Source of the DNA: Rhodobacteraceae bacterium IMCC1335
GTDB lineage: Bacteria; Pseudomonadota; Alphaproteobacteria; Rhodobacterales; Rhodobacteraceae
Direction: 5' to 3'
DNA length: 64,000 nucleotides
Assembly (NCBI GenBank): GCA_039640495.1
Contig: CP046864.1
Coordinates: 1,984,001 to 2,048,000, forward strand
Numbering within the stretch: position 1 is the stretch's first letter; the number at the start of each line of letters is the position of its first letter. The notes below the pieces were generated by a model. That model was not told the origin of the DNA. It saw only the letters and a list, made by a program, of their open reading frames with translations, and ran no database searches. Both the position numbers and the translations under genes were made by a program. This document shows, piece by piece, positions 1 through 64,000 of this stretch.

Positions 1-664
1 GAGAAAACACAATAATCGGTAGATTATTATCCCGCGCAAGCGCGATTGCACTTGCATCCATCACCGCCAAATGCTTCGCCAAAACATCATCATATGTGAT
101 ATTTGTGTAGCGTTTTGCATCGGAAAATTTAGCAGGGTCTTTATCATACACACCGTCCACTTTTGTACCCTTTAAAATAACCTCACAGGCCATTTCGGTT
201 GCGCGCAAGGTCGCGGCCGTATCCGTTGTAAAATAGGGATTGCCCGTGCCAGCGGCAAAGATGCAGACACGCGATTTTTCAAGATGGCGGACCGCGCGGC
301 GGCGGATATAGGGCTCACACACTTGGTCCATCGGTATTGCACTTACCACGCGCGTGAACACCCCAAGCCCCTCAAGCGCACTTTGCATCGCTAAGGCGTT
401 CATCACGGTGGCGAGCATGCCCATATAATCGGCGGTCGTCCGCTCCATACCTTGTGCGCTGCCCTGAAGGCCGCGAAAAATATTTCCACCACCAATCACC
501 ATGCAAATCTCAACGCCCATATCATGCACTGATTTGACTTCTTGCGCGATGCGTTCAACGGTGGGCGGATGCAAACCAAAACCCGTTTCTCCCATCAATG
601 CTTCACCAGAAATTTTTAACATGACACGTGAATAAGTTGTTTGGGACGGTGTGGCCTCGGTCAT
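1..664 (-). CDS. pyrH: UMP kinase, 3' end outside the window
   Basis: Phosphorylates UMP to UDP in cytosolic pyrimidine nucleotide synthesis. The reading frame on the minus strand starts at 664 and stays open to the window edge, giving about 221 of the roughly 240 residues usual for bacterial UMP kinase. Visible motifs are the amino-acid-kinase start [10 protein letters not shown], the glycine-rich IGGGNIFRG, and [23 protein letters not shown] and [10 protein letters not shown], all typical of PyrH. The C-terminal end is missing only because the window stops. An AGGAGC ribosome site precedes the start. The gene is divergent from miaA, with about 130 bases between them. Confidence 0.95.
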
Positions 665-793
665 GTAAGAGCTCCTTTGACAAGCACAGATGAACATCAA
701 ATTGTATAAGTGTGTTTTTTCTTCAATCACACATTCACTCGAGGAACAATAGCCGGTAAACCTGTGCGCAGACGTAAAAGTTAAGCGGCCCAA

Positions 794-1690
794 ATGAATA
801 AGTTTGCTCTGTCAGATATCGCCAAGCATGCGGACACATGCCCGATCTTGATTGCCGGCCCCACGGCCAGCGGTAAATCTGCTCTCGCGATGGAAATAGC
901 GGAGCGGTTTGGGGGCGCGATCCTTAACGCCGATGCGTTTCAAATCTACAGCAATTGGCGGGTTTTAACGGCACGGCCTTCCAAAGTCGATGAAGATAAA
1001 GCGCCACATTTCCTATACGGTCATATTGCACCCGACGCAGCTTATTCCGTGGGTCATTGGCTGGCAGAAATCACACCATTGTTAAACGCATCGCCTCGCC
1101 CGATCATCACCGGCGGCACGGGGCTTTATTTTCAAGCTTTGACAAAAGGGTTGGCAAATATTCCGCCTATTCCCCCAGAAATTCGCAAAGCTGCGCAAGA
1201 AGAAATAAGTAAGAAGGGCTTTGAGGCGCTTATCAGCGGGCTTGATGCCGCAACCAAAAGCCAAATTGACTGCAAAAACCCAATGCGCGTTCAAAGGGCT
1301 TGGGAAGTGCAAAAAGCCACCGGACGATCTATTGCCGTCTGGCAAGCTTCTACCCCCAAGCCGCTTTTGCCAGCAGCGCGATGCATCACGCTTCTCTGCG
1401 ATGTCGATAAAGATTGGTTAAACCAACGTATTCAAAACCGTTTTCACAAAATGATCGAGGAAGGTGCCTTGGATGAAGCGGCGGCGAATCTTCCAAGCTG
1501 GAGCGCTGATTTGCCTGCCTCTCGCGCCATCGGAGCGCGCCATTTAATCGCGCATCTGCGCGGAGAAATGCCGTTAAGTAAGGCGATCGAAGAGGCCACA
1601 ATCGCAACCCGTCAATATGCCAAACGACAACGCACTTGGTTTCGCGGTAAAATGGATAACTGGAGCAAATGCGACCCAAGACGGCTTTGA
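794..1690 (+). CDS. miaA: tRNA dimethylallyltransferase
   Basis: Transfers a dimethylallyl group to A37 of tRNAs that read codons beginning with U. The 298-residue protein has the expected length. It shows the P-loop GPTASGKS near residue 22, the DAFQIY segment, the GGTGLYF motif near residue 105, and the late conserved RTWFRG. The ribosome site is weak (AAGCGG) but no better upstream start exists. It is followed by the ssb gene on the same strand after about 160 bases. Confidence 0.95.
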
Positions 1691-1853
1691 GCCCTGCCGA
1701 CTTCGATAAATCGTCATGTTCATTGCAGAAACCCGTTTACAGGTTTCCAAAACAGCTATTAGCAAATCGCGGGGCGCAATTAATCTTTCCTTCACTGGTT
1801 TTGAATGTTCTAATCTGCATGAGGTTGGTTTTAGATTCGACAGGAGAAACATC

Positions 1854-2357
1854 ATGGCGGGCTCGGTAAATAAGGTCATTTTAATCGGAAATTTGGGCCG
1901 CGATCCCGAGGTGCGGAATTTTCCAAACGGGGGCAAAGTTTGCAATCTGCGCATCGCCACATCTGAAAATTGGAAAGATCGCAACTCCGGCGAGCGCCGC
2001 GAGAAAACAGAATGGCACAGCGTAGCAATATTCTCAGAACCACTAGTGCGCGTGGCCGAACAATATCTACGCAAAGGTTCTAAAATTTACATTGAAGGTC
2101 AATTGGAAACCCGCAAATGGCAGGATCAATCCGGCGCTGATCGTTATTCAACCGAAGTTGTGCTGCGTCCTTACCGCTCAGAGCTTACGATGCTAGACGG
2201 TCGCAGCGATAATACCGGTGCGTCAGCTGGTTATGGCAGTATCGGCAATGAGGATATGGGAAGCTACGAGAGTGGCGCGCCCGCGGGCGACGGTTATTCT
2301 GCGACCCAAGGACAACCTAGCCCGTCACGCGATCTGGATGATGAAATTCCGTTTTAA
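1854..2357 (+). CDS. ssb: single-stranded DNA-binding protein
   Basis: Coats single-stranded DNA in replication, recombination and repair. I place the start at 1854 ([15 protein letters not shown]) because a CAGGAG ribosome site lies just upstream and SSB families begin exactly there; the open frame reaches further upstream but that part looks like untranslated leader. The protein is 167 residues: an OB fold (residues 1 to about 112, with GNLGRDPEV and the [10 protein letters not shown] segment), then a Gly/Ser-rich linker, and the acidic partner-binding tip DDEIPF. It ends 24 bases before the convergent aroB stop. Confidence 0.96.
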
Positions 2358-2381
2358 AGTAGAGATATGCGGGGTCTTAAA

Positions 2382-3497
2382 TCAGGCCGCACGGTTAGCC
2401 AGCGCATCCTTTAATAGTCCAAGCAGCGCCGATTTTGGTACGTCAGACGTAAGGAACGCCTGACCAATGCCTTTGGCAAGTATCAAGCGTAATGTGCCGT
2501 CGAGCACCTTTTTATCTTGCAACATGAGATCCAAAAGCGCCTCTGCTGCCGGCAAATCGCCAGGAATATCTTTGAGGTCACATTTCATTCCCATCTGGCG
2601 CAGATGCGCCCGGACGCGGCTTGGATCTTCCTGAGAGCAAAGCTGCAATCGGCTTGACAGTTCAAATGCCAGAGCCGTGCCGATGGCAACACCCTCACCA
2701 TGCAGAAGGCGCTGTGAATAGCCGGTTGCATTTTCCAAAGCATGACAGAAAGTATGCCCAAGATTGAGCACAGCGCGATCCCCCTGTTCGGTTTCATCTC
2801 GCATAACGATATCGGCTTTCATTTGACACGATATTCTAACGGCTTCCTCGCGTGCGACCTTATCACCTGCGACAATCAAGGGGCCATTCACCTCGAGCCA
2901 TTCGAAAAAATCTGCATTTCCAAGCAGCCCGTATTTTACAACCTCGCCATATCCGGCAATAAAATCGCGCTGCGGCAGGCTGTCGAGAATACCGATATCT
3001 GCCAAAACCAAACTGGGCTGATGAAACGCCCCGATTAGATTTTTACCATGGCGGCTATTCACGCCGGTTTTACCACCCACAGAGCTGTCAACTTGGGCCA
3101 AAAGGGACGTTGGAATTTGCACGAAGCGTACACCTCTTCGTAAAATAGCTGCTGCAAAACCAACAAGATCGCCGATAACACCGCCGCCCAAAGCGATAAC
3201 CACGTCTTGGCGCTCGATTTTTTGCGCAAGCAGCCAATCTACAGTGTCGCCCAGTTTTGCCCATGATTTGGTAGCCTCGCCTGCGGGCAAGTTCAGGCTC
3301 ACGCAGTCGATGCCGGCATCTGTTAGCGTTCCTACCAAAGCATCAAGATGCAATGCACCGACCTGTTCATCCGTGACAATTGCCACTTTCATGCGATGCA
3401 ATAAAGGGCGCAGTAGCGTTGCAGCATCGTCTATAATGGCGGCGCCGATGACAATATCATAAGAGCGCGCGCCCAGATTCACATGCACTTTACGCAT
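2382..3497 (-). CDS. aroB: 3-dehydroquinate synthase
   Basis: Second step of the shikimate pathway: converts DAHP to 3-dehydroquinate using NAD and a metal ion. The protein (371 residues from the chosen start) shows GGGVIGDLVGFAA, PTSLLAQVDSSVGGKTGVN, the metal-binding GYGEVVKYG and LNLGHTFCHALE, and HGEGVAIG, all standard for AroB. I choose 3497 (MRKVHVNLG) over the longer 3512 start because a TTGAGG ribosome site fits it. It overlaps the end of aroK by 8 bases, so the two are translationally coupled. Confidence 0.95.
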   Translation of the reverse strand: MRKVHVNLGARSYDIVIGAAIIDDAATLLRPLLHRMKVAIVTDEQVGALHLDALVGTLTDAGIDCVSLNLPAGEATKSWAKLGDTVDWLLAQKIERQDVVIALGGGVIGDLVGFAAAILRRGVRFVQIPTSLLAQVDSSVGGKTGVNSRHGKNLIGAFHQPSLVLADIGILDSLPQRDFIAGYGEVVKYGLLGNADFFEWLEVNGPLIVAGDKVAREEAVRISCQMKADIVMRDETEQGDRAVLNLGHTFCHALENATGYSQRLLHGEGVAIGTALAFELSSRLQLCSQEDPSRVRAHLRQMGMKCDLKDIPGDLPAAEALLDLMLQDKKVLDGTLRLILAKGIGQAFLTSDVPKSALLGLLKDALANRAA

Positions 3498-4044
3498 CGT
3501 TTTTTTCCTCAATAAGCTCTGGTTTCGTACGCAACGCCGCGATCACTTTCAACGCCATTTCATCAATTGAATTAAAAGCGCTTGATCGAAGCTCAATATC
3601 GGCCAACGCATAAATCGTCTGGCGTTTGTCATAATAGGATTTCAATGTGGAAAAAGGATCAGATGTTTTCAACAACGGACGGTTACTTTTGTGACGGACG
3701 CGATGCCACAAAACATCCAAATCCACATTCAACCAAACCGACACGGCCTGCGCAGAGATCGCTGCACGATTTTGCTCAGAAATAAACGCCCCGCCTCCGG
3801 TCGAAAGAACGCATAATTGGCTGCCAAGCAAGCGGGTGATGACTTGCGTTTCTTTCTTGCGGAAAAAAGCCTCTCCATGGCGTTCAAAAATTTCTGGAAT
3901 GGTAAGGTTGGCGGCTTTTTCAAGCTCTGAATCTGAATCGAGAAAGGGCACATCCAGTACCTGAGCAACGGCTTTACCGACCGCTGTTTTACCCGCCCCC
4001 ATCATGCCCACAAAGACCAGGGGTTTTTTTAATATCAGCGCCAT
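3490..4044 (-). CDS. aroK: shikimate kinase
   Basis: Phosphorylates shikimate to shikimate 3-phosphate. The protein is 184 residues from the start at 4044 (MALILKKPL), which has an AAGGAA ribosome site; an upstream start at 4080 would add twelve residues without family support. Motifs seen are the P-loop GMMGAGKTAVGK, the shikimate-binding DSDSELE, the FRKKE segment and the glycine pair in LSTGGGAF. It is the first gene of the aroK-aroB operon. Confidence 0.95.
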   Translation of the reverse strand: MALILKKPLVFVGMMGAGKTAVGKAVAQVLDVPFLDSDSELEKAANLTIPEIFERHGEAFFRKKETQVITRLLGSQLCVLSTGGGAFISEQNRAAISAQAVSVWLNVDLDVLWHRVRHKSNRPLLKTSDPFSTLKSYYDKRQTIYALADIELRSSAFNSIDEMALKVIAALRTKPELIEEKNDA

Positions 4045-4161
4045 GCGGTTCCTTATTGGCAAACAAATCAAAAACGTCAATTGTCACTAGGAAATGGCGT
4101 GATATTGGAAGAAAGGCTAGGTATAAATTAAGTTAAACGCGTTTTCACCAAGGTCTCGTGC

Positions 4162-4311
4162 ATGTTCCGTATTATAAAATGGCTTTTTCTGCTGGCAGTA
4201 TTAAGCTTTATATCTCTGATTTTATTCGCTTATTTGGGCCCTTTTTTTGGCGTATCCTTCGTGCCTACGCGAACGTTGACAACAGTGCCGGTGATTCTGA
4301 ATGACGGTTAG
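4162..4311 (+). CDS. small single-pass membrane protein (49 residues), unknown function
   Basis: A short frame starting MFRIIKWLFLLAVL, with one strongly hydrophobic segment (about residues 7-30) and a polar tail ending VPVILNDG. Its stop overlaps the start of the next gene by 11 bases, which argues that it is translated and coupled to it. It sits divergently from aroK and heads a run with the secreted protein and xerD. No family is recognised. A fortuitous frame is possible, but the tight overlap and membrane character favour a real gene. Confidence 0.6.
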   Translation: MFRIIKWLFLLAVLSFISLILFAYLGPFFGVSFVPTRTLTTVPVILNDG

Positions 4312-5830
4312 GTTTTGGCTTTTCTGTTTGATGCTGCCCTTGAGCGCGTATGCAGAAACACCTTTATCGGCAATTGATTGGCTGGCAGAGCACAGCATAA
4401 AAGGCAGCCCTAAACTATCATCAACGCCGGATCTGCGCGAAAACCCTGCCCTCAGCGCAACCGTTTCAACCGATATTGAAGTAACAGTTTTAAGAGATAT
4501 CCAACGCGACGCTGTGGGCTTGCTGCCCCCGGAAGTCACGGGGTTGCCCTTAACTCTATGGCGCAACAGCACAACTCAGGATTTGCTCAGCCTTTTAGAA
4601 GCCAGCAAAGTAAGCCAAAACCCCTCGATTCAAAGCCTCACTATGCGGGTCATGCTTGCGGAGGGTGATGCGCCTTATGACAGCAACGGAAAATTTAACT
4701 TCCTTCGCGCAAAGCTAGAAAAATTGATACAATATGGCGCCATTGATCCGGCGCTTGCAATGTTAGAACGCGCCGCCCCTCTGCCCGCGCCTCTGGTGCC
4801 CATTCTATTTGATCTTTCTATGTATAGTGAAGCTCTGGAACCCGCCTGCGAACAAGTCCTCCAATTAGGGGCCGCATTTGAAAACGACAGTGCCCGCATT
4901 TACTGCCTTGCGCGCCGGGGGGAATGGCAGAGCGCGAATATTATGTTGACCACCGCAGAGGCGTTGCAAAGCCTTACACCGCGCGAAACCGCCCTGCTGC
5001 ATTTTTTTCTGGAAACCGGCTCAGAAAAAACCAGCGATCTTTATTTTTCCGCCGATAGCGTCCTGACACCGCTTGAATATCGTCTATATGAAGCCTTTGG
5101 TGAACCTGTGCCTGCCAATGACTTACCCCTGGCTTTTTCGGTTGCAGAACTTTCTGGCGATAAGGGCTGGAAAGCTCAATTAGAAGCGGCAGAACGCTTA
5201 AGCAAAAGCGGCGTGTTCAGCGATAATCAATTATTGGGTTTATTAACAAAAAAACCAGCTCCTGCCTCGGGTGGAATATGGGACCGGGTTACCATGATCC
5301 AGGACTTAGAACAGGCTTTAGAGGCCAACGCGCCGGCGCGGATATCGGATGCGCTGCGCACTGTCTGGAGCGCTATGGGCACTTCAGCGCTTGCAACACC
5401 GATAGCGCGGCTTTTTTACAAACGCCTCGTCGCGGCCAACCTATTAAAACAGGATCTTGTTTTGGTGCATGAAATGGGGTTGTTGACCGATCATTACCAA
5501 GACGCAGCAAAAGCTCTTATCACCCGATCGCGCAAACATCGCTTAGAGGTCGCGGTTGCGTTAAACCGATTTACCTTTTTCTCCCCTCGGAATGAATTTG
5601 AACAGGCCATTTTGAAAGCATATAAAACACCGCGTATTCCATATTCGGTGAGTAATTTATTGGCGCAAGGCAAGCTGGGTGAAGTTATTCTGAACGCCAC
5701 TTTGCAATTCGAAAAGGGCAGCGACGGTGATCTGCAGGATTTAATCGAAGCACTCTCCACCTTGCGTCACATTGGGCTTGACGACACCGCCCGACGCGCG
5801 ACCCTCTCGTTAATTAAGTTGGGCTATTAA
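4301..5830 (+). CDS. secreted or periplasmic protein of unknown function
   Basis: A 509-residue protein with a clear signal peptide (FWLFCLMLPLSAYA, cleavage likely before ETP). The remainder is helix-rich with repeated leucine/alanine stretches resembling an alpha-solenoid, but I cannot assign a named repeat family. No catalytic motif is seen. It overlaps the preceding 49-residue gene, and its TAA shares one base with the xerD ATG, so the three form a coupled unit. Its role is not known to me. Confidence 0.85.
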   Translation: MTVRFWLFCLMLPLSAYAETPLSAIDWLAEHSIKGSPKLSSTPDLRENPALSATVSTDIEVTVLRDIQRDAVGLLPPEVTGLPLTLWRNSTTQDLLSLLEASKVSQNPSIQSLTMRVMLAEGDAPYDSNGKFNFLRAKLEKLIQYGAIDPALAMLERAAPLPAPLVPILFDLSMYSEALEPACEQVLQLGAAFENDSARIYCLARRGEWQSANIMLTTAEALQSLTPRETALLHFFLETGSEKTSDLYFSADSVLTPLEYRLYEAFGEPVPANDLPLAFSVAELSGDKGWKAQLEAAERLSKSGVFSDNQLLGLLTKKPAPASGGIWDRVTMIQDLEQALEANAPARISDALRTVWSAMGTSALATPIARLFYKRLVAANLLKQDLVLVHEMGLLTDHYQDAAKALITRSRKHRLEVAVALNRFTFFSPRNEFEQAILKAYKTPRIPYSVSNLLAQGKLGEVILNATLQFEKGSDGDLQDLIEALSTLRHIGLDDTARRATLSLIKLGY

Positions 5831-6774
5831 TGACAACTGATCAGGGCCTTATTCAAAGCTTTTTAGAAATAAAAATTGCCGAAACGGGAGCCTCAAAAAA
5901 TACAATCGCGGCTTATGAACGAGATTTAAACGATTTCAAAACGTGGCTTCAGGCCAACCGGATCAAGCTACTGAAGGTCACCCAAAAGCAGATTGAATCT
6001 TATCTGGTTGGTCAAGAACAAAAAGGCTTTGCCCCCACAACCCGAGCACGTCGTTTATCGGTAATAAAACAGTTTTTTCTGCTGTCCTTTAGCGAAGAAT
6101 GGCGAAACGACAATCCCGCTGCTCAAATCACCGGTCTTGGGCAAAGCAAAAAGCTTCCCAAAACGCTGAGCATAAGCGATGTTGACAGATTACTTGCAAC
6201 CGCCGAAAGCGCTGGCAAAGATCTGCGAGAACAGAGCCGTAGCGCGTGCTTGATGCACCTGCTTTACGCAACCGGCATGCGGGTGAGCGAGCTACTTTTT
6301 TTGCACTTGGCAGAGGTTCGCGGGAAGCCTCAGATGCTGCTGGTACGCGGCAAAGGCGGTAAAGAGCGGCTGGTGCCTCTGACCACGGCAGCCCAACGCC
6401 ATTTGACGGCTTGGGTTGCGCTGCGCGACATGGAAGACAAACAAGCGCACAAAGATGGCAGGCCGCTGTCGCGTTTTTTATTCCCCTCGCGCAATGCCAA
6501 TGCGCCGATGTCACGGATTTGGTTTTATCAAAAAATTAAATCTTGGGCCGTTTTAGCGGGTTTAGATGTTTCCAAAGTCACGCCGCATACCATCCGGCAT
6601 GCATTTGCCAGTCATTTATTGGCGAATGGGGCGGATTTGCGGGTGATACAAACGCTTTTGGGGCATGCTGATATTGCCACCACTGAAATTTATACGCATG
6701 TTCTGGAAGACCAGCTTCAGCAATTGGTATTAGACCACCACCCGCTTTCCAACACCTCAAAAAAAGCCAAATAG
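5830..6774 (+). CDS. xerD: tyrosine recombinase XerD
   Basis: Chromosome dimer resolution recombinase acting with XerC at the dif site. The 314-residue protein has the N-terminal SAM-like DNA-binding domain (about residues 8-90) and a complete catalytic set: R151 in TGMRVSE, K175 in RGKGGKER, H253 and R256 in HTIRHAF, H279 in LLGHADI, and the nucleophile Y288 in TEIYTHV. The start overlaps the preceding stop (TAATG). It is intact, unlike the integrase pieces near 11-12 kb. Confidence 0.93.
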   Translation: MTTDQGLIQSFLEIKIAETGASKNTIAAYERDLNDFKTWLQANRIKLLKVTQKQIESYLVGQEQKGFAPTTRARRLSVIKQFFLLSFSEEWRNDNPAAQITGLGQSKKLPKTLSISDVDRLLATAESAGKDLREQSRSACLMHLLYATGMRVSELLFLHLAEVRGKPQMLLVRGKGGKERLVPLTTAAQRHLTAWVALRDMEDKQAHKDGRPLSRFLFPSRNANAPMSRIWFYQKIKSWAVLAGLDVSKVTPHTIRHAFASHLLANGADLRVIQTLLGHADIATTEIYTHVLEDQLQQLVLDHHPLSNTSKKAK

Positions 6775-6870
6775 ACCAGCCGCCCAGCAAACCGACTTGA
6801 ACGCAAAGAGCATAAGCTGCATAGAATATGAAAGTTAAACCTAGCGAATAAGGGCACATCGGAAACCGAT

Positions 6871-8157
6871 ATGGATACCGCGTTCTGGATCACGATCAGC
6901 ACCATCATGGGCTTGATAATTCTTTCTGCTTTTTTTTCAGGCAGCGAAACGGCTTTAACTGCAGCGTCGCGCGGAAAATTGCGCGCGCAGGCGGATAAGG
7001 GTTCACGCGGAGCGAAACGCGCCCTTAAGATCACCGAAGATAACGAACGCCTGATCGGCTCGGTCTTATTGGGCAATAATTTGGTCAATATTCTGGCAAC
7101 ATCTTTGGCAACGGCGGTTTTCACGCGATCTTTTGGCGAAAGCGGCGTGGCACTGGCGACTTTGGTAATGACGGTTCTCATTCTGGTCTTCGCGGAAGTC
7201 TTACCAAAAACCTACGCCATTACAAATGCAGAGGCCGCGGCAGCCCGCGTCAGCCGCCCCATCCAAATATGTATTGTTTTATTCTCTCCTTTCGCCAGCG
7301 CCGTGCGCTGGCTGGTTGGGGGTGTGCTCAGATTGTTTGGCGTGCGCAGCGATACACATATGCTCGATCAGGCGATGCGCGAAGAAATCGCCGGGGCCTT
7401 GAGTTTGGGGCATTCTGAAGGGATCGTTGAAAAGGAAGACCGGGATCGTATTCTTGGGGCGCTTGACCTGTCTGAGCGGGCCGTTGAAGAAATTATGTTG
7501 CATCGTTCAAAAATTGAAATGATCAATGCAGAACAACCGCCGATGGATATATTAAATCAATGCCTTGATAGCAGCTATACGCGACTTCCTGTCTATAAAG
7601 ATGACCCTGAAAATATAATTGGTGTGATCCATGCCAAAGATCTTGCGCGAACAGTGTATCGAATTATGAGCAATCCGGAAACGGCGACGCGTAACTTTGA
7701 CTCGTTTGATATTCGAGATGTGGCGATGGAACCCTATTTTGTGCCCAACACCACGCCACTGGATGATCAAATGCGGCAGTTTTTGCTCCGCCATGCGCAT
7801 TTTGCGTTGATCGTTGATGAATATGGCAGCCTGCAAGGCCTTTTGACGCTGGAAGATATTCTAGAGGAAATCGTTGGCGAAATCACAGATGAATTTGACG
7901 AAAATGTCACCAGTTCGATTGCACAGACCGAGGATGGACAATTTGTAATTGACGGCACAATGACAATTCGAGACCTAAATCGCGCTAATGATTGGGCCTT
8001 GCCGGACACCGAAGCCAACACAATCGCCGGGTTGGTCATTCACGAGGCGCAAACAATACCCGTTATAGGCCAGGTTTTTAGTTTTCACGGGTTTCGCTTT
8101 GAGGTTTCGGGACGTATTGCAAACCGCATCACAGAATTGAAAATCAGGCCACTCTAA
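6871..8157 (+). CDS. CNNM/CorC (HlyC-type) membrane protein with CBS domains
   Basis: A 428-residue inner-membrane protein: an N-terminal DUF21/CNNM transmembrane domain (about 1-175, with SAFFSGSETAL and AEVLPKTYA), then a CBS pair (about 200-335, including TRLPVYKDDPENIIGVIHAKD and the VDEYGSLQGLLTLEDILEEIVGEI signature), then a C-terminal CorC_HlyC domain. The family is linked to magnesium or cobalt efflux, but the precise substrate cannot be read from sequence. It follows xerD on the same strand after about 95 bases. Confidence 0.9.
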   Translation: MDTAFWITISTIMGLIILSAFFSGSETALTAASRGKLRAQADKGSRGAKRALKITEDNERLIGSVLLGNNLVNILATSLATAVFTRSFGESGVALATLVMTVLILVFAEVLPKTYAITNAEAAAARVSRPIQICIVLFSPFASAVRWLVGGVLRLFGVRSDTHMLDQAMREEIAGALSLGHSEGIVEKEDRDRILGALDLSERAVEEIMLHRSKIEMINAEQPPMDILNQCLDSSYTRLPVYKDDPENIIGVIHAKDLARTVYRIMSNPETATRNFDSFDIRDVAMEPYFVPNTTPLDDQMRQFLLRHAHFALIVDEYGSLQGLLTLEDILEEIVGEITDEFDENVTSSIAQTEDGQFVIDGTMTIRDLNRANDWALPDTEANTIAGLVIHEAQTIPVIGQVFSFHGFRFEVSGRIANRITELKIRPL

Positions 8158-8291
8158 CCTTACCTGAGCCACGGTTTTGGCGCCTGGTCGCAATGCTAAA
8201 TCTGAGGTTTAAGCGCTCACTTCGCAGCCGAAAAACTCATGTTCAGAATTCTTGTGTCTACATTTTGCGTTAAATGTCGTAGATACTCTAT

Positions 8292-8900
8292 ATGGAAATG
8301 GCAATTATCATTTTGGCAGCTGGGCAATCCAAGCGGATGCGAGGGTTGGACAAACTTACGCAGAAAGTCTCTGGCCTGCCCCAAATTCAACGCATAACCC
8401 TGCTTGCCTGCCAAGTATCGACAAAAGTGATCGTTGCCTTGCCAGATGCGGCTCATCCCAGATCAATTTGTTTACTTGGCCTGCCAATTGAGCGACGTTT
8501 CATTTTAAATTCACAAAGCGGCATGGGCTATTCGCTGGCCAGCGCCGCCAGCATGTTGAAAAAAAGCCTTCATTCTGGCGTAATGGTGATCCCAGCAGAT
8601 ATGCCAGACTTAACACGCGAGGATATTGAGCTCTTACTGGCTGCGCATCAGAAAAACCCTGAAGTAATTACGCAAGCCATTTCTGCCAATGGGAAGCTGG
8701 GCCATCCGGTGGTATTTCCCAATCGCTGCTTTAAATCCTTAACTTCCTTACAGGGCGATCAAGGCGCCCGCGCCGTAATCGCACAAGATAGAAAAGCGAT
8801 AAAACACATCACCCTGCCCGGCTCGCATGCAACAAACGATCTTGATACGCCCGAAGATTGGATAGCCTGGCGGCATAGATCTGAATTGCGCAAAAAGTAA
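8292..8900 (+). CDS. MobA/MocA-like nucleotidyltransferase
   Basis: A 202-residue GT-A-fold nucleotidyltransferase with the N-terminal signature IILAAGQSKRMRG and the central PADMPDL and LGHPVVFP motifs. This matches the group that makes molybdopterin cytosine dinucleotide or related cofactors from CTP. The start could be 8292 or 8298; no strong ribosome site separates them. No other molybdenum-cofactor gene is in view, so the exact product stays open. Confidence 0.8.
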   Translation: MEMAIIILAAGQSKRMRGLDKLTQKVSGLPQIQRITLLACQVSTKVIVALPDAAHPRSICLLGLPIERRFILNSQSGMGYSLASAASMLKKSLHSGVMVIPADMPDLTREDIELLLAAHQKNPEVITQAISANGKLGHPVVFPNRCFKSLTSLQGDQGARAVIAQDRKAIKHITLPGSHATNDLDTPEDWIAWRHRSELRKK

Positions 8901-8946
8901 AAGACTTTCTTTATCAGAAATACAGCATGCCCCAAACCGCAGCTGA

Positions 8947-9255
8947 TTACGCCCCGATTTTGAATTTTCCCAAAAGCGTAGCCCCTGTTTCTACGACAAG
9001 CGTATTGCTTACCATATGCGTATCGGTGGATGAGGTCAGTTTTAGGTTAACGGATGTGGCCTTGATTTTACCTTTTATTTTACCTTCGGTAAGCAGTTCT
9101 TCTGATGTGATATTGCCCGCGATCAGGCCGCTGTCTTTTACATCAACCGCTTTTGCAGCAACGTTGCCTTTAACTGACCCAGAAATCACAACATCTCCTT
9201 GGCTTTGGACATTTCCATAAATTTCAAGATCGTTTTGTATCGTCGATACAGCCAT
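8947..9255 (-). CDS. bactofilin (polymer-forming cytoskeletal protein)
   Basis: A 102-residue single-domain bactofilin. The hallmark is a right-handed beta-helix pattern of short repeats, seen as GNVQSQGDVVISGSVKGNV, SGLIAGNITSEELLTEGKI and KGKIKATSVNL. Bactofilins polymerise without nucleotide and help position cell-wall or polar machinery. A GGGAG ribosome site lies before the start at 9255. The gene converges with the nucleotidyltransferase gene. Confidence 0.88.
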   Translation of the reverse strand: MAVSTIQNDLEIYGNVQSQGDVVISGSVKGNVAAKAVDVKDSGLIAGNITSEELLTEGKIKGKIKATSVNLKLTSSTDTHMVSNTLVVETGATLLGKFKIGA

Positions 9256-9406
9256 TCATCCTATCTCCCAGAATTTGACTTGAGGATCAATAAATGGAGT
9301 TATCACATCAAAGGCAAGTCATTTATTTGAAAGATCATCAATTTAACTACTAGGATGATATAAAGATGTCAGAAGTAATTCGGGGCTGTTGTAAAGCGAA
9401 GAACTA

Positions 9407-9528
9407 CCTCTCGGGTGCGCCACTTATCATCAGACTTAAGCAGTCTACCGATGGATAACATACTGATAACATTCTCATAAGTAGCTTTGCCCTAGTATTG
9501 GGCTGGAGAGAATGTTGACCAGATTACT
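9407..9528 (+). repeat. inverted copy of tRNA-Arg 3' end, integrase leader and first integrase codons
   Basis: This stretch is an inverted repeat of 12370-12492, with about seven mismatches in 122 bases by eye. It begins with the 3' end of the tRNA-Arg gene (CCTCTCGGGTGCGCCA), continues through the integrase leader, and ends with the first six integrase codons (ATGTTGACCAGATTACT), after which it diverges and meets a stop. It is best explained as an attachment-site remnant with a lost integrase. Confidence 0.85.
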
Positions 9529-9556
9529 TATCTAGATCATCACGTCTGTCTCAGTT

Positions 9557-10651
9557 TTATTTCTCAATACTCGCCAACACCATTCTAAGAAATTCAGAGA
9601 CCTTATCTTGCTCGATCCACCTTGCGACAACCACTAAATCATTCTCAGGGTCCACATAGATGACTTGCGTTCCAACACCCATCGCACAATATGCCGATTT
9701 TGGTGTTCCAGAGAGGATACCGTTACGCGGATCGTTCAACCACCAAAGATACCCATAGAAAGGGGCTATGGAACAAGGTGTCGTACATTCTTCTATCCAT
9801 TTCTCCGGAATTATTTCCTGGTCGTTCCATCGTCCCTTATTGAGCATTAATTGACCGACACGGGCGTGATCCTTAGTACTGATCCAAAGGCCACCACCCC
9901 AGTGAGCGCCTCCAGATACTGATTGTATTTGTTTCCCGTTTAACTCTGACCAAGAATTCTGATAACCGTGCCATTCCCAAGTTTTCGTAGCACCAATGGG
10001 ACCCATAATTCTTTCTTGTAACACTTCTGGCAAAGAGCGGCCAAATGCTCTCATCAGGGCAAACGATAATTGATTTACTCGAACATCGTTATACTCCCAA
10101 TAAGTACCTGGCGGCTGCAATGTACGTTTGCTTCCCCTTTTCTCGGCATGGGTCGTGTCACCCATCACATCTCTATAATGGTCGATCCAATCAGGCTTAT
10201 CCCAAAGAGTTCCTTCCCATTCACTCGTAAGCTGCAACATATGCGCCCAAGTGATGTCTCTGTTTTGTAAGCTGTCAAAGCCTGCATCCTTCACGATATC
10301 TTTTATGGGAGCATGAATATCGGGAATAATGCCGTCTTTAACCGCAATTCCCATACACAATGACAGGTAGCTTTTGCTGATACTGAAAGTCATATCAACG
10401 TACTCAGTATCACCCCAAGTTTTGACAAGTTGACCACTGCGAAGGATTACGCCTGAACCAGACTTTCTAGACTTCACTGGCCCAATTGTTTTGCCAATAG
10501 GCCAAGGCTCTTCGAAATGCCCTTTTTCTAAAGCTGCACCTATATTGCGATCCATACTGGACTCGTTTTCGATAGCGAAATCTATGGCTTTCGAAAGAAG
10601 GCAGCTATCCATACCAGCTTTTTGCGGATCAATCTCAATCAAACTATGCAT
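9557..10651 (-). CDS. serine hydrolase of the beta-lactamase/AmpC-like family
   Basis: A protein of about 364 residues with the penicillin-binding fold signatures SxxK (FSISKSYLS, about residue 90) and YxN (WEYNDVRVN), plus late HWGGGLW and GTQVIYVDPEN segments. These proteins act as esterases, peptidases or beta-lactam hydrolases; the substrate is unknown. No signal peptide is visible, so it is probably cytosolic. The start is 10651 or the alternative 10675; 10651 has a weak GG-rich ribosome site. It lies within the tRNA-Arg integration segment, so it was probably acquired. Confidence 0.8.
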   Translation of the reverse strand: MHSLIEIDPQKAGMDSCLLSKAIDFAIENESSMDRNIGAALEKGHFEEPWPIGKTIGPVKSRKSGSGVILRSGQLVKTWGDTEYVDMTFSISKSYLSLCMGIAVKDGIIPDIHAPIKDIVKDAGFDSLQNRDITWAHMLQLTSEWEGTLWDKPDWIDHYRDVMGDTTHAEKRGSKRTLQPPGTYWEYNDVRVNQLSFALMRAFGRSLPEVLQERIMGPIGATKTWEWHGYQNSWSELNGKQIQSVSGGAHWGGGLWISTKDHARVGQLMLNKGRWNDQEIIPEKWIEECTTPCSIAPFYGYLWWLNDPRNGILSGTPKSAYCAMGVGTQVIYVDPENDLVVVARWIEQDKVSEFLRMVLASIEK

Positions 10652-10739
10652 CACACTCAACCTTTTATGATCCATTAAATGCTAACGAGCATTTACCTTT
10701 GACTCAAATCAATTGGCTCGTTTGACGATGGTTAAATCA

Positions 10740-10995
10740 GGCTGAAATTAAATTCATCCATTTTGCACATACTTATAGATCATGCCCCTTACCATAACCC
10801 TGCCCTACGCCTTCAGTTGCCCAACCACCTATTTGATCGGATAACATCTGAGGGACACTCAACTGCTCTCAGACGATCTCTAATCGAATGCCTGAGGCTT
10901 TGCATTGTAAGGCCCTTAGAAAAAACTGAACGCACTAATTTTACCAAGCAGCATTGACAAAAACGAAATCGGCAGTTCGTCTTTATATACGACAT
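10740..10995 (-). pseudogene. C-terminal fragment of a tyrosine integrase, frameshifted
   Basis: The minus strand encodes TMQSLRHSIRDRLRAVECPSD, the HxxR catalytic region typical of site-specific integrases. After a one-base frameshift it continues as DQIGGWATEGVGQGYG, the normal sequence before the active-site tyrosine. It then meets stops. It is separated from the N-terminal integrase pieces at 11660-12387 by the cyclase gene, so it is probably the other end of the same broken gene. Confidence 0.75.
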
Positions 10996-11070
10996 CCAGT
11001 TTCATTCATCTGGACTACTGCACGTTCAGATGTAATCTTATCCCTGTAAAAAGATTTAGAGCAAAGTTAG

Positions 11071-11706
11071 ATGGCAAAGCAAAAAATTGAGCGAAAAGTA
11101 GCCGTAATATTTGCGACTGATGTCGTGTCTTACAGCAAACATATGGAAGCTGACGAAAGTGAAACCATTCACAACTTGCGCGAATGTGAAACTTTGCTAA
11201 CAAGTCTGTTTGAACTGTATGATGGCCGCTTATTTAATACTGGCGGAGACTCTTTTTTAGCAGAATTTCCAAGTGCAGTGTCCGCAGTTGACTGTGCTGT
11301 CGAATTCCAAAAACGCATTCGAAAAAGAAACTTATCTGAAGAAACCTCTGTAAAACTAAAGTTCCGGATCGGGATTAATTCTGGTGATGTGGTTAAAGAA
11401 AAAGACAATTTACTAGGTGATGGTGTTAACATTGCCGCTAGACTAGAGGCGTTAGCGCAAACTGGCGGTATTTCTATCTCAAAGGTGATCTATGCTTTTA
11501 TAAAGGGTAAAACCAGTTATGAATTTCACGATTTGGGTATCCAAAAAATTAAACAAAACGAATTCCACGCTTACGATCTAATTTTAGACCCGTCGCAAAA
11601 ACGTAAACTGGACGGAAATAATACAAACATTAGCAAAAAGAAAAATTTGGCCATAGTTGCCGTTTTCGACCAAAGCCACCAGCCATCTAAGATCATCGTC
11701 TATTAA
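11071..11706 (+). CDS. class III adenylate/guanylate cyclase domain protein, C-terminally truncated
   Basis: A 211-residue protein that carries a class III nucleotide cyclase domain (about residues 8-150). Metal-binding aspartates are seen in FATDVVSYS and GGDSFLAEF, with the GDGVNIAARLEALAQ segment later. Related proteins usually continue with a membrane helix and TPR repeats. Here the homology appears to stop around residue 190 (KKKNLAIVAVF), and the last codons are antisense to integrase sequence. The catalytic domain could still fold; whether it is expressed is unknown. Confidence 0.75.
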   Translation: MAKQKIERKVAVIFATDVVSYSKHMEADESETIHNLRECETLLTSLFELYDGRLFNTGGDSFLAEFPSAVSAVDCAVEFQKRIRKRNLSEETSVKLKFRIGINSGDVVKEKDNLLGDGVNIAARLEALAQTGGISISKVIYAFIKGKTSYEFHDLGIQKIKQNEFHAYDLILDPSQKRKLDGNNTNISKKKNLAIVAVFDQSHQPSKIIVY

Positions 11707-12387
11707 GCGGCACTGGGTTTGGACTTTGCGGATGTCTTTTATCGGTATGTGAAGCCGTTTGCTTGCTCCAGCCGATTTGTCAAAGTACATCCCTACAAAG
11801 GGGTTCTTGAGATCAAGCGCATACTCAAAGATGGCGAAGTTAAAGACGGCTCTGATAAAACTCATTACTCTGCTAACGCTTTAGCCAACCAGACCCTTAG
11901 CAATCAGGTAATCCCTGTAACGCAGAGCATCTGCTCTGGTGTACTCGGCCAAGTTCTTAGCTCCACAGGCATCTACACGATAAGTACAGGCTCTTTGGGC
12001 CGCAGCCTCAAAGCTCTTTGGCTTACCAGCACCCTTCTGCGTGACATAGGTTTCTAAAGCCTCAGGCAGTGTAATACACTGCTCAGTGGCACTAGACACA
12101 TCAAGCTGAGTATTTCGGGCAAATGAACCACATCCCGACTTTAACAAACTGCACCCAATAAGATCAGGGTCAGCCATTCTAAGGTGAGACCAGTATTCAT
12201 CTAATTTAGCCGCAGCCACCAAAGCCCTTGATTTAGCGGTCTGCGCAGACCTCGTCTTAAGCCCCTGAACAATACGGGGATAGGAATAATGGCTCAAAAG
12301 ATTGGCGGGAACACGTCTTGAGAAGTAGTAATACCCAGCACGATTAAACGTATAAGGGACTTTTTTGGTCAGTAATCTGGTCAACAC
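11660..12387 (-). pseudogene. N-terminal and middle part of a broken tyrosine integrase
   Basis: A phage/island integrase in two frames. The first frame (12387 to 11881, GTG start) has the N-terminal FNRAGYYYFSRRVPANLLSH motif and a SAM-like core-binding region ending LRYRDYLIAKGLVG. The next frame (from about 11865) continues as FAIFEYALDLKNPFVGMYFD and DDDLRWLVALV. Homology ends near 11670, before the catalytic arginine. Its reading direction runs away from the tRNA-Arg 3' end, the usual layout for a tRNA-inserted element. Confidence 0.8.
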
Positions 12388-12476
12388 TCTTTCCAGCCCA
12401 ATACTAAGGCAAAGCTACTTATGAGAATGTTATCAGTAGGTTATCTATCGGTAGACTGTTTAAGTCTGATGAGAAG

Positions 12477-12492
<16 letters not shown>
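12370..12492 (-). repeat. right copy of the inverted attachment/integrase-leader repeat
   Basis: Partner of 9407-9528 in inverted orientation. It spans the last 16 bases of tRNA-Arg, the short leader, and the integrase start (GTG here, ATG in the left copy). The tRNA part is the probable attachment core. Confidence 0.85.
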
Positions 12493-12553
<61 letters not shown>

Positions 12554-12797
12554 AATAATAACAGACAGGCTACTCTACCAGTTCCTTACGGCTCGGTTAC
12601 AATACATCGAAAAAATAATCAAACATAAAGTGAAAACCATTCGCAGAGTTTAACGGCCAACCCCCAGACAGCACAAAACTGCCCACGCATATACAGACAA
12701 CAATTATATGAAACCTTCCAAATTTTCTAAAATTACGCAAAGAACCATGCTCGTGAATTAGGGTGCAATGCGTCGGACATAATAGCCTAAGAAAAGC

Positions 12798-13544
12798 TCA
12801 ATTTGCTTTTTCAAGAATATCTACAACAAAAGAAACAACATCATCAGAATGCGTCTCGACATCAATATCATTCCATTTACCCAGAATTCTTCTGTTGTGA
12901 TCAATTAAAAACGTAACGCGCAGAGGATATTGTTCATCTGGCGGCGGGCGTTTTAGAAGATTCAGTTTGTCACATAATGCTGCACCTTCATCGTACAGCA
13001 AATGGAACGGAATATTCTCATCCAACCTAAACTTGTCATGGGCAGAAATCGTATCGGGTGACACACCAACAATGTCTAAACCTAAATCTGTCAACGTTTC
13101 ATAAACGATAGAAAAGCCCTTTGCTTGAATGGTGCAGCCTTCAGTGCCATCAGCTGGGTAAAAATAAAGGATGGTATTTTTAGACAAATTGGCTGTCGAA
13201 TATAGCTCTCCTGAAGTTGACTGAAGTTCAAATTCGGGGATTTTATCACCAATATCGAAACCGTTCTGAGAAGCTTCCACTTGCAATCTACCAACAGTCT
13301 TGGACTCCGACTCCTCTGGCTTTTCTAGAATGCTCGGTTTGGCATCCTGATCCGGTTTTGAAAGGTCACCTATGCTTGAGGATGCCTCTAAGGCTTTCCA
13401 AAAAAACACAAACTTCCCTGCATATTGAGGGGGAACAACTGACAGCAATTCCCAGCCATCCTGACCCATTTGGTTCATATGATCATTCAAACGAGTTTCT
13501 TTAACATCAAAATTTTGAGAGGTTGTTTTATAAAGCCAACGCAT
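12798..13544 (-). CDS. DUF4177-like domain fused to a BCP-type peroxiredoxin
   Basis: About 248 residues. The first 50 residues (MRWLYKTTSQNF, then LNDHMNQMGQDGWELLSVVP) match the small DUF4177 pattern. A charged linker follows. The C-terminal part (from about residue 95) is an AhpC/TSA thioredoxin-fold peroxiredoxin with the catalytic stretch YFYPADGTEGCTIQA holding the peroxidatic cysteine. It would reduce peroxides in the cytosol. I use the ATG at 13544, preceded by GAAGGA, rather than the GTG five codons upstream. The fusion is unusual. Confidence 0.8.
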   Translation of the reverse strand: MRWLYKTTSQNFDVKETRLNDHMNQMGQDGWELLSVVPPQYAGKFVFFWKALEASSSIGDLSKPDQDAKPSILEKPEESESKTVGRLQVEASQNGFDIGDKIPEFELQSTSGELYSTANLSKNTILYFYPADGTEGCTIQAKGFSIVYETLTDLGLDIVGVSPDTISAHDKFRLDENIPFHLLYDEGAALCDKLNLLKRPPPDEQYPLRVTFLIDHNRRILGKWNDIDVETHSDDVVSFVVDILEKAN

Positions 13545-13625
13545 CCTTCTGTCCTTCACTCAAATTAGCAGTCACTGCTCCAAATTATAGGAATGCTCAA
13601 TACGCCGTCAAACCTAAGGCACCGC

Positions 13626-13766
13626 GGGAACACGGGAACACGGGAACACGGGAACACGGGAACACGGCAACACGGCAACACGGCAACACGGCAACACGGC
13701 AACACGGCAACACGGCAACACGGCAACACGGCAACACGGCAACACGGCAACACGGCAACACGGGAA
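13626..13766. repeat. 8-bp tandem repeat array, 17 full units
   Basis: Five copies of GGGAACAC are followed by twelve copies of GGCAACAC and a partial unit. Because 8 is not a multiple of 3, the translated pattern repeats every 24 bases, and the frames stay open through the array, which produces spurious open frames. It lies between the peroxiredoxin gene and the 13921 gene. Confidence 0.97.
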
Positions 13767-13920
13767 GTGAATTTCAAATTGTCTGATCCGTCAAGTGTGG
13801 AAGGTTTTAAACAATTTTCAAAACTTAAGGTTTTATAGAAAATTCACATCGAAATTTTTTAGTTGTCAAAAACACTTGCCCTATGATGTCCTACACCCAA
13901 GATAATTAAGAGGAGTAAAG

Positions 13921-14214
13921 ATGACAAAATATGCAATTTATACCAAGTGGTTCTGGCCGGATGGGTTGCCAAGCCTAGAGGCAATGCAAGAAAATCAACA
14001 AAATTTTAAACCAAAAACAAAGGCATTAGATGTGATCTGGTGGCGGATTGATGAGAATACACACCAATCGGTAATTATTTTTGCTTCAGAACAAGATGCC
14101 AAAGATGAGGTGGCGCTTAGAAATGAAAATCGTAAAAAAACAGCTGAAGCATCGGGCCATAAAATGGTAGAGGAAACGATGGGGCCGATAATCTCAATCA
14201 TGTCTGACCTTTAA
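13921..14214 (+). CDS. small DABB-like protein, paralogue of the 42033 gene
   Basis: A 97-residue protein preceded by a good AGAGGAG site. It closely resembles the 97-residue product at 42033: both share MxKYA-xxTKW-W-P-G, a central DENTHQSVII strand, and the C-terminal VEETMGPI-SIMS. The strand-helix pattern and size suggest a dimeric alpha-beta barrel (ABM/EthD/YCII-like) fold. Function is unknown. The pair shows that the family duplicated across 28 kb. Confidence 0.75.
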   Translation: MTKYAIYTKWFWPDGLPSLEAMQENQQNFKPKTKALDVIWWRIDENTHQSVIIFASEQDAKDEVALRNENRKKTAEASGHKMVEETMGPIISIMSDL

Positions 14215-14585
14215 CCAATTATCCTTAACTTTGGTTTCTAGATTATTAAGATAGCGCGCTTTTACTCCCAGCGTTCACCGCACCGATAGCCGTAGTCGGT
14301 TTTAAAACAGAAAACAAAGTTAACCGGCCTTGATAGGAACCGCATAATTTGCCAAAGGAATTTATCCATCATTGACGTTGAAATAAAATATTCACCACGA
14401 GATAGCGCCTTTGGGCCCCGTTTTTTGTAATAATTTCATTGCAGCCTTCTGAAGGATGAATTTTCTAGAAGCTCTTCGAAGGTCCGCGTTCGGTTGCTGC
14501 ACAGGGTCGCTGTGTCAAAAATCGTATGATCGAACAGGTGTTGCAGAGCCTGAAATACCAATGCATCTATCTGTATAGTTTTGAA
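14215..14585. other. intergenic stretch without recognised content
   Basis: No supported gene, RNA or repeat was seen here. The sequence is fairly AT-rich and may contain gene remnants. Confidence 0.5.
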
Positions 14586-14804
14586 TTATTTCATTACGGT
14601 CAACGCCCAGGGAGCCATAACCGCCAATTCTGCCATCACCTCATCGGGTGCTTTTGTCTCTATACCGAAGATAGCTACATGAGCGTGAAAACCTATGGAT
14701 TCTGCATTGGAGCAGTTACGCACATGATTGGTGCCGTGATACGCATTGTAGGCGTTTAATTTATCATCAATCGTTTTGTATTGTGTGCCCTTTGGTTCAA
14801 ACAT
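14586..14804 (-). CDS. small hypothetical protein (72 residues)
   Basis: Begins MFEPKGTQYKTIDDKLNAYN and ends APWALTVMK. Its ATG lies one base after the stop of the upstream 14806-15084 frame, which suggests a two-gene operon. It contains a mixed alpha-beta pattern and an HAHVAIFGIETKAPDEV segment. No family is recognised. Confidence 0.5.
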   Translation of the reverse strand: MFEPKGTQYKTIDDKLNAYNAYHGTNHVRNCSNAESIGFHAHVAIFGIETKAPDEVMAELAVMAPWALTVMK

Positions 14805-14805
14805 T

Positions 14806-15084
14806 TTACATATCCTTTACAATCTTTCGAATTGTTTTAGCCGTGCGCGGCCCCATTGCATTTACAAGATAGGTATAAAAAGGGCTTCCTTCAATCACAT
14901 GCGCTGCAAATCCGGTTGCGAATGCTTCCGCGGTATGGCCTTGAGTAATCCCGTTTCCAAGGCTCATGAAGTTTTTATAGTATGCTCTGAAAACGGATCC
15001 CAAGCAAAAACTGGAATGGGACACTTGATCGCCAATTATAACGCAAAAACGTTCCAAATCGATCCACGGAATCTTGCCAGCCAT
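14806..15084 (-). CDS. small hypothetical protein (92 residues)
   Basis: Starts MAGKIPWIDLERF and contains GHTAEAFATGFAAHVIEG. An in-frame TAG lies 12 bases upstream, so the gene either starts at 15084 or is a shortened remnant. Its stop directly precedes the ATG of the 14586-14804 gene. No known family is seen. It belongs to the local set of small proteins around 100 residues. Confidence 0.45.
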   Translation of the reverse strand: MAGKIPWIDLERFCVIIGDQVSHSSFCLGSVFRAYYKNFMSLGNGITQGHTAEAFATGFAAHVIEGSPFYTYLVNAMGPRTAKTIRKIVKDM

Positions 15085-15249
15085 TGCGGCATATGCCTAC
15101 AAAGCAGACCCAGTATGAATAACAGGCTGATGTAAAGTCAGAATTCGGACAAATTAGATTACAAACGGGTCGATAAATCAGCGTCAGCGATTGCGCTTGC
15201 ACAGCAATCCCTCAGACCCGCCGCGGTTTCACAGAATGCATTGGGTTTA

Positions 15250-15558
15250 TTATTCCAGCTGAAATTTGGCCTCGACAACACCATTATACGTTTGTGTTTT
15301 CGGCGATAAACTATCTCTAAAAGGAATAATTGTTTCCTCTGCCCAATCTGAAATCAAAATAAAATCATCAAGATGTTCAAAGGTTAAGCTGGCACTCATG
15401 CAGCGAGGGTCATTGCTATCCTTTACAATTTCCACAGTACATCTTCCCTTTAAATCACCATCAAATTCAGGCCACTTTTGTTTCAACACCATGATAAACA
15501 TGTCGCAACATGTTTCATCTACGAACTCATTCATAATCGTGCGGCGAATTTCATCCAT
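15250..15558 (-). CDS. small acidic hypothetical protein (102 residues)
   Basis: A GGGAGG ribosome site five bases before the ATG at 15558 supports the start. The protein begins MDEIRRTIMNEFVDETCC and has alternating beta and helical segments (KGRCTVEIVKDSND, MSASLTFEHLDDFILISD). No domain is recognised. It is one of a row of minus-strand small genes. Confidence 0.6.
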   Translation of the reverse strand: MDEIRRTIMNEFVDETCCDMFIMVLKQKWPEFDGDLKGRCTVEIVKDSNDPRCMSASLTFEHLDDFILISDWAEETIIPFRDSLSPKTQTYNGVVEAKFQLE

Positions 15559-15656
15559 CAAAGCCTCCCAGATTTGGCTGTTGAATAGCAGTGATCAAAT
15601 AGCTCCAGCCATTATTTGGCATCATCCTCACCACTATGGGTGTTGTTTAAAGGCGT

Positions 15657-15953
15657 TTAAAGATAATCGCCATAATTTACCACCGGGCCCGAAAAGGAAT
15701 GGAAAATTTCTCCGTCTTCATAAGGCTCAACATATAGCCTCATCATGTCGCTTACACGATTGTCTCTATTCATAATTTCAATAAAACTTTCAACGCTATG
15801 ATGCACGCCTATCAGAGCGTATTCACCTGTACCTAAATAAATAATATGATGCATAATATCATCAAAGGGATAATCTCTGGTATATTCTGCGCAGGCTTTA
15901 AACAGCGCTTCCTCTTGGCCCGCCTTGGCATGGAAGGGCATACAATTGATCAT
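15657..15953 (-). CDS. small DABB-like protein (98 residues)
   Basis: Begins MINCMPFHAKAGQEEALF, a common opening for ABM/DABB proteins where a first beta strand is followed by a helix that starts after AKxGxE. A second strand EYALIGVHHSVESF and the acidic tail YEDGEIFHSF follow. Fold assignment is by pattern only. The substrate is unknown. Confidence 0.6.
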   Translation of the reverse strand: MINCMPFHAKAGQEEALFKACAEYTRDYPFDDIMHHIIYLGTGEYALIGVHHSVESFIEIMNRDNRVSDMMRLYVEPYEDGEIFHSFSGPVVNYGDYL

Positions 15954-16543
15954 GCCAGCGATATGTTTCTCGGTTGATTTGCCATAGGATAACGCCCCAC
16001 ATAAATATGTGGAATCTAATTAATGGCAGGTTCGATAAGCACTTAGGCAGCGCTTTGTGATGCGGCGTTCCAAAAACTTTACCCCTTTATCTTAACATAT
16101 CATCAAATCTAAGGGATGTTGCCCTTCAACCCATTTAGGGCCTTACAAAATTATTTCCTAAGAACCCGCAGTTAAATTCAAATTATCAATGAGCCTACTT
16201 AAATCAGAGTCTATGGAGAGCATCTCTTGCCAAGCAGGTGATTGCCGGTTCAGAGCACTAGTATTGGCCGCATTGACCGAACCGACATGGCATCTATAGG
16301 GACCTTAGACTTTCCTTAATTCTCCTGCCTTAAACCCAAGAAAAGATTGTAATTTAGCCCATTTTAGACCAAAAATTCGACCCATACCCCCCCTTATTTT
16401 TCATCATTTGCAAGGCTTTGCTGTAGTGATTTTCGACAGCTTTGATTTGATACACATTTCTAGAACCCACATAAATGACAGAAAGTCTGGGATTGTCTTA
16501 AAGCAAGCGGCTCTTTAAAATCTATCCACGCAGGGAGAGTCAC
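15954..16543. other. long intergenic stretch, nothing recognised
   Basis: About 590 bases between a minus-strand small gene and the plus-strand gene at 16544. I see no convincing frame, RNA or repeat. It must hold the promoters of both flanking genes, but I cannot pinpoint them. Confidence 0.5.
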
Positions 16544-16822
16544 ATGAAATACGCTAGAATTGTAAATGCGGAATATAATTCAGAAGATGACTTGATTACA
16601 TTTATCGCCAAATGGGAAAAATGGTGCCCAGATAATATGCCGCCTGCTGCCAGCCGTCATATCGTAAGAACGGGCCCTACCTCCACTTTATTGATGGCAG
16701 TTTATGAAACAGAAGAAATCGCGCAAACGGCCGGTGCGCTTGTACAATCATTTTTCAAAGATGTTGCTCACCATGTGCAAGACATGATCGCGTTTGATGG
16801 TGAAGTGTTGGTTCATGTATAG
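16544..16822 (+). CDS. small DABB-like protein, paralogue of the 37933 gene
   Basis: A 92-residue protein with a GGGAG ribosome site. It matches the product at 37933: both have M-Y-R-VN-E---EDLI-F--KW-KW-PDN near the start, a central YETEEIA strand-helix, and A-HV-D--AF-GEV at the end. The fold pattern fits a dimeric alpha-beta barrel. Function is unknown. Confidence 0.75.
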   Translation: MKYARIVNAEYNSEDDLITFIAKWEKWCPDNMPPAASRHIVRTGPTSTLLMAVYETEEIAQTAGALVQSFFKDVAHHVQDMIAFDGEVLVHV

Positions 16823-16958
16823 GCTGTGACAAGAACAGAAAAAGAGGGCTTTCTTCGCCGGTCTGCATAAATGAACTGTTACACAGCGGCGCAAAACCTA
16901 AAATTTAATCCGCCGCAAACGGATCAAACTGGTCTGCACGAAACACTGTGTGAATTAC

Positions 16959-17246
16959 CTAGCCATCAAACATTTCAAACAGTTTCTTCGAAGTTTCTTT
17001 GCTTTCCCAACGCGTGGGAGACGCAAGTGCCTTTTCTATATGGTTGCGAGACTCAAATCTCATCGCCATCACAAGCGGGAAGCGGCTTTCTGCGCAATCG
17101 CTCTCTATATAGCGAAGAACGCGAAGCTCTAGTAAATTTGGAAATGCACTCCAAAGCGGAACCAAGTTATCACGCTAGTAGTTGTGAAAATCTTCTTCCA
17201 TTCTTGTCTTAAGCGTTCCTTTGAAGAAGGCACCTCTAATAAACAT
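16959..17246 (-). pseudogene. DABB-like gene with one in-frame TAG
   Basis: Read from ATG at 17246, the frame gives MFIRGAFFKGTLKTRMEEDF, then a TAG at 17175-17177, then continues intact for about 70 codons (VPLWSAFPNLLELRVLRYIE, MAMRFESRNHIEKALASP) to the stop at 16959. The two parts together form one complete protein of about 95 residues with a dimeric alpha-beta-barrel pattern. Apart from the single stop the frame is undamaged. Confidence 0.65.
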
Positions 17247-17296
17247 GTTTACCCCGCTCCATAACTTTAATTCACCTTTTGCATGCGGTTACAGTT

Positions 17297-17746
17297 TTAC
17301 TTGTCCATAAGCAACTTAGCTATTTCTTCACCAACTTCTGGATGTTCGAAGAAAGGCAATTCCTGGCAAATTACAGCCAAGTGCTTTGGATTTTTTGACG
17401 CTTGGTATTTTTGCCACTGCGCCGCCACCAATGCTTTGCGCTGATCGTATTTACTAAGCGGCTCAACGCGTGCCGTTTCTAGTTTTGGTTTTCCAAAAAT
17501 TTTATCCCAGCCAGAACGATACTCGGGCGTGGAAACGTTTGAAAAATGGCTCGTAGATGTTTGTGATGCAGATTTGGGTGCATCTGTTTTCTTCTGGCTC
17601 TCTCCTGAAGTGCCGGCGGTTTCTTTTGATTTTTGTTCGGCAGGTGCTGTTGAAGCGTCGTGCGAAGCCGTGGGTGGCTTTGAAAGCTCATTTTTTGCAA
17701 TCACCGGTTTGGACTCAGCTTTCCCACTGGCAGTTTTTTCGTTCAT
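17297..17746 (-). CDS. hypothetical protein with low-complexity N-terminus
   Basis: 149 residues. The first 75 are rich in Ser, Lys, Ala, Pro and Thr, so probably disordered. The second half (YRSGWDKIFGKPK, then KYDQRKALVAAQWQKY) is helical and ends EVGEEIAKLLMDK. A GGTGAAGG ribosome site precedes the ATG. It is the last gene of a three-gene run with 17768-17956 and 17965-18147. No family recognised. Confidence 0.65.
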   Translation of the reverse strand: MNEKTASGKAESKPVIAKNELSKPPTASHDASTAPAEQKSKETAGTSGESQKKTDAPKSASQTSTSHFSNVSTPEYRSGWDKIFGKPKLETARVEPLSKYDQRKALVAAQWQKYQASKNPKHLAVICQELPFFEHPEVGEEIAKLLMDK

Positions 17747-17767
17747 GAAGAACCTTCACCTAAACAT

Positions 17768-17956
17768 TTATGATCTTTCATACCCCAGTGCCAAATTGTG
17801 ATCTGTAACACAAGTGTCCCCCGTACAGCATTCCATGATGTTGGATTTACAATACGCGCAAGCTTCGTGACCATGCACAACGATTGTTTGCAACGGAGCC
17901 GCGCAGCGTGGGCAGCGTTGAATATTGGCGTTGCTAGGATGTGCGTAGTTATCCAC
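17768..17956 (-). CDS. small cysteine-rich, probable zinc-ribbon protein
   Basis: 62 residues from a GTG at 17956, chosen because a TAAGG ribosome site lies six bases upstream and the previous gene stops nine bases before. It carries CPRCAAP, then HEACAYCKSNIMECC and GDTC, enough cysteines for one or two zinc sites. It may bind nucleic acid or protein; the role is unknown. Confidence 0.6.
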   Translation of the reverse strand: MDNYAHPSNANIQRCPRCAAPLQTIVVHGHEACAYCKSNIMECCTGDTCVTDHNLALGYERS

Positions 17957-17964
17957 AATTAGCC

Positions 17965-18147
17965 TTACGAATTGGAAAAACGCTGGTGAAGCATCTCTGG
18001 TAAGGACCAAACCCATATCGCAGATTTCACGATCCTAGATTTATTTTTCCATAAGAAAACTGAGGCCTCATAAAGCACCCATATGATAAGGGTAAGAACC
18101 AGTGCAAAGATGATAACTCCAGACAATCCCATTGTCGTGCTGCACAT
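17965..18147 (-). CDS. small membrane protein (60 residues)
   Basis: Starts MCSTTMGLSG with an AAGGGG site, followed by a long hydrophobic span (VIIFALVLTLIIWVLYEASV) and a basic tail. It heads the run with the zinc-ribbon gene and the 17297 gene. The function is unknown; the short length leaves some doubt. Confidence 0.5.
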   Translation of the reverse strand: MCSTTMGLSGVIIFALVLTLIIWVLYEASVFLWKNKSRIVKSAIWVWSLPEMLHQRFSNS

Positions 18148-18437
18148 CTGAAAAGCCCCTTAACTGCATCTTTTGGCTATGTCGCTTGGGACTTTGTGAC
18201 CTAGATCCGCCCCAATAGTCAATGGCTAAGCCTTAACAAACGCATTTGCTTATTGGCTCAGGCTATAATCATCTATCGCTTATGCTGCGTGCTGGGCTGG
18301 ACGGGCCCGTGATAATGATTGTTGGATCATATAACTACTGCGCCTCCCCTAATGGGCTTTGCGCCATGAGACCCTTATATATTCCTTGCTCAGACTTGGA
18401 TTGGGCTGTTTGATCCCGTTTAAACATCGTGGTTGCA

Positions 18438-18701
18438 ATGAATTACGCTTTTCACATTGATTTGGGGGATATGGCCTATGAAACCTGGCACATGATGTAC
18501 ACAAAACCCAAAAACGCTGAGAAGCGGGCTGGTTGGTGGGATCCAGAACATATTGGGCAAAGCGGCCCAAATAGTGCATTGAGTTTAGCTTAAATAAGCG
18601 ATGAAGGTAAATTAACCGCGCATATGGTGTTTGTAAGAGAGATGGCTGCTGAAATGGGTATGCATCATGAAATTTACAAACTCATACCCTATGATAGGTA
18701 A
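18438..18701 (+). pseudogene. possible decayed small gene with in-frame TAA
   Basis: From ATG at 18438 the frame reads MNYAFHIDLGDMAYETWHMM to a TAA at 18591-18593, then continues in the same frame as DEGKLTAHMVFVREMAAEMG until the stop at 18699-18701. The continuation looks protein-like, suggesting a gene of about 85 residues broken by one stop. No family is recognised. Confidence 0.4.
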
Positions 18702-18986
18702 GATATAGCGTTCAAGTAGTACAACCTTCCGGTACGAATCCGCTTCGGCCACACCTCTAATATGAAACAAATATGCGAGGGCTTACTCCGAAAAGATCGA
18801 ACAGCACAGCTTTTCTCCACTAAGCTTTTTGAAAACACGCGCCAAAACAGAGGTGACGTTATTCAAAGCGTTATTGTGTAATTCGCAAGAACCTATGAGG
18901 CGAAATAAATCGAATTACCCTTTTTGATTTTCGTTTTTAAACGTTCTGTTGCTTTGCAAATTTCAAATCTAGTGTATCCTTATGTC

Positions 18987-19586
18987 ATGAGAAAGTTATT
19001 TATATATTTATCTTTTGCGATGTGCTTTGCCTTTGGAAGCCACGGGCCAGCATGGAGCGCTGAGACTCAAACGGCTTATGCGGCACAAGAAAAAGATAAG
19101 AACAGCCCTGCCCTTGAAGAGCAAATATCTTTAGCAGAGCAGGAAAACTTAGAGGCTCAAATCTGTCTAGCCAGCGCGTACCGGCAAGGAAATGGCGTTC
19201 CCCAAGATTATAAAACTGCGGTTAAATGGTTTACGCGCGCCGCCGAGCAAGGTCATGCTGTGGCCCAATACAATCTTGGAATAATGCATAGTTTTGGTCT
19301 GGGCGTTGTTCCAGATTATAAAGCATCTGTTAAATGGTACACACGCGCTGCTGAACAAGGCAATCCGATTGCACAGTACAATTTGGCCAGGCTCTATTAT
19401 CTAGGTCCAGGTGTCAAAGAAAACTTGGCTTACGCTCATATGTGGGCAAACCATGCTTCCTCTAATGGCTTTGAGATGGGTGAAGAATTAAAGGGGCTTT
19501 TGACAGAGCTTATGAGCCCCTCTCAAATAAAGGAAGCGCGAAATCTCGCAAACGAATGTTTTAAAAAAGCCTATAAAGGTTGCTGA
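18987..19586 (+). CDS. secreted Sel1-repeat protein
   Basis: 199 residues starting MRKLFIYLSFAMCFAFGSHG, with a signal peptide that probably ends at WSA. Two to three Sel1-like repeats follow, seen as YRQGNGVPQDYKTAVKWFTR, AAEQGHAVAQYNLGIMHSFG and AAEQGNPIAQYNLARLYYLG. Such proteins act as protein-binding scaffolds in the cell envelope. The longer frame from 18924 is rejected because the signal peptide begins at 18987. It stands alone on the plus strand. Confidence 0.85.
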   Translation: MRKLFIYLSFAMCFAFGSHGPAWSAETQTAYAAQEKDKNSPALEEQISLAEQENLEAQICLASAYRQGNGVPQDYKTAVKWFTRAAEQGHAVAQYNLGIMHSFGLGVVPDYKASVKWYTRAAEQGNPIAQYNLARLYYLGPGVKENLAYAHMWANHASSNGFEMGEELKGLLTELMSPSQIKEARNLANECFKKAYKGC

Positions 19587-19877
19587 AATCCTGCTCTGCA
19601 GGTTTCTATCGCCCTGTCAGGTAATCATCGGCTTGAAAAAAGAATGGGTTCAGTGTCGCTCTATTGTTCGATCCCTTGAAACCTTACTTTGCTCACGGAT
19701 TGCATTTTAACTATCTTTAACAAATAGTTCGGGACCGTTGTTTAATTGTAGAGACTACAGAAGCATCATATCATATTAAGTTAAAATCTTCTTGTTAATT
19801 TTAAATTTGATCATTCTTTTAGCTGAAACTTAATAATTTAAACTCGATACCGCGCTGCGAGAGACGTTACAGAGCAA

Positions 19878-20945
19878 CTAAAGGGCAGGTAATAAAACCG
19901 GCCCCGTCTCGAACAACCCGAGATGGATTTCTTCATCGATCGATAACGGGTTATCCACATCGTCATGCACCGCGAAAATATCTAAACCACCGATATTTAA
20001 GCTGTATTCCATACGATTGCCCACATAGGTGGCTTTGCGCACCGTGGCCTTTATGCCGGCCTTGGCTTTAATATCTAAACGCGATGGCCGTACCGCAAGC
20101 GTCGCGGGGCCAGCGCTACACCCATTCGCTGGCAATTTATGCACAAACCCTCGTACTTCAATTTCAGCCATCTCGTTTGAAACATCTAGCACCTCGCAGG
20201 GAATTAAATTGGCTTCGCCAATAAAGTCTGCAACAAAATGGTCTGCTGGTGCATCATATAGCTGCCTTGGGGATCCGATTTGTGCAATTGCTGCGTTTCG
20301 CATAACCACAATCTCATCCGAGACGGCCAACGCCTCTTCTTGATCATGGGTGACATAAATCACCGTTAAGCCAAGGTTTTGCTGAATTTCGCGTATTTCT
20401 TCGCGCACTTGCCGCCGCAATTTTGCATCTAAATTTGACAAAGGCTCGTCAAATAAAAGCACCTGCGGCTCCAGCACCAAGGCGCGCGCAACCGCAACGC
20501 GCTGTTGTTGCCCGCCCGATAATTCGCTTGGCAATCTATCGCCATAGCCTGAAAGCCCAACCAGTTCGAGCCCCGCGCTGGCCCTCTCAAGCGCCTCAGG
20601 CTTCTTAAATCCAGAAAAATTTAACCCATAAGAGACATTTTCCAACACGCTCATATGGGGAAATAAAGCATAGGATTGAAATACCATCGACACATCACGA
20701 TCGGTGGCTGGCAATTTTGTAACATCAAGCCCGCCAATCATAATTTTGCCTTTGCTCGCCATTTCCAAACCCGCAATCATCCGCAAAGTCGTTGTCTTAC
20801 CGCATCCGGATGGCCCCAAAAGCGTGACCAGTTTACCCGCCTCAATATTGAGATTGATCGAATCCACAGCAACCACATCTTTTCCATAAATTTTAGTAAC
20901 ATCATGAAAGGAAACCGGTGCTGCATTGCTCTTAATTCCGACCAT
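19878..20945 (-). CDS. ABC transporter ATP-binding protein (iron/Fbp type)
   Basis: 355 residues: Walker A GPSGCGKTT, Q-loop FQSYALFPHMS, signature LSGGQQQRVAVARAL, Walker [12 protein letters not shown] and H-loop YVTHDQEEA, followed by a TOBE-type C-terminal domain. It powers import with the fused permease directly upstream (three-base gap). The group includes ferric iron, putrescine and phosphonate importers. The partner proteins favour ferric iron or a similar anion complex. Confidence 0.9.
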   Translation of the reverse strand: MVGIKSNAAPVSFHDVTKIYGKDVVAVDSINLNIEAGKLVTLLGPSGCGKTTTLRMIAGLEMASKGKIMIGGLDVTKLPATDRDVSMVFQSYALFPHMSVLENVSYGLNFSGFKKPEALERASAGLELVGLSGYGDRLPSELSGGQQQRVAVARALVLEPQVLLFDEPLSNLDAKLRRQVREEIREIQQNLGLTVIYVTHDQEEALAVSDEIVVMRNAAIAQIGSPRQLYDAPADHFVADFIGEANLIPCEVLDVSNEMAEIEVRGFVHKLPANGCSAGPATLAVRPSRLDIKAKAGIKATVRKATYVGNRMEYSLNIGGLDIFAVHDDVDNPLSIDEEIHLGLFETGPVLLPAL

Positions 20946-20948
20946 ATT

Positions 20949-23156
20949 TTAATCTCCCGAATTGGCCCGCCGGCCAATTTTTGTTTTCCCGACAAGAAGC
21001 TGCAAAAGACCAACCGCGCTTAACATGACAAGAATCAACGTTGTCGAATACGCAATCGCAAGCCCGTAATCATTGTTTTCAACCCGCCCAATAATGTAGC
21101 TTGTAGCCATGTCATATTCGGCTGAAACCAGAAAAATTACTGCAGAAATGGCGGTCATGGCGCGCACAAAGCTGTAGACAAGCGCGGCTAAAATCGCAGG
21201 ACGCAGCAGTGGCAAAATAATTTTGCGAAATGTTTGCCAAGAATTTGCCCCCAAGGTCAGTGAGCTTTCGTCCAAAGATTTGTCCAATTGGCTCATCGAT
21301 GCGATGCCCGCGCGCACGCCCACCGGCATGTTGCGAAACACAAAGCTGACAATCAGAATAATTCCGGTGCCGGTGATTTCGATCGGTGGCACATTAAAGG
21401 CTAGAATATAACTGACACCAATCACGGTGCCCGGAATTGCAAAGCTGAGCATCGTACCAAATTCAAAGCTATTTTTTCCCGCAAAATTTTGGCGGGTCAA
21501 AAGATACGCAGTGATAATGCCAACGATTGCGGTTAAGGGCGCCGCAATCGCAGCGATTTTGAGGGTGGTGAAAAAACTATCCCACGCCGCGCCCGTCCAA
21601 CGGAGTCCGCTTTCAGATAAGCGAACCGAAAAAGCTGTGATATAATGTTTGAAGGTAAGGGCATTTCGAACCCCCCATAATTCGACAAAACTGCCATAGA
21701 GGATCATCACGTAGATCAAAGCGCTAAAACCAGCCCAGAGGCAAGCCATCGCGGTAACGGGGAAAGAGACTGCGCGGGGCATTAAGGGATGAACACCAGT
21801 ATCACCTTTTCCGGTGACAGTGGTGTAACTTTTTTTGCCGAGCCATCTACGTTGCGCGTAAAAGGCCGATAACGTAAAGAACAACAAGATGATCGCCAGA
21901 ACCGCGGCGCGTCCTTGATCATATTGCGCCCCAACTATGGTGAAAAATATCTCGGTTGAAAGCACGTCATAATTCCCCCCCAACACTAAGGGATTTCCAA
22001 AATCAGCCATGCTTTCGATAAAGCCCAGTAAAAACGCATTGGCGAGCCCGGGCCGCATCAGCGGCAGCGAAACAGTTTTGAAAACCTGCCATTTTGAGGC
22101 ACGCAGCGTTTGTGCAGCTTCCTCCATCGAGGGCGAAACACCTTCGACAACCCCAATCAGAACGAGAAAGGCGATCGGAGTGAAGGCCAGAATTTGCGCA
22201 ATTAAAATGCCCGGCAAGCCATAGAGCCACCGCGTTGGGGCCACCCCGAAAAGATCTGCAAAAAAGACCGTTACAGAGCCAGACAGGCCGAATAGTAAGA
22301 TTAAGGCTAAACCAATAACAAAGGGCGGCGTAACGATTGGCAGAACGGTTAACGCTCTTAAAAGCTTTTTGTATTTAAAGCCAGATCGCGTCACCACAAG
22401 GGCGAACATCAACCCAAGCACGGTGGTAATAAGCCCCACCAATATGGCGAGAAAAAGTGAATTCCAAGCGACGCCGCAGCGAGTCCCATAAAAACAACCC
22501 AAGCCCCAAATGCGGTCATCAAATAATTTTGAGAAGAATACAACAATCGAATAGCTTTTATCATCGGCAACAAAGGCGGTGATCAGCATGGTTACAATTG
22601 GAAAAAAAACGAACGTTGCAACAATTGCAATCACGCCTCCGATTGCGGAGACAACAAAAATATCACCATTCACCGCTCCCCTCGCGGCAATCCCCTGCGT
22701 CAAAAGGAATAGGAAGGCGGATGCTACCATCAAGCCGCCATAACCCATGCCGTATTGGCGGTCTCCTAACTCGCCGAAGATCTGGGATAAAATGGGATAG
22801 TTAAAGCCGCGTATTCCAATGCCAAAACCCTGCGCAGTCAGATACGCAAGCCCGCCTGCTCCAGACAGGATCAATAACCGGGAATACCAAAGGTCATTCT
22901 TATGGGACTTCAAAATCAAAAGGGGAAAAGCCAAAAACAGAAGCATTGGCGCGAGCCAAAGTTTTTCAGCTTGCAAAATTAAGATCGCGGCCGGCGCATA
23001 ATCCGCGTCAAAAGGATAACCATCAACCAACCATAAAAAAGAAAAGAACCCGTCTTCAACGCCATACCAGGGAAGAATAAAAAAGCCGATCCACCCGATG
23101 GCTATCCAGAGGATAAGGGTCGGGTGGATCTGTTGTTTAGCAGTGGAGTTTTGCAT
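20949..23156 (-). CDS. fused ABC permease (iron/Fbp type, two permease domains)
   Basis: 735 residues with about twelve or more membrane segments. It holds two binding-protein-dependent permease domains, each with an EAA loop: EEAAQTLRASKWQVFKTVSL in the first half and SSLTLGANSWQTFRKIILPL in the second. Such duplicated permeases are typical of FbpB/AfuB ferric transporters. An N-terminal extra set of helices precedes the first domain. It lies between the ATPase and binding protein genes with gaps of three bases. Confidence 0.9.
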   Translation of the reverse strand: MQNSTAKQQIHPTLILWIAIGWIGFFILPWYGVEDGFFSFLWLVDGYPFDADYAPAAILILQAEKLWLAPMLLFLAFPLLILKSHKNDLWYSRLLILSGAGGLAYLTAQGFGIGIRGFNYPILSQIFGELGDRQYGMGYGGLMVASAFLFLLTQGIAARGAVNGDIFVVSAIGGVIAIVATFVFFPIVTMLITAFVADDKSYSIVVFFSKLFDDRIWGLGCFYGTRCGVAWNSLFLAILVGLITTVLGLMFALVVTRSGFKYKKLLRALTVLPIVTPPFVIGLALILLFGLSGSVTVFFADLFGVAPTRWLYGLPGILIAQILAFTPIAFLVLIGVVEGVSPSMEEAAQTLRASKWQVFKTVSLPLMRPGLANAFLLGFIESMADFGNPLVLGGNYDVLSTEIFFTIVGAQYDQGRAAVLAIILLFFTLSAFYAQRRWLGKKSYTTVTGKGDTGVHPLMPRAVSFPVTAMACLWAGFSALIYVMILYGSFVELWGVRNALTFKHYITAFSVRLSESGLRWTGAAWDSFFTTLKIAAIAAPLTAIVGIITAYLLTRQNFAGKNSFEFGTMLSFAIPGTVIGVSYILAFNVPPIEITGTGIILIVSFVFRNMPVGVRAGIASMSQLDKSLDESSLTLGANSWQTFRKIILPLLRPAILAALVYSFVRAMTAISAVIFLVSAEYDMATSYIIGRVENNDYGLAIAYSTTLILVMLSAVGLLQLLVGKTKIGRRANSGD

Positions 23157-23159
23157 TAT

Positions 23160-24182
23160 TTATTGGGGAAGAACGGATACGTCATCATCCCATTTTTTCA
23201 AAAGACGCTTTCTTTCGCTTGAAGAGCCATATTTCTTGAAGTTGTAGTCAATCAATTTGATCGAAGACATATCCGGTGCGCTTGGAGAGGTTTTTGCCCC
23301 TGTATTTGACGGCACTTGGAAGGCGTTAACTTCTAAAGCCAGGTTTTGCGCTTCGGCAGTCAATGCCCAGTCATAAAAGGCTTTGGCTTCATCCATATTG
23401 CGCGCGCCATCAATAATGGACATTGATCCAATTTCATAGCCGGTACCTTCGCAGGGGGCGACGACTTTCACAGGAAAGCCCGAAACAGCTTGTTTCACCG
23501 CATCATGCATGAAAACGATACCAATGGTGTTTTCACCACGACCTGCCGCCTTGATCGGTGCAGAGCCTGATTTTGTATATTGGTTTATATTTGAATGCAG
23601 CCCTTTCATGAATTCAAAACCTTCATCTTCGCCAAAGATCTGAACCATAGAGGCCAGCGTGGTATAGGCGGTTCCCGATGAATTCGGGTTCGCCATTTGA
23701 ACATGGCCTTTATATTCGGGCTTCAAAAGGTCTTTCCAGCAGCCTGGTTCGGGCAGATTATTGGCTGCTAATACCTCTGTATTATAGCCATAACCCAGCG
23801 CTCCTGAATAGATACCGATCGTTTTGTTGCCAGCACTTTTTGCTTGGCTGATCGCCCAAGGGTGCAATTGGTCCCGCATTGGTGACATATATTCTGCTGT
23901 GAGGCCTTCTTCTGCTGCCTGCAGATGAGGATCCCCAGTACCGCCCCACCAGACATCACCTTTAGGATTCGAGGCTTCCGCCCGGATCTGGGCAAAAGTT
24001 TCACCGGATGATTTTCGGGTCATATTTACATTTATTCCGGTGGCATCTTCAAAGCTGCGCGCCATCAATTGGCACCAATCTTCTTGTGCACTGCAGTAAA
24101 AGGTAAGTTTTGCAGCACTTGCAGCGCTTGCCGAAATGGAAAGGCCCATAACGCCCGCAACAATAAGTGTATTAAATTTCAT
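23160..24182 (-). CDS. periplasmic substrate-binding protein of iron-type ABC transporter
   Basis: 340 residues with a signal peptide (MKFNTLIVAGVMGLSISASA) and a type II binding-protein fold. Visible are LTFYCSAQEDWCQLMARSFE, SGETFAQIRAEASNPKGDVW, and the late DYNFKKYGSSSERKRLLKKW. The layout binding protein, fused permease, ATPase is that of the FbpABC/AfuABC group. The FbpA tyrosine pair cannot be verified, so the ligand may be ferric iron or a phosphorylated compound. Confidence 0.88.
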   Translation of the reverse strand: MKFNTLIVAGVMGLSISASAASAAKLTFYCSAQEDWCQLMARSFEDATGINVNMTRKSSGETFAQIRAEASNPKGDVWWGGTGDPHLQAAEEGLTAEYMSPMRDQLHPWAISQAKSAGNKTIGIYSGALGYGYNTEVLAANNLPEPGCWKDLLKPEYKGHVQMANPNSSGTAYTTLASMVQIFGEDEGFEFMKGLHSNINQYTKSGSAPIKAAGRGENTIGIVFMHDAVKQAVSGFPVKVVAPCEGTGYEIGSMSIIDGARNMDEAKAFYDWALTAEAQNLALEVNAFQVPSNTGAKTSPSAPDMSSIKLIDYNFKKYGSSSERKRLLKKWDDDVSVLPQ

Positions 24183-24378
24183 ATTATTCCCTCCCAGTGA
24201 ATTTTGTTATTCTGTGAGCCTAAAGGCCCATGAGAGGCTAGACAACCATGGTTAAATTACCATTGCAACAGAATAATTTACAAAACAACATTCTAGCATT
24301 GACCTCTGATGAGACACAGTTTTAGCAATACAATTATCGCAGGCGCTAAGAATGAGCCGCGGTTCCGGCGAAGGAGCA

Positions 24379-24762
24379 TTAAGAGGGCAACTTAAGTTCC
24401 CAGACCTTAGTAATGTGACTTATTTTCTCACCATTGAAATGAATTGCATACACATAATCTGTCTTCATAAACATCGGCTTTGGACCGATAATCACGTTGC
24501 CCCGTATTTCAGCATAAATCAGCACAATATCCTTATCGCGATCATGAGCTTCGGCTTTCACTTCAACTTCAACATTGTCATCAAACATTGCTGACGCCTC
24601 TGTCATCCAATCGCAATAAATATCTAAACTGTCTACGCCAGCAAGGGTTTCAGAATCGGTCTCAAAGGACGCGTCCTTGTGACAATATGCCTGGCAGTCT
24701 TTCCAACCTTTGCCATAGTCACATGCTTCAAAAAACGCTCGCGCCGTGTCTAGCCTAGTCAT
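24379..24762 (-). CDS. SnoaL-like (NTF2-fold) small protein
   Basis: 127 residues starting MTRLDTARAFFEACDYGKGW. The pattern (an N-terminal helix with an HKDASFETDSETLAG loop, then beta strands VEVEVKAEAHDRDKDIVLIY and VYAIHFNGEKISHITKVWEL) is that of polyketide-cyclase/SnoaL-like proteins. It could be an enzyme or ligand binder; the substrate is unknown. It stands alone between the iron transporter and the aminotransferase. Confidence 0.75.
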   Translation of the reverse strand: MTRLDTARAFFEACDYGKGWKDCQAYCHKDASFETDSETLAGVDSLDIYCDWMTEASAMFDDNVEVEVKAEAHDRDKDIVLIYAEIRGNVIIGPKPMFMKTDYVYAIHFNGEKISHITKVWELKLPS

Positions 24763-25225
24763 TAGCCCACCCCGTTACTGAGCCAGCATAGCGCAACGCA
24801 GACATATGTGAAGTCTTTACTTATGTTAGAAAAGCTCCCCTATCGCGGGGTTAAAGCGGGCCAAAAGCTGCTTCAACCCATCGCAAAGAAGATGACGTAT
24901 ATTTTGATCGCACATGATGTTCAAAGAACAAGGCTTAAAAAGTTGGGTATAGTTTTGGCGCGTTCAAAGCTGGTCTGGCATCAGCGCCCGATACAATAGC
25001 GATCATAAGCAATAATCAAGCGCATTTCATTAAAGGGATCGCGCATTGCCCCTCATTTGCGCGATAGGCTCGCACAGTATCCCACTAAGTCAGAGAACAA
25101 GAAAACATAATATTTGACGGTTATGCCGCTGATAAAGTCAATTTCTAACTCATTTTTAGTCGAGTAGATCTATCGTCAGCCAAGTGGTATCTCTACTTCT
25201 TATCGACATATGAGAAAGGTGTGAC
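24763..25225. other. intergenic stretch
   Basis: A plus-strand frame at 24808-24999 has no recognisable domain and no good ribosome site; I do not call it. No repeat or RNA was recognised. The promoter of the 25226 gene should lie in the last part. Confidence 0.5.
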
Positions 25226-26143
25226 ATGGATTTTTCGGCAGGGGCGGCATGGATGAACGGTCAGATTATACCCGTTTCAGAAGCCAAAATATCCGTTTTT
25301 GATTGGGGCTTAACGCGCTCTGACATTACCTATGACGTGGTTCACGTATGGGAAGGCGCTTTTTTCCGCTTTGAGGAGTATTTAGATCGTTTTGAAGTTT
25401 CAATGAAAAAAATGCGTCTTGATGTGGGCATGGATAGAAGTGCCATTCGAAATGCTTTGATTGAGTTGGTCGCAACCTCCGGATTACGGTCCGCATATGT
25501 CTCTATGGTGGCCTCACGCGGAACGCCCCTAATTCCGGGCACGCGTGACCCAAGAGCCTGCAAAAACTATTTTTATGCTTGGGCGGTTCCATTTATATGG
25601 GTGATACCAGAGGCTGTCGCAAAACGCGGCGCGCATATTTCTGTTGCGCGGGATTCGAGGCGAATTCCACCAAATTCGGTTGATCCCACGGTAAAGAATT
25701 ATCATTGGGGTGATATGACAGCGGCGTTATTTCAAGCATTAGACGCTGGATATGACACCACTGTTTTGCTGGATCATAATAATCTGGTGACCGAAGGACC
25801 AGGGTTCAACATATTTGCAGTGATTAACGGAAGCGTTGTCACACCAAAATCGGGAATGCTTGAAGGAATTTCCCGCAAAACTGTATTAGAAATCTGCGAG
25901 GCATTAAGTATCCCCTGCGCGGCGACCGATATCAGCGAAGAGGCGTTTATGAATGCCGAAGAAGTTTTCACAGCTACGACCGCCGGGGGGCCGGTTCCAG
26001 TTACGCGCGTAAATGGCCGTATTTTTGGAAATGACGCAATTGGCCCCCTCACAGCAAAGATCTTACACACTTATTGGGAGTGGCACAAACGTGAAGATTT
26101 GGCGTTAAAGATCTGCTATGCTCCTACGGGCGATTTGACCTGA
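25226..26143 (+). CDS. class IV (fold type IV) PLP aminotransferase
   Basis: 305 residues with the family signatures: SVFDWGLTRSDITYDVVHVW near the start, the PLP lysine in VDPTVKNYHWGDM, the glutamate region LVTEGPGFNIFAV, and the phosphate-binding TTAGGPVPVTRVNGR. The family includes branched-chain, D-amino-acid and R-selective amine transaminases, and sequence alone does not choose among them. An AAGG site precedes the ATG. It stands alone; no operon partner is visible. Confidence 0.88.
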   Translation: MDFSAGAAWMNGQIIPVSEAKISVFDWGLTRSDITYDVVHVWEGAFFRFEEYLDRFEVSMKKMRLDVGMDRSAIRNALIELVATSGLRSAYVSMVASRGTPLIPGTRDPRACKNYFYAWAVPFIWVIPEAVAKRGAHISVARDSRRIPPNSVDPTVKNYHWGDMTAALFQALDAGYDTTVLLDHNNLVTEGPGFNIFAVINGSVVTPKSGMLEGISRKTVLEICEALSIPCAATDISEEAFMNAEEVFTATTAGGPVPVTRVNGRIFGNDAIGPLTAKILHTYWEWHKREDLALKICYAPTGDLT

Positions 26144-26443
26144 AACTCGATCGGAAAGCGAAGAGTCTTTGAAGCAGAAAATGGCAGCTGTGAGCCTAAA
26201 CCGGCCTCAAAAACATCACAAAAATACTACAAAATAATTATTTAAATCAGCATAATATACCTATTTTTTCATATAATCCACAGCTTTCACTTCTTAAGGC
26301 ATGCAAGCTGAAACATTACCCAAACCAATCTTAAACATGGATAACCGCGTTGGTGATTTGAAATTATTACTAGCAGCTAGGGTAAACCAAATTCTCATGA
26401 TTTTATGAACAAAAAGAGTATCTGATGAGATGCAAAATTAATG

Positions 26444-27400
26444 CTAAATATTACGCCGAAAGGCATTTAGGCTGCCAGCATGGACCAACTCACTAGGAAG
26501 CTGGTGCCCAACAATATCTTCTGCCAATCGCCCAACTTCTATCAGCGCATCTAAATTTACTCCGGTTTCAATTCCTAATTCTTCACAAAGTAAAACGAGT
26601 TCTTCGGTACAAATATTACCAGCCGCTTGTGGCTGCCCAGCAAATGGACACCCTCCTAAGCCAGCAACTGTAGAATCGAATCTGCGAATTCCCATTTTTA
26701 ACGCAGCATATGCATTTGCAACGGCTAAACCCCGAGTATCATGAAGGTGAAGGGATATCTGCATCTCTGGCCACTCATTACGCACTTCTCCTAAGACACT
26801 TTCAATTTTGTGAGGGGACGCCCAACCCATTGTATCTGCCAGAGAGAAATCTGTGATCTTAGCACCTGTCTCTTCCGCTATCCGCATTCCATCTTTCAAA
26901 ATATCCACAACGCAAGTTGGCGCAATATCACCTTGATAATTGCAACCAAAAGCTGCCATCACTCCTATATTATTGACGCTGATCTTATGATCAAAAAGGG
27001 TTATGGCATGCCGTTTCATGGCTGCCAAATTCTCAATGTGGGATCTATTTAAATTTTTCTGAGTAAAACCTTCCGAAGCAGTTAGGGAAATTGAACCAGA
27101 TAGCGTTAACTTATCTTTATATTCAAGCGCTCTGTCCAAACCCTTCCTATTAAAATAGAGCCCCGTATAATTTACACCCTCGACTGCAGTAAAGCCATCC
27201 ACTACTTCTTCTGCGTCTGCCCAACCCGGCACTAACCGTGGATTCACGAAAGAGCAAACTTGAATATTTTTCAAACCAGTATTTGATAAAGCATCTACAA
27301 GCTTTATTTTTTGAGCCGTCGATATAGGACCAGGTTCAATTTGAAACCCCTCTCGTGGTCCCTCTTCAAAAATTTCGACAAAATTTGGTAAATCAGAAAT
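26444..27400 (-). CDS. HMG-CoA lyase-like protein, probable ATT start
   Basis: The frame aligns with HMGL/DRE-TIM aldolases over about 318 residues. Seen are the N-terminal FVEIFEEGPREGFQIEPGPI, the metal ligands in LHLHDTRGLAVANAYAAL, and the catalytic-cysteine loop AGLGGCPFA. The first ATG lies at 27274, inside the domain. The true start is most likely ATT at 27400, seven bases after a perfect AAGGAGG site; a protein starting SDLPNFVEIFE matches the family. The usual DGLQ loop is EGFQ here. It is divergent from a CoA-transferase, so the two may process the same acyl-CoA. Confidence 0.85.
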   Translation of the reverse strand: MSDLPNFVEIFEEGPREGFQIEPGPISTAQKIKLVDALSNTGLKNIQVCSFVNPRLVPGWADAEEVVDGFTAVEGVNYTGLYFNRKGLDRALEYKDKLTLSGSISLTASEGFTQKNLNRSHIENLAAMKRHAITLFDHKISVNNIGVMAAFGCNYQGDIAPTCVVDILKDGMRIAEETGAKITDFSLADTMGWASPHKIESVLGEVRNEWPEMQISLHLHDTRGLAVANAYAALKMGIRRFDSTVAGLGGCPFAGQPQAAGNICTEELVLLCEELGIETGVNLDALIEVGRLAEDIVGHQLPSELVHAGSLNAFRRNI

Positions 27401-27407
27401 AAAGCAA

Positions 27408-27414
27408 CCTCCTT
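27408..27414 (-). promoter_or_regulatory. strong ribosome binding site in front of an ATT codon
   Basis: A full AAGGAGG motif, seven bases before ATT at 27400. No ATG, GTG or TTG in the right frame lies at this distance, so this site decides the start of the HMG-CoA lyase-like gene. Confidence 0.6.
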
Positions 27415-27634
27415 AAATTGCGCATGAATTGAAAGTATCAAACGATCACCGAAGGAAGTATATCAGGTGTTCTGTAATGCGTCATTCAAATAACAAAATT
27501 ATCGATTTTAAGAAGCGTTTAAAACGAAAGGAAATCATGCTAGATCGTTTCCACATGACAAATATCGAGTGATCAGGGGAAAATATGGGTACGACATTAG
27601 TGCCAAAGTATAAAATCTTTGCTGGGACTTCAAA

Positions 27635-28160
27635 ATGCCTTTAAGCGGCATCCGTGTTATTGAATTCTGTCATATGGTCATGGGGCCAACTTGTGGTATG
27701 ATCCTAGGTGACCTCGGTGCCGATGTCATAAAAGTAGAACCGTTAAGTGGAGATACAACCCGCCGACTAGAACATAACGGCGCCGGTTTCTTCGCATCAT
27801 ATAACCGCAATAAGCGCTCCATTGCGCTTGATTTAAAATCGCCTAGGGGGATCGAGGCTGCTAAAAAATTAGCAACCGGTGCCGATGTTATAATTGAAAA
27901 TTTTAGGCCCGGTGCCCTAGAAAAACTTGGACTTGGCTACACAGAACTGAGCCGAAATAATCCGGGCCTAATTTATTGTTCGTTAAAAGGATTTTTAGAG
28001 GGTCCCTACGCAAATCGAACAGCACTTGACGAGGTGGTACAGATGATGGCGGGTCTTGCTTATATGACAGGACCAGAAGGTAGGCCTTTACGCGCTGGAG
28101 CATCTGTCATTGATATCATGGGCGGGATGTTCGGGGTTATCGGCATCCAAGCGGCATTGG
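27635..28160 (+). pseudogene. CaiB/BaiF family CoA-transferase cut by an IS3 element
   Basis: The 5' half of a type III CoA-transferase: LSGIRVIEFCHMVMGPTCGM, ADVIKVEPLSGDTTR, NRNKRSIALDLKSPRG, ENFRPGALEKLGLGY, and the ALDEVVQMMAGLAYMTG segment with the nucleophilic aspartate. The family has about 400 residues; only about 175 remain, and the frame runs into the IS3 left end at 28161. The missing 3' half is not on the other side of the IS. It would have moved CoA between carboxylic acids, perhaps feeding the divergent lyase. Confidence 0.88.
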
Positions 28161-28215
28161 TGTCTTAGCCCCCTAGAACTGTGCCAGTATATTTTGGCAA
28201 AGGGAGTAAGGAAAC

Positions 28216-28503
28216 ATGGCTCGAAAGCGTTATTCTGATGAAGATGTGTTGAAGTTGTTACGCGAGATTGATGTTCATTTACATGATGGTTTGGACGTTG
28301 TGAGTGCGTGTCGCAAAGCTGGGATTTCTGATAAGAGTTATTATTACTGGCGTAAGAAGTTTGGAGGCCTTTCTCGTTCGCAGGTTTCTGAGATGAAATC
28401 GCTCAAGAAAGAAAACGAGCGCTTGAAGAAGATCGTCGCTGACTTGCAGTTAGACAAGGTGATCCTGAAGGAGAGCCTTGATCATCTAAAGCCGCGGGCC
28501 TGA
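28216..28503 (+). CDS. IS3-family OrfA (helix-turn-helix protein)
   Basis: 95 residues, MARKRYSDEDVLKLLREID, with a helix-turn-helix (SACRKAGISDKSYYYWRKKF) and a C-terminal leucine zipper (MKSLKKENERLKKIVADLQL). It binds the IS ends and forms the N-terminal part of the transposase. Its stop overlaps the orfB frame. Confidence 0.92.
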   Translation: MARKRYSDEDVLKLLREIDVHLHDGLDVVSACRKAGISDKSYYYWRKKFGGLSRSQVSEMKSLKKENERLKKIVADLQLDKVILKESLDHLKPRA

Positions 28504-29348
28504 CGCGGGCTCAGCTTCGTCAGGCTATTATTCATACGCGTCAAAAGCTGGATATTTCTGAGCGGCGTGCTTGCGCTGTTCTGGATGTAGCCCGCTCAAG
28601 TCTGCGCTATCAAGTCAAACCAGTAGATGACAACGAACTACGCTTGGCGATGATCCGGCTGGCCAAGCAATATGGGTGGTATGGTTATAGGAAAGTCACA
28701 GCCCTGCTGCGCATGGAAGGCTGGCGTGTTAACCACAAGAGGATCGAGCGCTTATGGAACGAAGAAGGTTTACAGCTGCCGCGCCGGCACAAGAAGCGCA
28801 AACGGCTTTATCATAAAGACAGCTCCATCATCAGGCTGCGGCCCACACATCCCAATCATATTTGGGCGATCGACTTTGTGCACGATAAGCTTAGCAATGG
28901 GCGCAGCTATAAAATGCTGACGGTTCTAGATGAATATACCCGTCAAGCGCTCTGCGTGGCAGTGCGGTCCAAAATGAATGCGAACGATGTTTTGGACGGA
29001 TTGCACCCACTGTTTATGAAACACGGCAAGCCAGAGTTTATTCGCTCTGACAACGGACCTGAGTTCATTGCCACGCATCTACAGGACTGGCTGAAGAGGA
29101 TCGGCATCAAACCAATGCAAATCTATCCAGGCAGCCCTTGGGAAAATGGGTATAACGAACGCTTTAACGGCACCTTGCGAAAAGAAGTGCTCAACGCAGA
29201 ATGGTTCCACACCACACGGCAAGCCCAGGTCGCTATCAATGTTTGGCTTAGGCAATACAACCAGTTCAGACCTCACCATGCATTGAACATGCGCCCACCC
29301 GTCCCAGAAACCTTATTAGAGAAACCAAAAATCAATGGACGAATATAG
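28500..29348 (+). CDS. IS3-family OrfB transposase (DDE integrase core)
   Basis: About 282 codons when read from the overlap with orfA; ATG codons occur only from 28644. The HTH_21-type region (YGWYGYRKVTALLRMEGWRV) precedes the rve core. Catalytic residues are D in WAIDFVHDKL, D in RSDNGPEFIA, and E in NGYNERFNGTLRKE. It is probably made by frameshifting from orfA or by internal start. It appears intact, so the element may be active. Confidence 0.9.
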   Translation: MTRAQLRQAIIHTRQKLDISERRACAVLDVARSSLRYQVKPVDDNELRLAMIRLAKQYGWYGYRKVTALLRMEGWRVNHKRIERLWNEEGLQLPRRHKKRKRLYHKDSSIIRLRPTHPNHIWAIDFVHDKLSNGRSYKMLTVLDEYTRQALCVAVRSKMNANDVLDGLHPLFMKHGKPEFIRSDNGPEFIATHLQDWLKRIGIKPMQIYPGSPWENGYNERFNGTLRKEVLNAEWFHTTRQAQVAINVWLRQYNQFRPHHALNMRPPVPETLLEKPKINGRI

Positions 29349-29359
29349 GGGACTGGACA

Positions 29360-29548
29360 CTCAACTATAGCATCGATACTTGGTATTCGACTGATTTGAA
29401 CAATTTCACCAGTGTCTAGCTCTATAAGACTCCAAGTAATATCTGGCTTGTTCATAATTTCGGCCAAACGCTCAAGTGCCTTTTTAAATTCAACTGAGCA
29501 ACCATGCTTAGGTGTATATTTTATCACCGACCAGACTGCATTTTCCAT
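29360..29548 (-). pseudogene. small DABB-like gene truncated by the IS3 element
   Basis: Starts MENAVWSVIKYTPKHGCSVE and continues through the helix FKKALERLAEIM and strand ITWSLIELDTGEIVQI. After about 63 codons it reads into the IS right end at 29359. Comparable small proteins in this region are about 95 residues, so the C-terminal third is missing. The lost part does not occur left of the IS. Confidence 0.7.
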
Positions 29549-29800
29549 TATTCATCCTAACTATTTGCTTGTGACTAATGTGTTACAAAAATATGCAGAG
29601 ACTCTACAAATATATTTCGAACAGCATTGTTATATTGGGAGGCCTGAACCAAGGCTATTTTTCACGGACGCTGCTGAGAAATGCTTAGACTGAAATATCC
29701 AATCAATCCGCACTTCCTAAATTCTTAAAGTCCTGAACATAATTCTAAATTTTTTCAATTCTATAGACTGTGAATATGCTGTACATCGGGTTTAATTTTG

Positions 29801-30139
29801 TCAAACTTTCACGTCCGCCCAAACTTGATAAGGATCACGACCGGAACATTCATTTTTATTGATGTGCATAATAATCGGATAGGCCACAGTTATTAAGTTT
29901 TCGTACATGCCATTTTCCGTAAGCGTAATCATGATATCCTCCTCCGTTTCCGCCTCCCAATGACAAAAGAAGAAATCATCTGTTCCCACCCATGTTGCAA
30001 TGCATTGCGCTTTAGGAAAATTCCATCGGTCTGCCCATTCGTAATCTGTACGAACCGTATTCTTTAAACTTTCAAAAGTATTTTTCTTTGCCACTTCGTT
30101 TTTATACGTGTGTATTGCCAGAAATGTTTTGCGCGCCAT
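29801..30139 (-). CDS. small DABB-like protein, paralogue of the 41516 gene
   Basis: 112 residues from ATG at 30139, preceded by GGAG at a good distance. It shares with the 41516 product the motif DDFFFCHWEAE (DDFFFCHWYAE there), an upstream W-G, and a C-terminal PI-M-I strand. The pattern of two strands with long helices suggests a dimeric alpha-beta barrel. The FFFCHW motif could mark a ligand pocket; that is inference. Function unknown. Confidence 0.7.
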   Translation of the reverse strand: MARKTFLAIHTYKNEVAKKNTFESLKNTVRTDYEWADRWNFPKAQCIATWVGTDDFFFCHWEAETEEDIMITLTENGMYENLITVAYPIIMHINKNECSGRDPYQVWADVKV

Positions 30140-30293
30140 CAGCATTCTCCATTAATTTTTTTCAGAATAACGCAGCGCAGGAATTCGTAGAGCAATTATT
30201 TAAGGTTTTTGATAGTTTAGCGTAAATCAAATTTAATACGGCCACGCAAGGTTCCTGCATAGCCGTATTAAGTTTCAATGTTTAAACTTGAGG

Positions 30294-30836
30294 CTACTTT
30301 TCAACAGACGCGTCTTTTTTTTCGTCTAAAGACCAAGCACCTGCGCCGTTTACGAAAAAAAATAAAAAACCTCCAGCAATTGCAATATTTTTCATAAAAC
30401 TTGCCATTTCATTTTGATCAGCAAAATTATTATGAAAAATTAGAGCAGATAGAATGCTGAAACCTGCCAATCCCAAAGCAATCCAACGGGTTTGCCAGCC
30501 AATGATGATAGCGATGCCCCCGAACACCTCTAAGATTATAACAAAAGGTAGAAGAAAACTTGGGACGCCCATTGCCTCCATCCAACCCGCAGTAGCGCCG
30601 TAGTTGAACAACTTATTTAATCCAAACATTACGAAGATAAGCGAGATGAATACCCTGCTCACTGGCGCTGCAAATGTAGCTGCTTTTTCCATTTCAAGAT
30701 CCTTTATGTTATGCTTCACGGCGCTTTTTGCCTCATAGGCAGATTTTTTGTTTAGATACTCTTCTTCGGTCAACAGATGCCAACCGATGCAATTATCATT
30801 TGGTGATCGTCCGCAGGTACATTTTTTTTCATCCAT
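30294..30836 (-). CDS. DoxX-family membrane protein with N-terminal CTCG domain
   Basis: 180 residues. Residues 1-45 (KKCTCGRSPNDNCIGWHLLT) form a cysteine motif C-x-C-G-R-S-x(2)-D-x-C-x-G-W that may bind metal. From about residue 55 follows a DoxX domain with four membrane helices (SRVFISLIFVMFGLNKLFNY, LEVFGGIAIIIGW). DoxX proteins act in redox processes at the membrane. A strong AAAAGGAG site precedes the start. The same N-terminal motif stands alone at 43754. Confidence 0.82.
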   Translation of the reverse strand: MDEKKCTCGRSPNDNCIGWHLLTEEEYLNKKSAYEAKSAVKHNIKDLEMEKAATFAAPVSRVFISLIFVMFGLNKLFNYGATAGWMEAMGVPSFLLPFVIILEVFGGIAIIIGWQTRWIALGLAGFSILSALIFHNNFADQNEMASFMKNIAIAGGFLFFFVNGAGAWSLDEKKDASVEK

Positions 30837-31192
30837 GATATGCTCCTTTTCAAATTCAAAATCGTAAGTCGGATATAAAAATTTGTGAGGTATAGATAAG
30901 GCTTAAAAAACTGGTCGAAGCGTTCTATTTATCAGCACAGGAATTCGCAGCGCATCAAAAAGGTAACGCCACCGCAACCCTCTCAAAGCAATCGAAAAAA
31001 CTGTTCAGTACTGATTGTGTAATACACTCAGCAAAAGTAATTTTATGATCAAGAAATGTTCTTTTGGTCTTTGATAAATATTAGAAGTTTGTCACAAGCT
31101 TAGGATCATCGCGAGGGTCGATCATGATTTACAAGTTTAAGAGTTCGCGCTTCTTGCGCTTGAAAAAATACAACCAACAAATTTTGCGGCGG
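30837..31192. other. intergenic stretch
   Basis: AT-rich, with no supported gene or repeat recognised. Confidence 0.5.
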
Positions 31193-31432
31193 CTACAGTT
31201 TAAAGCCTCGAAGGGCAGCAAGATTATAGATACCAATCATAAATGGGCCTAGTACGCTGATATAGCGGTTATGCCTTCCAGCCCAATGTTCTGTAGAAAG
31301 ACGCCTCGCAGACGCATGCTTGCCCATCGTGGGCTTTTCATGCCCCAAGCGCGCAGCATTATCACCATTCGGCACCACTTTATTCATGATACCAGTCTCT
31401 GGGCCTATGAGGCCGCTAAGTAATTCTTTCAT
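31193..31432 (-). pseudogene. degraded phage holin (3TM-type)
   Basis: The minus strand starts MKELLSGLIGPETGIMNKVV, continues DNAARLGHEKPTMGKHA, and later GPFMIGIYNLAALRG. This order resembles holin_3TMs proteins of tailed phages (a KELL-GLI-PVTG start, a D-AARLAHE-ATM segment and a GWRPFIGW helix), but the middle is altered, so it is probably decayed. Copies of its start occur at 39228-39419 and 39846-39894. Confidence 0.5.
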
Positions 31433-31482
31433 TTTAGAAGCCTTTGGTTACGCTTTTAGCCAGCTAAAAAGGAGAGATAAAA

Positions 31483-31821
31483 ATGAGCTTCATTCAAAAA
31501 TCCCGCGCTGTCATGGATAATTGGAACAAAGAAGAATTTAAAAAAATTCATCATCCGGATCACATGTTCATTCGCGAAACTGAACTTGTTACATTAGATG
31601 ACTGGGCGGATAAAATGGAAAAATGGGTCGTCAGTGGTGATTTTCTCAAAGATACAAAAGACCGAAGAAAAACATCTTTAGTGCATGAAAATGAACATGT
31701 ATGTGAATTACGGTGGGAAGGAGACGGCGATCTAATTACTCTCGTTGTTTTAAAAAAGAAAGGTTTGGCTTGGCGGTCAAACGTAAACCGAGTGCCTTTA
31801 GAAGACTTAGAGGAAGTTTGA
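31483..31821 (+). CDS. small NTF2-like protein, paralogue of the 39469 gene
   Basis: 112 residues after a strong AAGGAGAG site. It starts MSFIQKSRAVMDNWNKEEFK and contains HMFIRETELVTLDDWADKME, then SLVHENEHVCELRW. The helix-helix-strand order fits NTF2/SnoaL-like proteins that handle small hydrophobic ligands. The 39469 product is clearly the same protein. Even their leader DNA is shared, so both came from one duplicated segment. Function unknown. Confidence 0.8.
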   Translation: MSFIQKSRAVMDNWNKEEFKKIHHPDHMFIRETELVTLDDWADKMEKWVVSGDFLKDTKDRRKTSLVHENEHVCELRWEGDGDLITLVVLKKKGLAWRSNVNRVPLEDLEEV

Positions 31822-31869
31822 ATTTAATCATTTCCTATCCCCCAACCAAACTAAAAAGGAGCAGCGAGG

Positions 31870-32166
31870 ATGAATTCACCCATTGCCCGCATTTTGCATT
31901 TCAGTTTTGAAACTGCAGAAGATTTAGAATTATAGGTTTTGAAATATCAAACCGAAACCAGTGAGCTTGCACAAGAGGCTATCCAGCGAACGCTTATTAA
32001 AACTGACGAAACCTCCTTGGTAATATGTAATATTTATCGCAATGAAGAAGATGCAGATATTGTTTTTGAAAGGCTTTCAAAATGGTCTGGTACAGTAAAA
32101 GCGGCTCGCACTTGGGATAGCTTCAATCTCACGGGTGAAGTTGTTTTTTCAGAGCCACAATTTTAA
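31870..32166 (+). pseudogene. DABB-like gene with in-frame TAG
   Basis: ATG at 31870 has an AAGGAG site and gives MNSPIARILHFSFETAEDLE, then TAG at 31933-31935, then an intact frame (VLKYQTETSELAQEAIQRTL, SLVICNIYRNEEDADIVFER) to 32166. The joined product of about 98 residues has a dimeric alpha-beta barrel pattern. One base change separates it from a full gene. A shorter protein could start at TTG 31939 but would lose the first strand. Confidence 0.65.
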
Positions 32167-32251
32167 ACCTGCGGCTTACTTCTTAGGTCCCAACCCAATG
32201 GCAAAGGCTCCGCTCATCGCTCCCGCGACAGTCACAGAGAAAGCCATTGTT
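32164..32251 (-). pseudogene. 3' end of a phage-like gene, copy 1
   Basis: The minus strand reads SVTVAGAMSGAFAIGLG and a stop. It resembles ATVTGAMTGAFAVWLGHEK at 40546-40749 and the shorter copy at 39816-39851. It begins at the very end of the plus-strand gene before it. Confidence 0.5.
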
Positions 32252-32256
32252 CTTTT

Positions 32257-32814
32257 TTATTCTAGCATCCGCGGCTGACGTTTCGCAGTGATATTTTCAA
32301 TAGCATCGGCAAGGTGAATGTCCGCAATCGCCGGATCACCATTCGCAACGCGCAGGCGGTGCGCCTCGGCCAAAACGTCAGCATGCGTTGACCCTTCTGG
32401 CGGTTCAAACCGGTAACATGCCAGCTCAACACGCAACCCGAGCGGGTCATGAAAATATATGCTGTTCATAAATCCGCGGTCTTTAACCGAGGTATGCTTG
32501 ATGCCGCGCTCCTTTAATCGATCGCTGATTTGGGTCAGGACCACGCGTGACACGGAGAAGGCGAGATGATGCACGGCCCCTATCTGATCTTTTAGCAAAG
32601 TTCCCGATGGCTTTCGGCTTTCATCCGTAAAAACTGTGATGGTTTGGCCATGACCGGCGGCAAAATAGAGATGGCCTTGAGAAGGATCATCTAAATTAGG
32701 TTGGTCAAATATTAAAGCAAAGCCCAACAAACCTTCCCAAAAATCAATCGAGGTTTGGCGGTCTGCACCAGTCAAAGTGATATGATGTATCCCTTGAGCT
32801 TGTATCTTGCGCAT
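32257..32814 (-). CDS. VOC-family (glyoxalase/ring-cleavage dioxygenase fold) protein
   Basis: 185 residues with two beta-alpha-beta-beta-beta modules. Metal ligand positions appear as H in IHHITLTGAD, H in AVHHLAFSV, and E in GLRVELACYRFEPPEG. The SIYFHDPLGLRVE line is a hallmark of glyoxalase/bleomycin-resistance/extradiol proteins. The substrate is unknown. It lies between phage fragments, convergent with the 31870 pseudogene. Confidence 0.82.
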   Translation of the reverse strand: MRKIQAQGIHHITLTGADRQTSIDFWEGLLGFALIFDQPNLDDPSQGHLYFAAGHGQTITVFTDESRKPSGTLLKDQIGAVHHLAFSVSRVVLTQISDRLKERGIKHTSVKDRGFMNSIYFHDPLGLRVELACYRFEPPEGSTHADVLAEAHRLRVANGDPAIADIHLADAIENITAKRQPRMLE

Positions 32815-32929
32815 TATTTAATTTGCTCCTTGATAAAAATTTTAATTTTACAGGCTTCATCTAACGACTGAGGGTTGAGCCAGTCATTACCATTCATAAT
32901 CTAGAGCGCTTCCTGTAACACGCCAGAAA

Positions 32930-33066
32930 TTACAGTTTCTATTCTTCCTAACCACTTACAATCAAAGGTGAGGCTACCATGAGGGTTATCAAACGCGTCC
33001 AAAATAACTTCCGCTGGAACTTTTTCAGCGTGAAAGGCTAACCAAGCTGAGCGCCTTCTAGGACAA
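32930..33066 (-). pseudogene. terminase large-subunit fragment, copy 1
   Basis: The minus strand reads EGAQLG, a stop, PFTLKKFQRK, then after a frameshift VILDAFDNPHG. The copy at 42393-42599 reads EGAQVGQPIKLMKFQRKFIL followed by DVFDNAHG. This stretch resembles the N-terminal region of phage terminase large subunits that precedes the P-loop. Both copies lose similarity at the same point. Confidence 0.55.
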
Positions 33067-33208
33067 CCTATTAATGCTCAAAAAATCTGCCTAACTTTTG
33101 ATCTTATGACCATTATTTTTAACCGTCAAAAAAACAAGTTGAAAGAAAGCTTTAATAGGGATCTGGCGAACGCAATCACTTAAATCCTAAATTTGACGTA
33201 GTAAAATC

Positions 33209-33579
33209 ATGAAAAAACAGTTGTAAATTTGCTTGCAAGTTTGTTCTTCGCAGTAAACGCCCAAGCTGAAGATAATGCATTAGCTTCCAAGAGCGTGCAT
33301 TGCTACATCAAAGCAACGGTACTCACTGAAGATATTGATGCTTTGAAAGCAGTTATCTGTTCACTTGTTGAAATAACAAAAACTGAAACTTGTGTAACAA
33401 ATTATGAACTTTATCTGATTGAAAATAATATGCTCTATGTCTTTGAACGTTACTTAAACTCTAACGCAGGTGCGGTGCACGGCGCTAATGTTGGAGAAAT
33501 TGAGGCAATGAAAAATATCTTCTCAATGCTGGAACCAATAGAATTTGTTTTATTTGGTAGCCCATATGAAGGGCCATGA
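33209..33579 (+). pseudogene. secreted ABM-like monooxygenase fold gene with 5' frameshift
   Basis: The open frame (LLASLFFAVNAQAEDN, then CYIKATVLTEDIDALKAVIC and YVFERYLNSNAGAVHG) encodes a signal peptide end and an antibiotic-biosynthesis-monooxygenase-like domain of about 105 residues. The ATG at 33209 is out of frame by one base: a run of six A after it would need seven to give MKKTVVNLLASLFF. It is therefore either a frameshifted gene, a phase-variable one, or one with a TTG start at 33229. Confidence 0.65.
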
Positions 33580-33654
33580 GGGGATTATATTGAATCACAA
33601 GGTATTTAGCCAAAAATTAATAGGAGGTTTCAATCGCTGATTTAAACATAAATG

Positions 33655-34083
33655 ACCGGACTGAGTTATCAGCCTCTAAACACCAACACCCTTTAAAGCT
33701 GCTCCAGCCCCTCAATCTACCTTAGCCGCGCCATTAATCGAGCAGAGAACAGAGTCCGATTGGTTTCGCGATTTTCGACGGAAGACAAGAATCTGGCGCC
33801 GCTCAAACCTATCGAGTGCCGATAGAAACGGTTTTGCAATTTGCACCCAGCGTTTATTCTCAATCATCATCCCCAAGTCATCCAGCTCACTCTGAGCAGC
33901 GTGGATGTCAGCGTCCATCTTTACAATTTTCGCTGATAAGGTGACGTCCAGATCACGCCTGCCTGACCTCGCGCTGGCGCGGGCGAACTGGTGCCTGATT
34001 ATTATCTCAGCCTCGCTACCTAGCTCCATACCAGCAGGCAATGGAATGCGATCACTGATGGCACAAACACGTCCTATTTCCAC
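33655..34083 (-). pseudogene. phage-like gene of unknown type, 3' end decayed
   Basis: A frame from 34083 (MEIGRVCAISDRIPLPAGME) to a stop at 33712, with charged helical content (AKIVKMDADIHAAQSELDDL). Beyond the stop the DNA still reads GAGAALKGVGV, a stop, then RLITQ, which matches ARSALMAVGVKGLIAQPAH at the end of the 43011-43196 fragment. So both are remnants of a shared gene end. The family is not recognised. Confidence 0.4.
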
Positions 34084-34361
34084 AAAGGTAGACTTGTTTT
34101 GATCTCGTTGTTTTTCTTTTTCTGACTCTGTTTTAAGCTTGCCATATATGTGTCAATTTAAAGGTATATCAGAAATTTTTCTCCTTTGTTTTACAAAACT
34201 CCTATACGATGGTCTCTCATGTTCTCATTTGGTTTTAAGTAGAAGCTTTTTCGTAAACGCGAAGAAAGTTTAATGTGGATGCAGGGTTCTTGCTCCTGGC
34301 TTTAAGCGAGTGGACTACCCCCCGCCTTTATTTTAAAACGATACAAAATCTAGAGGCGTCC

Positions 34362-34595
34362 ATGACCTATTTGCAAACTTTCATCTTAGTTTTTGCCGCG
34401 TTTATAGTTGCAGCTGGAAACCTCTTTATCCCTCGTTACTTTGACCGCCAGCAAGAGTTGCGAGATCGCAGCCCAGACTGCGTAACTTACCGCCACTATG
34501 CTCAGTCTTACGAAGTTGATGTGGCCAAAACAGCCGAGTTCTATATGGCCAAAGGTGAATGCACGAGAATATTCCCTGGCACTTTAGATCGTTAG
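34362..34595 (+). CDS. small membrane-anchored protein (77 residues)
   Basis: MTYLQTFILVFAAFIVAAGN forms one hydrophobic anchor, followed by a soluble tail (YFDRQQELRDRSPDCVTYRH). A weak AGAGG site precedes the ATG at 34362; the longer frame from 34275 adds no domain. It has no recognised family or operon partner. Confidence 0.5.
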   Translation: MTYLQTFILVFAAFIVAAGNLFIPRYFDRQQELRDRSPDCVTYRHYAQSYEVDVAKTAEFYMAKGECTRIFPGTLDR

Positions 34596-35092
34596 GCTAA
34601 CCCTCAGCGCCAAACACGTCAGCATTTTTTAAGCAATTTCCAATTTAATCGCGGCACATTGGCTAGGAGAACGCACAATCATTTTCTATGCTGATATACT
34701 AGCTATACGATTTTTTTGGTGGGTATTTATTGCGATAACGGAGGATGAAAAGAAAGCGATTGGGAATTCAATGGTTGGTGAAAAACATTCGAAAAGACCA
34801 TAGAAGTGTGTAGGCTTTTTGATCAAGTGTTTCAGTATAGATCTAAAAACAAGCCTCAAATAGAGCAGGGAAATGTAAAATCTGACCGACCCTCTACGCC
34901 GAAAGATCAAGCGATAGGCTTTCTTTGCCGCATGTGTTTAATCATCAGACGGTAACTTAAATAAAAATATGTTTGAGCAGATAGTTCAAATAAATTTAAT
35001 TATTTTCGATACAAACAAATAGGATGTTGATCATGCTGGACAATTACCCATAGCCGGTGTTTTGACCTGCGATTTGTAAATGCGCGGCTAGC
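34596..35092. other. intergenic stretch
   Basis: About 500 AT-rich bases. Frames here are short and not protein-like in my reading. No repeat shared with other parts of the window was found. Confidence 0.45.
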
Positions 35093-35515
35093 CTAATCGC
35101 GCTCTTTTACATCAGCAGCGGATCCTGGACGGATCAAGTTTACCAAATTCCAGCGGATCACCAACGCTGACACTGCCAGCAGCAAGATAGCGCTACTTTC
35201 ATACAGTAAATCAATGGTATTTATTCCCTTGCCTTGCAATATAATCAAACGGCAAAGCGCTGTTATTGCTATAAAAATTGGAACTGTTATCGGGATCTTC
35301 CTATATTTATAAAATGCGGCGACCATTCCTAAAACCTCAGCATAAATAAACAATAACAAAAGATCGGTCAGCTTCACTGCACGGATAGACACCACTGATA
35401 TAATCTCAACTAAAACGGCGTAGGCGGTTAAAAATGCAATTACGACAAGCAGCGATTTTTCCATCAAAGTGATGAAATTATACCAGTCAAGTTTCAATTT
35501 TCTTATCTTTTCCAT
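35093..35515 (-). CDS. PsiE-like phosphate-starvation-inducible membrane protein
   Basis: 140 residues with four hydrophobic helices (LLVVIAFLTAYAVLVEIISV, TDLLLLFIYAEVLGMVAAFY, VPIFIAITALCRLIILQG, and a final SSAILLLAVSALVIRW). The FIYAEVLGM and ALCRLIILQGK segments are typical of PsiE proteins. The role in phosphate starvation is known mainly for the name-giving E. coli gene. The upstream neighbour is an IS6 remnant. Confidence 0.75.
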   Translation of the reverse strand: MEKIRKLKLDWYNFITLMEKSLLVVIAFLTAYAVLVEIISVVSIRAVKLTDLLLLFIYAEVLGMVAAFYKYRKIPITVPIFIAITALCRLIILQGKGINTIDLLYESSAILLLAVSALVIRWNLVNLIRPGSAADVKERD

Positions 35516-35520
35516 GGCGC

Positions 35521-35690
35521 AAAGGTAAACCTTCGACGCATCATGTCCACTATGATGGCGTATTTTGTTGCTACGCCGTGTTCATGAAGAAGATCTTCAA
35601 CTTTCCTAAGTGAAAGTGGAAACCTTACATAAAGCATAGCTAAGGAGCTAAGTTCACAGTCTATGCTGAGCAAGTAGGTTTATTCTGACG
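35521..35690 (-). pseudogene. IS6-family transposase remnant, copy 1
   Basis: The minus strand encodes LAMLYVRFPLSLRKVEDLLHE and then a degraded tail. This is the conserved N-terminal region of IS6-family transposases (Y-RF-LS-R-VE-LL-ERG). Upstream it carries the leader GTCAGAATAAACC shared with the copies near 44.6 and 55.1 kb. Confidence 0.7.
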
Positions 35691-35762
35691 CGCCCGTCAT
35701 CCCAATAGAAGCAGGGCAGAACTGACTTTTTCGGGAAGCATTCCGCGCGCGCCCTCTTATTT

Positions 35763-36770
35763 CTAAAAAATGGCCTCTCGATCTGGATGACCGTTCGCAG
35801 TTGATGGGAAGCTTTTGGAATTCACGCACGCCCATTCAACAATTGGCCAAGCTAAGATCCTGAAGGCCGTAATCAAGAGAAAGGCAACCAGCACACAAAA
35901 TAAAAAGCGTAGGACTAAGATCACCAGCAAACTGGGCCCCAAAAGCATCATCAGAGCTGTATCTTCAAAAACCGAGTGAAATAAATTAATAAAAACCAAG
36001 GCACTTAAAGCCTGCATCTTATTTACATGGCCAGCCTTTACCTCTTTGATCATTAAACCACCACCAAAACCTAAGCCTAGGGTTAATCCAACAACCATAA
36101 TTGTCGAAGCATTTTCATCTATCTTAATTAAATTCAAAAAAGGCCGCATACAAAGCGCTATAAGCCTTTCAATGCCGACGATCTTGAGGATTGCCAGCGC
36201 CGTTAATAACACAATTATCACAATTTGAATAAAGATCAGACCTTTGACTTGATCCACACTCCATTCGAACCAAGATGGCGTAACTTGAAATTCTGGTAGA
36301 TGTATCATTGCTTTATGTTGCAATAAATCAAAGTTTGTTAAAACTTGATTCAGTAAAAAACAAAAAATAACAGCCGTTAAAACGCGCAAGCAGACAACGA
36401 AAATTATTTTTGTACCCGCCTGTCGAGAAATCACAGCCTCAACTGGCAAAGCATGGGCGAATAACATGAAGCTCGCAAGTATACTTGTTTCAGCGACACT
36501 AAGGTCGCTGATCATGTCAATAGATGCCAGAACGATCAAGCCAGCATAGGGGTTTGTGAGCATTGTCGTTGTCAGTACAATAGACAACGCGGTAGGCAAG
36601 CCAATAAATTCAGTGATCGGTTGGAGCCAAATATCAAGAATATCCACAGCACCCAAGTCTTGCGCAATTTTTACCACGATCAAAGTAGGAATCATTACGC
36701 GAAATAAGGACCAGGAAACTGAAACGATGTCCTCAGCCAGTTCTTTGAGATCAATCGAAAATAAGGTCAT
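35763..36770 (-). CDS. nucleoside-recognition (Gate) domain membrane protein
   Basis: 335 residues from 36770 (MTLFSIDLKELAEDI); a GTG at 36827 would add 19 residues. About nine membrane helices. The helix pairs with GLPTALSIVLTTTMLTNPYA and GLTLGLGFGGGLMIKEVKAG are typical of Gate/nucleoside-recognition proteins, such as the spore-maturation A/B and FeoB gate groups. The substrate is unknown. It is isolated on the minus strand upstream of the IS6 remnant. Confidence 0.7.
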   Translation of the reverse strand: MTLFSIDLKELAEDIVSVSWSLFRVMIPTLIVVKIAQDLGAVDILDIWLQPITEFIGLPTALSIVLTTTMLTNPYAGLIVLASIDMISDLSVAETSILASFMLFAHALPVEAVISRQAGTKIIFVVCLRVLTAVIFCFLLNQVLTNFDLLQHKAMIHLPEFQVTPSWFEWSVDQVKGLIFIQIVIIVLLTALAILKIVGIERLIALCMRPFLNLIKIDENASTIMVVGLTLGLGFGGGLMIKEVKAGHVNKMQALSALVFINLFHSVFEDTALMMLLGPSLLVILVLRFLFCVLVAFLLITAFRILAWPIVEWACVNSKSFPSTANGHPDREAIF

Positions 36771-37043
36771 TTCTCTTTTGTCACGAATGTTCCTATTTAT
36801 GAGCCGTGTTTCTAAACCTAAAAGCACAAGCGCTTAAAAATTATTACGAGATGTTTCAAGCCTTATACTTTACGATAATGCAGTTATCTGCGAGCTTATG
36901 AATCACTATTGGTTAAACTCTCCTAAGTTAAACCTCATTTAACGGGATTGGGAGGATTGCTGGCGCTTAATATATTAAATTTTAATTTATTAACTTCTTT
37001 TGGAGAAAACTGCAAAAAACGAAAATAAAACTCTCATAACGAA

Positions 37044-37365
37044 TGGCTTAGCCCCCTAAAACCATGCCATCAGTTAATGGTCACAGGAGGTTTTAAGGAT
37101 GGCACGGAAACGGTATTCGGACGAAGATGCTCTAAAGGTTTTGCGTGAGATTGACGTATATTTATATGATGGTCTGGATGTCGTGAGTTCCTGCCGTAAG
37201 GCTAGGATTTCAGATAAGACCTATTACCATTGGCGTAAGAAGTTTGGCGGTTTAGTACGCTCCCAGCTTTCAGAGATGCGTGCTCTTCGTAAAGAGAACG
37301 AGCGTTTAAAGGAGATCCTCACAAAGCTGCAGCTCGACAAGCTGATCCAAGTAATTGGATTTTAA
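37044..37365 (+). mobile_element. truncated IS3-family element, orfA only
   Basis: Left end TGGCTTAGCCCCCTAAAACC is related to the complete IS at 28161. OrfA (37099-37365) begins MARKRYSDEDALKVLREIDV and keeps the HTH and zipper, but similarity ends near 37348 (LDKLIQ), and the frame closes at 37365. OrfB and the right end are absent, so it cannot move by itself. Confidence 0.85.
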
Positions 37366-37561
37366 AGCGGTTCAAAGCGGCGGCTAAGCGCCAGATGTTA
37401 TAGTTTGATCGGATTTACGGTGGCGATACTTATTTTCGATCACCAGCGGCCGCCTAGCAGCGTTAATTAGAATGAGTTTTACGCAAGGTCAGTCTTGGCA
37501 ACTGCTAAATTGGACAGCAAACTCAAATTACGATCGGGGTTCAAGATAAGAGGAAATTAAG

Positions 37562-37885
37562 ATGGCAATTATTGCAATGTGCATGCCCATATTGGCCGGC
37601 AAAAAAGAACAATGGCAAGCAATGATGGATCAAGTAACCAATGATCCAAACTTTGCAGCATCAAGAGAAGATGCAGGCGTACACGAAAGATCATTTTTGC
37701 AAGAGACACCAGCCGGTGATTTTGTAATCTTAACCTTCGAGGGACACGACCCTGAAGCGAGTTTTGCTAAGATAATGCAAAACATGCCAGCAGACTTTGC
37801 GGAATTTGCAAAAGATGTACACGGGTTAGATGTAAATTCTCCACCTCCACCAATGCCAAAACTTGTTTTCGACAGTAGAGGTTAA
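37562..37885 (+). CDS. small ABM/DABB-like protein (107 residues)
   Basis: Starts MAIIAMCMPILAGKKEQWQA after an AGAGGAA site. The order strand (IIAMCMPI), helix (GKKEQWQAMMDQV), strand (GDFVILTFEGHDPEASFAKI) fits a dimeric alpha-beta barrel. The tail is proline-rich (SPPPPMPK). It is followed 47 bases later by the 37933 gene and then a GFA gene, all on the plus strand. Function unknown. Confidence 0.72.
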   Translation: MAIIAMCMPILAGKKEQWQAMMDQVTNDPNFAASREDAGVHERSFLQETPAGDFVILTFEGHDPEASFAKIMQNMPADFAEFAKDVHGLDVNSPPPPMPKLVFDSRG

Positions 37886-37932
37886 GAAAGTCCCCTCCGC
37901 CTTGTGCGAAAGGGGCATAAAAGGAGCGACTC

Positions 37933-38229
37933 ATGGCATATGGACGAGTTGTGAACGTTGAATGTAAATCTAAAGAAGATTTGATCATGTTTAGAAATAA
38001 GTGGTCCAAGTGGTGGCCTGATAACGTGCATAACGCGCTAAGCAGAACCAGCATCAGAACATCAGAAAATTCACTTTTGCTATTGGCGACTTATGAAACT
38101 GAAGAAATCGCAGACGAGGCAAAAGCCATTATTGAAACCTTTTTTGAAGCTGTGGCAGAGCATGTGCATGATATATTCGCATTTCATGGCGAAGTGATGG
38201 ATGATCGGCCTAATGCAGTTATGGAATAA
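37933..38229 (+). CDS. small DABB-like protein, paralogue of the 16544 gene
   Basis: 98 residues after a clear AAGGAG site. Shares VN-E---EDLI-F--KW-KW-PDN, LLLLATYETEEIADEA and VAEHVHDIFAFHGEV with the 16544 product. It has the same fold pattern and similar length. It probably forms an operon with 37562 and 38238. Confidence 0.75.
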   Translation: MAYGRVVNVECKSKEDLIMFRNKWSKWWPDNVHNALSRTSIRTSENSLLLLATYETEEIADEAKAIIETFFEAVAEHVHDIFAFHGEVMDDRPNAVME

Positions 38230-38237
38230 AAAGAGAA

Positions 38238-38693
38238 ATGCAGATGCCAGACACCAGAGTTGTAAATAAAGATGAGCCAATAACAGGTGGATGCCTCTGC
38301 AAAAAAATAAAATTTCTATCTGCCAGTAAACCTAAATGGATTTCTATCTGCCACTGCAGAATGTGCCAAAAAGCATATGGGAATCCCTCAGCAATTTTCG
38401 TAGCTTTTGAAAAAGGTTATCTAGAATTTGTATCTGGATCACCAAAATTTTATAAATCTTCTGATATTGCAAAAAGGGGTTTTTGCTCAGACTGCGGCAG
38501 TCCGGTAATATTTTCCTACGAAACTCTAGATGCAGTTTTTGTTGGAACCCTCGACGATCCCGAAAATTGGCAACCAAATGGCTGTCATCTTGGGATTGAA
38601 AGTCAAATACCGTGGGAAATAATACATGATAGCTTACCTCAATATCGAACCGAGGACGATCCAGAATTCAAGGAAGTTAATTCCAAACAATAA
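38238..38693 (+). CDS. GFA-family (CENP-V/GFA) zinc protein
   Basis: 151 residues with the GFA zinc ligands: GGCLCKKIKF, CHCRMCQK and FCSDCGSPV. The family includes glutathione-dependent formaldehyde-activating proteins, but many members have unknown roles. Length and motif order are normal, so it looks functional. It lies eight bases after the 37933 gene. Confidence 0.85.
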   Translation: MQMPDTRVVNKDEPITGGCLCKKIKFLSASKPKWISICHCRMCQKAYGNPSAIFVAFEKGYLEFVSGSPKFYKSSDIAKRGFCSDCGSPVIFSYETLDAVFVGTLDDPENWQPNGCHLGIESQIPWEIIHDSLPQYRTEDDPEFKEVNSKQ

Positions 38694-38823
38694 AAAACCC
38701 CTGCAGAGCAAAAAACTGTCTGGGTCGTAAAAATCGTAGCTGGGATTGTCTCCCCCCTGCAACCCGGTAGTTTTTAAAAACATCAGTTTTGGAAGAGACA
38801 AGAAATGAAATATTGCGGATTGA

Positions 38824-39000
38824 GAAAGAGCATATTGGTACAAAATAGACGACAATCATTCAGGTTCTTTTACGCTTTATCCAGATAAAAAAGCCTATTT
38901 ACGAGACATGGCTGGATTAAATGAATTTTGCGGAAAAGCCACATCAGACGGCATTACAATGGTCGATTTGGTAGAGAGAACGGTACTAGGAGAAAATTGA
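38824..39000 (+). pseudogene. remnant of a small DABB-like gene
   Basis: An open frame without start codon, preceded by a stop, encodes YWYKIDDNHSGSFTLYP, then KAYLRDMAGLNEF and ITMVDLVERTVL. This parallels the middle and end of the 13921/42033 family (WFKVDENTHQSVIIY, MVEETMGPIL). The first third of the gene is unreadable, so it is a decayed copy. Confidence 0.45.
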
Positions 39001-39028
39001 GTGCCGAGACCGAGCTATAAACAAAAAA

Positions 39029-39056
39029 AGCCCCCGCAGAATTGACTGAGGGGGCT
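39029..39056 (-). terminator. stem-loop with a T-run on the minus strand
   Basis: AGCCCCC pairs with GGGGGCT across a 14-base loop. On the minus strand it is followed by a run of T, as in an intrinsic terminator. No minus-strand gene is evident upstream, so it may end an unseen small transcript or be a relic. Confidence 0.5.
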
Positions 39057-39227
39057 GTAAGAACAGTATCTGAGGGCAGGTAGGAACCGAGATACTTTCG
39101 TCTTGCAAAGTTTAGGCTTTGAGAACAAAGGTAGAACATGGTGCTGCTTTGGTCAATATGAAATAATCACATTGTTTTAAATTGTAGGTGCGGACACGTC
39201 GGAATTATCGCTGTGAAGGAGCTGATT

Positions 39228-39419
39228 GATGTGTTTGGGGGAGATATTGAGCTATTAATTATTAATTTCAGTAGGCACCTTAACAGCGACGCTCACAGGC
39301 ACCTGCTTGTCCATCGTGGATACTCAATGCGCTAGGGGCGTAGCATTATCGCCTCTCGGCATCACTTCATTAACTATACCAGTAACTGGGCGACAAAGGC
39401 CGCTAAGTAATTCTTTCAT
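39228..39419 (-). pseudogene. degraded phage holin, copy 2
   Basis: The minus strand begins MKELLSGLCRPVTGIVNEVM and continues GDNATPLAH, then a stop. It matches the 31193 holin remnant over its first 30 residues, and the two lie in the same position in front of paralogous NTF2-like genes. Confidence 0.55.
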
Positions 39420-39468
39420 TTTAAGAGCCTTTTGTTACGGTTTGGAAAACTAAAAAGGAGAGATGCAA

Positions 39469-39813
39469 ATGAGCTTCAGCGAAAAAATCCAAGCCGTTAT
39501 GCTAAATTGGAATGAAGAAGAATTTAAAAAACTTCACGATCCTGAGTTCATGTTCATTCGGGATACCGAACTTATAACGATGGATGATTGGATAACTAAT
39601 ATGGAAGAGTTTTCATCAAGTGGAGCCTATGCAAAAAGGCAAGACCAAAGCCGTAGAACATCCTTAGTTCACGAAAATAGACAAGTTACCGAATGGCGTT
39701 GGGAAGAAGGCGATGAACTGGTTACGCACGTTTGCATGAAGAAAAAAGGGCGTGCTTGGCGTTCAATAGTTTATCGAGAAACAATAGAAGATTTCAAAGA
39801 AACTTTAAGCTGA
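39469..39813 (+). CDS. small NTF2-like protein, paralogue of the 31483 gene
   Basis: 114 residues from 39469; the ATG two codons earlier is less likely because the 31483 copy starts at the matching MSF. Strong AAGGAGAG site. Shared motifs: AVM-NWN-EEFKK-H-P, FIR-TEL-T-DDW, RRTSLVHEN, and K-KG-AWRS. It has an NTF2/SnoaL-like pattern. Function unknown. Confidence 0.8.
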   Translation: MSFSEKIQAVMLNWNEEEFKKLHDPEFMFIRDTELITMDDWITNMEEFSSSGAYAKRQDQSRRTSLVHENRQVTEWRWEEGDELVTHVCMKKKGRAWRSIVYRETIEDFKETLS

Positions 39814-39815
39814 TT

Positions 39816-39851
39816 ACTTTCTATGCCCGAGCCAAACCGCAAAGGCACCTG
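39816..39851 (-). pseudogene. 3' end of a phage-like gene, copy 2
   Basis: Minus strand TGAFAVWLGHRK then stop, matching the C-terminus at 40546-40749. It directly joins a holin start on its upstream side, so two phage genes were recombined here. Confidence 0.5.
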
Positions 39852-39894
39852 TCTGGGCCTATAATGCCGCTAAGTAATTCTTTCATTTTGGGAG
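39846..39894 (-). repeat. start of the phage holin gene, copy 3
   Basis: The minus strand encodes MKELLSGIIGPD, the holin opening seen at 31432 and 39419, then crosses into the GAFAVWLG fragment. The shared DNA includes the leader AAGAATTACTTAGCGGC region read on the other strand. Confidence 0.5.
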
Positions 39895-39942
39895 CCTTTG
39901 GTTAAATTTTATTTGCTAAAAATTTTCAAGAGGAAGAACAAA

Positions 39943-40227
39943 ATGCCAAGCATGTTAGTCACAGTAAAAATCTCAAAAGGTTTTTAAACTTGGACCAAGA
40001 TGGCAAAAAAAATGGAAGAGTTTTCTGGATCAGAAGGAGCAAAGATTATTTGGGCTGCCACCAATCCAGATGAAACTTCCGTCTATGTAATGATGGACGT
40101 CCCAAACCCTGAGTTCATGCAGACATTTGGGCTTAGAGAAGATGTCAAAAAAGCCCGTGAAGAAGCAGGCGCTGATGTCTCATCGACCACAATTATTACG
40201 CCAATCGGTGATTACTGGTTGGGTTAA
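39943..40227 (+). pseudogene. DABB-like gene with in-frame TAA
   Basis: ATG at 39943 with AGAGGAAG upstream gives MPSMLVTVKISKGF, then TAA at 39985-39987, then an intact frame (TWTKMAKKMEEFSGSEGAKI, DETSVYVMMDVPNPEFMQTF) to 40227. The product of 94 residues resembles the next gene at 40254. One base separates it from an intact gene. A restart at ATG 40000 would lose the first strand. Confidence 0.65.
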
Positions 40228-40253
40228 AGCCTATTTCTGAGGAGAAAAATAAA

Positions 40254-40541
40254 ATGGGTATGCGATTTCTAGCCTCGTTTAAAAAAACGTGCAGTTTTGA
40301 AGATTGGCTAAAGCTAGTAGACAGCCTCAAGCCGCAAATGGACAAACATGGATTAAAGTTAATTTTCGCAACTGAAAGCGAGGACGGCACTTCAATCTAT
40401 GATGTTGGAGAGGTTGCAACTATGGAAGGCGTTGAAGCATTTATTTCTGATCCAGAGGTAAGACAAATGCGCATTGATGCTGGCGTTGACATCGACAGTC
40501 AGGAAATAATTTCTGCTGTAGGAAAATTTAACGTATTTTAA
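40254..40541 (+). CDS. small DABB-like protein (95 residues), relative of the 39943 gene
   Basis: Strong GAGGAG site. Starts MGMRFLASFKKTCSFEDWLK. Shared with 39943 are the F-W start helix, G-K-I-A----D-TS-Y and AG-D-----II---G. The alternation of strands and helices fits the dimeric alpha-beta barrel fold. It follows its broken relative by 26 bases, suggesting a tandem duplication. Function unknown. Confidence 0.75.
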   Translation: MGMRFLASFKKTCSFEDWLKLVDSLKPQMDKHGLKLIFATESEDGTSIYDVGEVATMEGVEAFISDPEVRQMRIDAGVDIDSQEIISAVGKFNVF

Positions 40542-40545
40542 TTAA

Positions 40546-40749
40546 TTACTTCTCATGCCCCAGCCAAACCGCAAAGGCACCTGTCATGGCACCCGTCACA
40601 GTCGCGTTCAGCGCAGTGGCTTGGGATGTCACGGCTCTGGCGGTAGCGTCATAAACCAGTTTAAGGCGTCCAGATATGCGTAGTACATCACGGCCATCAT
40701 AACGCGCGGCAGTAGTTTCCGCACCAATATGCGTTCCCTCGCGTTTCAT
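40546..40749 (-). pseudogene. phage-like gene fragment ending GAFAVWLGHEK
   Basis: A 67-residue frame MKREGTHIGAETTAARYDGR, ending NATVTGAMTGAFAVWLGHEK. Its C-terminus recurs at 32164-32251 and 39816-39851, always in the minus orientation directly behind a plus-strand small gene. It may be the best-preserved copy of a phage lysis-region gene, but I do not recognise the family. Confidence 0.4.
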
Positions 40750-40826
40750 GGTGAGTAGCTGGCTGACTTTCTTAATAGGTCAGCCGATTTTTGTTTCCAT
40801 TAAATAGCTGGGGTTATTACCTTAAA

Positions 40827-41372
40827 CTATTGGGGATTGAACTCAATTATTTCACAGTTTTGAGGCTTAATTCCTGTCAATGCTCGAATGAAGTTACCAT
40901 GAGAAACAATTGCCGTAGAGTGAATACTTTCACGCCTGATATATTCGGCAAACCCGTTCGCTCTCTCCATCAAAACCTCTTCAGGCTCAACTGCAATCCC
41001 TCGGTGATCTTTTTCTCCGTCATGCCACCAACATTCATCCAAATGATCAAAACTCAGATGGGGAAACTCTTTTATAAGTTTATCTGGCGGGCTTCCTACA
41101 TCGCAGCTGTTGACGAGTTGCTCACGTACTACCGCGTTAATTTGAAACGGCAATCTATTTTCAAAAATCAATTGAGCGGTTTGCAATGTCCTAGTGAAGG
41201 GCGAAACGATAAGGTGTTTAATGTCAAGTTTTTCAACTTCAATTCGAGCCTGCTTAGCCTGAGCTTCTCCAACTTCTGTAATAGGAGCGTCGAATATCAT
41301 GGGGTCTGGCTTATTTGGATCGTGAACCGCATTGAAGGCTGATTGAGCGTGTCTAATGAGATAAATTGACAT
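40827..41372 (-). CDS. histidine phosphatase (phosphoglycerate-mutase-like) family protein
   Basis: 181 residues. The catalytic motif is YLIRHAQSAFN near the N-terminus (RHG type with RHA), followed by VSPFTRTLQTAQLI and the second histidine in AIVSHGNFIRALTG. An AGGAAA site precedes ATG 41372. It is a phosphatase of unknown substrate, standing between phage relics and small genes. Confidence 0.85.
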   Translation of the reverse strand: MSIYLIRHAQSAFNAVHDPNKPDPMIFDAPITEVGEAQAKQARIEVEKLDIKHLIVSPFTRTLQTAQLIFENRLPFQINAVVREQLVNSCDVGSPPDKLIKEFPHLSFDHLDECWWHDGEKDHRGIAVEPEEVLMERANGFAEYIRRESIHSTAIVSHGNFIRALTGIKPQNCEIIEFNPQ

Positions 41373-41515
41373 ATTTGATATTTCCTAGCGCCAAGAGATT
41401 GCTGTTTTGAATAAGAGAGTTTTGCCTAGGAACTTAAAAAGCCTGAGCATCATCCGCTCCCACCTGCGTTACGAATGTCATCAAAAAAAATTCTATCAGG
41501 ACTGTGCGCATGGGT

Positions 41516-41839
41516 TTAATTTTCTTTCACCATCTCTTCAGCTGTTTTGTCAGTGATTTTGTCATGCGCCATATATATGGGCATTTCATTGGGTAATGTA
41601 TTCATCAGCGTATTAAACCCAACTTTGTCCAAGTGATCGATGATAGCGTCCTCATCTTCCGCATACCAATGGCAAAAGAAAAAGTCGTCATTTCCGCGCC
41701 AATGACTCAACATTTCCGCTTTTTCACCTTTCATCATTTCAAAAATCTGACGATCAGTCATGCCTATTGAAGCATCTTCAAAAGCCTGCTTTGCATCGTC
41801 GTCGAAAAATGCATGCGTACACATAAAATGTTTCTTCAT
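41516..41839 (-). CDS. small DABB-like protein, paralogue of the 29801 gene
   Basis: 107 residues after a strong GGGGGAT site. Starts MKKHFMCTHAFFDDDAKQAF and contains DDFFFCHWYAEDEDAIIDHL and a late MPIYMAHDKI. The DDFFFCHW motif is shared with the 29801 product. Pattern and length fit a dimeric alpha-beta barrel. Function unknown. Confidence 0.72.
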   Translation of the reverse strand: MKKHFMCTHAFFDDDAKQAFEDASIGMTDRQIFEMMKGEKAEMLSHWRGNDDFFFCHWYAEDEDAIIDHLDKVGFNTLMNTLPNEMPIYMAHDKITDKTAEEMVKEN

Positions 41840-42032
41840 TATATCCCCCTGTTTGGCTCAGGATAACACGAGCCAAAAATATTTGGAGTCTCAAATGTCT
41901 CAGAAAGCCTTACACAATCCTGCGGCATATGAAGATTAGAAGGTGATCGAAACTCAAGCCGACTTTTTAAAGTTGTCAAAAAGACCCTTGCTGTGGTTTC
42001 CTAGAGTTATCTTTTACAAAAGAGAGATTGAA

Positions 42033-42326
42033 ATGGCGAAGTATGCAGTTCACACAAAGTGGTCTTGGCCAGAAGGCGTTCCAAGCGCAGAAACCATGCA
42101 AGAATGGCATCGTGAGCATAGATCAAATACTAAAGCAGAAGACATTATCTGGTTTAAGGTTGATGAAAACACGCATCAGTCAGTTATTATCTATTCTTCT
42201 GAGGCAGACGCTCAGGAAGAAAACGCAAGGCGTCAAGAAATGCGCAAACAAACAATTAAAGAAACTGGTCACTCAATGGTTGAAGAAACTATGGGACCAA
42301 TTCTTTCTATTATGTCTGAAGCCTAA
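42033..42326 (+). CDS. small DABB-like protein, paralogue of the 13921 gene
   Basis: 97 residues from ATG 42033 (MAKYAVHTKWSWPEGVPSAE), exactly the length of the 13921 product; the longer frame from 41943 is rejected because the paralogue starts here and an AGAGAG site precedes. Shared motifs are DENTHQSVII and VEETMGPILSIMS. Function unknown. Confidence 0.78.
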   Translation: MAKYAVHTKWSWPEGVPSAETMQEWHREHRSNTKAEDIIWFKVDENTHQSVIIYSSEADAQEENARRQEMRKQTIKETGHSMVEETMGPILSIMSEA

Positions 42327-42392
42327 TCCACCGATTTTAACTCTGGTTATCCCATAGGCTCGTTGGTACGGTCATATCTTCTGCGCTCATTG

Positions 42393-42599
42393 CCCAAGAG
42401 CCATGGCCAGCGCCATCGAACCATCAATCTTTGCGCAGCTTTTTGATTTATGCAGCTTGCGGTTGCCCGCGGGATCGCTTTGCTCAAGCGCTCCAGATTC
42501 TGCCATGCGCGTTGTCAAACACATCCAGAATAAACTTGCGCTGGAACTTCATCAGCTTGATCGGCTGACCAACTTGAGCGCCCTCTGGGAATAGACAGT
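42393..42599 (-). pseudogene. terminase large-subunit fragment, copy 2
   Basis: The minus strand reads EGAQVGQPIKLMKFQRKFIL, then DVFDNAHG, then becomes interrupted by stops (WSA, stop, AKRSRGQPQAA, stop). It resembles the region before the P-loop in phage terminase large subunits. A more decayed copy is at 32930. Confidence 0.6.
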
Positions 42600-42724
42600 A
42601 AGCCTCAATAAATACACAAATCTTTTGGCCGCATGTCATTTTGGTATTATCTTTCGTGGCGTAATATTTGACAGAAACGGATCACTGCTTTTCTATGATT
42701 GAAGTCACAACTAGGGAGAAAAAA

Positions 42725-43009
42725 ATGTCATACTACACAATTTCGCACTGGGAAGCCGATGAATGGACACATGAAATGGAAGCAATTGCTAAAGATAAAT
42801 TTGGCCCAATGATTATGGCTGTGGGTGCTAGTTCAGTCGATTTTGTTAAAACCGGGGACAATACAATGTGCGTTGTAACCAAGTATAAAGATGAAGCAAC
42901 TGGAACGGCTGCTCTGGCAAAGATTGCTGAAATTCGAGGTCAAGCCGCATCAACGCTGCCGGTCAGGATGGTTTCTGACGTTAAAGGTTCTGCATTCGTA
43001 AGTATGTAA
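42725..43009 (+). CDS. small DABB-like protein (94 residues)
   Basis: ATG 42725 follows a GGGAG site (MSYYTISHWEADEWTHEMEA). The order of strand, helix, strand (SVDFVKTGDNTMCVVTKY) and helix (EATGTAALAKIAEIRGQA) is that of ABM-like proteins. A phage-gene fragment lies two bases downstream in the opposite direction. Function unknown. Confidence 0.72.
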   Translation: MSYYTISHWEADEWTHEMEAIAKDKFGPMIMAVGASSVDFVKTGDNTMCVVTKYKDEATGTAALAKIAEIRGQAASTLPVRMVSDVKGSAFVSM

Positions 43010-43010
43010 T

Positions 43011-43196
43011 TTAATGAGCGGGCTGAGCGATCAGCCCCTTAACGCCAACAGCCATTAAAGCCGATCTAGCCCCGCCCTCAACAGCGCTAGCAGTATGGCT
43101 GGGATTATCGCAGACAAGAGTTGCACGGTTATCGCTACTCTGTGCTCCTCCCTGATTACATTGATATCCTTGATAACTAGTTGTCAGAGTTATCAC
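43011..43196 (-). pseudogene. phage-like gene fragment ending VGVKGLIAQPAH
   Basis: A 61-residue frame with GGAQSSDNRATLVCDNPSH and the C-terminus ARSALMAVGVKGLIAQPAH. The last part is repeated, in damaged form, at 33655-33711. In both places the fragment lies just behind a plus-strand small gene. Confidence 0.4.
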
Positions 43197-43439
43197 CCCC
43201 TCACACGCAACTTATGAAACCCAAACAAACTCAGAACACCAGACGGCCAGATCGCGGATTTTGTGGTGGGTTATTTTGTGGCGAGTTAATGTAATGCTAA
43301 TTGGTCGCATTACCTAGCGTAAACTTTATGTATATCAGAGTGACCGGGGGTTAGGTTCAACGGTGTCTGGAGTTCATCGGGATCGACTTTTTGTGTAGCC
43401 AACAGGGAAAGATGGTGGCCTACCCCCACCAGAAACCTT

Positions 43440-43697
43440 TTACACCTCAGTTTTATTGAGCAGAAGCCAAATTCTAAATAGAATGAAACATAACAAATCG
43501 ATGATAAGGATGTAAAAGCCCAGCATCATACGATGAAAATGATATTTTAAAGTTTCTGAACTATAAACTTGCTCTTCAAAATTACTGAATGCTGACCATG
43601 CGATACCATTGGTTAGTAAAATATAAAAACCTGCAAAAACGCTTATCAGCCAAAGCCAGGCCACTGCGAGATAAATATTTTGAGAGATAGTCAACAT
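43440..43697 (-). CDS. small membrane protein with two helices (85 residues)
   Basis: MLTISQNIYLAVAWLWLISV with a first helix continuing FAGFYILL, and a second helix MMLGFYILIIDLLCFILFRI. The loop between them is about 30 residues. No family recognised. It ends 57 bases before the phage relic region on one side and starts just downstream of the CTCG gene. Confidence 0.55.
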   Translation of the reverse strand: MLTISQNIYLAVAWLWLISVFAGFYILLTNGIAWSAFSNFEEQVYSSETLKYHFHRMMLGFYILIIDLLCFILFRIWLLLNKTEV

Positions 43698-43753
43698 AAA
43701 ACAAGCCTAGCTCTGGTTCGGCGACAGTAAATGAAAATTCAGTAAAAGGGCGT

Positions 43754-43924
43754 TCAAAATTTTCCGTCTGGAAAGATCAAACGTAGAAGCTCTTCTTCAA
43801 ACGGTTCCGCTTCACTCTGTGCTTCTGCAATGATCTTTTTTGTTTGCCACTCTGAATGAGACAGGTTCCCCCATCCAACGCATTCATCTGTGAGTGAGCG
43901 CCCACAGGTACATTTTTTTTCCAT
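43754..43924 (-). CDS. stand-alone CTCG cysteine-motif protein (56 residues)
   Basis: MEKKCTCGRSLTDECVGWGN is nearly the same motif as the N-terminus of the DoxX protein at 30294 (KKCTCGRSPNDNCIGWHLLT). The rest is helical (SEWQTKKIIAEAQSEAEPFE). Three cysteines in C-x-C-x(7)-C spacing may bind metal. It is too short for standard gene calling but the conserved motif supports it. Confidence 0.6.
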   Translation of the reverse strand: MEKKCTCGRSLTDECVGWGNLSHSEWQTKKIIAEAQSEAEPFEEELLRLIFPDGKF

Positions 43925-44529
43925 CGCTATTTTTCCAACTTTTGGGTGGCTAAACCCAATATCCCGTTAAGATCAAATACGGCTTTTTTATTTTGAAAGC
44001 AATCTGTAGCACTTTATGTTTCGGAATGAAGACGAAAAAAAGGCTGGCCACTCAAACCCAGAATTAGCCAGCCAGTGGGAACATGTCACTCCATAATGCG
44101 AGGAGGCATTATGAACAGAAGGCTTCGGCTGGCTTCCCCAACCATTAGCGAAGGCCAGCCCGTGAAACATTTACTGGTAATAAACGCTTCAGTTTTGAAG
44201 AGTGCCTCGTCTATCTAAGTTTCAAAACGTTACCTAACGTCACAATTTTAAATTTCCATCAACTTGCTTAAGTTTTGATCACTAGTCTTGTTCTAAAATT
44301 GGTGCTGTCAGACTAATTAGCCCAAGCATCTGCCCTTTGCCTTTAAACCTTGTTTGCGAATTTGGGGACAAGCCAGTTTGACCGATAGCAGACAGTTTGA
44401 TAACTTTCCTCGCCGGCAATAAATATAAATTTCAATCAAATTGTAAAAAGTTCAATTTCCAGGGTGTTTTTGAAACCCGTTTTGAAACTCACGTTTTTTT
44501 CTAAAAATAATATAATGAAAACAATGGGT
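43925..44529. other. intergenic stretch with GGCTGGC-rich palindromic part
   Basis: About 600 bases. Around 44033-44163 GGCTGGCC, AGCCAGCC and GGCCAGCCC occur in both orientations, so the transcript could fold. Short frames there are not recognised. The rest is AT-rich without known content. Confidence 0.4.
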
Positions 44530-44685
44530 TAATTTTTACTATGTATTTGTGGAAATCTCACATAAAGCATAACTGCAAGTTGGAGGATCTCGGGGCTGGT
44601 TTTGAAATAGCGCAAAGATACAGTATTGGGCATGGCTGAATAGCTAATTTCCAGGCCTTCTAGAGGCAAGGAGGTTTATTCTGAC
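44530..44685 (-). pseudogene. IS6-family transposase remnant, copy 2
   Basis: Minus strand ISYSAMPNTVSLRYFKTSPE, then LAVMLYVRFPQ, the N-terminal IS6 transposase region, preceded by the leader GTCAGAATAAACC. It aligns along its full length with the 55.0-55.14 kb copy and marks one border of the catabolic block. Confidence 0.72.
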
Positions 44686-44701
44686 AGTACCGCCGACGGG
44701 C

Positions 44702-46249
44702 TTATTGTGAGCAAAGTGATTTATTCTGAAGGAGCCTCGACGTACCCCCACTCTCGGCAGAATACAACTCACGCAAAGTATTTTTTTGTACTTTGCCCAT
44801 GGTATTCCTAGGTAAGTTCGTCAACACAACATACTCACGCGGTCTTTTAAATCCCGCCAATTTATGGTCAAGTTCTGCTTTGATTTGATCTATATCTAGT
44901 CCGTCCCCGCAAGGCACAATCGCTGCGATAACACTCTCTCCAAAGTCAGGATGCGGCACGCCAAAAACGGCGCTTTCATCGATGCTAGCCAGATCGTCCA
45001 GCAAATCTTCAATTTCTTTGGGATAGATGTTGTACCCGCCCGAAATGATAATATCTTTGGCGCGTCCCACGATCGACACACGGCCATCAGCTTCTTTAGT
45101 ACCTATGTCACCAGTTACGAAAAACCCATCCTCGCGCAGTTCTTCGGCCGTCTTTTCTAGCATGTTCCAGTAACCCTGAAAAACATTGTCACCGCGCACT
45201 TCAATGATCCCAATCTCACGGACGCCTAAACTGGCGCCTGAACCAGCATCGGTGACTTTGACCTCTACACCAGGCAGGGGGTATCCAACAGTCCCAGCAA
45301 TACGTTCGCCTTTATATGGATTTGAAGTGATCATGTTAGTCTCTGTCATACCATATCTTTCGAGAATCCGATGTCCCGTACGTTCTTCAAATAATCGATG
45401 CGTTTCTGCCAAAAGTGGTGCAGAACCTGAGATAAACAACCGCATGGTCTTGCAAAGTCCTCTGGTGAATTCGGGTGATGCCAGAAGGCGCGTGTAGAAG
45501 GTTGGAACGCCCATCAGCAAGGTGGACCTTGCGATTTCAGCTAACAACACATCGACGTCAAATTTTTCAATAAGCCGCACCTGCGCTCCTGCTAAAAGAC
45601 TGGTATTTAGCGCAACGAAAAGACCATGTGTGTGAAAGATCGGCAGAGCGTGCACAAGTTTATCTTCTTTGGATATGTGCCAAAGATCCTTCAGAACCTG
45701 TGCGTTCGAAAGAAGATTTTTATGAGACAGCATCGCGCCCTTCGAACGACCCGTTGTGCCAGAGGTATAAAGCAGCGCAGCGAGGTCATCTTCTCTTCGT
45801 GGAACAGTGACAAAATCCTCAGGTTGTTGATCCGCCGCTTCAGAGAGTGATCCCCCGGAAAGACCGAGGGTCAGTAAAGCTGCACCGATGTGATTGGCCA
45901 ACACTGAAACTTCGGCTTCATTTTTTGGATCGCAAACAATTACAGCTGGCTTTGAATCGTGAACGAAATAACTCAGTTCATCAAAAGTGTAGGCATTGTT
46001 TAGCGGTAAATACACACCGCCGGCCTGAATAGCAGCTGCATAAAGTGCTAGCGTTTCGCGGGTTTTAGGTGTTTGGACAACAATCCGATCGCCTGGCGTC
46101 AAACCTGCAACAACGATAGCTTTTGCCATTTGCGCCGCTCTTTTCAGAAAATCAGCATAACTAAGTTCAACGCCGTCATCGCACTTCAAAAACGTTGAAT
46201 GATTTGTGGCGTGAGGCGCAAAAAGTGCCTCATATAACGTGTTCGTCAC
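44702..46249 (-). CDS. matB: malonyl-CoA synthetase
   Basis: Activates malonate with ATP and CoA to malonyl-CoA. 515 residues from a GTG at 46249 (TNTLYEALFA), one base after the upstream stop; the longer frame to 46372 reads through the preceding gene and is rejected. Motifs: LLYTSGTTGRSKGAMLSHKN, LPIFHTHGLFVA, ERYGMTETNMITSNPYKGER, TGDIGTKEADGRV, and the late lysine in PRNTMGKVQKN. These are close to characterised MatB. It forms an operon with malonyl-CoA decarboxylase and a GntR regulator. Confidence 0.92.
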   Translation of the reverse strand: MTNTLYEALFAPHATNHSTFLKCDDGVELSYADFLKRAAQMAKAIVVAGLTPGDRIVVQTPKTRETLALYAAAIQAGGVYLPLNNAYTFDELSYFVHDSKPAVIVCDPKNEAEVSVLANHIGAALLTLGLSGGSLSEAADQQPEDFVTVPRREDDLAALLYTSGTTGRSKGAMLSHKNLLSNAQVLKDLWHISKEDKLVHALPIFHTHGLFVALNTSLLAGAQVRLIEKFDVDVLLAEIARSTLLMGVPTFYTRLLASPEFTRGLCKTMRLFISGSAPLLAETHRLFEERTGHRILERYGMTETNMITSNPYKGERIAGTVGYPLPGVEVKVTDAGSGASLGVREIGIIEVRGDNVFQGYWNMLEKTAEELREDGFFVTGDIGTKEADGRVSIVGRAKDIIISGGYNIYPKEIEDLLDDLASIDESAVFGVPHPDFGESVIAAIVPCGDGLDIDQIKAELDHKLAGFKRPREYVVLTNLPRNTMGKVQKNTLRELYSAESGGTSRLLQNKSLCSQ

Positions 46250-46250
46250 A

Positions 46251-47546
46251 TTATTTTTCCATTGTTTGAATTGTAAAGTCGGCTCGCGCCATAGCCAGCA
46301 CCTCTTTGGTGGCAGAAACTTTGCCGTTGCGCACAAAGTCTTCATGATTGAGCTCGGTTTTCGCAAGGTCATAATGATAATTTACCATGGCTCCGCTCGA
46401 TTGCTTCTGTCCGTTCTCAGAAAGATCTGCGCGAGAATGAACCGCGTATATTTCGGCGCCATTTCCCAAATGGAAACGTGCGACCGGATCGAAAGGATGC
46501 CCATCGTTCCTTTTCGCAGTTGTGAGATACCGTGCGGCCAATTTAGCGACTGTATCGTCACTTGCTTGCGCCTCTAAAGCTTCACTTGCGGCAAAGCCTA
46601 GCTCAGCATCGTCCAATTTGGATTCGAGCCAAGTATTCAAGTTGGGAATAGGCGACAAGGTCACAAACTGATTTAAATTAGGCATTTCTAGAGACAGCTC
46701 CGTAACAACTTGTTTAATGAGCAAGTTGCCAAAACTAATGCCACGCAGTCCAACCTGACAGTTCGATATTGAGTAAAATACAGCAACCCTCGCGTTTTCG
46801 GGGGCAAGCGGTACACGTTTTTCAAGAAGTATGCCATCGATCGATCCAGGAACTTCACACGTCAATGCAACCTCAATAAAAATAAGTGGTTCGTCGGGCA
46901 TTGAAGGATGAAAGAAAGCAAAACATCTTCGGTCGGAAGGCAACAGCCGCTTTCTTAGGTCGTCAAGATCAGAAATTTCGTGGACCGCTTCGTAGGCAAT
47001 AATTTTATCAAGAATTCGTGCAGGCGTATCCCAGTTTATTTGCTTAAGAACAAGAAAACCCAAGTTAAACCAGCTATGAAGCAAATGCCGAAAATCAAAA
47101 TCAGTACGCTTAAGATCAGGATGATCTTTCAGAAAATTTAGTAGATCGATGCGCATTTTGACTAGACCCTGCGTAGCACCTGTGGGCTGGTTCAAACGTC
47201 TCAAAAGTTCTTGGCGTTTGGGTTCAGCTGCGCGGCTAAGTGCTTTATAAACATCGGTATCTTTGGCTTGAACAAAAGATTGGGCTAGCTCAGAAAGCTT
47301 CTCTGCGTCCACATCAAGCTCGGAGTTTAGGTAATCAAAAAACACCAGTTTCTGTGCGTCATCCGCCTCCTGATATCTCTTAAGGAGTGTGGACGCGATG
47401 CGATAGCCAGAAACTTCACCCTCTGCGGATAGCAGGGCATCACATAACTCGATAATTGACCTAGTATCGTCTTTGCTTCCAAACAAAGGCGCACGCCGTT
47501 GGAAAAGCTGCGTCAACAGTTCACCAAAAAACCAGTTTCGTTGCAT
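46251..47546 (-). CDS. malonyl-CoA decarboxylase
   Basis: Converts malonyl-CoA to acetyl-CoA and CO2. 431 residues, helical N-terminal domain followed by the GNAT-fold catalytic domain. Seen are FAFFHPSMPDEPLIFIEVAL, then VFYSISNCQVGLRGISFGNL, LSPIPNLNTWL and VNYHYDLAKTELNHE, all typical of the MLYCD/MatA family. The pair with matB is the classic malonate-use module. Two bases separate it from the regulator upstream. Confidence 0.93.
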   Translation of the reverse strand: MQRNWFFGELLTQLFQRRAPLFGSKDDTRSIIELCDALLSAEGEVSGYRIASTLLKRYQEADDAQKLVFFDYLNSELDVDAEKLSELAQSFVQAKDTDVYKALSRAAEPKRQELLRRLNQPTGATQGLVKMRIDLLNFLKDHPDLKRTDFDFRHLLHSWFNLGFLVLKQINWDTPARILDKIIAYEAVHEISDLDDLRKRLLPSDRRCFAFFHPSMPDEPLIFIEVALTCEVPGSIDGILLEKRVPLAPENARVAVFYSISNCQVGLRGISFGNLLIKQVVTELSLEMPNLNQFVTLSPIPNLNTWLESKLDDAELGFAASEALEAQASDDTVAKLAARYLTTAKRNDGHPFDPVARFHLGNGAEIYAVHSRADLSENGQKQSSGAMVNYHYDLAKTELNHEDFVRNGKVSATKEVLAMARADFTIQTMEK

Positions 47547-47548
47547 GA

Positions 47549-48214
47549 TCAGTTGTCCATTTGGCGACTCAGGTACGCGCCTGTGCGGTGGTAGTGCTCA
47601 ACCAAAAGCTCTGTCGCGCGATCAGGATCGTGGGCCAACACCGCATTGCAAATTTCTTCATGCTCTGTGGCGATTCTTCGTTTGTCGTAGTTTGGCCCAC
47701 CTGCAGCAAGATACCTATAACGGATATTAAGATCATAAAGCTGCGAACAATAGCGTTCGAGCGTTGGAAGTTGTGCATTACATATAAGAGCCATATGAAA
47801 CTTTTTATGGACCACTTCAAAGTCCGGCACACCATCGGCTTGTGCTTTCTTCATACGATAGTGCGCTAGCACGAGCATTTCTTCCCAGTCTTGGTTCGCG
47901 TTTTTAATAGAGGCTCTCAACGCCACCTCTTCCAAAGTACAACGCAAAATCAGAACTTCATCAAAGTTAGCTTTACCGACAGGTGCCGCTCTGAAACCAC
48001 GCTGATCCAATCTTTCAACCAACAGATCGGAAGTCAAAAGTGACAGCGCCTCTCGAATTGGGCTCGCTCCAGTTTTGAGCAAGGTACGCAATTGTTCAAT
48101 TTTGAGTTTCTGACCCGGGGGCAAAGTACCTGTCAGGATCATTTCTCGTAAACGCAAATATGCATTATGTGTTGCTGATACCTCTTCAATCGTTGTCTCC
48201 TGCTCAGCCTTCAT
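47549..48214 (-). CDS. GntR-family regulator (FadR/FCD type)
   Basis: 221 residues. N-terminal winged helix (LREMILTGTLPPGQKLKIEQ, then GASPIREALSLLTSDLLVER) followed by a helical FCD ligand-binding domain with histidine ligands expected in the region HYRMKKAQADGVPDFEVVHK to the C-terminus. As first gene of the malonate operon it probably senses malonate or malonyl-CoA and controls the operon. The operator was not located. Confidence 0.88.
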   Translation of the reverse strand: MKAEQETTIEEVSATHNAYLRLREMILTGTLPPGQKLKIEQLRTLLKTGASPIREALSLLTSDLLVERLDQRGFRAAPVGKANFDEVLILRCTLEEVALRASIKNANQDWEEMLVLAHYRMKKAQADGVPDFEVVHKKFHMALICNAQLPTLERYCSQLYDLNIRYRYLAAGGPNYDKRRIATEHEEICNAVLAHDPDRATELLVEHYHRTGAYLSRQMDN

Positions 48215-48242
48215 ACCAAGTTTTCCATTATGTCGTAATTGT

Positions 48243-48629
48243 TTAGCTCAGTTCAATTGATCCAGTAGATAAACTCAAGCGCAAATTTAAAGATCCTTCA
48301 TTAATCATCCAGCGGCGGATCACATAGCTACGCGCACCAGACTGATGCATCGGGTCGTCCTCGGCCAGCCTGCGTGCAGCTTTCAGACTTTCTGCGCGAT
48401 AGATGATCAGACCCACGCCCTGCATGTGCTCGCCCGTTTCGTCGGACATTGGCCCGGCAAAGGCGAGGTGACCCGAGCGCTCAAGTTGCGCCTGATAAGC
48501 AAGGTGCTCCGGCAGGTTTGCCTTCACATCTTCCGGAGCTTTCGCGGGGGTGCTCTGCGCCACGAATAGCTCCAGCGCCAATGCCCCGCGTGACTTTGCT
48601 TCCGACTTGTAATCTGCCCAAGCGACCAT
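48243..48629 (-). CDS. YCII-related protein
   Basis: 128 residues with the YciI-type ferredoxin-like fold: helix-strand with HLAYQAQLERSGHLAFAGPM, then GVGLIIYRAESLKAARRLAE and DDPMHQSGARSYVIRRWMIN. The aspartate-proline pair DDP and the histidine in the first helix are conserved in the family. It is divergent from the FAH gene, with a shared promoter region of 87 bases, and likely belongs to the same pathway. Confidence 0.82.
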   Translation of the reverse strand: MVAWADYKSEAKSRGALALELFVAQSTPAKAPEDVKANLPEHLAYQAQLERSGHLAFAGPMSDETGEHMQGVGLIIYRAESLKAARRLAEDDPMHQSGARSYVIRRWMINEGSLNLRLSLSTGSIELS

Positions 48630-48646
48630 GACTACCCTTTCTAAAA

Positions 48647-48658
48647 AATATCGATATT
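48647..48658. promoter_or_regulatory. 12-bp palindrome, possible operator
   Basis: AATATCGATATT is a perfect palindrome in the divergent region between the YCII-like gene and the FAH operon, directly next to a likely -35 box. A regulator binding here could control both directions; no dedicated regulator is adjacent except the malonate GntR. Confidence 0.4.
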
Positions 48659-48660
48659 AT

Positions 48661-48689
48661 TTGACATATGGCAAAATAATCGTCAAAAT
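48661..48689 (+). promoter_or_regulatory. probable sigma-70 promoter of the FAH-TRAP operon
   Basis: TTGACA at 48661-48666 and CAAAAT at 48684-48689, 17 bases apart, 28 bases before the ATG at 48717. The -35 box is a perfect match and the -10 box is weak. Confidence 0.45.
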
Positions 48690-48716
48690 ACAAGAGAACA
48701 TACGAGGGTAGCTGCA

Positions 48717-49601
48717 ATGAAATATCTGGTGGGCGAGACTTCGGAGGGAACTTCAGTCTTTGTAGTAAAGGGCGATGAAGCCGTTAACATTACGGCCCTG
48801 AACGCCGAAATCGGTTCGGATCTGACGGCGTTGATCTCGAACCCTGCTCTTGCCGATTCGGTTTCGGACCAGATATCCGAAGCGGACACAGTGCCGGTGG
48901 ACTCGATCACTCCTGCATTGCCTGTCGCAGCGCCCGGCACAATCATCTGCATGGGGCTGAACTACACGGACCACATCAAAGAAGGTGGTTACGACATCCC
49001 GGAGTATCCGGCGCTGTTCATGCGGGGGAAAAACTCGATCATGGCGGCTGGACAGCCTATGGTGCGTCCTGCCTGTTCAGAGCAACTCGACTATGAGGCT
49101 GAACTGATGCTGATTGTCGGCAGAGGTGGACGCCACATCTCGGAAGATGACGCCTTGGATCACGTGTTTGGGTATACCGTGTTCAACGACGGATCCGTGC
49201 GCGACTATCAACGCAAGACGCATCAGTGGACGCCGGGTAAGAACTTTGACAACACCGGCGCGATTGGCCCGTTCACAGTGACACCGGACGACCTGCCCGA
49301 TGGCGCTTCGGGCCTCAAGATTGAAAGCCGTGTCGGGGACGAAATCCTGCAAAGCTCGAACACGGCCAACATGATTTGGGATGTACGCAAGGTCATCGCA
49401 ACAATTTCGGAATACACTACGCTCGAGCCGGGCGACTTGATCGCCTCGGGCACCCCTCCGGGTGTTGGCCACGCCAAGAAACCCAACCCGCGCTGGCTCA
49501 AGCCCGGTGAAACTGTTGAGATCGAAATTGAAGGCATCGGCATCTGCGCCAGCCCGATCATTGACGAAAATGACACCAACGAAAAGGTGGCCGCGGAATG
49601 A
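48717..49601 (+). CDS. fumarylacetoacetate hydrolase family protein
   Basis: 294 residues. C-terminal FAH domain with TIICMGLNYTDHIKEGG, the metal ligands in QLDYEAELMLIVGRGG, GYTVFNDGSVRDYQ, and LIASGTPPGVGHAKKP. The family hydrolyses C-C bonds in or decarboxylates acylpyruvates and ring-cleavage products. First gene of the long plus-strand operon; its last four bases overlap the next start (ATGA). The N-terminal 70 residues are typical of longer members. Confidence 0.9.
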   Translation: MKYLVGETSEGTSVFVVKGDEAVNITALNAEIGSDLTALISNPALADSVSDQISEADTVPVDSITPALPVAAPGTIICMGLNYTDHIKEGGYDIPEYPALFMRGKNSIMAAGQPMVRPACSEQLDYEAELMLIVGRGGRHISEDDALDHVFGYTVFNDGSVRDYQRKTHQWTPGKNFDNTGAIGPFTVTPDDLPDGASGLKIESRVGDEILQSSNTANMIWDVRKVIATISEYTTLEPGDLIASGTPPGVGHAKKPNPRWLKPGETVEIEIEGIGICASPIIDENDTNEKVAAE

Positions 49602-50263
49602 ACGCCCCTACCGGAGCAGAATTGGACGCCCTTCGCGCCAAGGCCCAACAGGACCACCGCGATTTGCATGGCCGTATCAGCCGACTCTCAGATGACTCGA
49701 TTGACCTGATCCTTCGCGAGGCACGCTCACATTATGCCTGGACGGACAAACCGATCCCGGATGGGCTGTTGGAGGAGATCTACGACATCACCATCAACGG
49801 CGCGACCAGCATGAACTCGCTTCCGGCTCGGTTTATCTTCGTGAAAAGTCAGGCAGGCAAAGAACGGCTGGCAAGATCGCTGAAACCTCAGAACGTTCCC
49901 AAGATGATGAAGGCGCCTGTAACAGCGATCATCGCGCAGGACATGGAGTTCTGGAAAGAGCTGCCCTTTACCTTTCCGCACGAAGACCGTCGTCACCTGT
50001 TTGAAGGCAAGCGTGCTTATATTGAGGACACAGCCAATCGGAATGCCACTTTGCAAGGGGCCTATTTCATGATTGCGGCCCGCGCGGTAGGGTTGGATGT
50101 CGGCGCGATGTCCGGCTTTTCCAACGAGATCGTAGATGAAGAGTTCTTCAAGGGCACAACTCTCAAGTCGAACTTCCTTTGCAATCTTGGCTCTGCGGAT
50201 GAATCTGCGCTTTTCCAAAAGCTGCCCCGGTTCTCTTTCGACCAAGTTTGTTCTTACGCCTGA
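49598..50263 (+). CDS. nitroreductase-family protein, RutE-like
   Basis: 221 residues with the flavin-reductase fold of RutE: SDDSIDLILREARSHYAWTD, INGATSMNSLPARFIFVKS, and AGLDVGAMSGFSNE-like GLDVGAMSGFSNEIVDEEFF. RutE reduces malonic semialdehyde to 3-hydroxypropionate. Here the substrate may be that or a quinone/nitro compound of the pathway. It overlaps the FAH gene by four bases and ends 12 bases before the OsmC gene. Confidence 0.82.
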   Translation: MNAPTGAELDALRAKAQQDHRDLHGRISRLSDDSIDLILREARSHYAWTDKPIPDGLLEEIYDITINGATSMNSLPARFIFVKSQAGKERLARSLKPQNVPKMMKAPVTAIIAQDMEFWKELPFTFPHEDRRHLFEGKRAYIEDTANRNATLQGAYFMIAARAVGLDVGAMSGFSNEIVDEEFFKGTTLKSNFLCNLGSADESALFQKLPRFSFDQVCSYA

Positions 50264-50275
50264 GGAGGTTTTGCT

Positions 50276-50734
50276 TTGGCCATTCGGATGAAATCAGTCG
50301 TGACCTACCGGACCACCGCAGAGTGTCAAACGCATTCACGCACCGAGATTCCAGTCAGGGATCTCGCCGTGACGATTGATGAACCGATTGAACGCGGCGG
50401 CACCAACCTCGGGCCATCTCCAACTGAGGCGGCGCTGACCGCGCGAATCGCCTGTACAAATGTGATCGGCCACAAGAATGCGGCTCGGTTGGGAGTGGAA
50501 CTGGGCAAGGTCACGATCGACGCGGACTGCAAGTTCGACCGGCGTGACGTGCTGATGGAAGCAGAAATCGATGTACCGTTCCCGGAGATCACACTCACGG
50601 TGAACTGTGACACGCGGGCCAGTAGGGATGAGCTGGCACGCGTGGGCACTGAAACGGCAAAAAACTGTGCGATAGCCAAGCTTTTTGAAGCAGCCGGAAC
50701 AATCTTGACGGTGAATTGGGTCAAGGTCGGCTGA
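50276..50734 (+). CDS. OsmC-family protein (TTG start)
   Basis: 152 residues. TTG at 50276 is chosen because GAGGAGG lies eight bases upstream; the next ATG is at 50288. The OsmC fold is recognised from GPSPTEAALTARIACTNVIG, where the expected cysteine is present, and from DRRDVLMEAEIDVPFPEITL. OsmC proteins reduce organic peroxides or bind thiol adducts. In this operon it may protect against reactive ring-cleavage or quinone products. Confidence 0.82.
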   Translation: MAIRMKSVVTYRTTAECQTHSRTEIPVRDLAVTIDEPIERGGTNLGPSPTEAALTARIACTNVIGHKNAARLGVELGKVTIDADCKFDRRDVLMEAEIDVPFPEITLTVNCDTRASRDELARVGTETAKNCAIAKLFEAAGTILTVNWVKVG

Positions 50735-50780
50735 ACGTCATCAAAGGGGCGCAAAGCCCTGTTTTCTAGGAGGAAAAACA

Positions 50781-51854
50781 ATGAAGAAATGTATAAAATT
50801 CAGCCTGATAGGTGGCGCATTGGCAGCGCTGATGGCCCTGCCCGCCGCGGCACAGGAAAGCATCTCTGCGGTCGTAATCGACGGCTATCCGGACCGGGCA
50901 CTTTGGGTGAAAGAATTCACGAATTTCTTCATCCCCGAGGTTGACCGTCGCCTGGCGGAAAACGGCAACTACAAGATGAACTGGCAGGAGAACTATGGCG
51001 GTTCTATCGTCAAACCCAAGGGCGTGCTGGAAGGTGTACAATTGGGCCTCGGCGACATCGGCATTGTCACGACGATTTTCCATTCGTCTAAGCTGCCAAG
51101 CCAGGGCATTTCCGGCTCGACTCCGTTTGTGGCCTCTGATGCCCGTGCCGTGGCCAAGGCGGTGGACGAAATCGCCCGGGAATTCCCTGCAATGCAGAAC
51201 GAGTTTGCAGCTCAAAACCAGGTCTATTTGGCCACCGGCGTCGTTCTGGACACCTACCAAGTGTTCTGCTCGGAAAAAGTGTCGAAGCTTGCAGACCTCG
51301 AGGGTCGCAAGATCGCCGGCGCGGGTCTGAACCTGCGTTATCTCGAGGGCATCAAGGATGCCGCTGGCGTGCGCGGTGGTCTCACGGACTTCTACAACAT
51401 GGTCCAGACTGGCCTTGTAGACTGCGCCATGCTGTGGCCTGAAGCCGCCAAGACCTTCAAGATTGCCGAAGTTGCCCCCTACATGCTGCGTGCCGACCTT
51501 GGCGCTGTGAACACGAAAACGGTGACTGTGAACGCCGACTACTGGGAAAAGCTGCCTGATGAGGTCAAAGATGTTCTGAAAGCCGTTGCCATCGATTACC
51601 GTGACCACGTTGCGGGCATTGCGATGGACCGCGCAGCAGCTTCGCGTGACGCATATGTCGCTGCTGGAGGCACCATTGCGGAACTCTCTGACGAGGACCG
51701 CGCCGCATGGGCCAACGCGATGCCAAACGTGGCTCAGGAATGGGCATCGACTCTGAACGGCAAAGGCGAAGCCGGCTCAGAAATGCTGGCGGCTTACATC
51801 GGCAAGCTTGCGGACGCTGGGTACACCGGCATGCGTGACTGGACTGCCGAATAA
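50781..51854 (+). CDS. TRAP transporter substrate-binding protein (DctP family)
   Basis: 357 residues with signal peptide (KFSLIGGALAALMALPAAAQ). DctP core seen as GVLEGVQLGLGDIGIVTTIF and the specificity region KIAGAGLNLRYLEGIKDAAG, then YNMVQTGLVDCAMLWPEA. It binds an acidic organic substrate in the periplasm; the arginine in GLNLRYLEG likely contacts the carboxylate. Very good AGGAGG site. Followed by dctQ and dctM. Confidence 0.9.
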   Translation: MKKCIKFSLIGGALAALMALPAAAQESISAVVIDGYPDRALWVKEFTNFFIPEVDRRLAENGNYKMNWQENYGGSIVKPKGVLEGVQLGLGDIGIVTTIFHSSKLPSQGISGSTPFVASDARAVAKAVDEIAREFPAMQNEFAAQNQVYLATGVVLDTYQVFCSEKVSKLADLEGRKIAGAGLNLRYLEGIKDAAGVRGGLTDFYNMVQTGLVDCAMLWPEAAKTFKIAEVAPYMLRADLGAVNTKTVTVNADYWEKLPDEVKDVLKAVAIDYRDHVAGIAMDRAAASRDAYVAAGGTIAELSDEDRAAWANAMPNVAQEWASTLNGKGEAGSEMLAAYIGKLADAGYTGMRDWTAE

Positions 51855-51887
51855 CAAACGGCCGACCCGGGAAAGGACCAAAAGACA

Positions 51888-52439
51888 ATGCTGAAGTCTG
51901 CCGTTGCTGGCCTGTCCTGGGTCGCCAATACACTCGCCATCGCCACGAACGCACTGGGAACCCTTGTCGTTCTGGCGTTGGTGATCATCCTGAACGTCGA
52001 CGTGATTGCCCGAGGACTGTTCTCGTCCCCCCTGCGAGGCACCTACGAAATAGTGCAGTTCTCAGTGGTCATGATCGTGTTCCTGCAACTCGCGGATGTA
52101 GCGCGCGTCGACCGACTGACCCGCTCCGATGGCTTTCTAAGTATCCTGCAGCACCGCCGTCCCTTACTGGCAACCAGCATCCGACGGATCATCAATGCCG
52201 TTTCCGCAATTTTCATGGGGCTCATCGCTTATGTGACCTTCCCCGAGTTCCTGCACATGTGGGAAACGCAAGACTACTTCGGGGTGCCTGGTCTCTTCAC
52301 CTTACCCTGGTGGCCGGTAAAGCTGGTGATCACTCTAGGAACTTCGCTGGCCTGCCTGATCTTCGTCCTCAAAGTCATCACTGCGCGCGATCGACCCGAG
52401 ATGATCCGCGCACCCGAACATGACGAGGCACCTAAATGA
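51888..52439 (+). CDS. TRAP transporter small permease (DctQ family)
   Basis: 183 residues with four membrane helices (TLVVLALVIILNVDVIARGL, YEIVQFSVVMIVFLQLADVA, FMGLIAYVTFPEFLHMWE, and LVITLGTSLACLIFVLKVI). The RGLF and EIVQF motifs are DctQ hallmarks. Its stop overlaps the dctM start by ATGA. Confidence 0.9.
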   Translation: MLKSAVAGLSWVANTLAIATNALGTLVVLALVIILNVDVIARGLFSSPLRGTYEIVQFSVVMIVFLQLADVARVDRLTRSDGFLSILQHRRPLLATSIRRIINAVSAIFMGLIAYVTFPEFLHMWETQDYFGVPGLFTLPWWPVKLVITLGTSLACLIFVLKVITARDRPEMIRAPEHDEAPK

Positions 52440-53740
52440 CCCCAATTGAGATTGGCCTGATCTCGGTCGTTTCCATCGTCTTTCTGATCTACTCTGGCGT
52501 TTACATTCCGGTGGCTTTGGGCGTGGTGTCCTTTCTGTCCATCTGGATTATGCGCGACAACTTCACGTTGGCTCTGAACCTCTTGAAGATTGCGGTTGGC
52601 GACAGCGCCATGGAGTACAGTTTCGCCACCATCCCGCTGTTCACTTTTATGGGTTTAATCGTCTCCAAGGCGGGACTTGGCAAAGACATCTACGAAGTCA
52701 TGACCATGCGCTTTCGCAAGGTCAAAGGCGGGATCGGCATGGCCACGGTTGGCGCCAATGCGGTCTTCGCCGCCGTGACAGGGTCTTCGATTGCTTCGGC
52801 CTCGGTTTTTACCAAGGTTTCGGTGCCGCAGATGATGGCGCAGGATTACAACCCACGTTTTGCCGTTGGCGTTGTGGCAGGCTCGTCGGTGCTGGGCATG
52901 ATCATTCCGCCCTCTGCCATGCTGATCATCTATTCGTTCGTTGCAGAACAATCGGTCGGAGACATGTTCCTCGCCGGCGTCATTCCCGGCATTCTGTTGG
53001 CCGTCGCCTATGTCGGGGCGATCTGGTTCATGGGGCACTTTACCCCGAACTTCGTCGGTGGCCGTGTGGTCGCTGACACAAAGTGGATGTCAGGCCGCGA
53101 AATCGCCGCAAAAACGTTGCCCACCATCGGACTGATCACCATTGTTTTGGGTGGTATCTACACCGGGTGGATGACGGCAGTTGAAGCGGGCGCGACAGGG
53201 TCTCTAGTGGCAATGATCATTGCTCTCACACGTAAGTCCATGACGCGTAAGGCGTTTTGGGACGCGCTTTTGGAGACTGGTCATATTACCGCGGCAATAC
53301 TCTTCCTAATTACCGCAGCCTCGATCTATAGCCGGATGCTGGGTCTCGCCGGTCTGCCCAACCAGTTGCAGGATCTGTTGGCGGGCAACACGTGGTCTTT
53401 CTGGACCATTATGCTGCTCTATGTCTTGCTCATGCTGTTCCTGGGGACGCTTCTGGATACGGCGTCGATCATTCTAATTGTCGTTCCGCTGTTCCTGCCG
53501 CTTGCCGAAGCGCTGGACCTGTCGCTGATCTGGTTTGGCATCATTACGGTAGTCGGCGCAGAGATTGGCCTTCTCACGCCGCCGCTGGGCATTTCCTGCT
53601 TTGTCATAAAATCCACGATCAACGATAACCGGATATCGCTGAAGGACGTCTTCATGGGCGCGCTGCCCTTTGCCTTTGTCATGCTGATCATTCTGTTCAT
53701 TCTGATTGAATTCCCAATTCTCAGCCTTACTCTAATCTAA
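52436..53740 (+). CDS. TRAP transporter large permease (DctM family)
   Basis: 434 residues and about eleven to thirteen helices. Typical motifs are YSFATIPLFTFMGLIVSKAG, SVLGMIIPPSAMLIIYSFVA, and the late GLLTPPLGISCFVIKS. It is the sodium-driven membrane component and works with DctQ and DctP. It is followed by the dioxygenase gene after eleven bases, which ties uptake to ring cleavage. Confidence 0.92.
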   Translation: MTPIEIGLISVVSIVFLIYSGVYIPVALGVVSFLSIWIMRDNFTLALNLLKIAVGDSAMEYSFATIPLFTFMGLIVSKAGLGKDIYEVMTMRFRKVKGGIGMATVGANAVFAAVTGSSIASASVFTKVSVPQMMAQDYNPRFAVGVVAGSSVLGMIIPPSAMLIIYSFVAEQSVGDMFLAGVIPGILLAVAYVGAIWFMGHFTPNFVGGRVVADTKWMSGREIAAKTLPTIGLITIVLGGIYTGWMTAVEAGATGSLVAMIIALTRKSMTRKAFWDALLETGHITAAILFLITAASIYSRMLGLAGLPNQLQDLLAGNTWSFWTIMLLYVLLMLFLGTLLDTASIILIVVPLFLPLAEALDLSLIWFGIITVVGAEIGLLTPPLGISCFVIKSTINDNRISLKDVFMGALPFAFVMLIILFILIEFPILSLTLI

Positions 53741-53751
53741 GGAGCCCACTC

Positions 53752-54618
53752 ATGCGCACCGTCACCAAAGACAACATCACCGACCTCTTCATGAGCTACC
53801 TCGCCGAAGACACCAACCCGCGCATGCGCGAAGTCATGGGGGCGTTGGTACGCCACCTGCACGACTTTGCACGCGAAACCAATCTGACCCATGACGAGTG
53901 GCGCACCGGAATCGCGTTCCTAGAAGGGTGCGCAGCGGTAGAATCCGAAGACCATCACGAATTTGTTCTGGCATCGGACGTTCTTGGCCTGTCATCACTG
54001 GTCGACATGCTACACTCCAGCCCCACAGCGACAAGTTCATCGGTGCTCGGGCCATTTCATGTTTCGGGCGCTCCACCGCTGGAGATTGGGGGCGACATGA
54101 AGCGTCACTATGGCGGGCCCGTGCTGCTGGTCGAGGGAACCATTCGGGATGAGGCGGGCAATCCAATCCCCGGCGCCGAGTTGGACATCTGGCAAACAGC
54201 CCCCAACGGCATGTATGCCAGCCAGGACGAAGAACAGGACACATTTTCATTCCACGGTCTAATGACAGTTGGCAAAGACGGAAAATACGCATTCACAACT
54301 GTAAAGCCAGTCGAATACACGGTACCTTCGGATGGACCTGTTGGCGATATTCTAAGGGCTTGTGGCCGCCACCCGTGGCGTCCATCGCATCTGCATTACA
54401 TCGTCAAGGCGACGGGCTACCGCACTTTGGTGACTGAGATCTTCCCAGATGACGACCCCTATCTAGATCAAGATACGGTTTTTGGGGTCAGAGATGACCT
54501 TGTAATGACATACGTCCAAAAGCCGCCGAGTAAGTTTCCAGAGGGAATGGCCCTGTCAAAGAGCATCAAAGAACCCTTTCTGCACGTAAAGTTTGACGTG
54601 ACTTTGGCAACGGCTTGA
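53752..54618 (+). CDS. intradiol ring-cleavage dioxygenase (hydroxyquinol 1,2-dioxygenase-like)
   Basis: 288 residues. N-terminal helical dimer domain (FMSYLAEDTNPRMREVMGAL) and catalytic domain with the ferric ligands in LDIWQTAPNGMYASQDEEQD (tyrosine), PVEYTVPSDGPVGDIL (tyrosine), and RPSHLHYIVKATGY (two histidines). The GPFHVSGAP segment favours hydroxyquinol or chlorocatechol types over catechol. The likely product is a muconate or maleylacetate; no maleylacetate reductase is seen. Confidence 0.88.
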   Translation: MRTVTKDNITDLFMSYLAEDTNPRMREVMGALVRHLHDFARETNLTHDEWRTGIAFLEGCAAVESEDHHEFVLASDVLGLSSLVDMLHSSPTATSSSVLGPFHVSGAPPLEIGGDMKRHYGGPVLLVEGTIRDEAGNPIPGAELDIWQTAPNGMYASQDEEQDTFSFHGLMTVGKDGKYAFTTVKPVEYTVPSDGPVGDILRACGRHPWRPSHLHYIVKATGYRTLVTEIFPDDDPYLDQDTVFGVRDDLVMTYVQKPPSKFPEGMALSKSIKEPFLHVKFDVTLATA

Positions 54619-54879
54619 TCACCGGTTCTAGAATTTGAGTGGCGTTAAATCTTCCTTCCGAAAACCCACTCAAAAATCGATTTTTAACCACTTTAATTAG
54701 GATGGAATCACATACAGCGTACCCATTTCAATCAACGCCGTACTACTGTCGTCATTGAGTGTCACAAGCATGTTGACGTGTGATAAAACCGCCTCTTTGC
54801 CTCAACTAAGAACTTTCTAGCCCCAATTTTCTGTACCAGTAATTTTTGATTTCTCTTTTAACGTTTCTGGCACTTGAGG
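54619..54879. other. stretch after the catabolic operon
   Basis: No gene is supported. The base composition falls from GC-rich to AT-rich just here. It may contain a further-decayed end of the IS6 transposase that follows. Confidence 0.45.
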
Positions 54880-55143
54880 TCCCATGTTCAGACCGTAATG
54901 TGCCGTGCAAATTGGGAGCCAAACCTGTGCCACCAGTAGCAAACATAGTCATAGCTCACATCCAGCTCTCATTCATAAAGTAGGTCTACTGCCTGCCACA
55001 GTGAAAATGTAAATCTAACATACGGCATCACCGCAAGCTGGATAATCTCTCAACTAGTTTTGAGATAGTGGAATGAAACTTGATAAAGCATAGCTGCGTA
55101 GCTAATTGCCAAGGCTAGCCTCACCAAGGTGGTTTATTCTGAC
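54880..55143 (-). pseudogene. IS6-family transposase remnant, copy 3
   Basis: Minus strand AISYAAMLYQVSFHYLKTS, a stop, EIIQLAVMPYVRFTFSLW, then DLLYE, a stop, ELDVSYDYVCYWWHRFGSQF. This covers the conserved N-terminal third of IS6-family transposases with at least two stops. The leader GTCAGAATAAACC is shared with copies 1 and 2. Confidence 0.75.
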
Positions 55144-55226
55144 TGGACCTTTTTGGTACTGATGTTTTCATGTCAAGGGCGTGATGCGGCGTGATTTGAT
55201 TATATTGCTCAAGCCAGACGTGGGTC
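55144..55226 (-). pseudogene. 3' end of an IS3-family orfB
   Basis: Minus strand THVWLEQYNQITPHHALDMK and TSVPK, matching NVWLRQYNQFRPHHALNMR at the end of the complete IS3 orfB at 29.3 kb. Only the last 30 or so codons remain, joined to the IS6 remnant on one side and to the CoA-transferase fragment on the other. Confidence 0.7.
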
Positions 55227-55237
55227 GCGATCTCTGC

Positions 55238-55412
55238 CTAGTCGGCAATTGTGGCTTGCGTTGCGGTGCGCATCTCGTATTCACTGACGCCCTCGGCGCA
55301 TTCAACGATTTTCAGACCCCCTTCAACCACGTCAAGAACACCCAAATTCGTGATAATCCGATCAACGACACCTTTGCCGGTTAACGGCAATGTACAAGCT
55401 TTCAGCACTTTA
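55238..55412 (-). pseudogene. C-terminal fragment of 3-oxoacid CoA-transferase subunit B
   Basis: Minus strand KACTLPLTGKGVVDRIITNL, then GVLDVVEGGLKIVECAEGVS, the C-terminal end of ScoB/PcaJ-type subunits. About 58 of some 210 residues remain. Such enzymes act at the end of the beta-ketoadipate pathway, so the fragment may be a relic of a larger aromatic-degradation locus. Confidence 0.75.
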
Positions 55413-55929
55413 CTGGGTGCTTTCAGGCAAAAGATCCTAAGCATCAGAATTAACTGAGACCTATAACCAAAGAGATAATAGTAAAGTACCACCCGGCAAA
55501 ATTAGCGTAACGGTTTAGCTCAAAGTTGGTGCATGAGTGGAAATGTATCCCCCAATGAATTTCCGCCTCCAACGTTAGAGGTCCTAGTCAAATGTGTACG
55601 GATCGTATGTCTGGGTCCCCGACCCTTGGATCTACGGCTCAGATTTAGTTTTTGAGCTAAACCAGTCATTCGTTCAAATTGCAGAAAAATGACTGCTCAG
55701 AGCCCAAACTTCCAGATCGCCAAGCGCAGCGAAGGTCAGCTTTGCGGAAGCTTCGAAACCGCATCAAGCAGAGACGGCTCAAACCGGCCTTTGAGCGGCA
55801 CTGTGGCGACAGTCCGCTATCAACCCCATGTTCATTTGCGGCAATCGGAGGTGGGACTTGTCGCCCAAAAACTGCGCTTTCTGGCAGCGACAGAAAACCT
55901 ACCCTAGGAGACTCCCCGAAAAGCCCTTG
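55413..55929. other. intergenic region with a hairpin, upstream of the LacI gene
   Basis: Contains AGTCATT (55664-55670) and its complement AATGACT (55688-55694) as a 7-bp stem, and a GC-rich stretch (55700-55910) whose frames are open by composition but lack motifs. I do not call a gene there. Confidence 0.45.
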
Positions 55930-55945
55930 CCGAAACCGGTTTCGG
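55930..55945. promoter_or_regulatory. 16-bp perfect palindrome, probable LacI-family operator
   Basis: CCGAAACCGGTTTCGG is a perfect even palindrome with central CG, the form of operator used by LacI-family proteins. It lies about 30 bases before the start of the LacI-type gene and points to autoregulation and control of the sugar operon. Confidence 0.65.
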
Positions 55946-55974
55946 AACTCAAAGTGAGTCGAAGGGAGAATATC

Positions 55975-57039
55975 ATGAGACACGCACCTACAGTTCTGTC
56001 AGAAGGTCCAAGCCGCGGCCGCGTCACGATTAATGAGGTTGCGGACGCTCTGCGTTTGACCAAATCGACAGTTTCGCGTGCCCTCAACGGATATCCAGAC
56101 ATTTCGGCAGCGACCCAACTTCGTGTAAAGCGGATGGCGGAGCGAATGAACTATCAGCCGCTCAGCCATGCTCAGGCGATCAAAACTGGGCGAACCCGAT
56201 CACTTGGATTTGTATTGCAGCTTGCCGATCATGACGCCCAGCGCCCTTTCCTAGCCGAATTCCTTGCTGGACTATCGGAGGGATCAACCGCGCAGGGCTA
56301 TACTTTGACAGTCGCGTCAGCAGACAGTGAGACACACTTGATCGAAACATTCCACACGCTTTTACGGGAACGCAAGGCGGATGGTTTCATCCTGCCGCGA
56401 GCTATGGTTTTCGATCCACGCGTTGAGTTGTTGCGCACCGCAAAGGTGCCGTTTGTCCTATTTGGTCGACAGGCCGACCCCGAGGGGTGCTGCTGGTTCG
56501 ACATACGCGGCGAAGATGCAATGAAAGAGGCCGTGATGCATTTGTCCGAGCTTGGGCACAGACGGATCGGTTTCATCAACGGCGGCAATATCTATTCATA
56601 CGCGAAATTGAGAGGCGAGGGTTTCCGGGCGGGCATGGCGCAGGCCGGTATGGCAGTTAATCCCGATCTGATTTGCGAAAATGCGGTCACTTTGGACGAC
56701 GGCCGTGAAGCGGCGGCTTTGCTACTTAAGTTGGCGCATCCACCAACGGCGATCGTTTGTGCGGTCGATCAGGTGGCTTTGGGCGTTTACTTGGCGGCGG
56801 CTGACCTTGGCATCACAATCGGGCGCGAGCTGTCAGTTGTCGGATATGACGGCATCCAAGAAGGCGCACACGCCCAGCCCCCACTTACCACCTTTGCTGT
56901 CGACAATAGGGCCGCTGGGGTCGAATTAGCGACCCTGCTGGTCAAATGTATTCAGGGCGAGTCGTCCGAGAACCTACGCAAGACTGCGAATGCGGCCTTT
57001 GTCAGGCGCGGGTCAACGGGACCTTGCATCAATCTTTAG
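55975..57039 (+). CDS. LacI-family transcriptional regulator
   Basis: 354 residues from ATG 55975 (AAGGGAG site). The longer frame to 55828 is rejected because it lacks a ribosome site. HTH: VTINEVADALRLTKSTVSRA followed by LNGYPDISAATQLRVKRMAE. The sugar-binding domain has the typical RSLGFVLQLADHD, HRRIGFINGG and VVGYDGIQE parts. It lies directly before the sugar ABC operon and likely represses it until its sugar binds. Confidence 0.92.
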   Translation: MRHAPTVLSEGPSRGRVTINEVADALRLTKSTVSRALNGYPDISAATQLRVKRMAERMNYQPLSHAQAIKTGRTRSLGFVLQLADHDAQRPFLAEFLAGLSEGSTAQGYTLTVASADSETHLIETFHTLLRERKADGFILPRAMVFDPRVELLRTAKVPFVLFGRQADPEGCCWFDIRGEDAMKEAVMHLSELGHRRIGFINGGNIYSYAKLRGEGFRAGMAQAGMAVNPDLICENAVTLDDGREAAALLLKLAHPPTAIVCAVDQVALGVYLAAADLGITIGRELSVVGYDGIQEGAHAQPPLTTFAVDNRAAGVELATLLVKCIQGESSENLRKTANAAFVRRGSTGPCINL

Positions 57040-57075
57040 AATTCGAACTACCAAAATCTCAAGGGAGGAGACACT

Positions 57076-58428
57076 ATGACCATCAAAAGAAACTCACTAT
57101 TACGCTCAGGTGCGGCCATGGCGATTGCCTTGTCCACGACAGGGCTTGCGGCCGATGAACTACGGTTCTGGACTACCGAGGAGCAGCCCGAACGTCTTGC
57201 CCGTCAAGAAGCCATGGCGGCTGATTTCGCCGCAGCTTCCGGTCACACTGTCGAGGTCATTCCGGTGACCGAAAACGACCTTGGCACACGTGCAACGGCG
57301 GCCTTTGCCGCTGGCGATTTGCCAGACGTGATCTATCACCCGCTTCAGTATGCTGCCCCATGGGCCGAAGCAGGAATTCTGGACACGGATGCTGCAACAG
57401 ATGCCATCGAAGCTTTGGGCGGCGATACATTTGCCCAGGGCGCATTGAGCATGGTTGCGGTTGACGGCGGTTATGCCTCCGTGCCAGTGGACGGCTGGAC
57501 GCAGATGCTCGTCTATCGTGCTGATTTGTTTTCAGAAAAGGGACTTGAACCACCAAATTCTTACGCCAACGTTTTGGCGGCTGTCGATGCGCTGCACAAT
57601 CCACCAGAGATGTACGGCTTCGTCGCTGCCACCAAGATTGACGAAAACTTCATGTCTCAGGTTCTTGAGCATGTGTTCCTTGCCAATGGTGTGTCTCCAG
57701 TCGACAGTGGTGGGGTTCGGACACTGGACGAAGCGGCTACAATCGAGGTGTTGGAGTTCTACAAGGCCATCGCCGAAGCCTCACCTCCTGGTGATCTGTA
57801 TTGGGATCAGTCCCGGACCCTCTACTTTTCGGGCAATGCAGCAATGATCATTTGGTCACCGTTTATCCTGGACGAACTTGCGGGTCTTCGTGACAGCGCT
57901 CCGCCCACGATCAACGACGACCCAACCTCTTCCGATCTGGCGGCAGCCACCGGAATCGTGACCAACTTTGCTGGTCCATCCAATCCCGATGGTGCGGCAT
58001 GGGGCGATGTGCGCTACTTCGGTATCACGTCTGACGCGTCCACAGATGCAGCGATGGAGTTCGTTCAGTACTCTATGTCCGACGGCTATGGCGCAACACT
58101 GGCGATTGCCCCCGAAGGCAAGTTTCCGGTCCGTCGCGGCACAGCGGACAACCCGACCGAGTACGCAGACCTTTGGGCGACGCTGGACGTTGGCGTCGAC
58201 CGTAAGGCACCGTTGGGCGACCTTTACGAGGCGTCAATGATCGAGGAAATCGTTGGAGGTTTGGATGTCGCGCAGCGCTGGGGCGTTGCTGAAGGCCAGC
58301 TTTCTGCAGCCTCTGCCATCATCAATAGCCAAGTTATCAACCGTTTCGTACGCGAGTACATCGACGGCGAGCGTGACGCAGCTGCAACCGTTTCTGAACT
58401 GAACGCTGCCATCGCGGCTATTCAGTAA
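57076..58428 (+). CDS. sugar ABC transporter substrate-binding protein
   Basis: 450 residues with signal peptide (SGAAMAIALSTTGLAADE). Family 1 extracellular solute-binding features: ELRFWTTEEQPERLARQEAM, DLPDVIYHPLQYAAPWAE, and a late EFVQYSMSDGYGATLAIAPE. It captures a sugar or glycoside in the periplasm. Strong GGGAGGAG site. First structural gene of the operon. Confidence 0.9.
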   Translation: MTIKRNSLLRSGAAMAIALSTTGLAADELRFWTTEEQPERLARQEAMAADFAAASGHTVEVIPVTENDLGTRATAAFAAGDLPDVIYHPLQYAAPWAEAGILDTDAATDAIEALGGDTFAQGALSMVAVDGGYASVPVDGWTQMLVYRADLFSEKGLEPPNSYANVLAAVDALHNPPEMYGFVAATKIDENFMSQVLEHVFLANGVSPVDSGGVRTLDEAATIEVLEFYKAIAEASPPGDLYWDQSRTLYFSGNAAMIIWSPFILDELAGLRDSAPPTINDDPTSSDLAAATGIVTNFAGPSNPDGAAWGDVRYFGITSDASTDAAMEFVQYSMSDGYGATLAIAPEGKFPVRRGTADNPTEYADLWATLDVGVDRKAPLGDLYEASMIEEIVGGLDVAQRWGVAEGQLSAASAIINSQVINRFVREYIDGERDAAATVSELNAAIAAIQ

Positions 58429-58441
58429 GAGCAATACCGGA

Positions 58442-58459
58442 CACCCCGCTAGCGGGGTG
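58442..58459. promoter_or_regulatory. GC-rich stem-loop between binding-protein and permease genes
   Basis: CACCCCGCTAGCGGGGTG is a perfect 18-base inverted repeat. No T-run follows, so it is probably an mRNA-stabilising or partially terminating hairpin that keeps the binding-protein message more abundant than the permease message, a common arrangement. Confidence 0.6.
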
Positions 58460-58496
58460 CCCGAACCCAACCATAGCATTCCCAAAAGGAATTCAG

Positions 58497-59741
58497 ATGG
58501 CAGATCTCGGCCCCCCCATTGGCACCGGATCACTCGGCAAACGAGAAGCGCGTTTGGCGTGGGGGTTGTTGTTCCCAACGATCACAGCTGTATCGCTGGT
58601 CGTTGTGTTACCGCTGCTGGCAATCTTCTGGATTTCCTTCAAACCCGTCGAGCTCGCAGATCTGCGCCCGCCTGAAGTTGTGCTGCGCGAAGACATCCGC
58701 GGCAATTATGAGGCTGTAGGCGATGAAGCAACGGTCCGTTACCGGCTGCGTAATTCATCCCAGGACCATTCGATAACAGGCGTGACCTTTTTGGACACAC
58801 TGCCGCTCGGACTTGTTGTACAAGACCTAGACCCTCGATGCGTCCTGGACAGGCGCGCCTTGTATTGTGACCTGGGCGACTGGGAGCCGGGCACCCGTGA
58901 CACCCTGACAATCCCCGTCACGGTCGAACAAGCCTATCTGGACAACGAATTGCGCCCGCAAGACAGCCCTGCTGTAACGACCGGTGTGTCATCAAACATC
59001 CTGACCAACAGCACATTCACGCTTGAGAACTTCAAAAGGGTCTTCAAAGGCGGTGAGTTTTTTGAGGTACTTTGGGTGACGTTTTTTTATACTGTCTTTG
59101 GCACCGTCGGCGCGCTTCTTGTTGGTCTATTCGCGGCGCTTCTGCTGAACAAATCTTTCCATGGCCAAGGTATTCTGCGAGGACTCTTTCTGTTTCCCTA
59201 TGTGGCCCCGATTATCGCCGTGGCTTTTGCCTGGCTCATTCTGTTTGACCCTTTTTCGGGTTCGGCAAACGCATTGCTAATCCAGATGGGTTTGACCCCT
59301 CAGGCGATCAACTTCTTCGGCGATCGGCCCTTGGCCCTGATCATGGTCACCGTCTTTGAAATCTGGCGCTATTTCCCACTTTCGTTCTTGTTCATCCTTG
59401 CGCGGATGCAAAGCATCGACAGTGATATGTATGAGGCCGCCGACATGGACGGAGCCTCGCCATTCCAGCAGTTCTGGTCTCTCAGTGTTCCACAACTACT
59501 GGGCATCCTTAGCGTGCTGTTCTTGCTTCGCTTCATCTGGACTTTCAACAAATTCGACGACATTTTTTTGCTGACCGGAGGCAACGCGGGCACCCGCACG
59601 TTGACGGTGAGCGTCTATGAACAGGCTTTCGCGATCTCCAACATTGGCGCGGGCGCCGCGGTGGCAGTCGTAATCTTTGGCTTCTTGATTACGTTCTCGG
59701 TGTTCTTCCTCAAATACATCTCGCAAGAAGAAGGGCTATAA
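58497..59741 (+). CDS. sugar ABC permease (MalF type) with inserted extracytoplasmic domain
   Basis: 414 residues. After the first helix (FPTITAVSLVVVLPLLAIFW) an insert of about 115 residues (roughly 52-165) looks like a DUF11-type beta domain (VRYRLRNSSQDHSITGVTFL, then CDLGDWEPGTRDTLTIPVTV). Then the normal permease core with five to six helices and the EAA loop EAADMDGASPFQQFWSLSVP. The insert lies in the periplasm. Partner of the next permease. Confidence 0.88.
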   Translation: MADLGPPIGTGSLGKREARLAWGLLFPTITAVSLVVVLPLLAIFWISFKPVELADLRPPEVVLREDIRGNYEAVGDEATVRYRLRNSSQDHSITGVTFLDTLPLGLVVQDLDPRCVLDRRALYCDLGDWEPGTRDTLTIPVTVEQAYLDNELRPQDSPAVTTGVSSNILTNSTFTLENFKRVFKGGEFFEVLWVTFFYTVFGTVGALLVGLFAALLLNKSFHGQGILRGLFLFPYVAPIIAVAFAWLILFDPFSGSANALLIQMGLTPQAINFFGDRPLALIMVTVFEIWRYFPLSFLFILARMQSIDSDMYEAADMDGASPFQQFWSLSVPQLLGILSVLFLLRFIWTFNKFDDIFLLTGGNAGTRTLTVSVYEQAFAISNIGAGAAVAVVIFGFLITFSVFFLKYISQEEGL

Positions 59742-59746
59742 AGGCG

Positions 59747-60952
59747 ATGCGCTTCAATTTTATCGCCAGCCCACTGCTGGGCGCCCTATGGATGGTTGTT
59801 CTGTCTACTACAGTCACTGTCCTGATGAGCTTTGCTTCGGGCGAGCCGTTTCGTCCGCACATCGGGCTATCCGTTTTGTGGGGAGGCGTGATCGGCTTCG
59901 CGATTGGTCACAGATGGGGCAGTTTCATTGGGGAAATCTTCGCAGGAGCGGCGTTGCTGGCCCTTATCATCTTCGGATATGGGCCTCTAGTGACGGGCGA
60001 AAACGTTTCAACATTCTCAACTATATTTGCTGCCGTTCTCCTGTCGGTCGCCTTTTTTTGGTCCACCCACTACATCCTTGTTGACCTCCCGCCGGGTGCT
60101 TTGAACCGGCATGAATTCGAAGGCGCAGTGATCCGCTTCTTTACCGGCTTTGGCTATATCTTCTTCACGGCCATCGTGGTTATCCCCTTCTATGTCATGG
60201 TCATGACGAGTTTCAAGAACCAATCAGAACTGATGCAGAACCCACTCGATTTCTCGATTGACCTCGGCAAAGGATCAGAACTTTTCCGATCCTATTATGA
60301 GCTGTTCAACCAATTCAATTTTGGCAGCTACCTGCTCAATTCATTCTTCATCTCTGTGATTACGGTCTTAATAACGCTCATCTTCGCAATCCCAGGTGCT
60401 TATGCCGTGGCGCGGTTACGGTTCCGTGGGCAAGCCGCGTTCTCGCGCTCGATCCTGTTGATCTACATGGTGCCGATGATCGTTTTAGCGCTGCCAATCT
60501 ACATCGCTTTCTCGGCAACGGGCCTGCGCAACACCTTCATCGGCATAGTGATGATCTATCCTGTGACGACGATCCCCGTCGCGCTCTATATGCTCCAAGG
60601 CTATTTCCGTGGCCTACCGTCAGAGGTCGAAGAAGCGGGATTGATGGATGGCCTTAGCCGCCTCGCCGTCATCTGGAAGATCACCCTGCCACTTTCTTTG
60701 CCAGCATTGGCGTCGGTGTCTCTCTATGTGTTCATGATCGCTTGGAATGAATTCCTACTGGCGTTCATGTTGCTGGATGACCCGTCAAAATTCACGCTAA
60801 CAAGGGGCATCGCTTCGCTTAATTCTTCTGAAATTCCACGCCAGCATCTTATGGCTGGGTCCGTGATCGCTACCGTGCCAATCATGGCACTCTTCCTAGG
60901 CCTCGAACGCTTTATAACGAAAGGGCTGACCGCTGGGTCAGTGAAGGGATAG
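59747..60952 (+). CDS. sugar ABC permease (MalG type) with N-terminal membrane extension
   Basis: 401 residues. The last 275 are a standard MalG-type permease with EAA loop EEAGLMDGLSRLAVIWKITL and helices such as YIFFTAIVVIPFYVMVMTSF. The first 125 residues add about four helices (GALWMVVLSTTVTVLMSFA, VLWGGVIGFAIGH, AGAALLALIIFGYGPLV, IFAAVLLSVAFFWSTHYIL) not found in ordinary MalG proteins. The start is five bases after the previous stop. Confidence 0.88.
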   Translation: MRFNFIASPLLGALWMVVLSTTVTVLMSFASGEPFRPHIGLSVLWGGVIGFAIGHRWGSFIGEIFAGAALLALIIFGYGPLVTGENVSTFSTIFAAVLLSVAFFWSTHYILVDLPPGALNRHEFEGAVIRFFTGFGYIFFTAIVVIPFYVMVMTSFKNQSELMQNPLDFSIDLGKGSELFRSYYELFNQFNFGSYLLNSFFISVITVLITLIFAIPGAYAVARLRFRGQAAFSRSILLIYMVPMIVLALPIYIAFSATGLRNTFIGIVMIYPVTTIPVALYMLQGYFRGLPSEVEEAGLMDGLSRLAVIWKITLPLSLPALASVSLYVFMIAWNEFLLAFMLLDDPSKFTLTRGIASLNSSEIPRQHLMAGSVIATVPIMALFLGLERFITKGLTAGSVKG

Positions 60953-60953
60953 T

Positions 60954-62207
60954 ATGACGTTAGACGAACAAGCCCGCGACGTTCTGCGCAAGAATGACAA
61001 GGGGGGGTATACGCTCCCGACCCATGGGCTTTATCCCTACCAGTGGAACTGGGACAGCGCCTTTGCCGCCTGGGGGTTTACGACGTTTGACCCTGATCGC
61101 GGGTGGACCGAATTGGAAACCCTGATGTCAGGCCAATGGGAAGATGGAATGCTTCCGCATATTCTGTTTCACCGCGTTGACCCCGGTTACTTTCCCGGTC
61201 CAGATGTTTGGCAGGGGCGTGGCCCAATCCCGTCATCTGGCATCAGCCAACCACCAGTTGCGGCGACCTTCATGGCTAAGATGCTGGCCATGGACCCCAG
61301 CGGCGAACCTCGCGCTCGCGCGATTTGGCCTAAGCTCAATGCTTGGCACCGCTGGTTCATGGATTGGCGCCTGGATCGGGGTGCGGTCTGCGTCACCCAT
61401 CCTTGGGAGGCCGGGCGCGACAACGCCCCTGATTGGGATGGTGCAATGAAAGCGATCAATGCCGATGACGTGGGCGACTACACACGCAGGGACATTAGCC
61501 ATGTCGACCCCGCGATGCGCCCCACCAAATACGACTATGACCGCTATCTCAAACTGGTACAGCTTGGAGTATCGGTTAACTGGGACCAGAGCAAACTGTT
61601 TGATATCAACCCCTTCCGAGTTGCCGACCCCACGATGACCTTTACCTTGTTGCGCGCGCAACGGGACATGGCCGCGATGGGCCGCCGTTTTGGTGAAGCC
61701 GTATCAGAAATCGAAGGCTGGATTGAGGTCCTTGAAGCTGGCGCGGAGACCCTGTGGAACCCGGGAATTGCAGGATATGACAGCCGCGACGTACACGCCG
61801 CTGCATTCAACGGTGTCCTTTCGAATGCCTCCGCATTGTGTTGGTATGCGGGCCTCAATGATGAACGTGCTTTGCCGGCAATTGCCCGCATGTTGAACGC
61901 CGCCCGCTATGGACTTGCGAGCTATAACCCTGAGGGCGAAGGGTTTGAACCACTGCGTTATTGGCGCGGACCGACATGGCCGATCATGAGCTATCTCGTT
62001 GGGTCCGGTATGGAGGAACAAGGCGTCACCGATTTGGGTGCGCGTATCCGCGATGATACCGCACGCTTGATGGAGCTTAACGGTTTCGCCGAATACTACA
62101 GCCCTCTGGATGGCACACCTGCAGGCGGAGAGACATTCACCTGGACCGCGGCCGTCTGGCTTGGATGGGCCGGGGACAATCGAGAAAACCAACGAGGAGA
62201 CGCCTGA
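60954..62207 (+). CDS. GH63-like glycosidase (MGH1-like)
   Basis: 417 residues, no signal peptide, so cytosolic. (alpha/alpha)6-barrel hallmarks of GH63/MGH1-like enzymes: [33 protein letters not shown], the region [35 protein letters not shown] and [15 protein letters not shown]. Related enzymes cleave glucosylglycerate, mannosylglycerate or alpha-glucosides. It probably hydrolyses the sugar imported by this operon. Its stop overlaps the next start (TGATG). Confidence 0.85.
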
Positions 62208-63223
62208 TGTCGTCAATCAAACTCAATGCAGTCGAGAAATGGTTTGGCGCAACTCAGGTCATAAAGGGCGTAGATCTTGAGATTGAAGATGGCGAATTCG
62301 TCATTTTCGTTGGTCCGTCCGGATGCGGAAAATCTACACTCCTGCGGATGATCGCCGGGCTTGAGGAAACGTCGCGTGGGCAAATCATGATTGCGGAACG
62401 TGACGCCACAGCAGAGCCGCCTAGCAAGCGGGGGCTGGCAATGGTCTTCCAATCCTACGCGCTCTACCCGCACATGTCAGTGCGCGATAACGTTGGCTTT
62501 CCTTTGAAATCCGCGGGGCTGCCAAAGGCCGAAGTCGATGCCAAGGTAAACGAAGCCGCCCATGTCTTGAAGCTTAACGATTACCTAGACCGTCGCCCCA
62601 AAGACCTGTCCGGCGGGCAACGTCAGCGCGTCGCCATCGGCCGCTCAATCGTCCGTGATCCAACTGCGTTCCTGTTCGATGAGCCGTTATCGAACCTTGA
62701 TGCTGCCCTGCGGGTCGAAATGCGCTACGAAATCGCCAAGCTGCACCAAACTCTGCAATCAACGATGATCTACGTGACGCATGATCAGGTCGAAGCAATG
62801 ACCCTGGCCGACCGAATTGTTGTTCTTGATTTTGGCAAGATTGCTCAAGTGGGTAGCCCCCGCGAGCTTTATGAACGCCCCGCCAACTTGTTCGTCGCTC
62901 AATTTATTGGCTCACCTCGGATGAACGTCGTCCCAAGTACGGCAGTGAAAGGGATAACACTGCCTGAAAATGCGACAGAGGTTGGCGTGCGCCCGGAGCA
63001 TATTGAATTGGTCAGCCCCGGAGCAGGTTTGATCGACGGAACGGTCGATGTGCTGGAATACCTTGGCGCCGATACATTCGTGATCCTCAAGTGTGAAGAC
63101 GCCGGGCAAATCACGGTACGTGTAAATGGAAATTCGACCTTAAGGCCCGGTGACTCAGTTGGTCTGCGCATCTCCAACGATGTGCTTCACGCTTTCAATT
63201 CAGACGGGCTGGCCATTCATTAG
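62207..63223 (+). CDS. sugar ABC transporter ATP-binding protein (UgpC/MalK type)
   Basis: 338 residues from ATG 62207 ([20 protein letters not shown]). Walker [13 protein letters not shown]-loop [16 protein letters not shown], signature [14 protein letters not shown], Walker [13 protein letters not shown]-loop [12 protein letters not shown], then an OB/TOBE C-terminal part. Completes the transporter. Last gene of the operon. Confidence 0.93.
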
Positions 63224-63605
63224 AATAGCCAATGTAATCAATCTGGCTGTAGTAGATTTGACCCCAAAGCGGACCTTGATGACCTCCACTGCAAGTGTAG
63301 CCTTGGAAAAGTAGCCATTGGCTAAAAATTCTCTAATGCTCGCTTTGTCCGCATGTCTGACATTCATGTTTTTAACCGCGAAGGTCCGCTCTGCCTGCCG
63401 AGAGTCAAACAGCAGCGTAATTTTTTAGTTCTCTGGTCTTTTTAGGCAGAGCTACAACGCATATCTAAGAGTATGACTTTTCAGAGATCTCTGCTGTCAT
63501 GAAACATTCTTTCCACTGGACTTTTCTTGCTCTGCAAGCCTGTGTGTAGCTGCGCCCGAATACCGTCGGGCTCTACTCAGTGCGAGATGATGTACGGAGT
63601 AGAAC
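63224..63605. other. intergenic stretch after the sugar operon
   Basis: Contains two copies of a motif close to GCGGACCTT/AAGGTCCGC in opposite orientation (63271 and 63384 regions), as often seen in Roseobacter intergenic repeats. No gene is supported. Confidence 0.4.
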
Positions 63606-64000
63606 ATGAGACTTGATTTAGATGGTTTGGCAACTGCCTCGCGCGAGGCGCTGATGTCTGAGTGGCGAGAGGTAGTGGGCCGCCCTCCTCCGAAGCACTT
63701 AAGTCGGCCCCTGATGGTGCAGATCCTCAGTCATACCTATCAGCTGGACACTGTGGGCGGATATACCAAGCGACTTGACGGTAAGCTCAAGAGCGCAGCC
63801 CGGCGCGATGTGGTTTGGCCTGCCTTTAAACCCGGAAGCCGCTTTGTGCGCGAGTATCATGGGATCACCCATGTGATTGAAGTGGGTGATGACGGGCGCT
63901 TTGTGTGGAAGGATCAGAGCTTTAAGTCCCTCTCCCACACAGCACGCTCTATTACTGGCTATAATGTCTCGGGCTATCAGTTCTTTGGGGTACGCCCATG
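63606..64000 (+). CDS. DUF2924 family protein, 3' end outside the window
   Basis: An open frame from ATG 63606 to the window edge (about 131 codons) starting MRLDLDGLATASREALMSEW. Features of DUF2924 are the RPPPKHLSRPLMVQILSHTY helix region, GSRFVREYHGITHVIEV and the final HTARSITGYNVSGYQFFGV. The family commonly sits beside phage or plasmid recombinases, so a mobile element may begin here. Confidence 0.82.
   Translation, partial: MRLDLDGLATASREALMSEWREVVGRPPPKHLSRPLMVQILSHTYQLDTVGGYTKRLDGKLKSAARRDVVWPAFKPGSRFVREYHGITHVIEVGDDGRFVWKDQSFKSLSHTARSITGYNVSGYQFFGVRP

Follow-up and report, generated by a model that had tools for sequence, protein, structure and literature searches.

Small alpha-beta and NTF2-like genes of a marine Rhodobacteraceae genome as likely cargo of decayed prophages

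The window, a stretch of 64,000 nt from Rhodobacteraceae bacterium IMCC1335 (GCA_039640495.1, CP046864.1 positions 1,984,001–2,048,000), is crowded with small genes that are likely morons, carried in decayed prophages of a single temperate, HK97-type marine phage lineage from which the phage genes were deleted and the cargo was mostly kept. Based on the stubs of phage genes beside the small genes, and on the slots that their relatives occupy in viral contigs, the window contains at least two, and probably three, decayed prophages. The survival of this cargo amid deleted phage genes suggests that it is useful to the bacterium.

Small-gene families and their predicted folds

The crowding of small genes that the first-pass annotation had described at 13921..43009 is real, with open reading frames found at its coordinates, as are the five paralogue pairs (13921/42033, 60% pairwise identity; 31483/39469, 56%; 16544/37933, 54%; 29801/41516, 34%; 39943/40254, 29%). 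Profiles built from relatives recognized 12 window members, each at E 7.2e-8 or better: 13921, 16544, 29801, 31483, 31939 (the 31870 gene), 37933, 39463/39469, 40000 (the 39943 gene), 40254, 41516, 42033, and 42725. A 13th family member is the fragment at 38821, relatives of 15250 and 37562 occur in phage contigs, and 29273 has a weak relative (34%), so that 16 of about 19 candidates are family-supported. For the remainder, relatives of 15657 were confined, among the loci fetched, to close genomes (L007, L008, L046), none were found for 33205/33229 among these loci, and 24379..24762 (minus strand), possibly an NTF2/SnoaL-like gene, matched SnoaL_2 below the cut-off (E 0.0038). Five profile searches returned 33 places in the 3.74-Mb genome, 12 of them within the 64-kb window where an even spread would give 0.6, a clustering beyond chance. 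Elsewhere in the genome the same families occur as five more clusters or pairs and as five isolated genes. The genes lie in both orientations, and the ribosome site once proposed for each was found at 15 of 17 starts (at least 4 of 6 positions against AGGAGG, a level reached by 24% of 1,122 plus-strand ATGs), failing for 33229 and 15657.

Structure prediction bore out the proposed alpha-beta and NTF2-like folds for two families. For F1, the AlphaFold (AF2) model of 42033, a monomer with pLDDT 93.8 and pTM 0.82, is ferredoxin-like, and both the model and its Foldseek matches have the beta-alpha-beta-beta-alpha-beta order. In this order and in size it resembles dimeric alpha-beta barrel and ferredoxin-like proteins (NosA 4za1, SnoaB 3kg0, and the marine structures 2od4, 2od6, and 2op5; TM 0.53–0.67, with F1 modelled as a monomer), but it shows no sequence relation to them, with 0 PDB sequences at E ≤ 1, and neither 13921 nor 42033 matched an ABM-like Pfam family. 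The 42033 protein has 186 homologue clusters. The model of 39469, for the 31483/39469 family, is predicted to be NTF2-like, with helices on a curved sheet (pLDDT 91.6), and gave 54 PDB matches at E ≤ 1e-3, mostly of NTF2/SnoaL/KSI fold among the 50 matches listed. Its topology is that of SnoaL/DUF4440 proteins, and 10 of 25 members of the family alignment matched each of SnoaL_2 and DUF4440 (best 8e-9); unlike those proteins, 31483 and 39469 themselves have no Pfam match. DUF3764 (PF12594) was matched at E ≤ 1 by 13 of the 14 proteins aligned for 39943/40254 (best 2.7e-12), but not by 40254 itself. The fold call is further backed by profile links for 42725, 37933, DUF3764, and SnoaL/DUF4440. 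The F4 proteins 29801 and 41516 scored 19.6 and 17.6 bits against PF14026 (SCO4226-like), below the cut-off of 28.5; profile comparisons of A3 with A4 and of A5 with A3 gave no link, and 10 proteins searched against each of NCBIfam and PHROGs found nothing better than E 0.002.

Phage-gene stubs and the slots that hold small genes

Between the small genes lie truncated or frameshifted pieces of holin, lys2TM (a second lysis-region gene), and the large and small terminase subunits (TerL and TerS), in phage order and all of one phage lineage. At 31.2–34.3 kb, a holin stub (31295..31432, minus strand; residues 1–47 of 126, 66%, E 5e-14) is followed by an NTF2-like F5 gene (31483..31821, plus; 84% to L055:3627-3977, which occupies the same holin/lys2TM slot), an F2 gene (31870..32166, plus; 87% to L053), and a lys2TM stub (32179..32244, minus; residues 47–68 of 68, 59%, E 2e-4). 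Beyond these are a TerL stub in two pieces (32973..33100, minus; residues 5–47 of 504, E 2.5e-5) and a divergent but nearly full-length TerS (33652..34116, minus; 59% over residues 2–156, E 5e-51).

The stretch at 37.5–43.1 kb opens with 37562..37885 (plus; 95% to L063, and present in four viral contigs, all of one phage lineage), an F2 gene (37933..38229, plus), a GFA-family gene that is possibly a further passenger (38238..38693, plus; PF04828, E 2e-20), and a 5′-truncated F1 gene (38821..39000, plus; 85% to L057:10886-11164). A holin stub (39312..39419, minus; residues 1–36, 67%, E 1e-10) then precedes the NTF2-like gene 39469..39813 (plus; 97% to an L052 gene in the same holin/lys2TM slot), after which the last 14 residues of lys2TM abut the first 11 of holin (39817..39886, minus; repeat D5), the holin piece alone reaching E 0.12. 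Two DUF3764-type genes (39943..40227, 89% to L063:13241-13558, and 40254..40541, both plus) are followed by a lys2TM copy spread across two frames (40549..40742, minus; pieces of 93 and 83%, residues 4–68) and by an F4 gene that here lies on the phage strand (41516..41839, minus; 97% to L051). The F1 gene 42033..42326 (plus), found in phage contigs between portal and terminase, adjoins a TerL of which only the ends persist (42346..42639, minus; residues 1–46 next to 444–497 of 504, pieces of 91, 76, and 75%). An F1-related gene (42725..43009, plus) in the TerL/TerS slot and a TerS stub (43014..43091, minus; residues 131–156 of 156, 69%, E 2e-6) complete the series, and a small cysteine-rich phage-contig ORF lies beyond it (43757..43924, minus; 68% to L063:14685-14855).

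These two stretches would be prophage copies in tandem, of which there may be more, and a third, older copy is probable at 13.9–18.6 kb, a part without a terminase or lysis stub. It holds an F1 gene (13921..14214, plus; profile E 5.7e-45), 15250..15561 (minus; 46% to L059/L083), whose relatives lie antisense between the terminase genes of phage contigs, 15657..15953 (minus), and an F2 gene (16544..16822, plus). Next to these are 17297..17746 (minus), related to a gene near the integrase end of the phage contigs (57% over 149 aa to L063:15563-16012, E 2e-51), and 17768..18016 (minus), related to a small phage-contig gene that is zinc-ribbon-like by eye (84% to L052:2544-2741). Between this part and the tandem copies are an insertion element, IS3-type by eye (28156..29360, plus; 97–99% to ORFs in L056/L057), copies of which also adjoin the 42033 cluster in G003, a probable truncated alpha-beta gene (29273..29548, minus; the 34% match is to L063:12687-13043, E 9e-6), and a weakly SCO4226-like F4 gene (29801..30145, minus; PF14026 E 0.001, below cut-off). 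A truncated second copy of the element (37044..37365, plus; repeat D2; 77% to an L056 ORF) precedes the second prophage stretch. The integrase reference had no match within the window.

Scans of viral contigs with F1, F4, 37562, a DUF3764 gene, and 39469 matched 10 distinct contigs (the DUF3764 gene only its own source contig), and all 10 carry the TerL or portal of the same phage lineage. The 42033 protein had no match among the records of the phage collection. Profile counting, with profiles partly built from the same contigs and with L060–L063, L065, L084, and L115 left out as copies of counted contigs, found that 21 of 83 contigs carry 65 genes of these families in all, 61 of them antisense to TerL/portal; the four on the phage strand include a relative of 41516. 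The small genes sit between phage genes that are otherwise neighbours in relatives (TerL/portal; holin/lys2TM). Taking the best 80 of 238 portal loci, the TerL–portal junction could be measured in 75 contigs, with a gap no wider than 200 nt in 52 and a larger one, holding an insert, in 23; in C72C1, a phage record, the annotated holin has a lys2TM relative as its neighbour, 28 nt away. A greedy gene call with a conservation filter had missed most antisense genes (54 of its 65 conserved minus-strand ORFs are ≤200 aa, and several are apparently shadow ORFs), and the junction and profile counts were used instead.

The content of one junction differs among contigs, and families are exchanged between slots. 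NTF2, DUF3764, or F2 genes occupy the holin/lys2TM slot; F2, F4, DUF1330-like, or 29273-like genes the lys2TM/lysX slot; NTF2, DUF3764, F2, or F1 genes the portal/TerL slot; and NTF2, F1, 15250, 7410, or DUF3303-like genes the TerL/TerS slot, where L051 gives a doubtful F4 entry, no portal being seen in that contig. Relatives of 15250 take the TerL/TerS slot in seven contigs, several of them near-identical; near-identical contigs are not independent, and the junction, profile, and slot counts overstate the number of events. Capsid matches were found in L066, L068, L074, and L083, each with one family gene.

The cargo would thus have been inserted, nearly always antisense, at late and packaging junctions (holin, lys2TM, lysX, portal, TerL, TerS, HNH). 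Deletion would then have pared the phage genes down to stubs of their ends and left 12 of the 16 family-supported small genes intact, the other four being broken by one in-frame stop each (31870; 39943, a TAA) or truncated (38821, 29273). The earlier suggestion that the genes are passengers of mobile DNA is supported in this narrower form, as antisense cargo of one temperate phage lineage. Its term local expansion gives the wrong picture, as the majority of copies occupy separate phage junctions rather than being tandem duplicates, and the same families occur at other loci of the genome.

Morons (Hendrix, as cited in PMC2784084) are extra genes lying between the genes of temperate phages, and the window cargo resembles them in this position, in varying among close relatives, and in sometimes lying on the opposite strand. 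The cargo of this lineage departs from known morons in numbering up to 10 per contig, across several packaging and lysis junctions, and in being drawn from a handful of families of small alpha-beta and NTF2-like proteins that shift from slot to slot. Cryptic or "grounded" prophages under domestication are the subject of PMC7744054 and PMC6379469; the former describes preferential loss of lysis, portal, and terminase genes and retention of host-beneficial ones, a pattern shared by the window. Unlike those prophages, the window keeps the ends of phage genes as stubs among cargo genes that are mostly intact, an arrangement repeated in tandem and at other places in the genome. No description of this system was found in the literature searched, though one may be in print; in a study of Rhodobacteraceae prophages (PMC8224337), matching terms fall only in the reference list.

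Selection and possible roles of the cargo

Codon substitutions show purifying selection on several cargo genes. Over 18 pairs, of which four were saturated and from which the 15657 pair was left out (1.15, from misplaced codons), dN/dS was 0.03–0.18 for 42725 (0.03, against L038), 41516 (0.05), 15250 (0.06), 37562 (0.08), 42033, 31483, and 16544, the last based on 5 changes. Values for 17297 and 17768 were 0.33 and 0.35, and the changes between 39469 and its L052 counterpart were all nonsynonymous (5, against 0 synonymous). In G002 and G003 the counterpart of 13921 is partial with a stop, as are those of 31483 in sister genomes; together with the four broken window genes, this decay of cargo weighs against the moron reading. 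Each cargo gene would be expressed in the lysogen from its own signals, and the host may retain the cargo because it pays. Between 37300 and 43500, promoter-like sites gave no signal (10, against 12.0 expected by shuffling, sd 4.1), and there were 9 terminator-like sites against 5.9 expected (sd 2.6).

Our best guess is that the cargo proteins bind or convert small metabolites in a predicted barrel or cone pocket. Many known morons exclude other phages, and cargo with the same moron anatomy could instead serve phage–phage conflict, as superinfection exclusion or anti-phage defence, with the allele diversity at one slot fitting an arms race. We consider this unlikely: PADLOC returned no match for any of 10 proteins, the fold matches listed for the F1 and NTF2 models include many small-molecule enzymes and ligand binders, and members of these families are present in genomes that lack this phage. 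If phage and host both keep these proteins under purifying selection, loss of an island should give a phenotype.

Moron cargo in decayed prophages would also explain concretely where some of the small orphan genes in ocean bacteria come from, the mark to look for being intact small genes that lie antisense next to stubs of phage genes. Standard detection could miss prophages of which such stubs are all that remains. As context, a survey of the RCA roseobacter cluster, a group that may not include IMCC1335, reports no prophage apart from one incomplete one (PMC10675870).

Related loci and alternative origins

Two further clusters in the IMCC1335 genome carry the same stubs and a third shows weaker signs; one, L156, has the same phage order, and L159 retains TerL ends. 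Of 9 other small-gene loci, 4 had phage reference genes nearby, with TerL among them in three, against 1 of 20 control regions, L175, which has integrase, HNH, and TerS matches but none to TerL, holin, or lysis genes. Small-family genes were present in 0 of the 20 control regions, a partly circular result, as these were placed away from known matches. A portal search of 295 family genomes gave four distant matches (36–45%), and none in the IMCC1335 genome at E ≤ 1e-60.

The small genes might instead belong to the normal host gene content of genomic islands in marine Alphaproteobacteria and be picked up occasionally by phages, the window being mainly a host island into which prophages fell. Consistent with this, 34 of 37 genomic loci of the F1 family, some of them short, have no phage reference gene and only three have phage genes nearby. 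No phage reference genes were found in the clusters of HTCC2255 (L021; roughly seven of these genes within 7 kb) and of an uncultured alphaproteobacterium (L032; a run of them), so that the families live outside this phage too, and the left part of the window, 12.5–28 kb, is conserved in two same-genus genomes. However, at 31–34 and 39–43 kb the genes occupy phage junctions with stubs adjoining, and the viral contigs that carry them belong to one phage lineage, and we regard a host-island origin as improbable. Under the preferred reading of prophage cargo, it is conceivable, though doubtful, that the lineage acts as a slot-based shuttle for a library of small proteins largely restricted in fold, whose prophages usually collapse into moron islands rather than being lost. 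Each junction would then take one or two interchangeable antisense genes, an infection would bring up to 10 at once, and the unexplained small-protein clusters of other pelagic alphaproteobacteria (HTCC2255, L032) would be final products of the collapse, stripped of all phage sequence. Interchangeable slots across a lineage make phage–phage gene exchange countable.

No capsid match was found in G004 or L051–L058, the viral contigs nearest to the window in sequence, and phage genes are broken in several of them, so they may be provirus fragments rather than virions. They could also point to a PICI-like satellite as the carrier, moved by a helper and keeping integrase, terminase, portal, and lysis genes while losing capsid and tail. 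G004 and L052–L055 share a 1.2–1.3-kb portal–lysX interval without a capsid match at 97–100% portal identity, and integrase genes occur in G004 (cut by the record end), L052 (broken), and L055. Such a carrier is nonetheless quite improbable, as the G004 interval retains the start of a prohead protease (by eye against L083), fitting internal deletion, portal or terminase is broken in several contigs, and related capsid-bearing contigs carry the same cargo families. Integron-like cassettes, an idea raised by repeated flanks, were set aside since several of these repeats are holin and lys2TM stubs, and direct tandem duplication was rejected, only the 31483/39469 pair having repeated flanking DNA at the repeat-search settings used (75–77%, repeats D3 and D4).

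Small genes, families and folds

The source genome is a single contig of 3,735,584 bases, in which the window occupies positions 1,984,001–2,048,000. Pairwise comparison bore out all five paralogue pairs read in the first-pass annotation, namely 13921/42033 (family F1), 16544/37933 (F2), 29801/41516 (F4), 31483/39469 (F5) and the DUF3764-type neighbors 39943/40254. By profile search, 12 window genes were placed in families, and genes 38821, 15250, 37562 and 29273 have additional support beyond these 12. The claim that each gene carries its own ribosome site held for 15 of the 17 starts tested and failed for 2, against a background of 24% of 1,122 ATGs. In a set of 5.8 billion proteins, homologue clusters number 186 for F1 (queried with 42033) and 26 for F5 (39469); the small genes of the window are therefore not unique to the source genome. 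Immediately left of gene 13921, at 13618–13767, lies an array of ∼16 to 18 copies of the 8-nt unit GGSAACAC.

The fold call was upheld by AlphaFold2 for the two families modeled: F1 is predicted to adopt a beta-alpha-beta-beta-alpha-beta fold (mean pLDDT 93.8, pTM 0.82), and F5 an NTF2-like topology (mean pLDDT 91.6, pTM 0.81). Foldseek matches for F1 included NosA, SnoaB, IsdI and dimeric ferredoxin-like marine proteins, with query TM values of 0.42–0.67 among the 50 matches listed and only 3 matches at E 0.001 or better. For F5, many NTF2/SnoaL proteins were returned, with 54 matches at this level. Profile comparison linked gene 42725 to F1 with 96% probability and F2 to F1 with 82% probability, and gave no link of DUF3764 to either F2 or F4. 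When solved structures were searched by sequence, none was related to F1 or F2, and DUF3764 and F4 gave weak, scattered matches only. The F1 proteins appear mosaic in their family alignment, with common first halves and two differing second halves (P0026, P0054, P0061 and P0080 versus P0001 and P0008), which suggests recombination inside the F1 gene.

Phage gene order and cargo slots

Repeats beside 31483, 39469 and 39943 proved to be the minus-strand start of a holin gene and the end of lys2TM, the small gene found ahead of the holin in phage record C72C1. The holin is of GTA_holin_3TM type, an intact gene in viral contig L058 matching PF11351 (E 5e-19). When viral contigs were searched with F1, nine matched, and each of the nine has portal (PF04860) or terminase genes, the large terminase (TerL) being PF20441/PF03354. 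Portal-based retrieval then drew on the best 80 of 238 related loci. The gene order, assembled from several contigs rather than one, is AAA25 - DUF6362 - HNH - small terminase (TerS) - TerL - portal - lysX - lys2TM - holin, with protease, capsid and tail genes between portal and lysX in the fullest contig, L083, and the integrase on the strand opposite to the other listed genes.

Extra genes carried between phage genes, differing among close relatives and in part on the opposite strand, are known as morons. The tested families contributed 65 members in 21 of 83 contigs, 61 of them antisense to TerL/portal; single families occur in several slots (junctions of two phage genes), and single slots hold several families. 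F4, 37562, 39469 and a DUF3764 gene, used as further queries, matched solely contigs of the same phage lineage; together with the F1 scan, they reached 10 distinct contigs, every one with TerL or portal. The gap between TerL and portal was ≤200 nt in 52 of the 75 contigs in which both ends were readable, and the two genes were separated in 23. Among the inserts read here, F1, F2 and NTF2-like genes were joined by genes for membrane proteins, DNA-binding proteins (by eye) and further small proteins; this slot itself is therefore without fold restriction over the whole clade. A cysteine-containing peptide (CTCGRS...CIGW) is found stand-alone in phage contig L063 (14685–14855) and at window 43754–43924, and also as the N terminus of a DoxX protein (window 30294–30836).

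Decay of the phage genes

Two decayed copies could be followed in the window. The right copy has TerL aa 1–46 adjoining 444–497, TerS aa 131–156, holin aa 1–36 and a lys2TM that is split. From the left copy, TerL aa 5–47, most of TerS, holin aa 1–47 and lys2TM aa 47–68 remain. Rhodobacteraceae bacterium SB2, which NCBI assigns to Paracoccaceae, Rhodobacterales, and which is probably the same-genus genome G002, has TerL aa 1–48, 441–481 and 484–501. Among viral contigs, L056 and L057 retain portal aa 1–129, and L015 retains aa 1–85. In the 24.1-kb record G004, the matches to TerL, portal and holin are unbroken, with just 1.2 kb from portal to lysX, an interval that opens with the start of a prohead protease (by eye). 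This phage element directly adjoins a second integrase, accompanied by AlpA-like and primase-like genes (3054–6340, by eye); the site may therefore be a shared integration hotspot.

Phage-gene matches were found at 4 of 9 small-gene loci versus 1 of 20 control 20-kb regions, and TerL and lysis genes had no match in any of the 20. Locus L156 (2,918,001–2,938,000 of the source genome) reads holin stub, DUF3764 gene, lys2TM, F2 gene, lysX stub, TerL aa 1–35, DUF3303-like gene, two other genes, NTF2 gene and TerS stub. In L159, also of the source genome, TerS aa 109–154 is followed by an F1-related gene, TerL aa 13–35 and 452–503 and, after these, a DUF3764 gene. Of two more loci in this genome, L158 retains TerL aa 1–30 and also carries an integrase relative, and L157 shows nothing beyond weak HNH and lysX matches. 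The one matching control (2080001–2100000 of the source genome) is by eye another integrated element, with a serine recombinase, a tyrosine integrase and a primase-like gene, and no small genes by profiles A2–A7.

We conclude that the window very probably holds a set of decayed prophages whose antisense cargo has been exchanged among slots and has mostly survived. Incomplete prophages are known to shed lytic genes and retain beneficial ones (PMC7744054).

Reach, retention and movement

Phage genes of this lineage were missing near 34 of 37 genomic F1 loci, and clusters of the same small genes occur in other genomes without phage reference genes; for this reason, phage origin is claimed for the window, L156 and L159 and not for all clusters. 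In HTCC2255 (L021, 8344–15418), small alpha-beta or NTF2-like genes, about seven of them, are packed into 7 kb that lack any phage reference gene; this cluster adjoins an aminotransferase relative of window 25226–26143 (match by eye).

Seven small genes gave dN/dS values of 0.03–0.18 versus relatives; 39469 departs from this pattern, all 5 of its changes being nonsynonymous (0 synonymous). Retention is not universal, since the counterparts of 13921 and 31483 in G002 and G003, a second same-genus genome, are partial and contain stops, and 4 of the 16 supported small genes are broken in the window. The left part of the window (12.5–28.2 kb) is syntenic in SB2 and G003, mostly at 87–90% identity, dropping to 79–80% around 14.0–14.6 kb. 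The 29.4–35.6-kb stretch is shared with SB2 at the same place, and at least 29.4–30.7 kb with G003, where the stretch compared ends. From the 37.4–43.9-kb block, the piece around 42033 lies on another contig in SB2 and between two insertion-element copies in G003. The same element (IS3-type by eye) also lies within window 27635–29360, where it seems to truncate a CoA-transferase-like gene (27635–28168). Further left, a 122-nt inverted repeat (9407–9528 and 12371–12492, arms 94% complementary) encloses a serine-hydrolase-like and a cyclase-like gene (by eye), and one of the arms reaches into the end of tRNA-Arg(ccg) (12477–12553).
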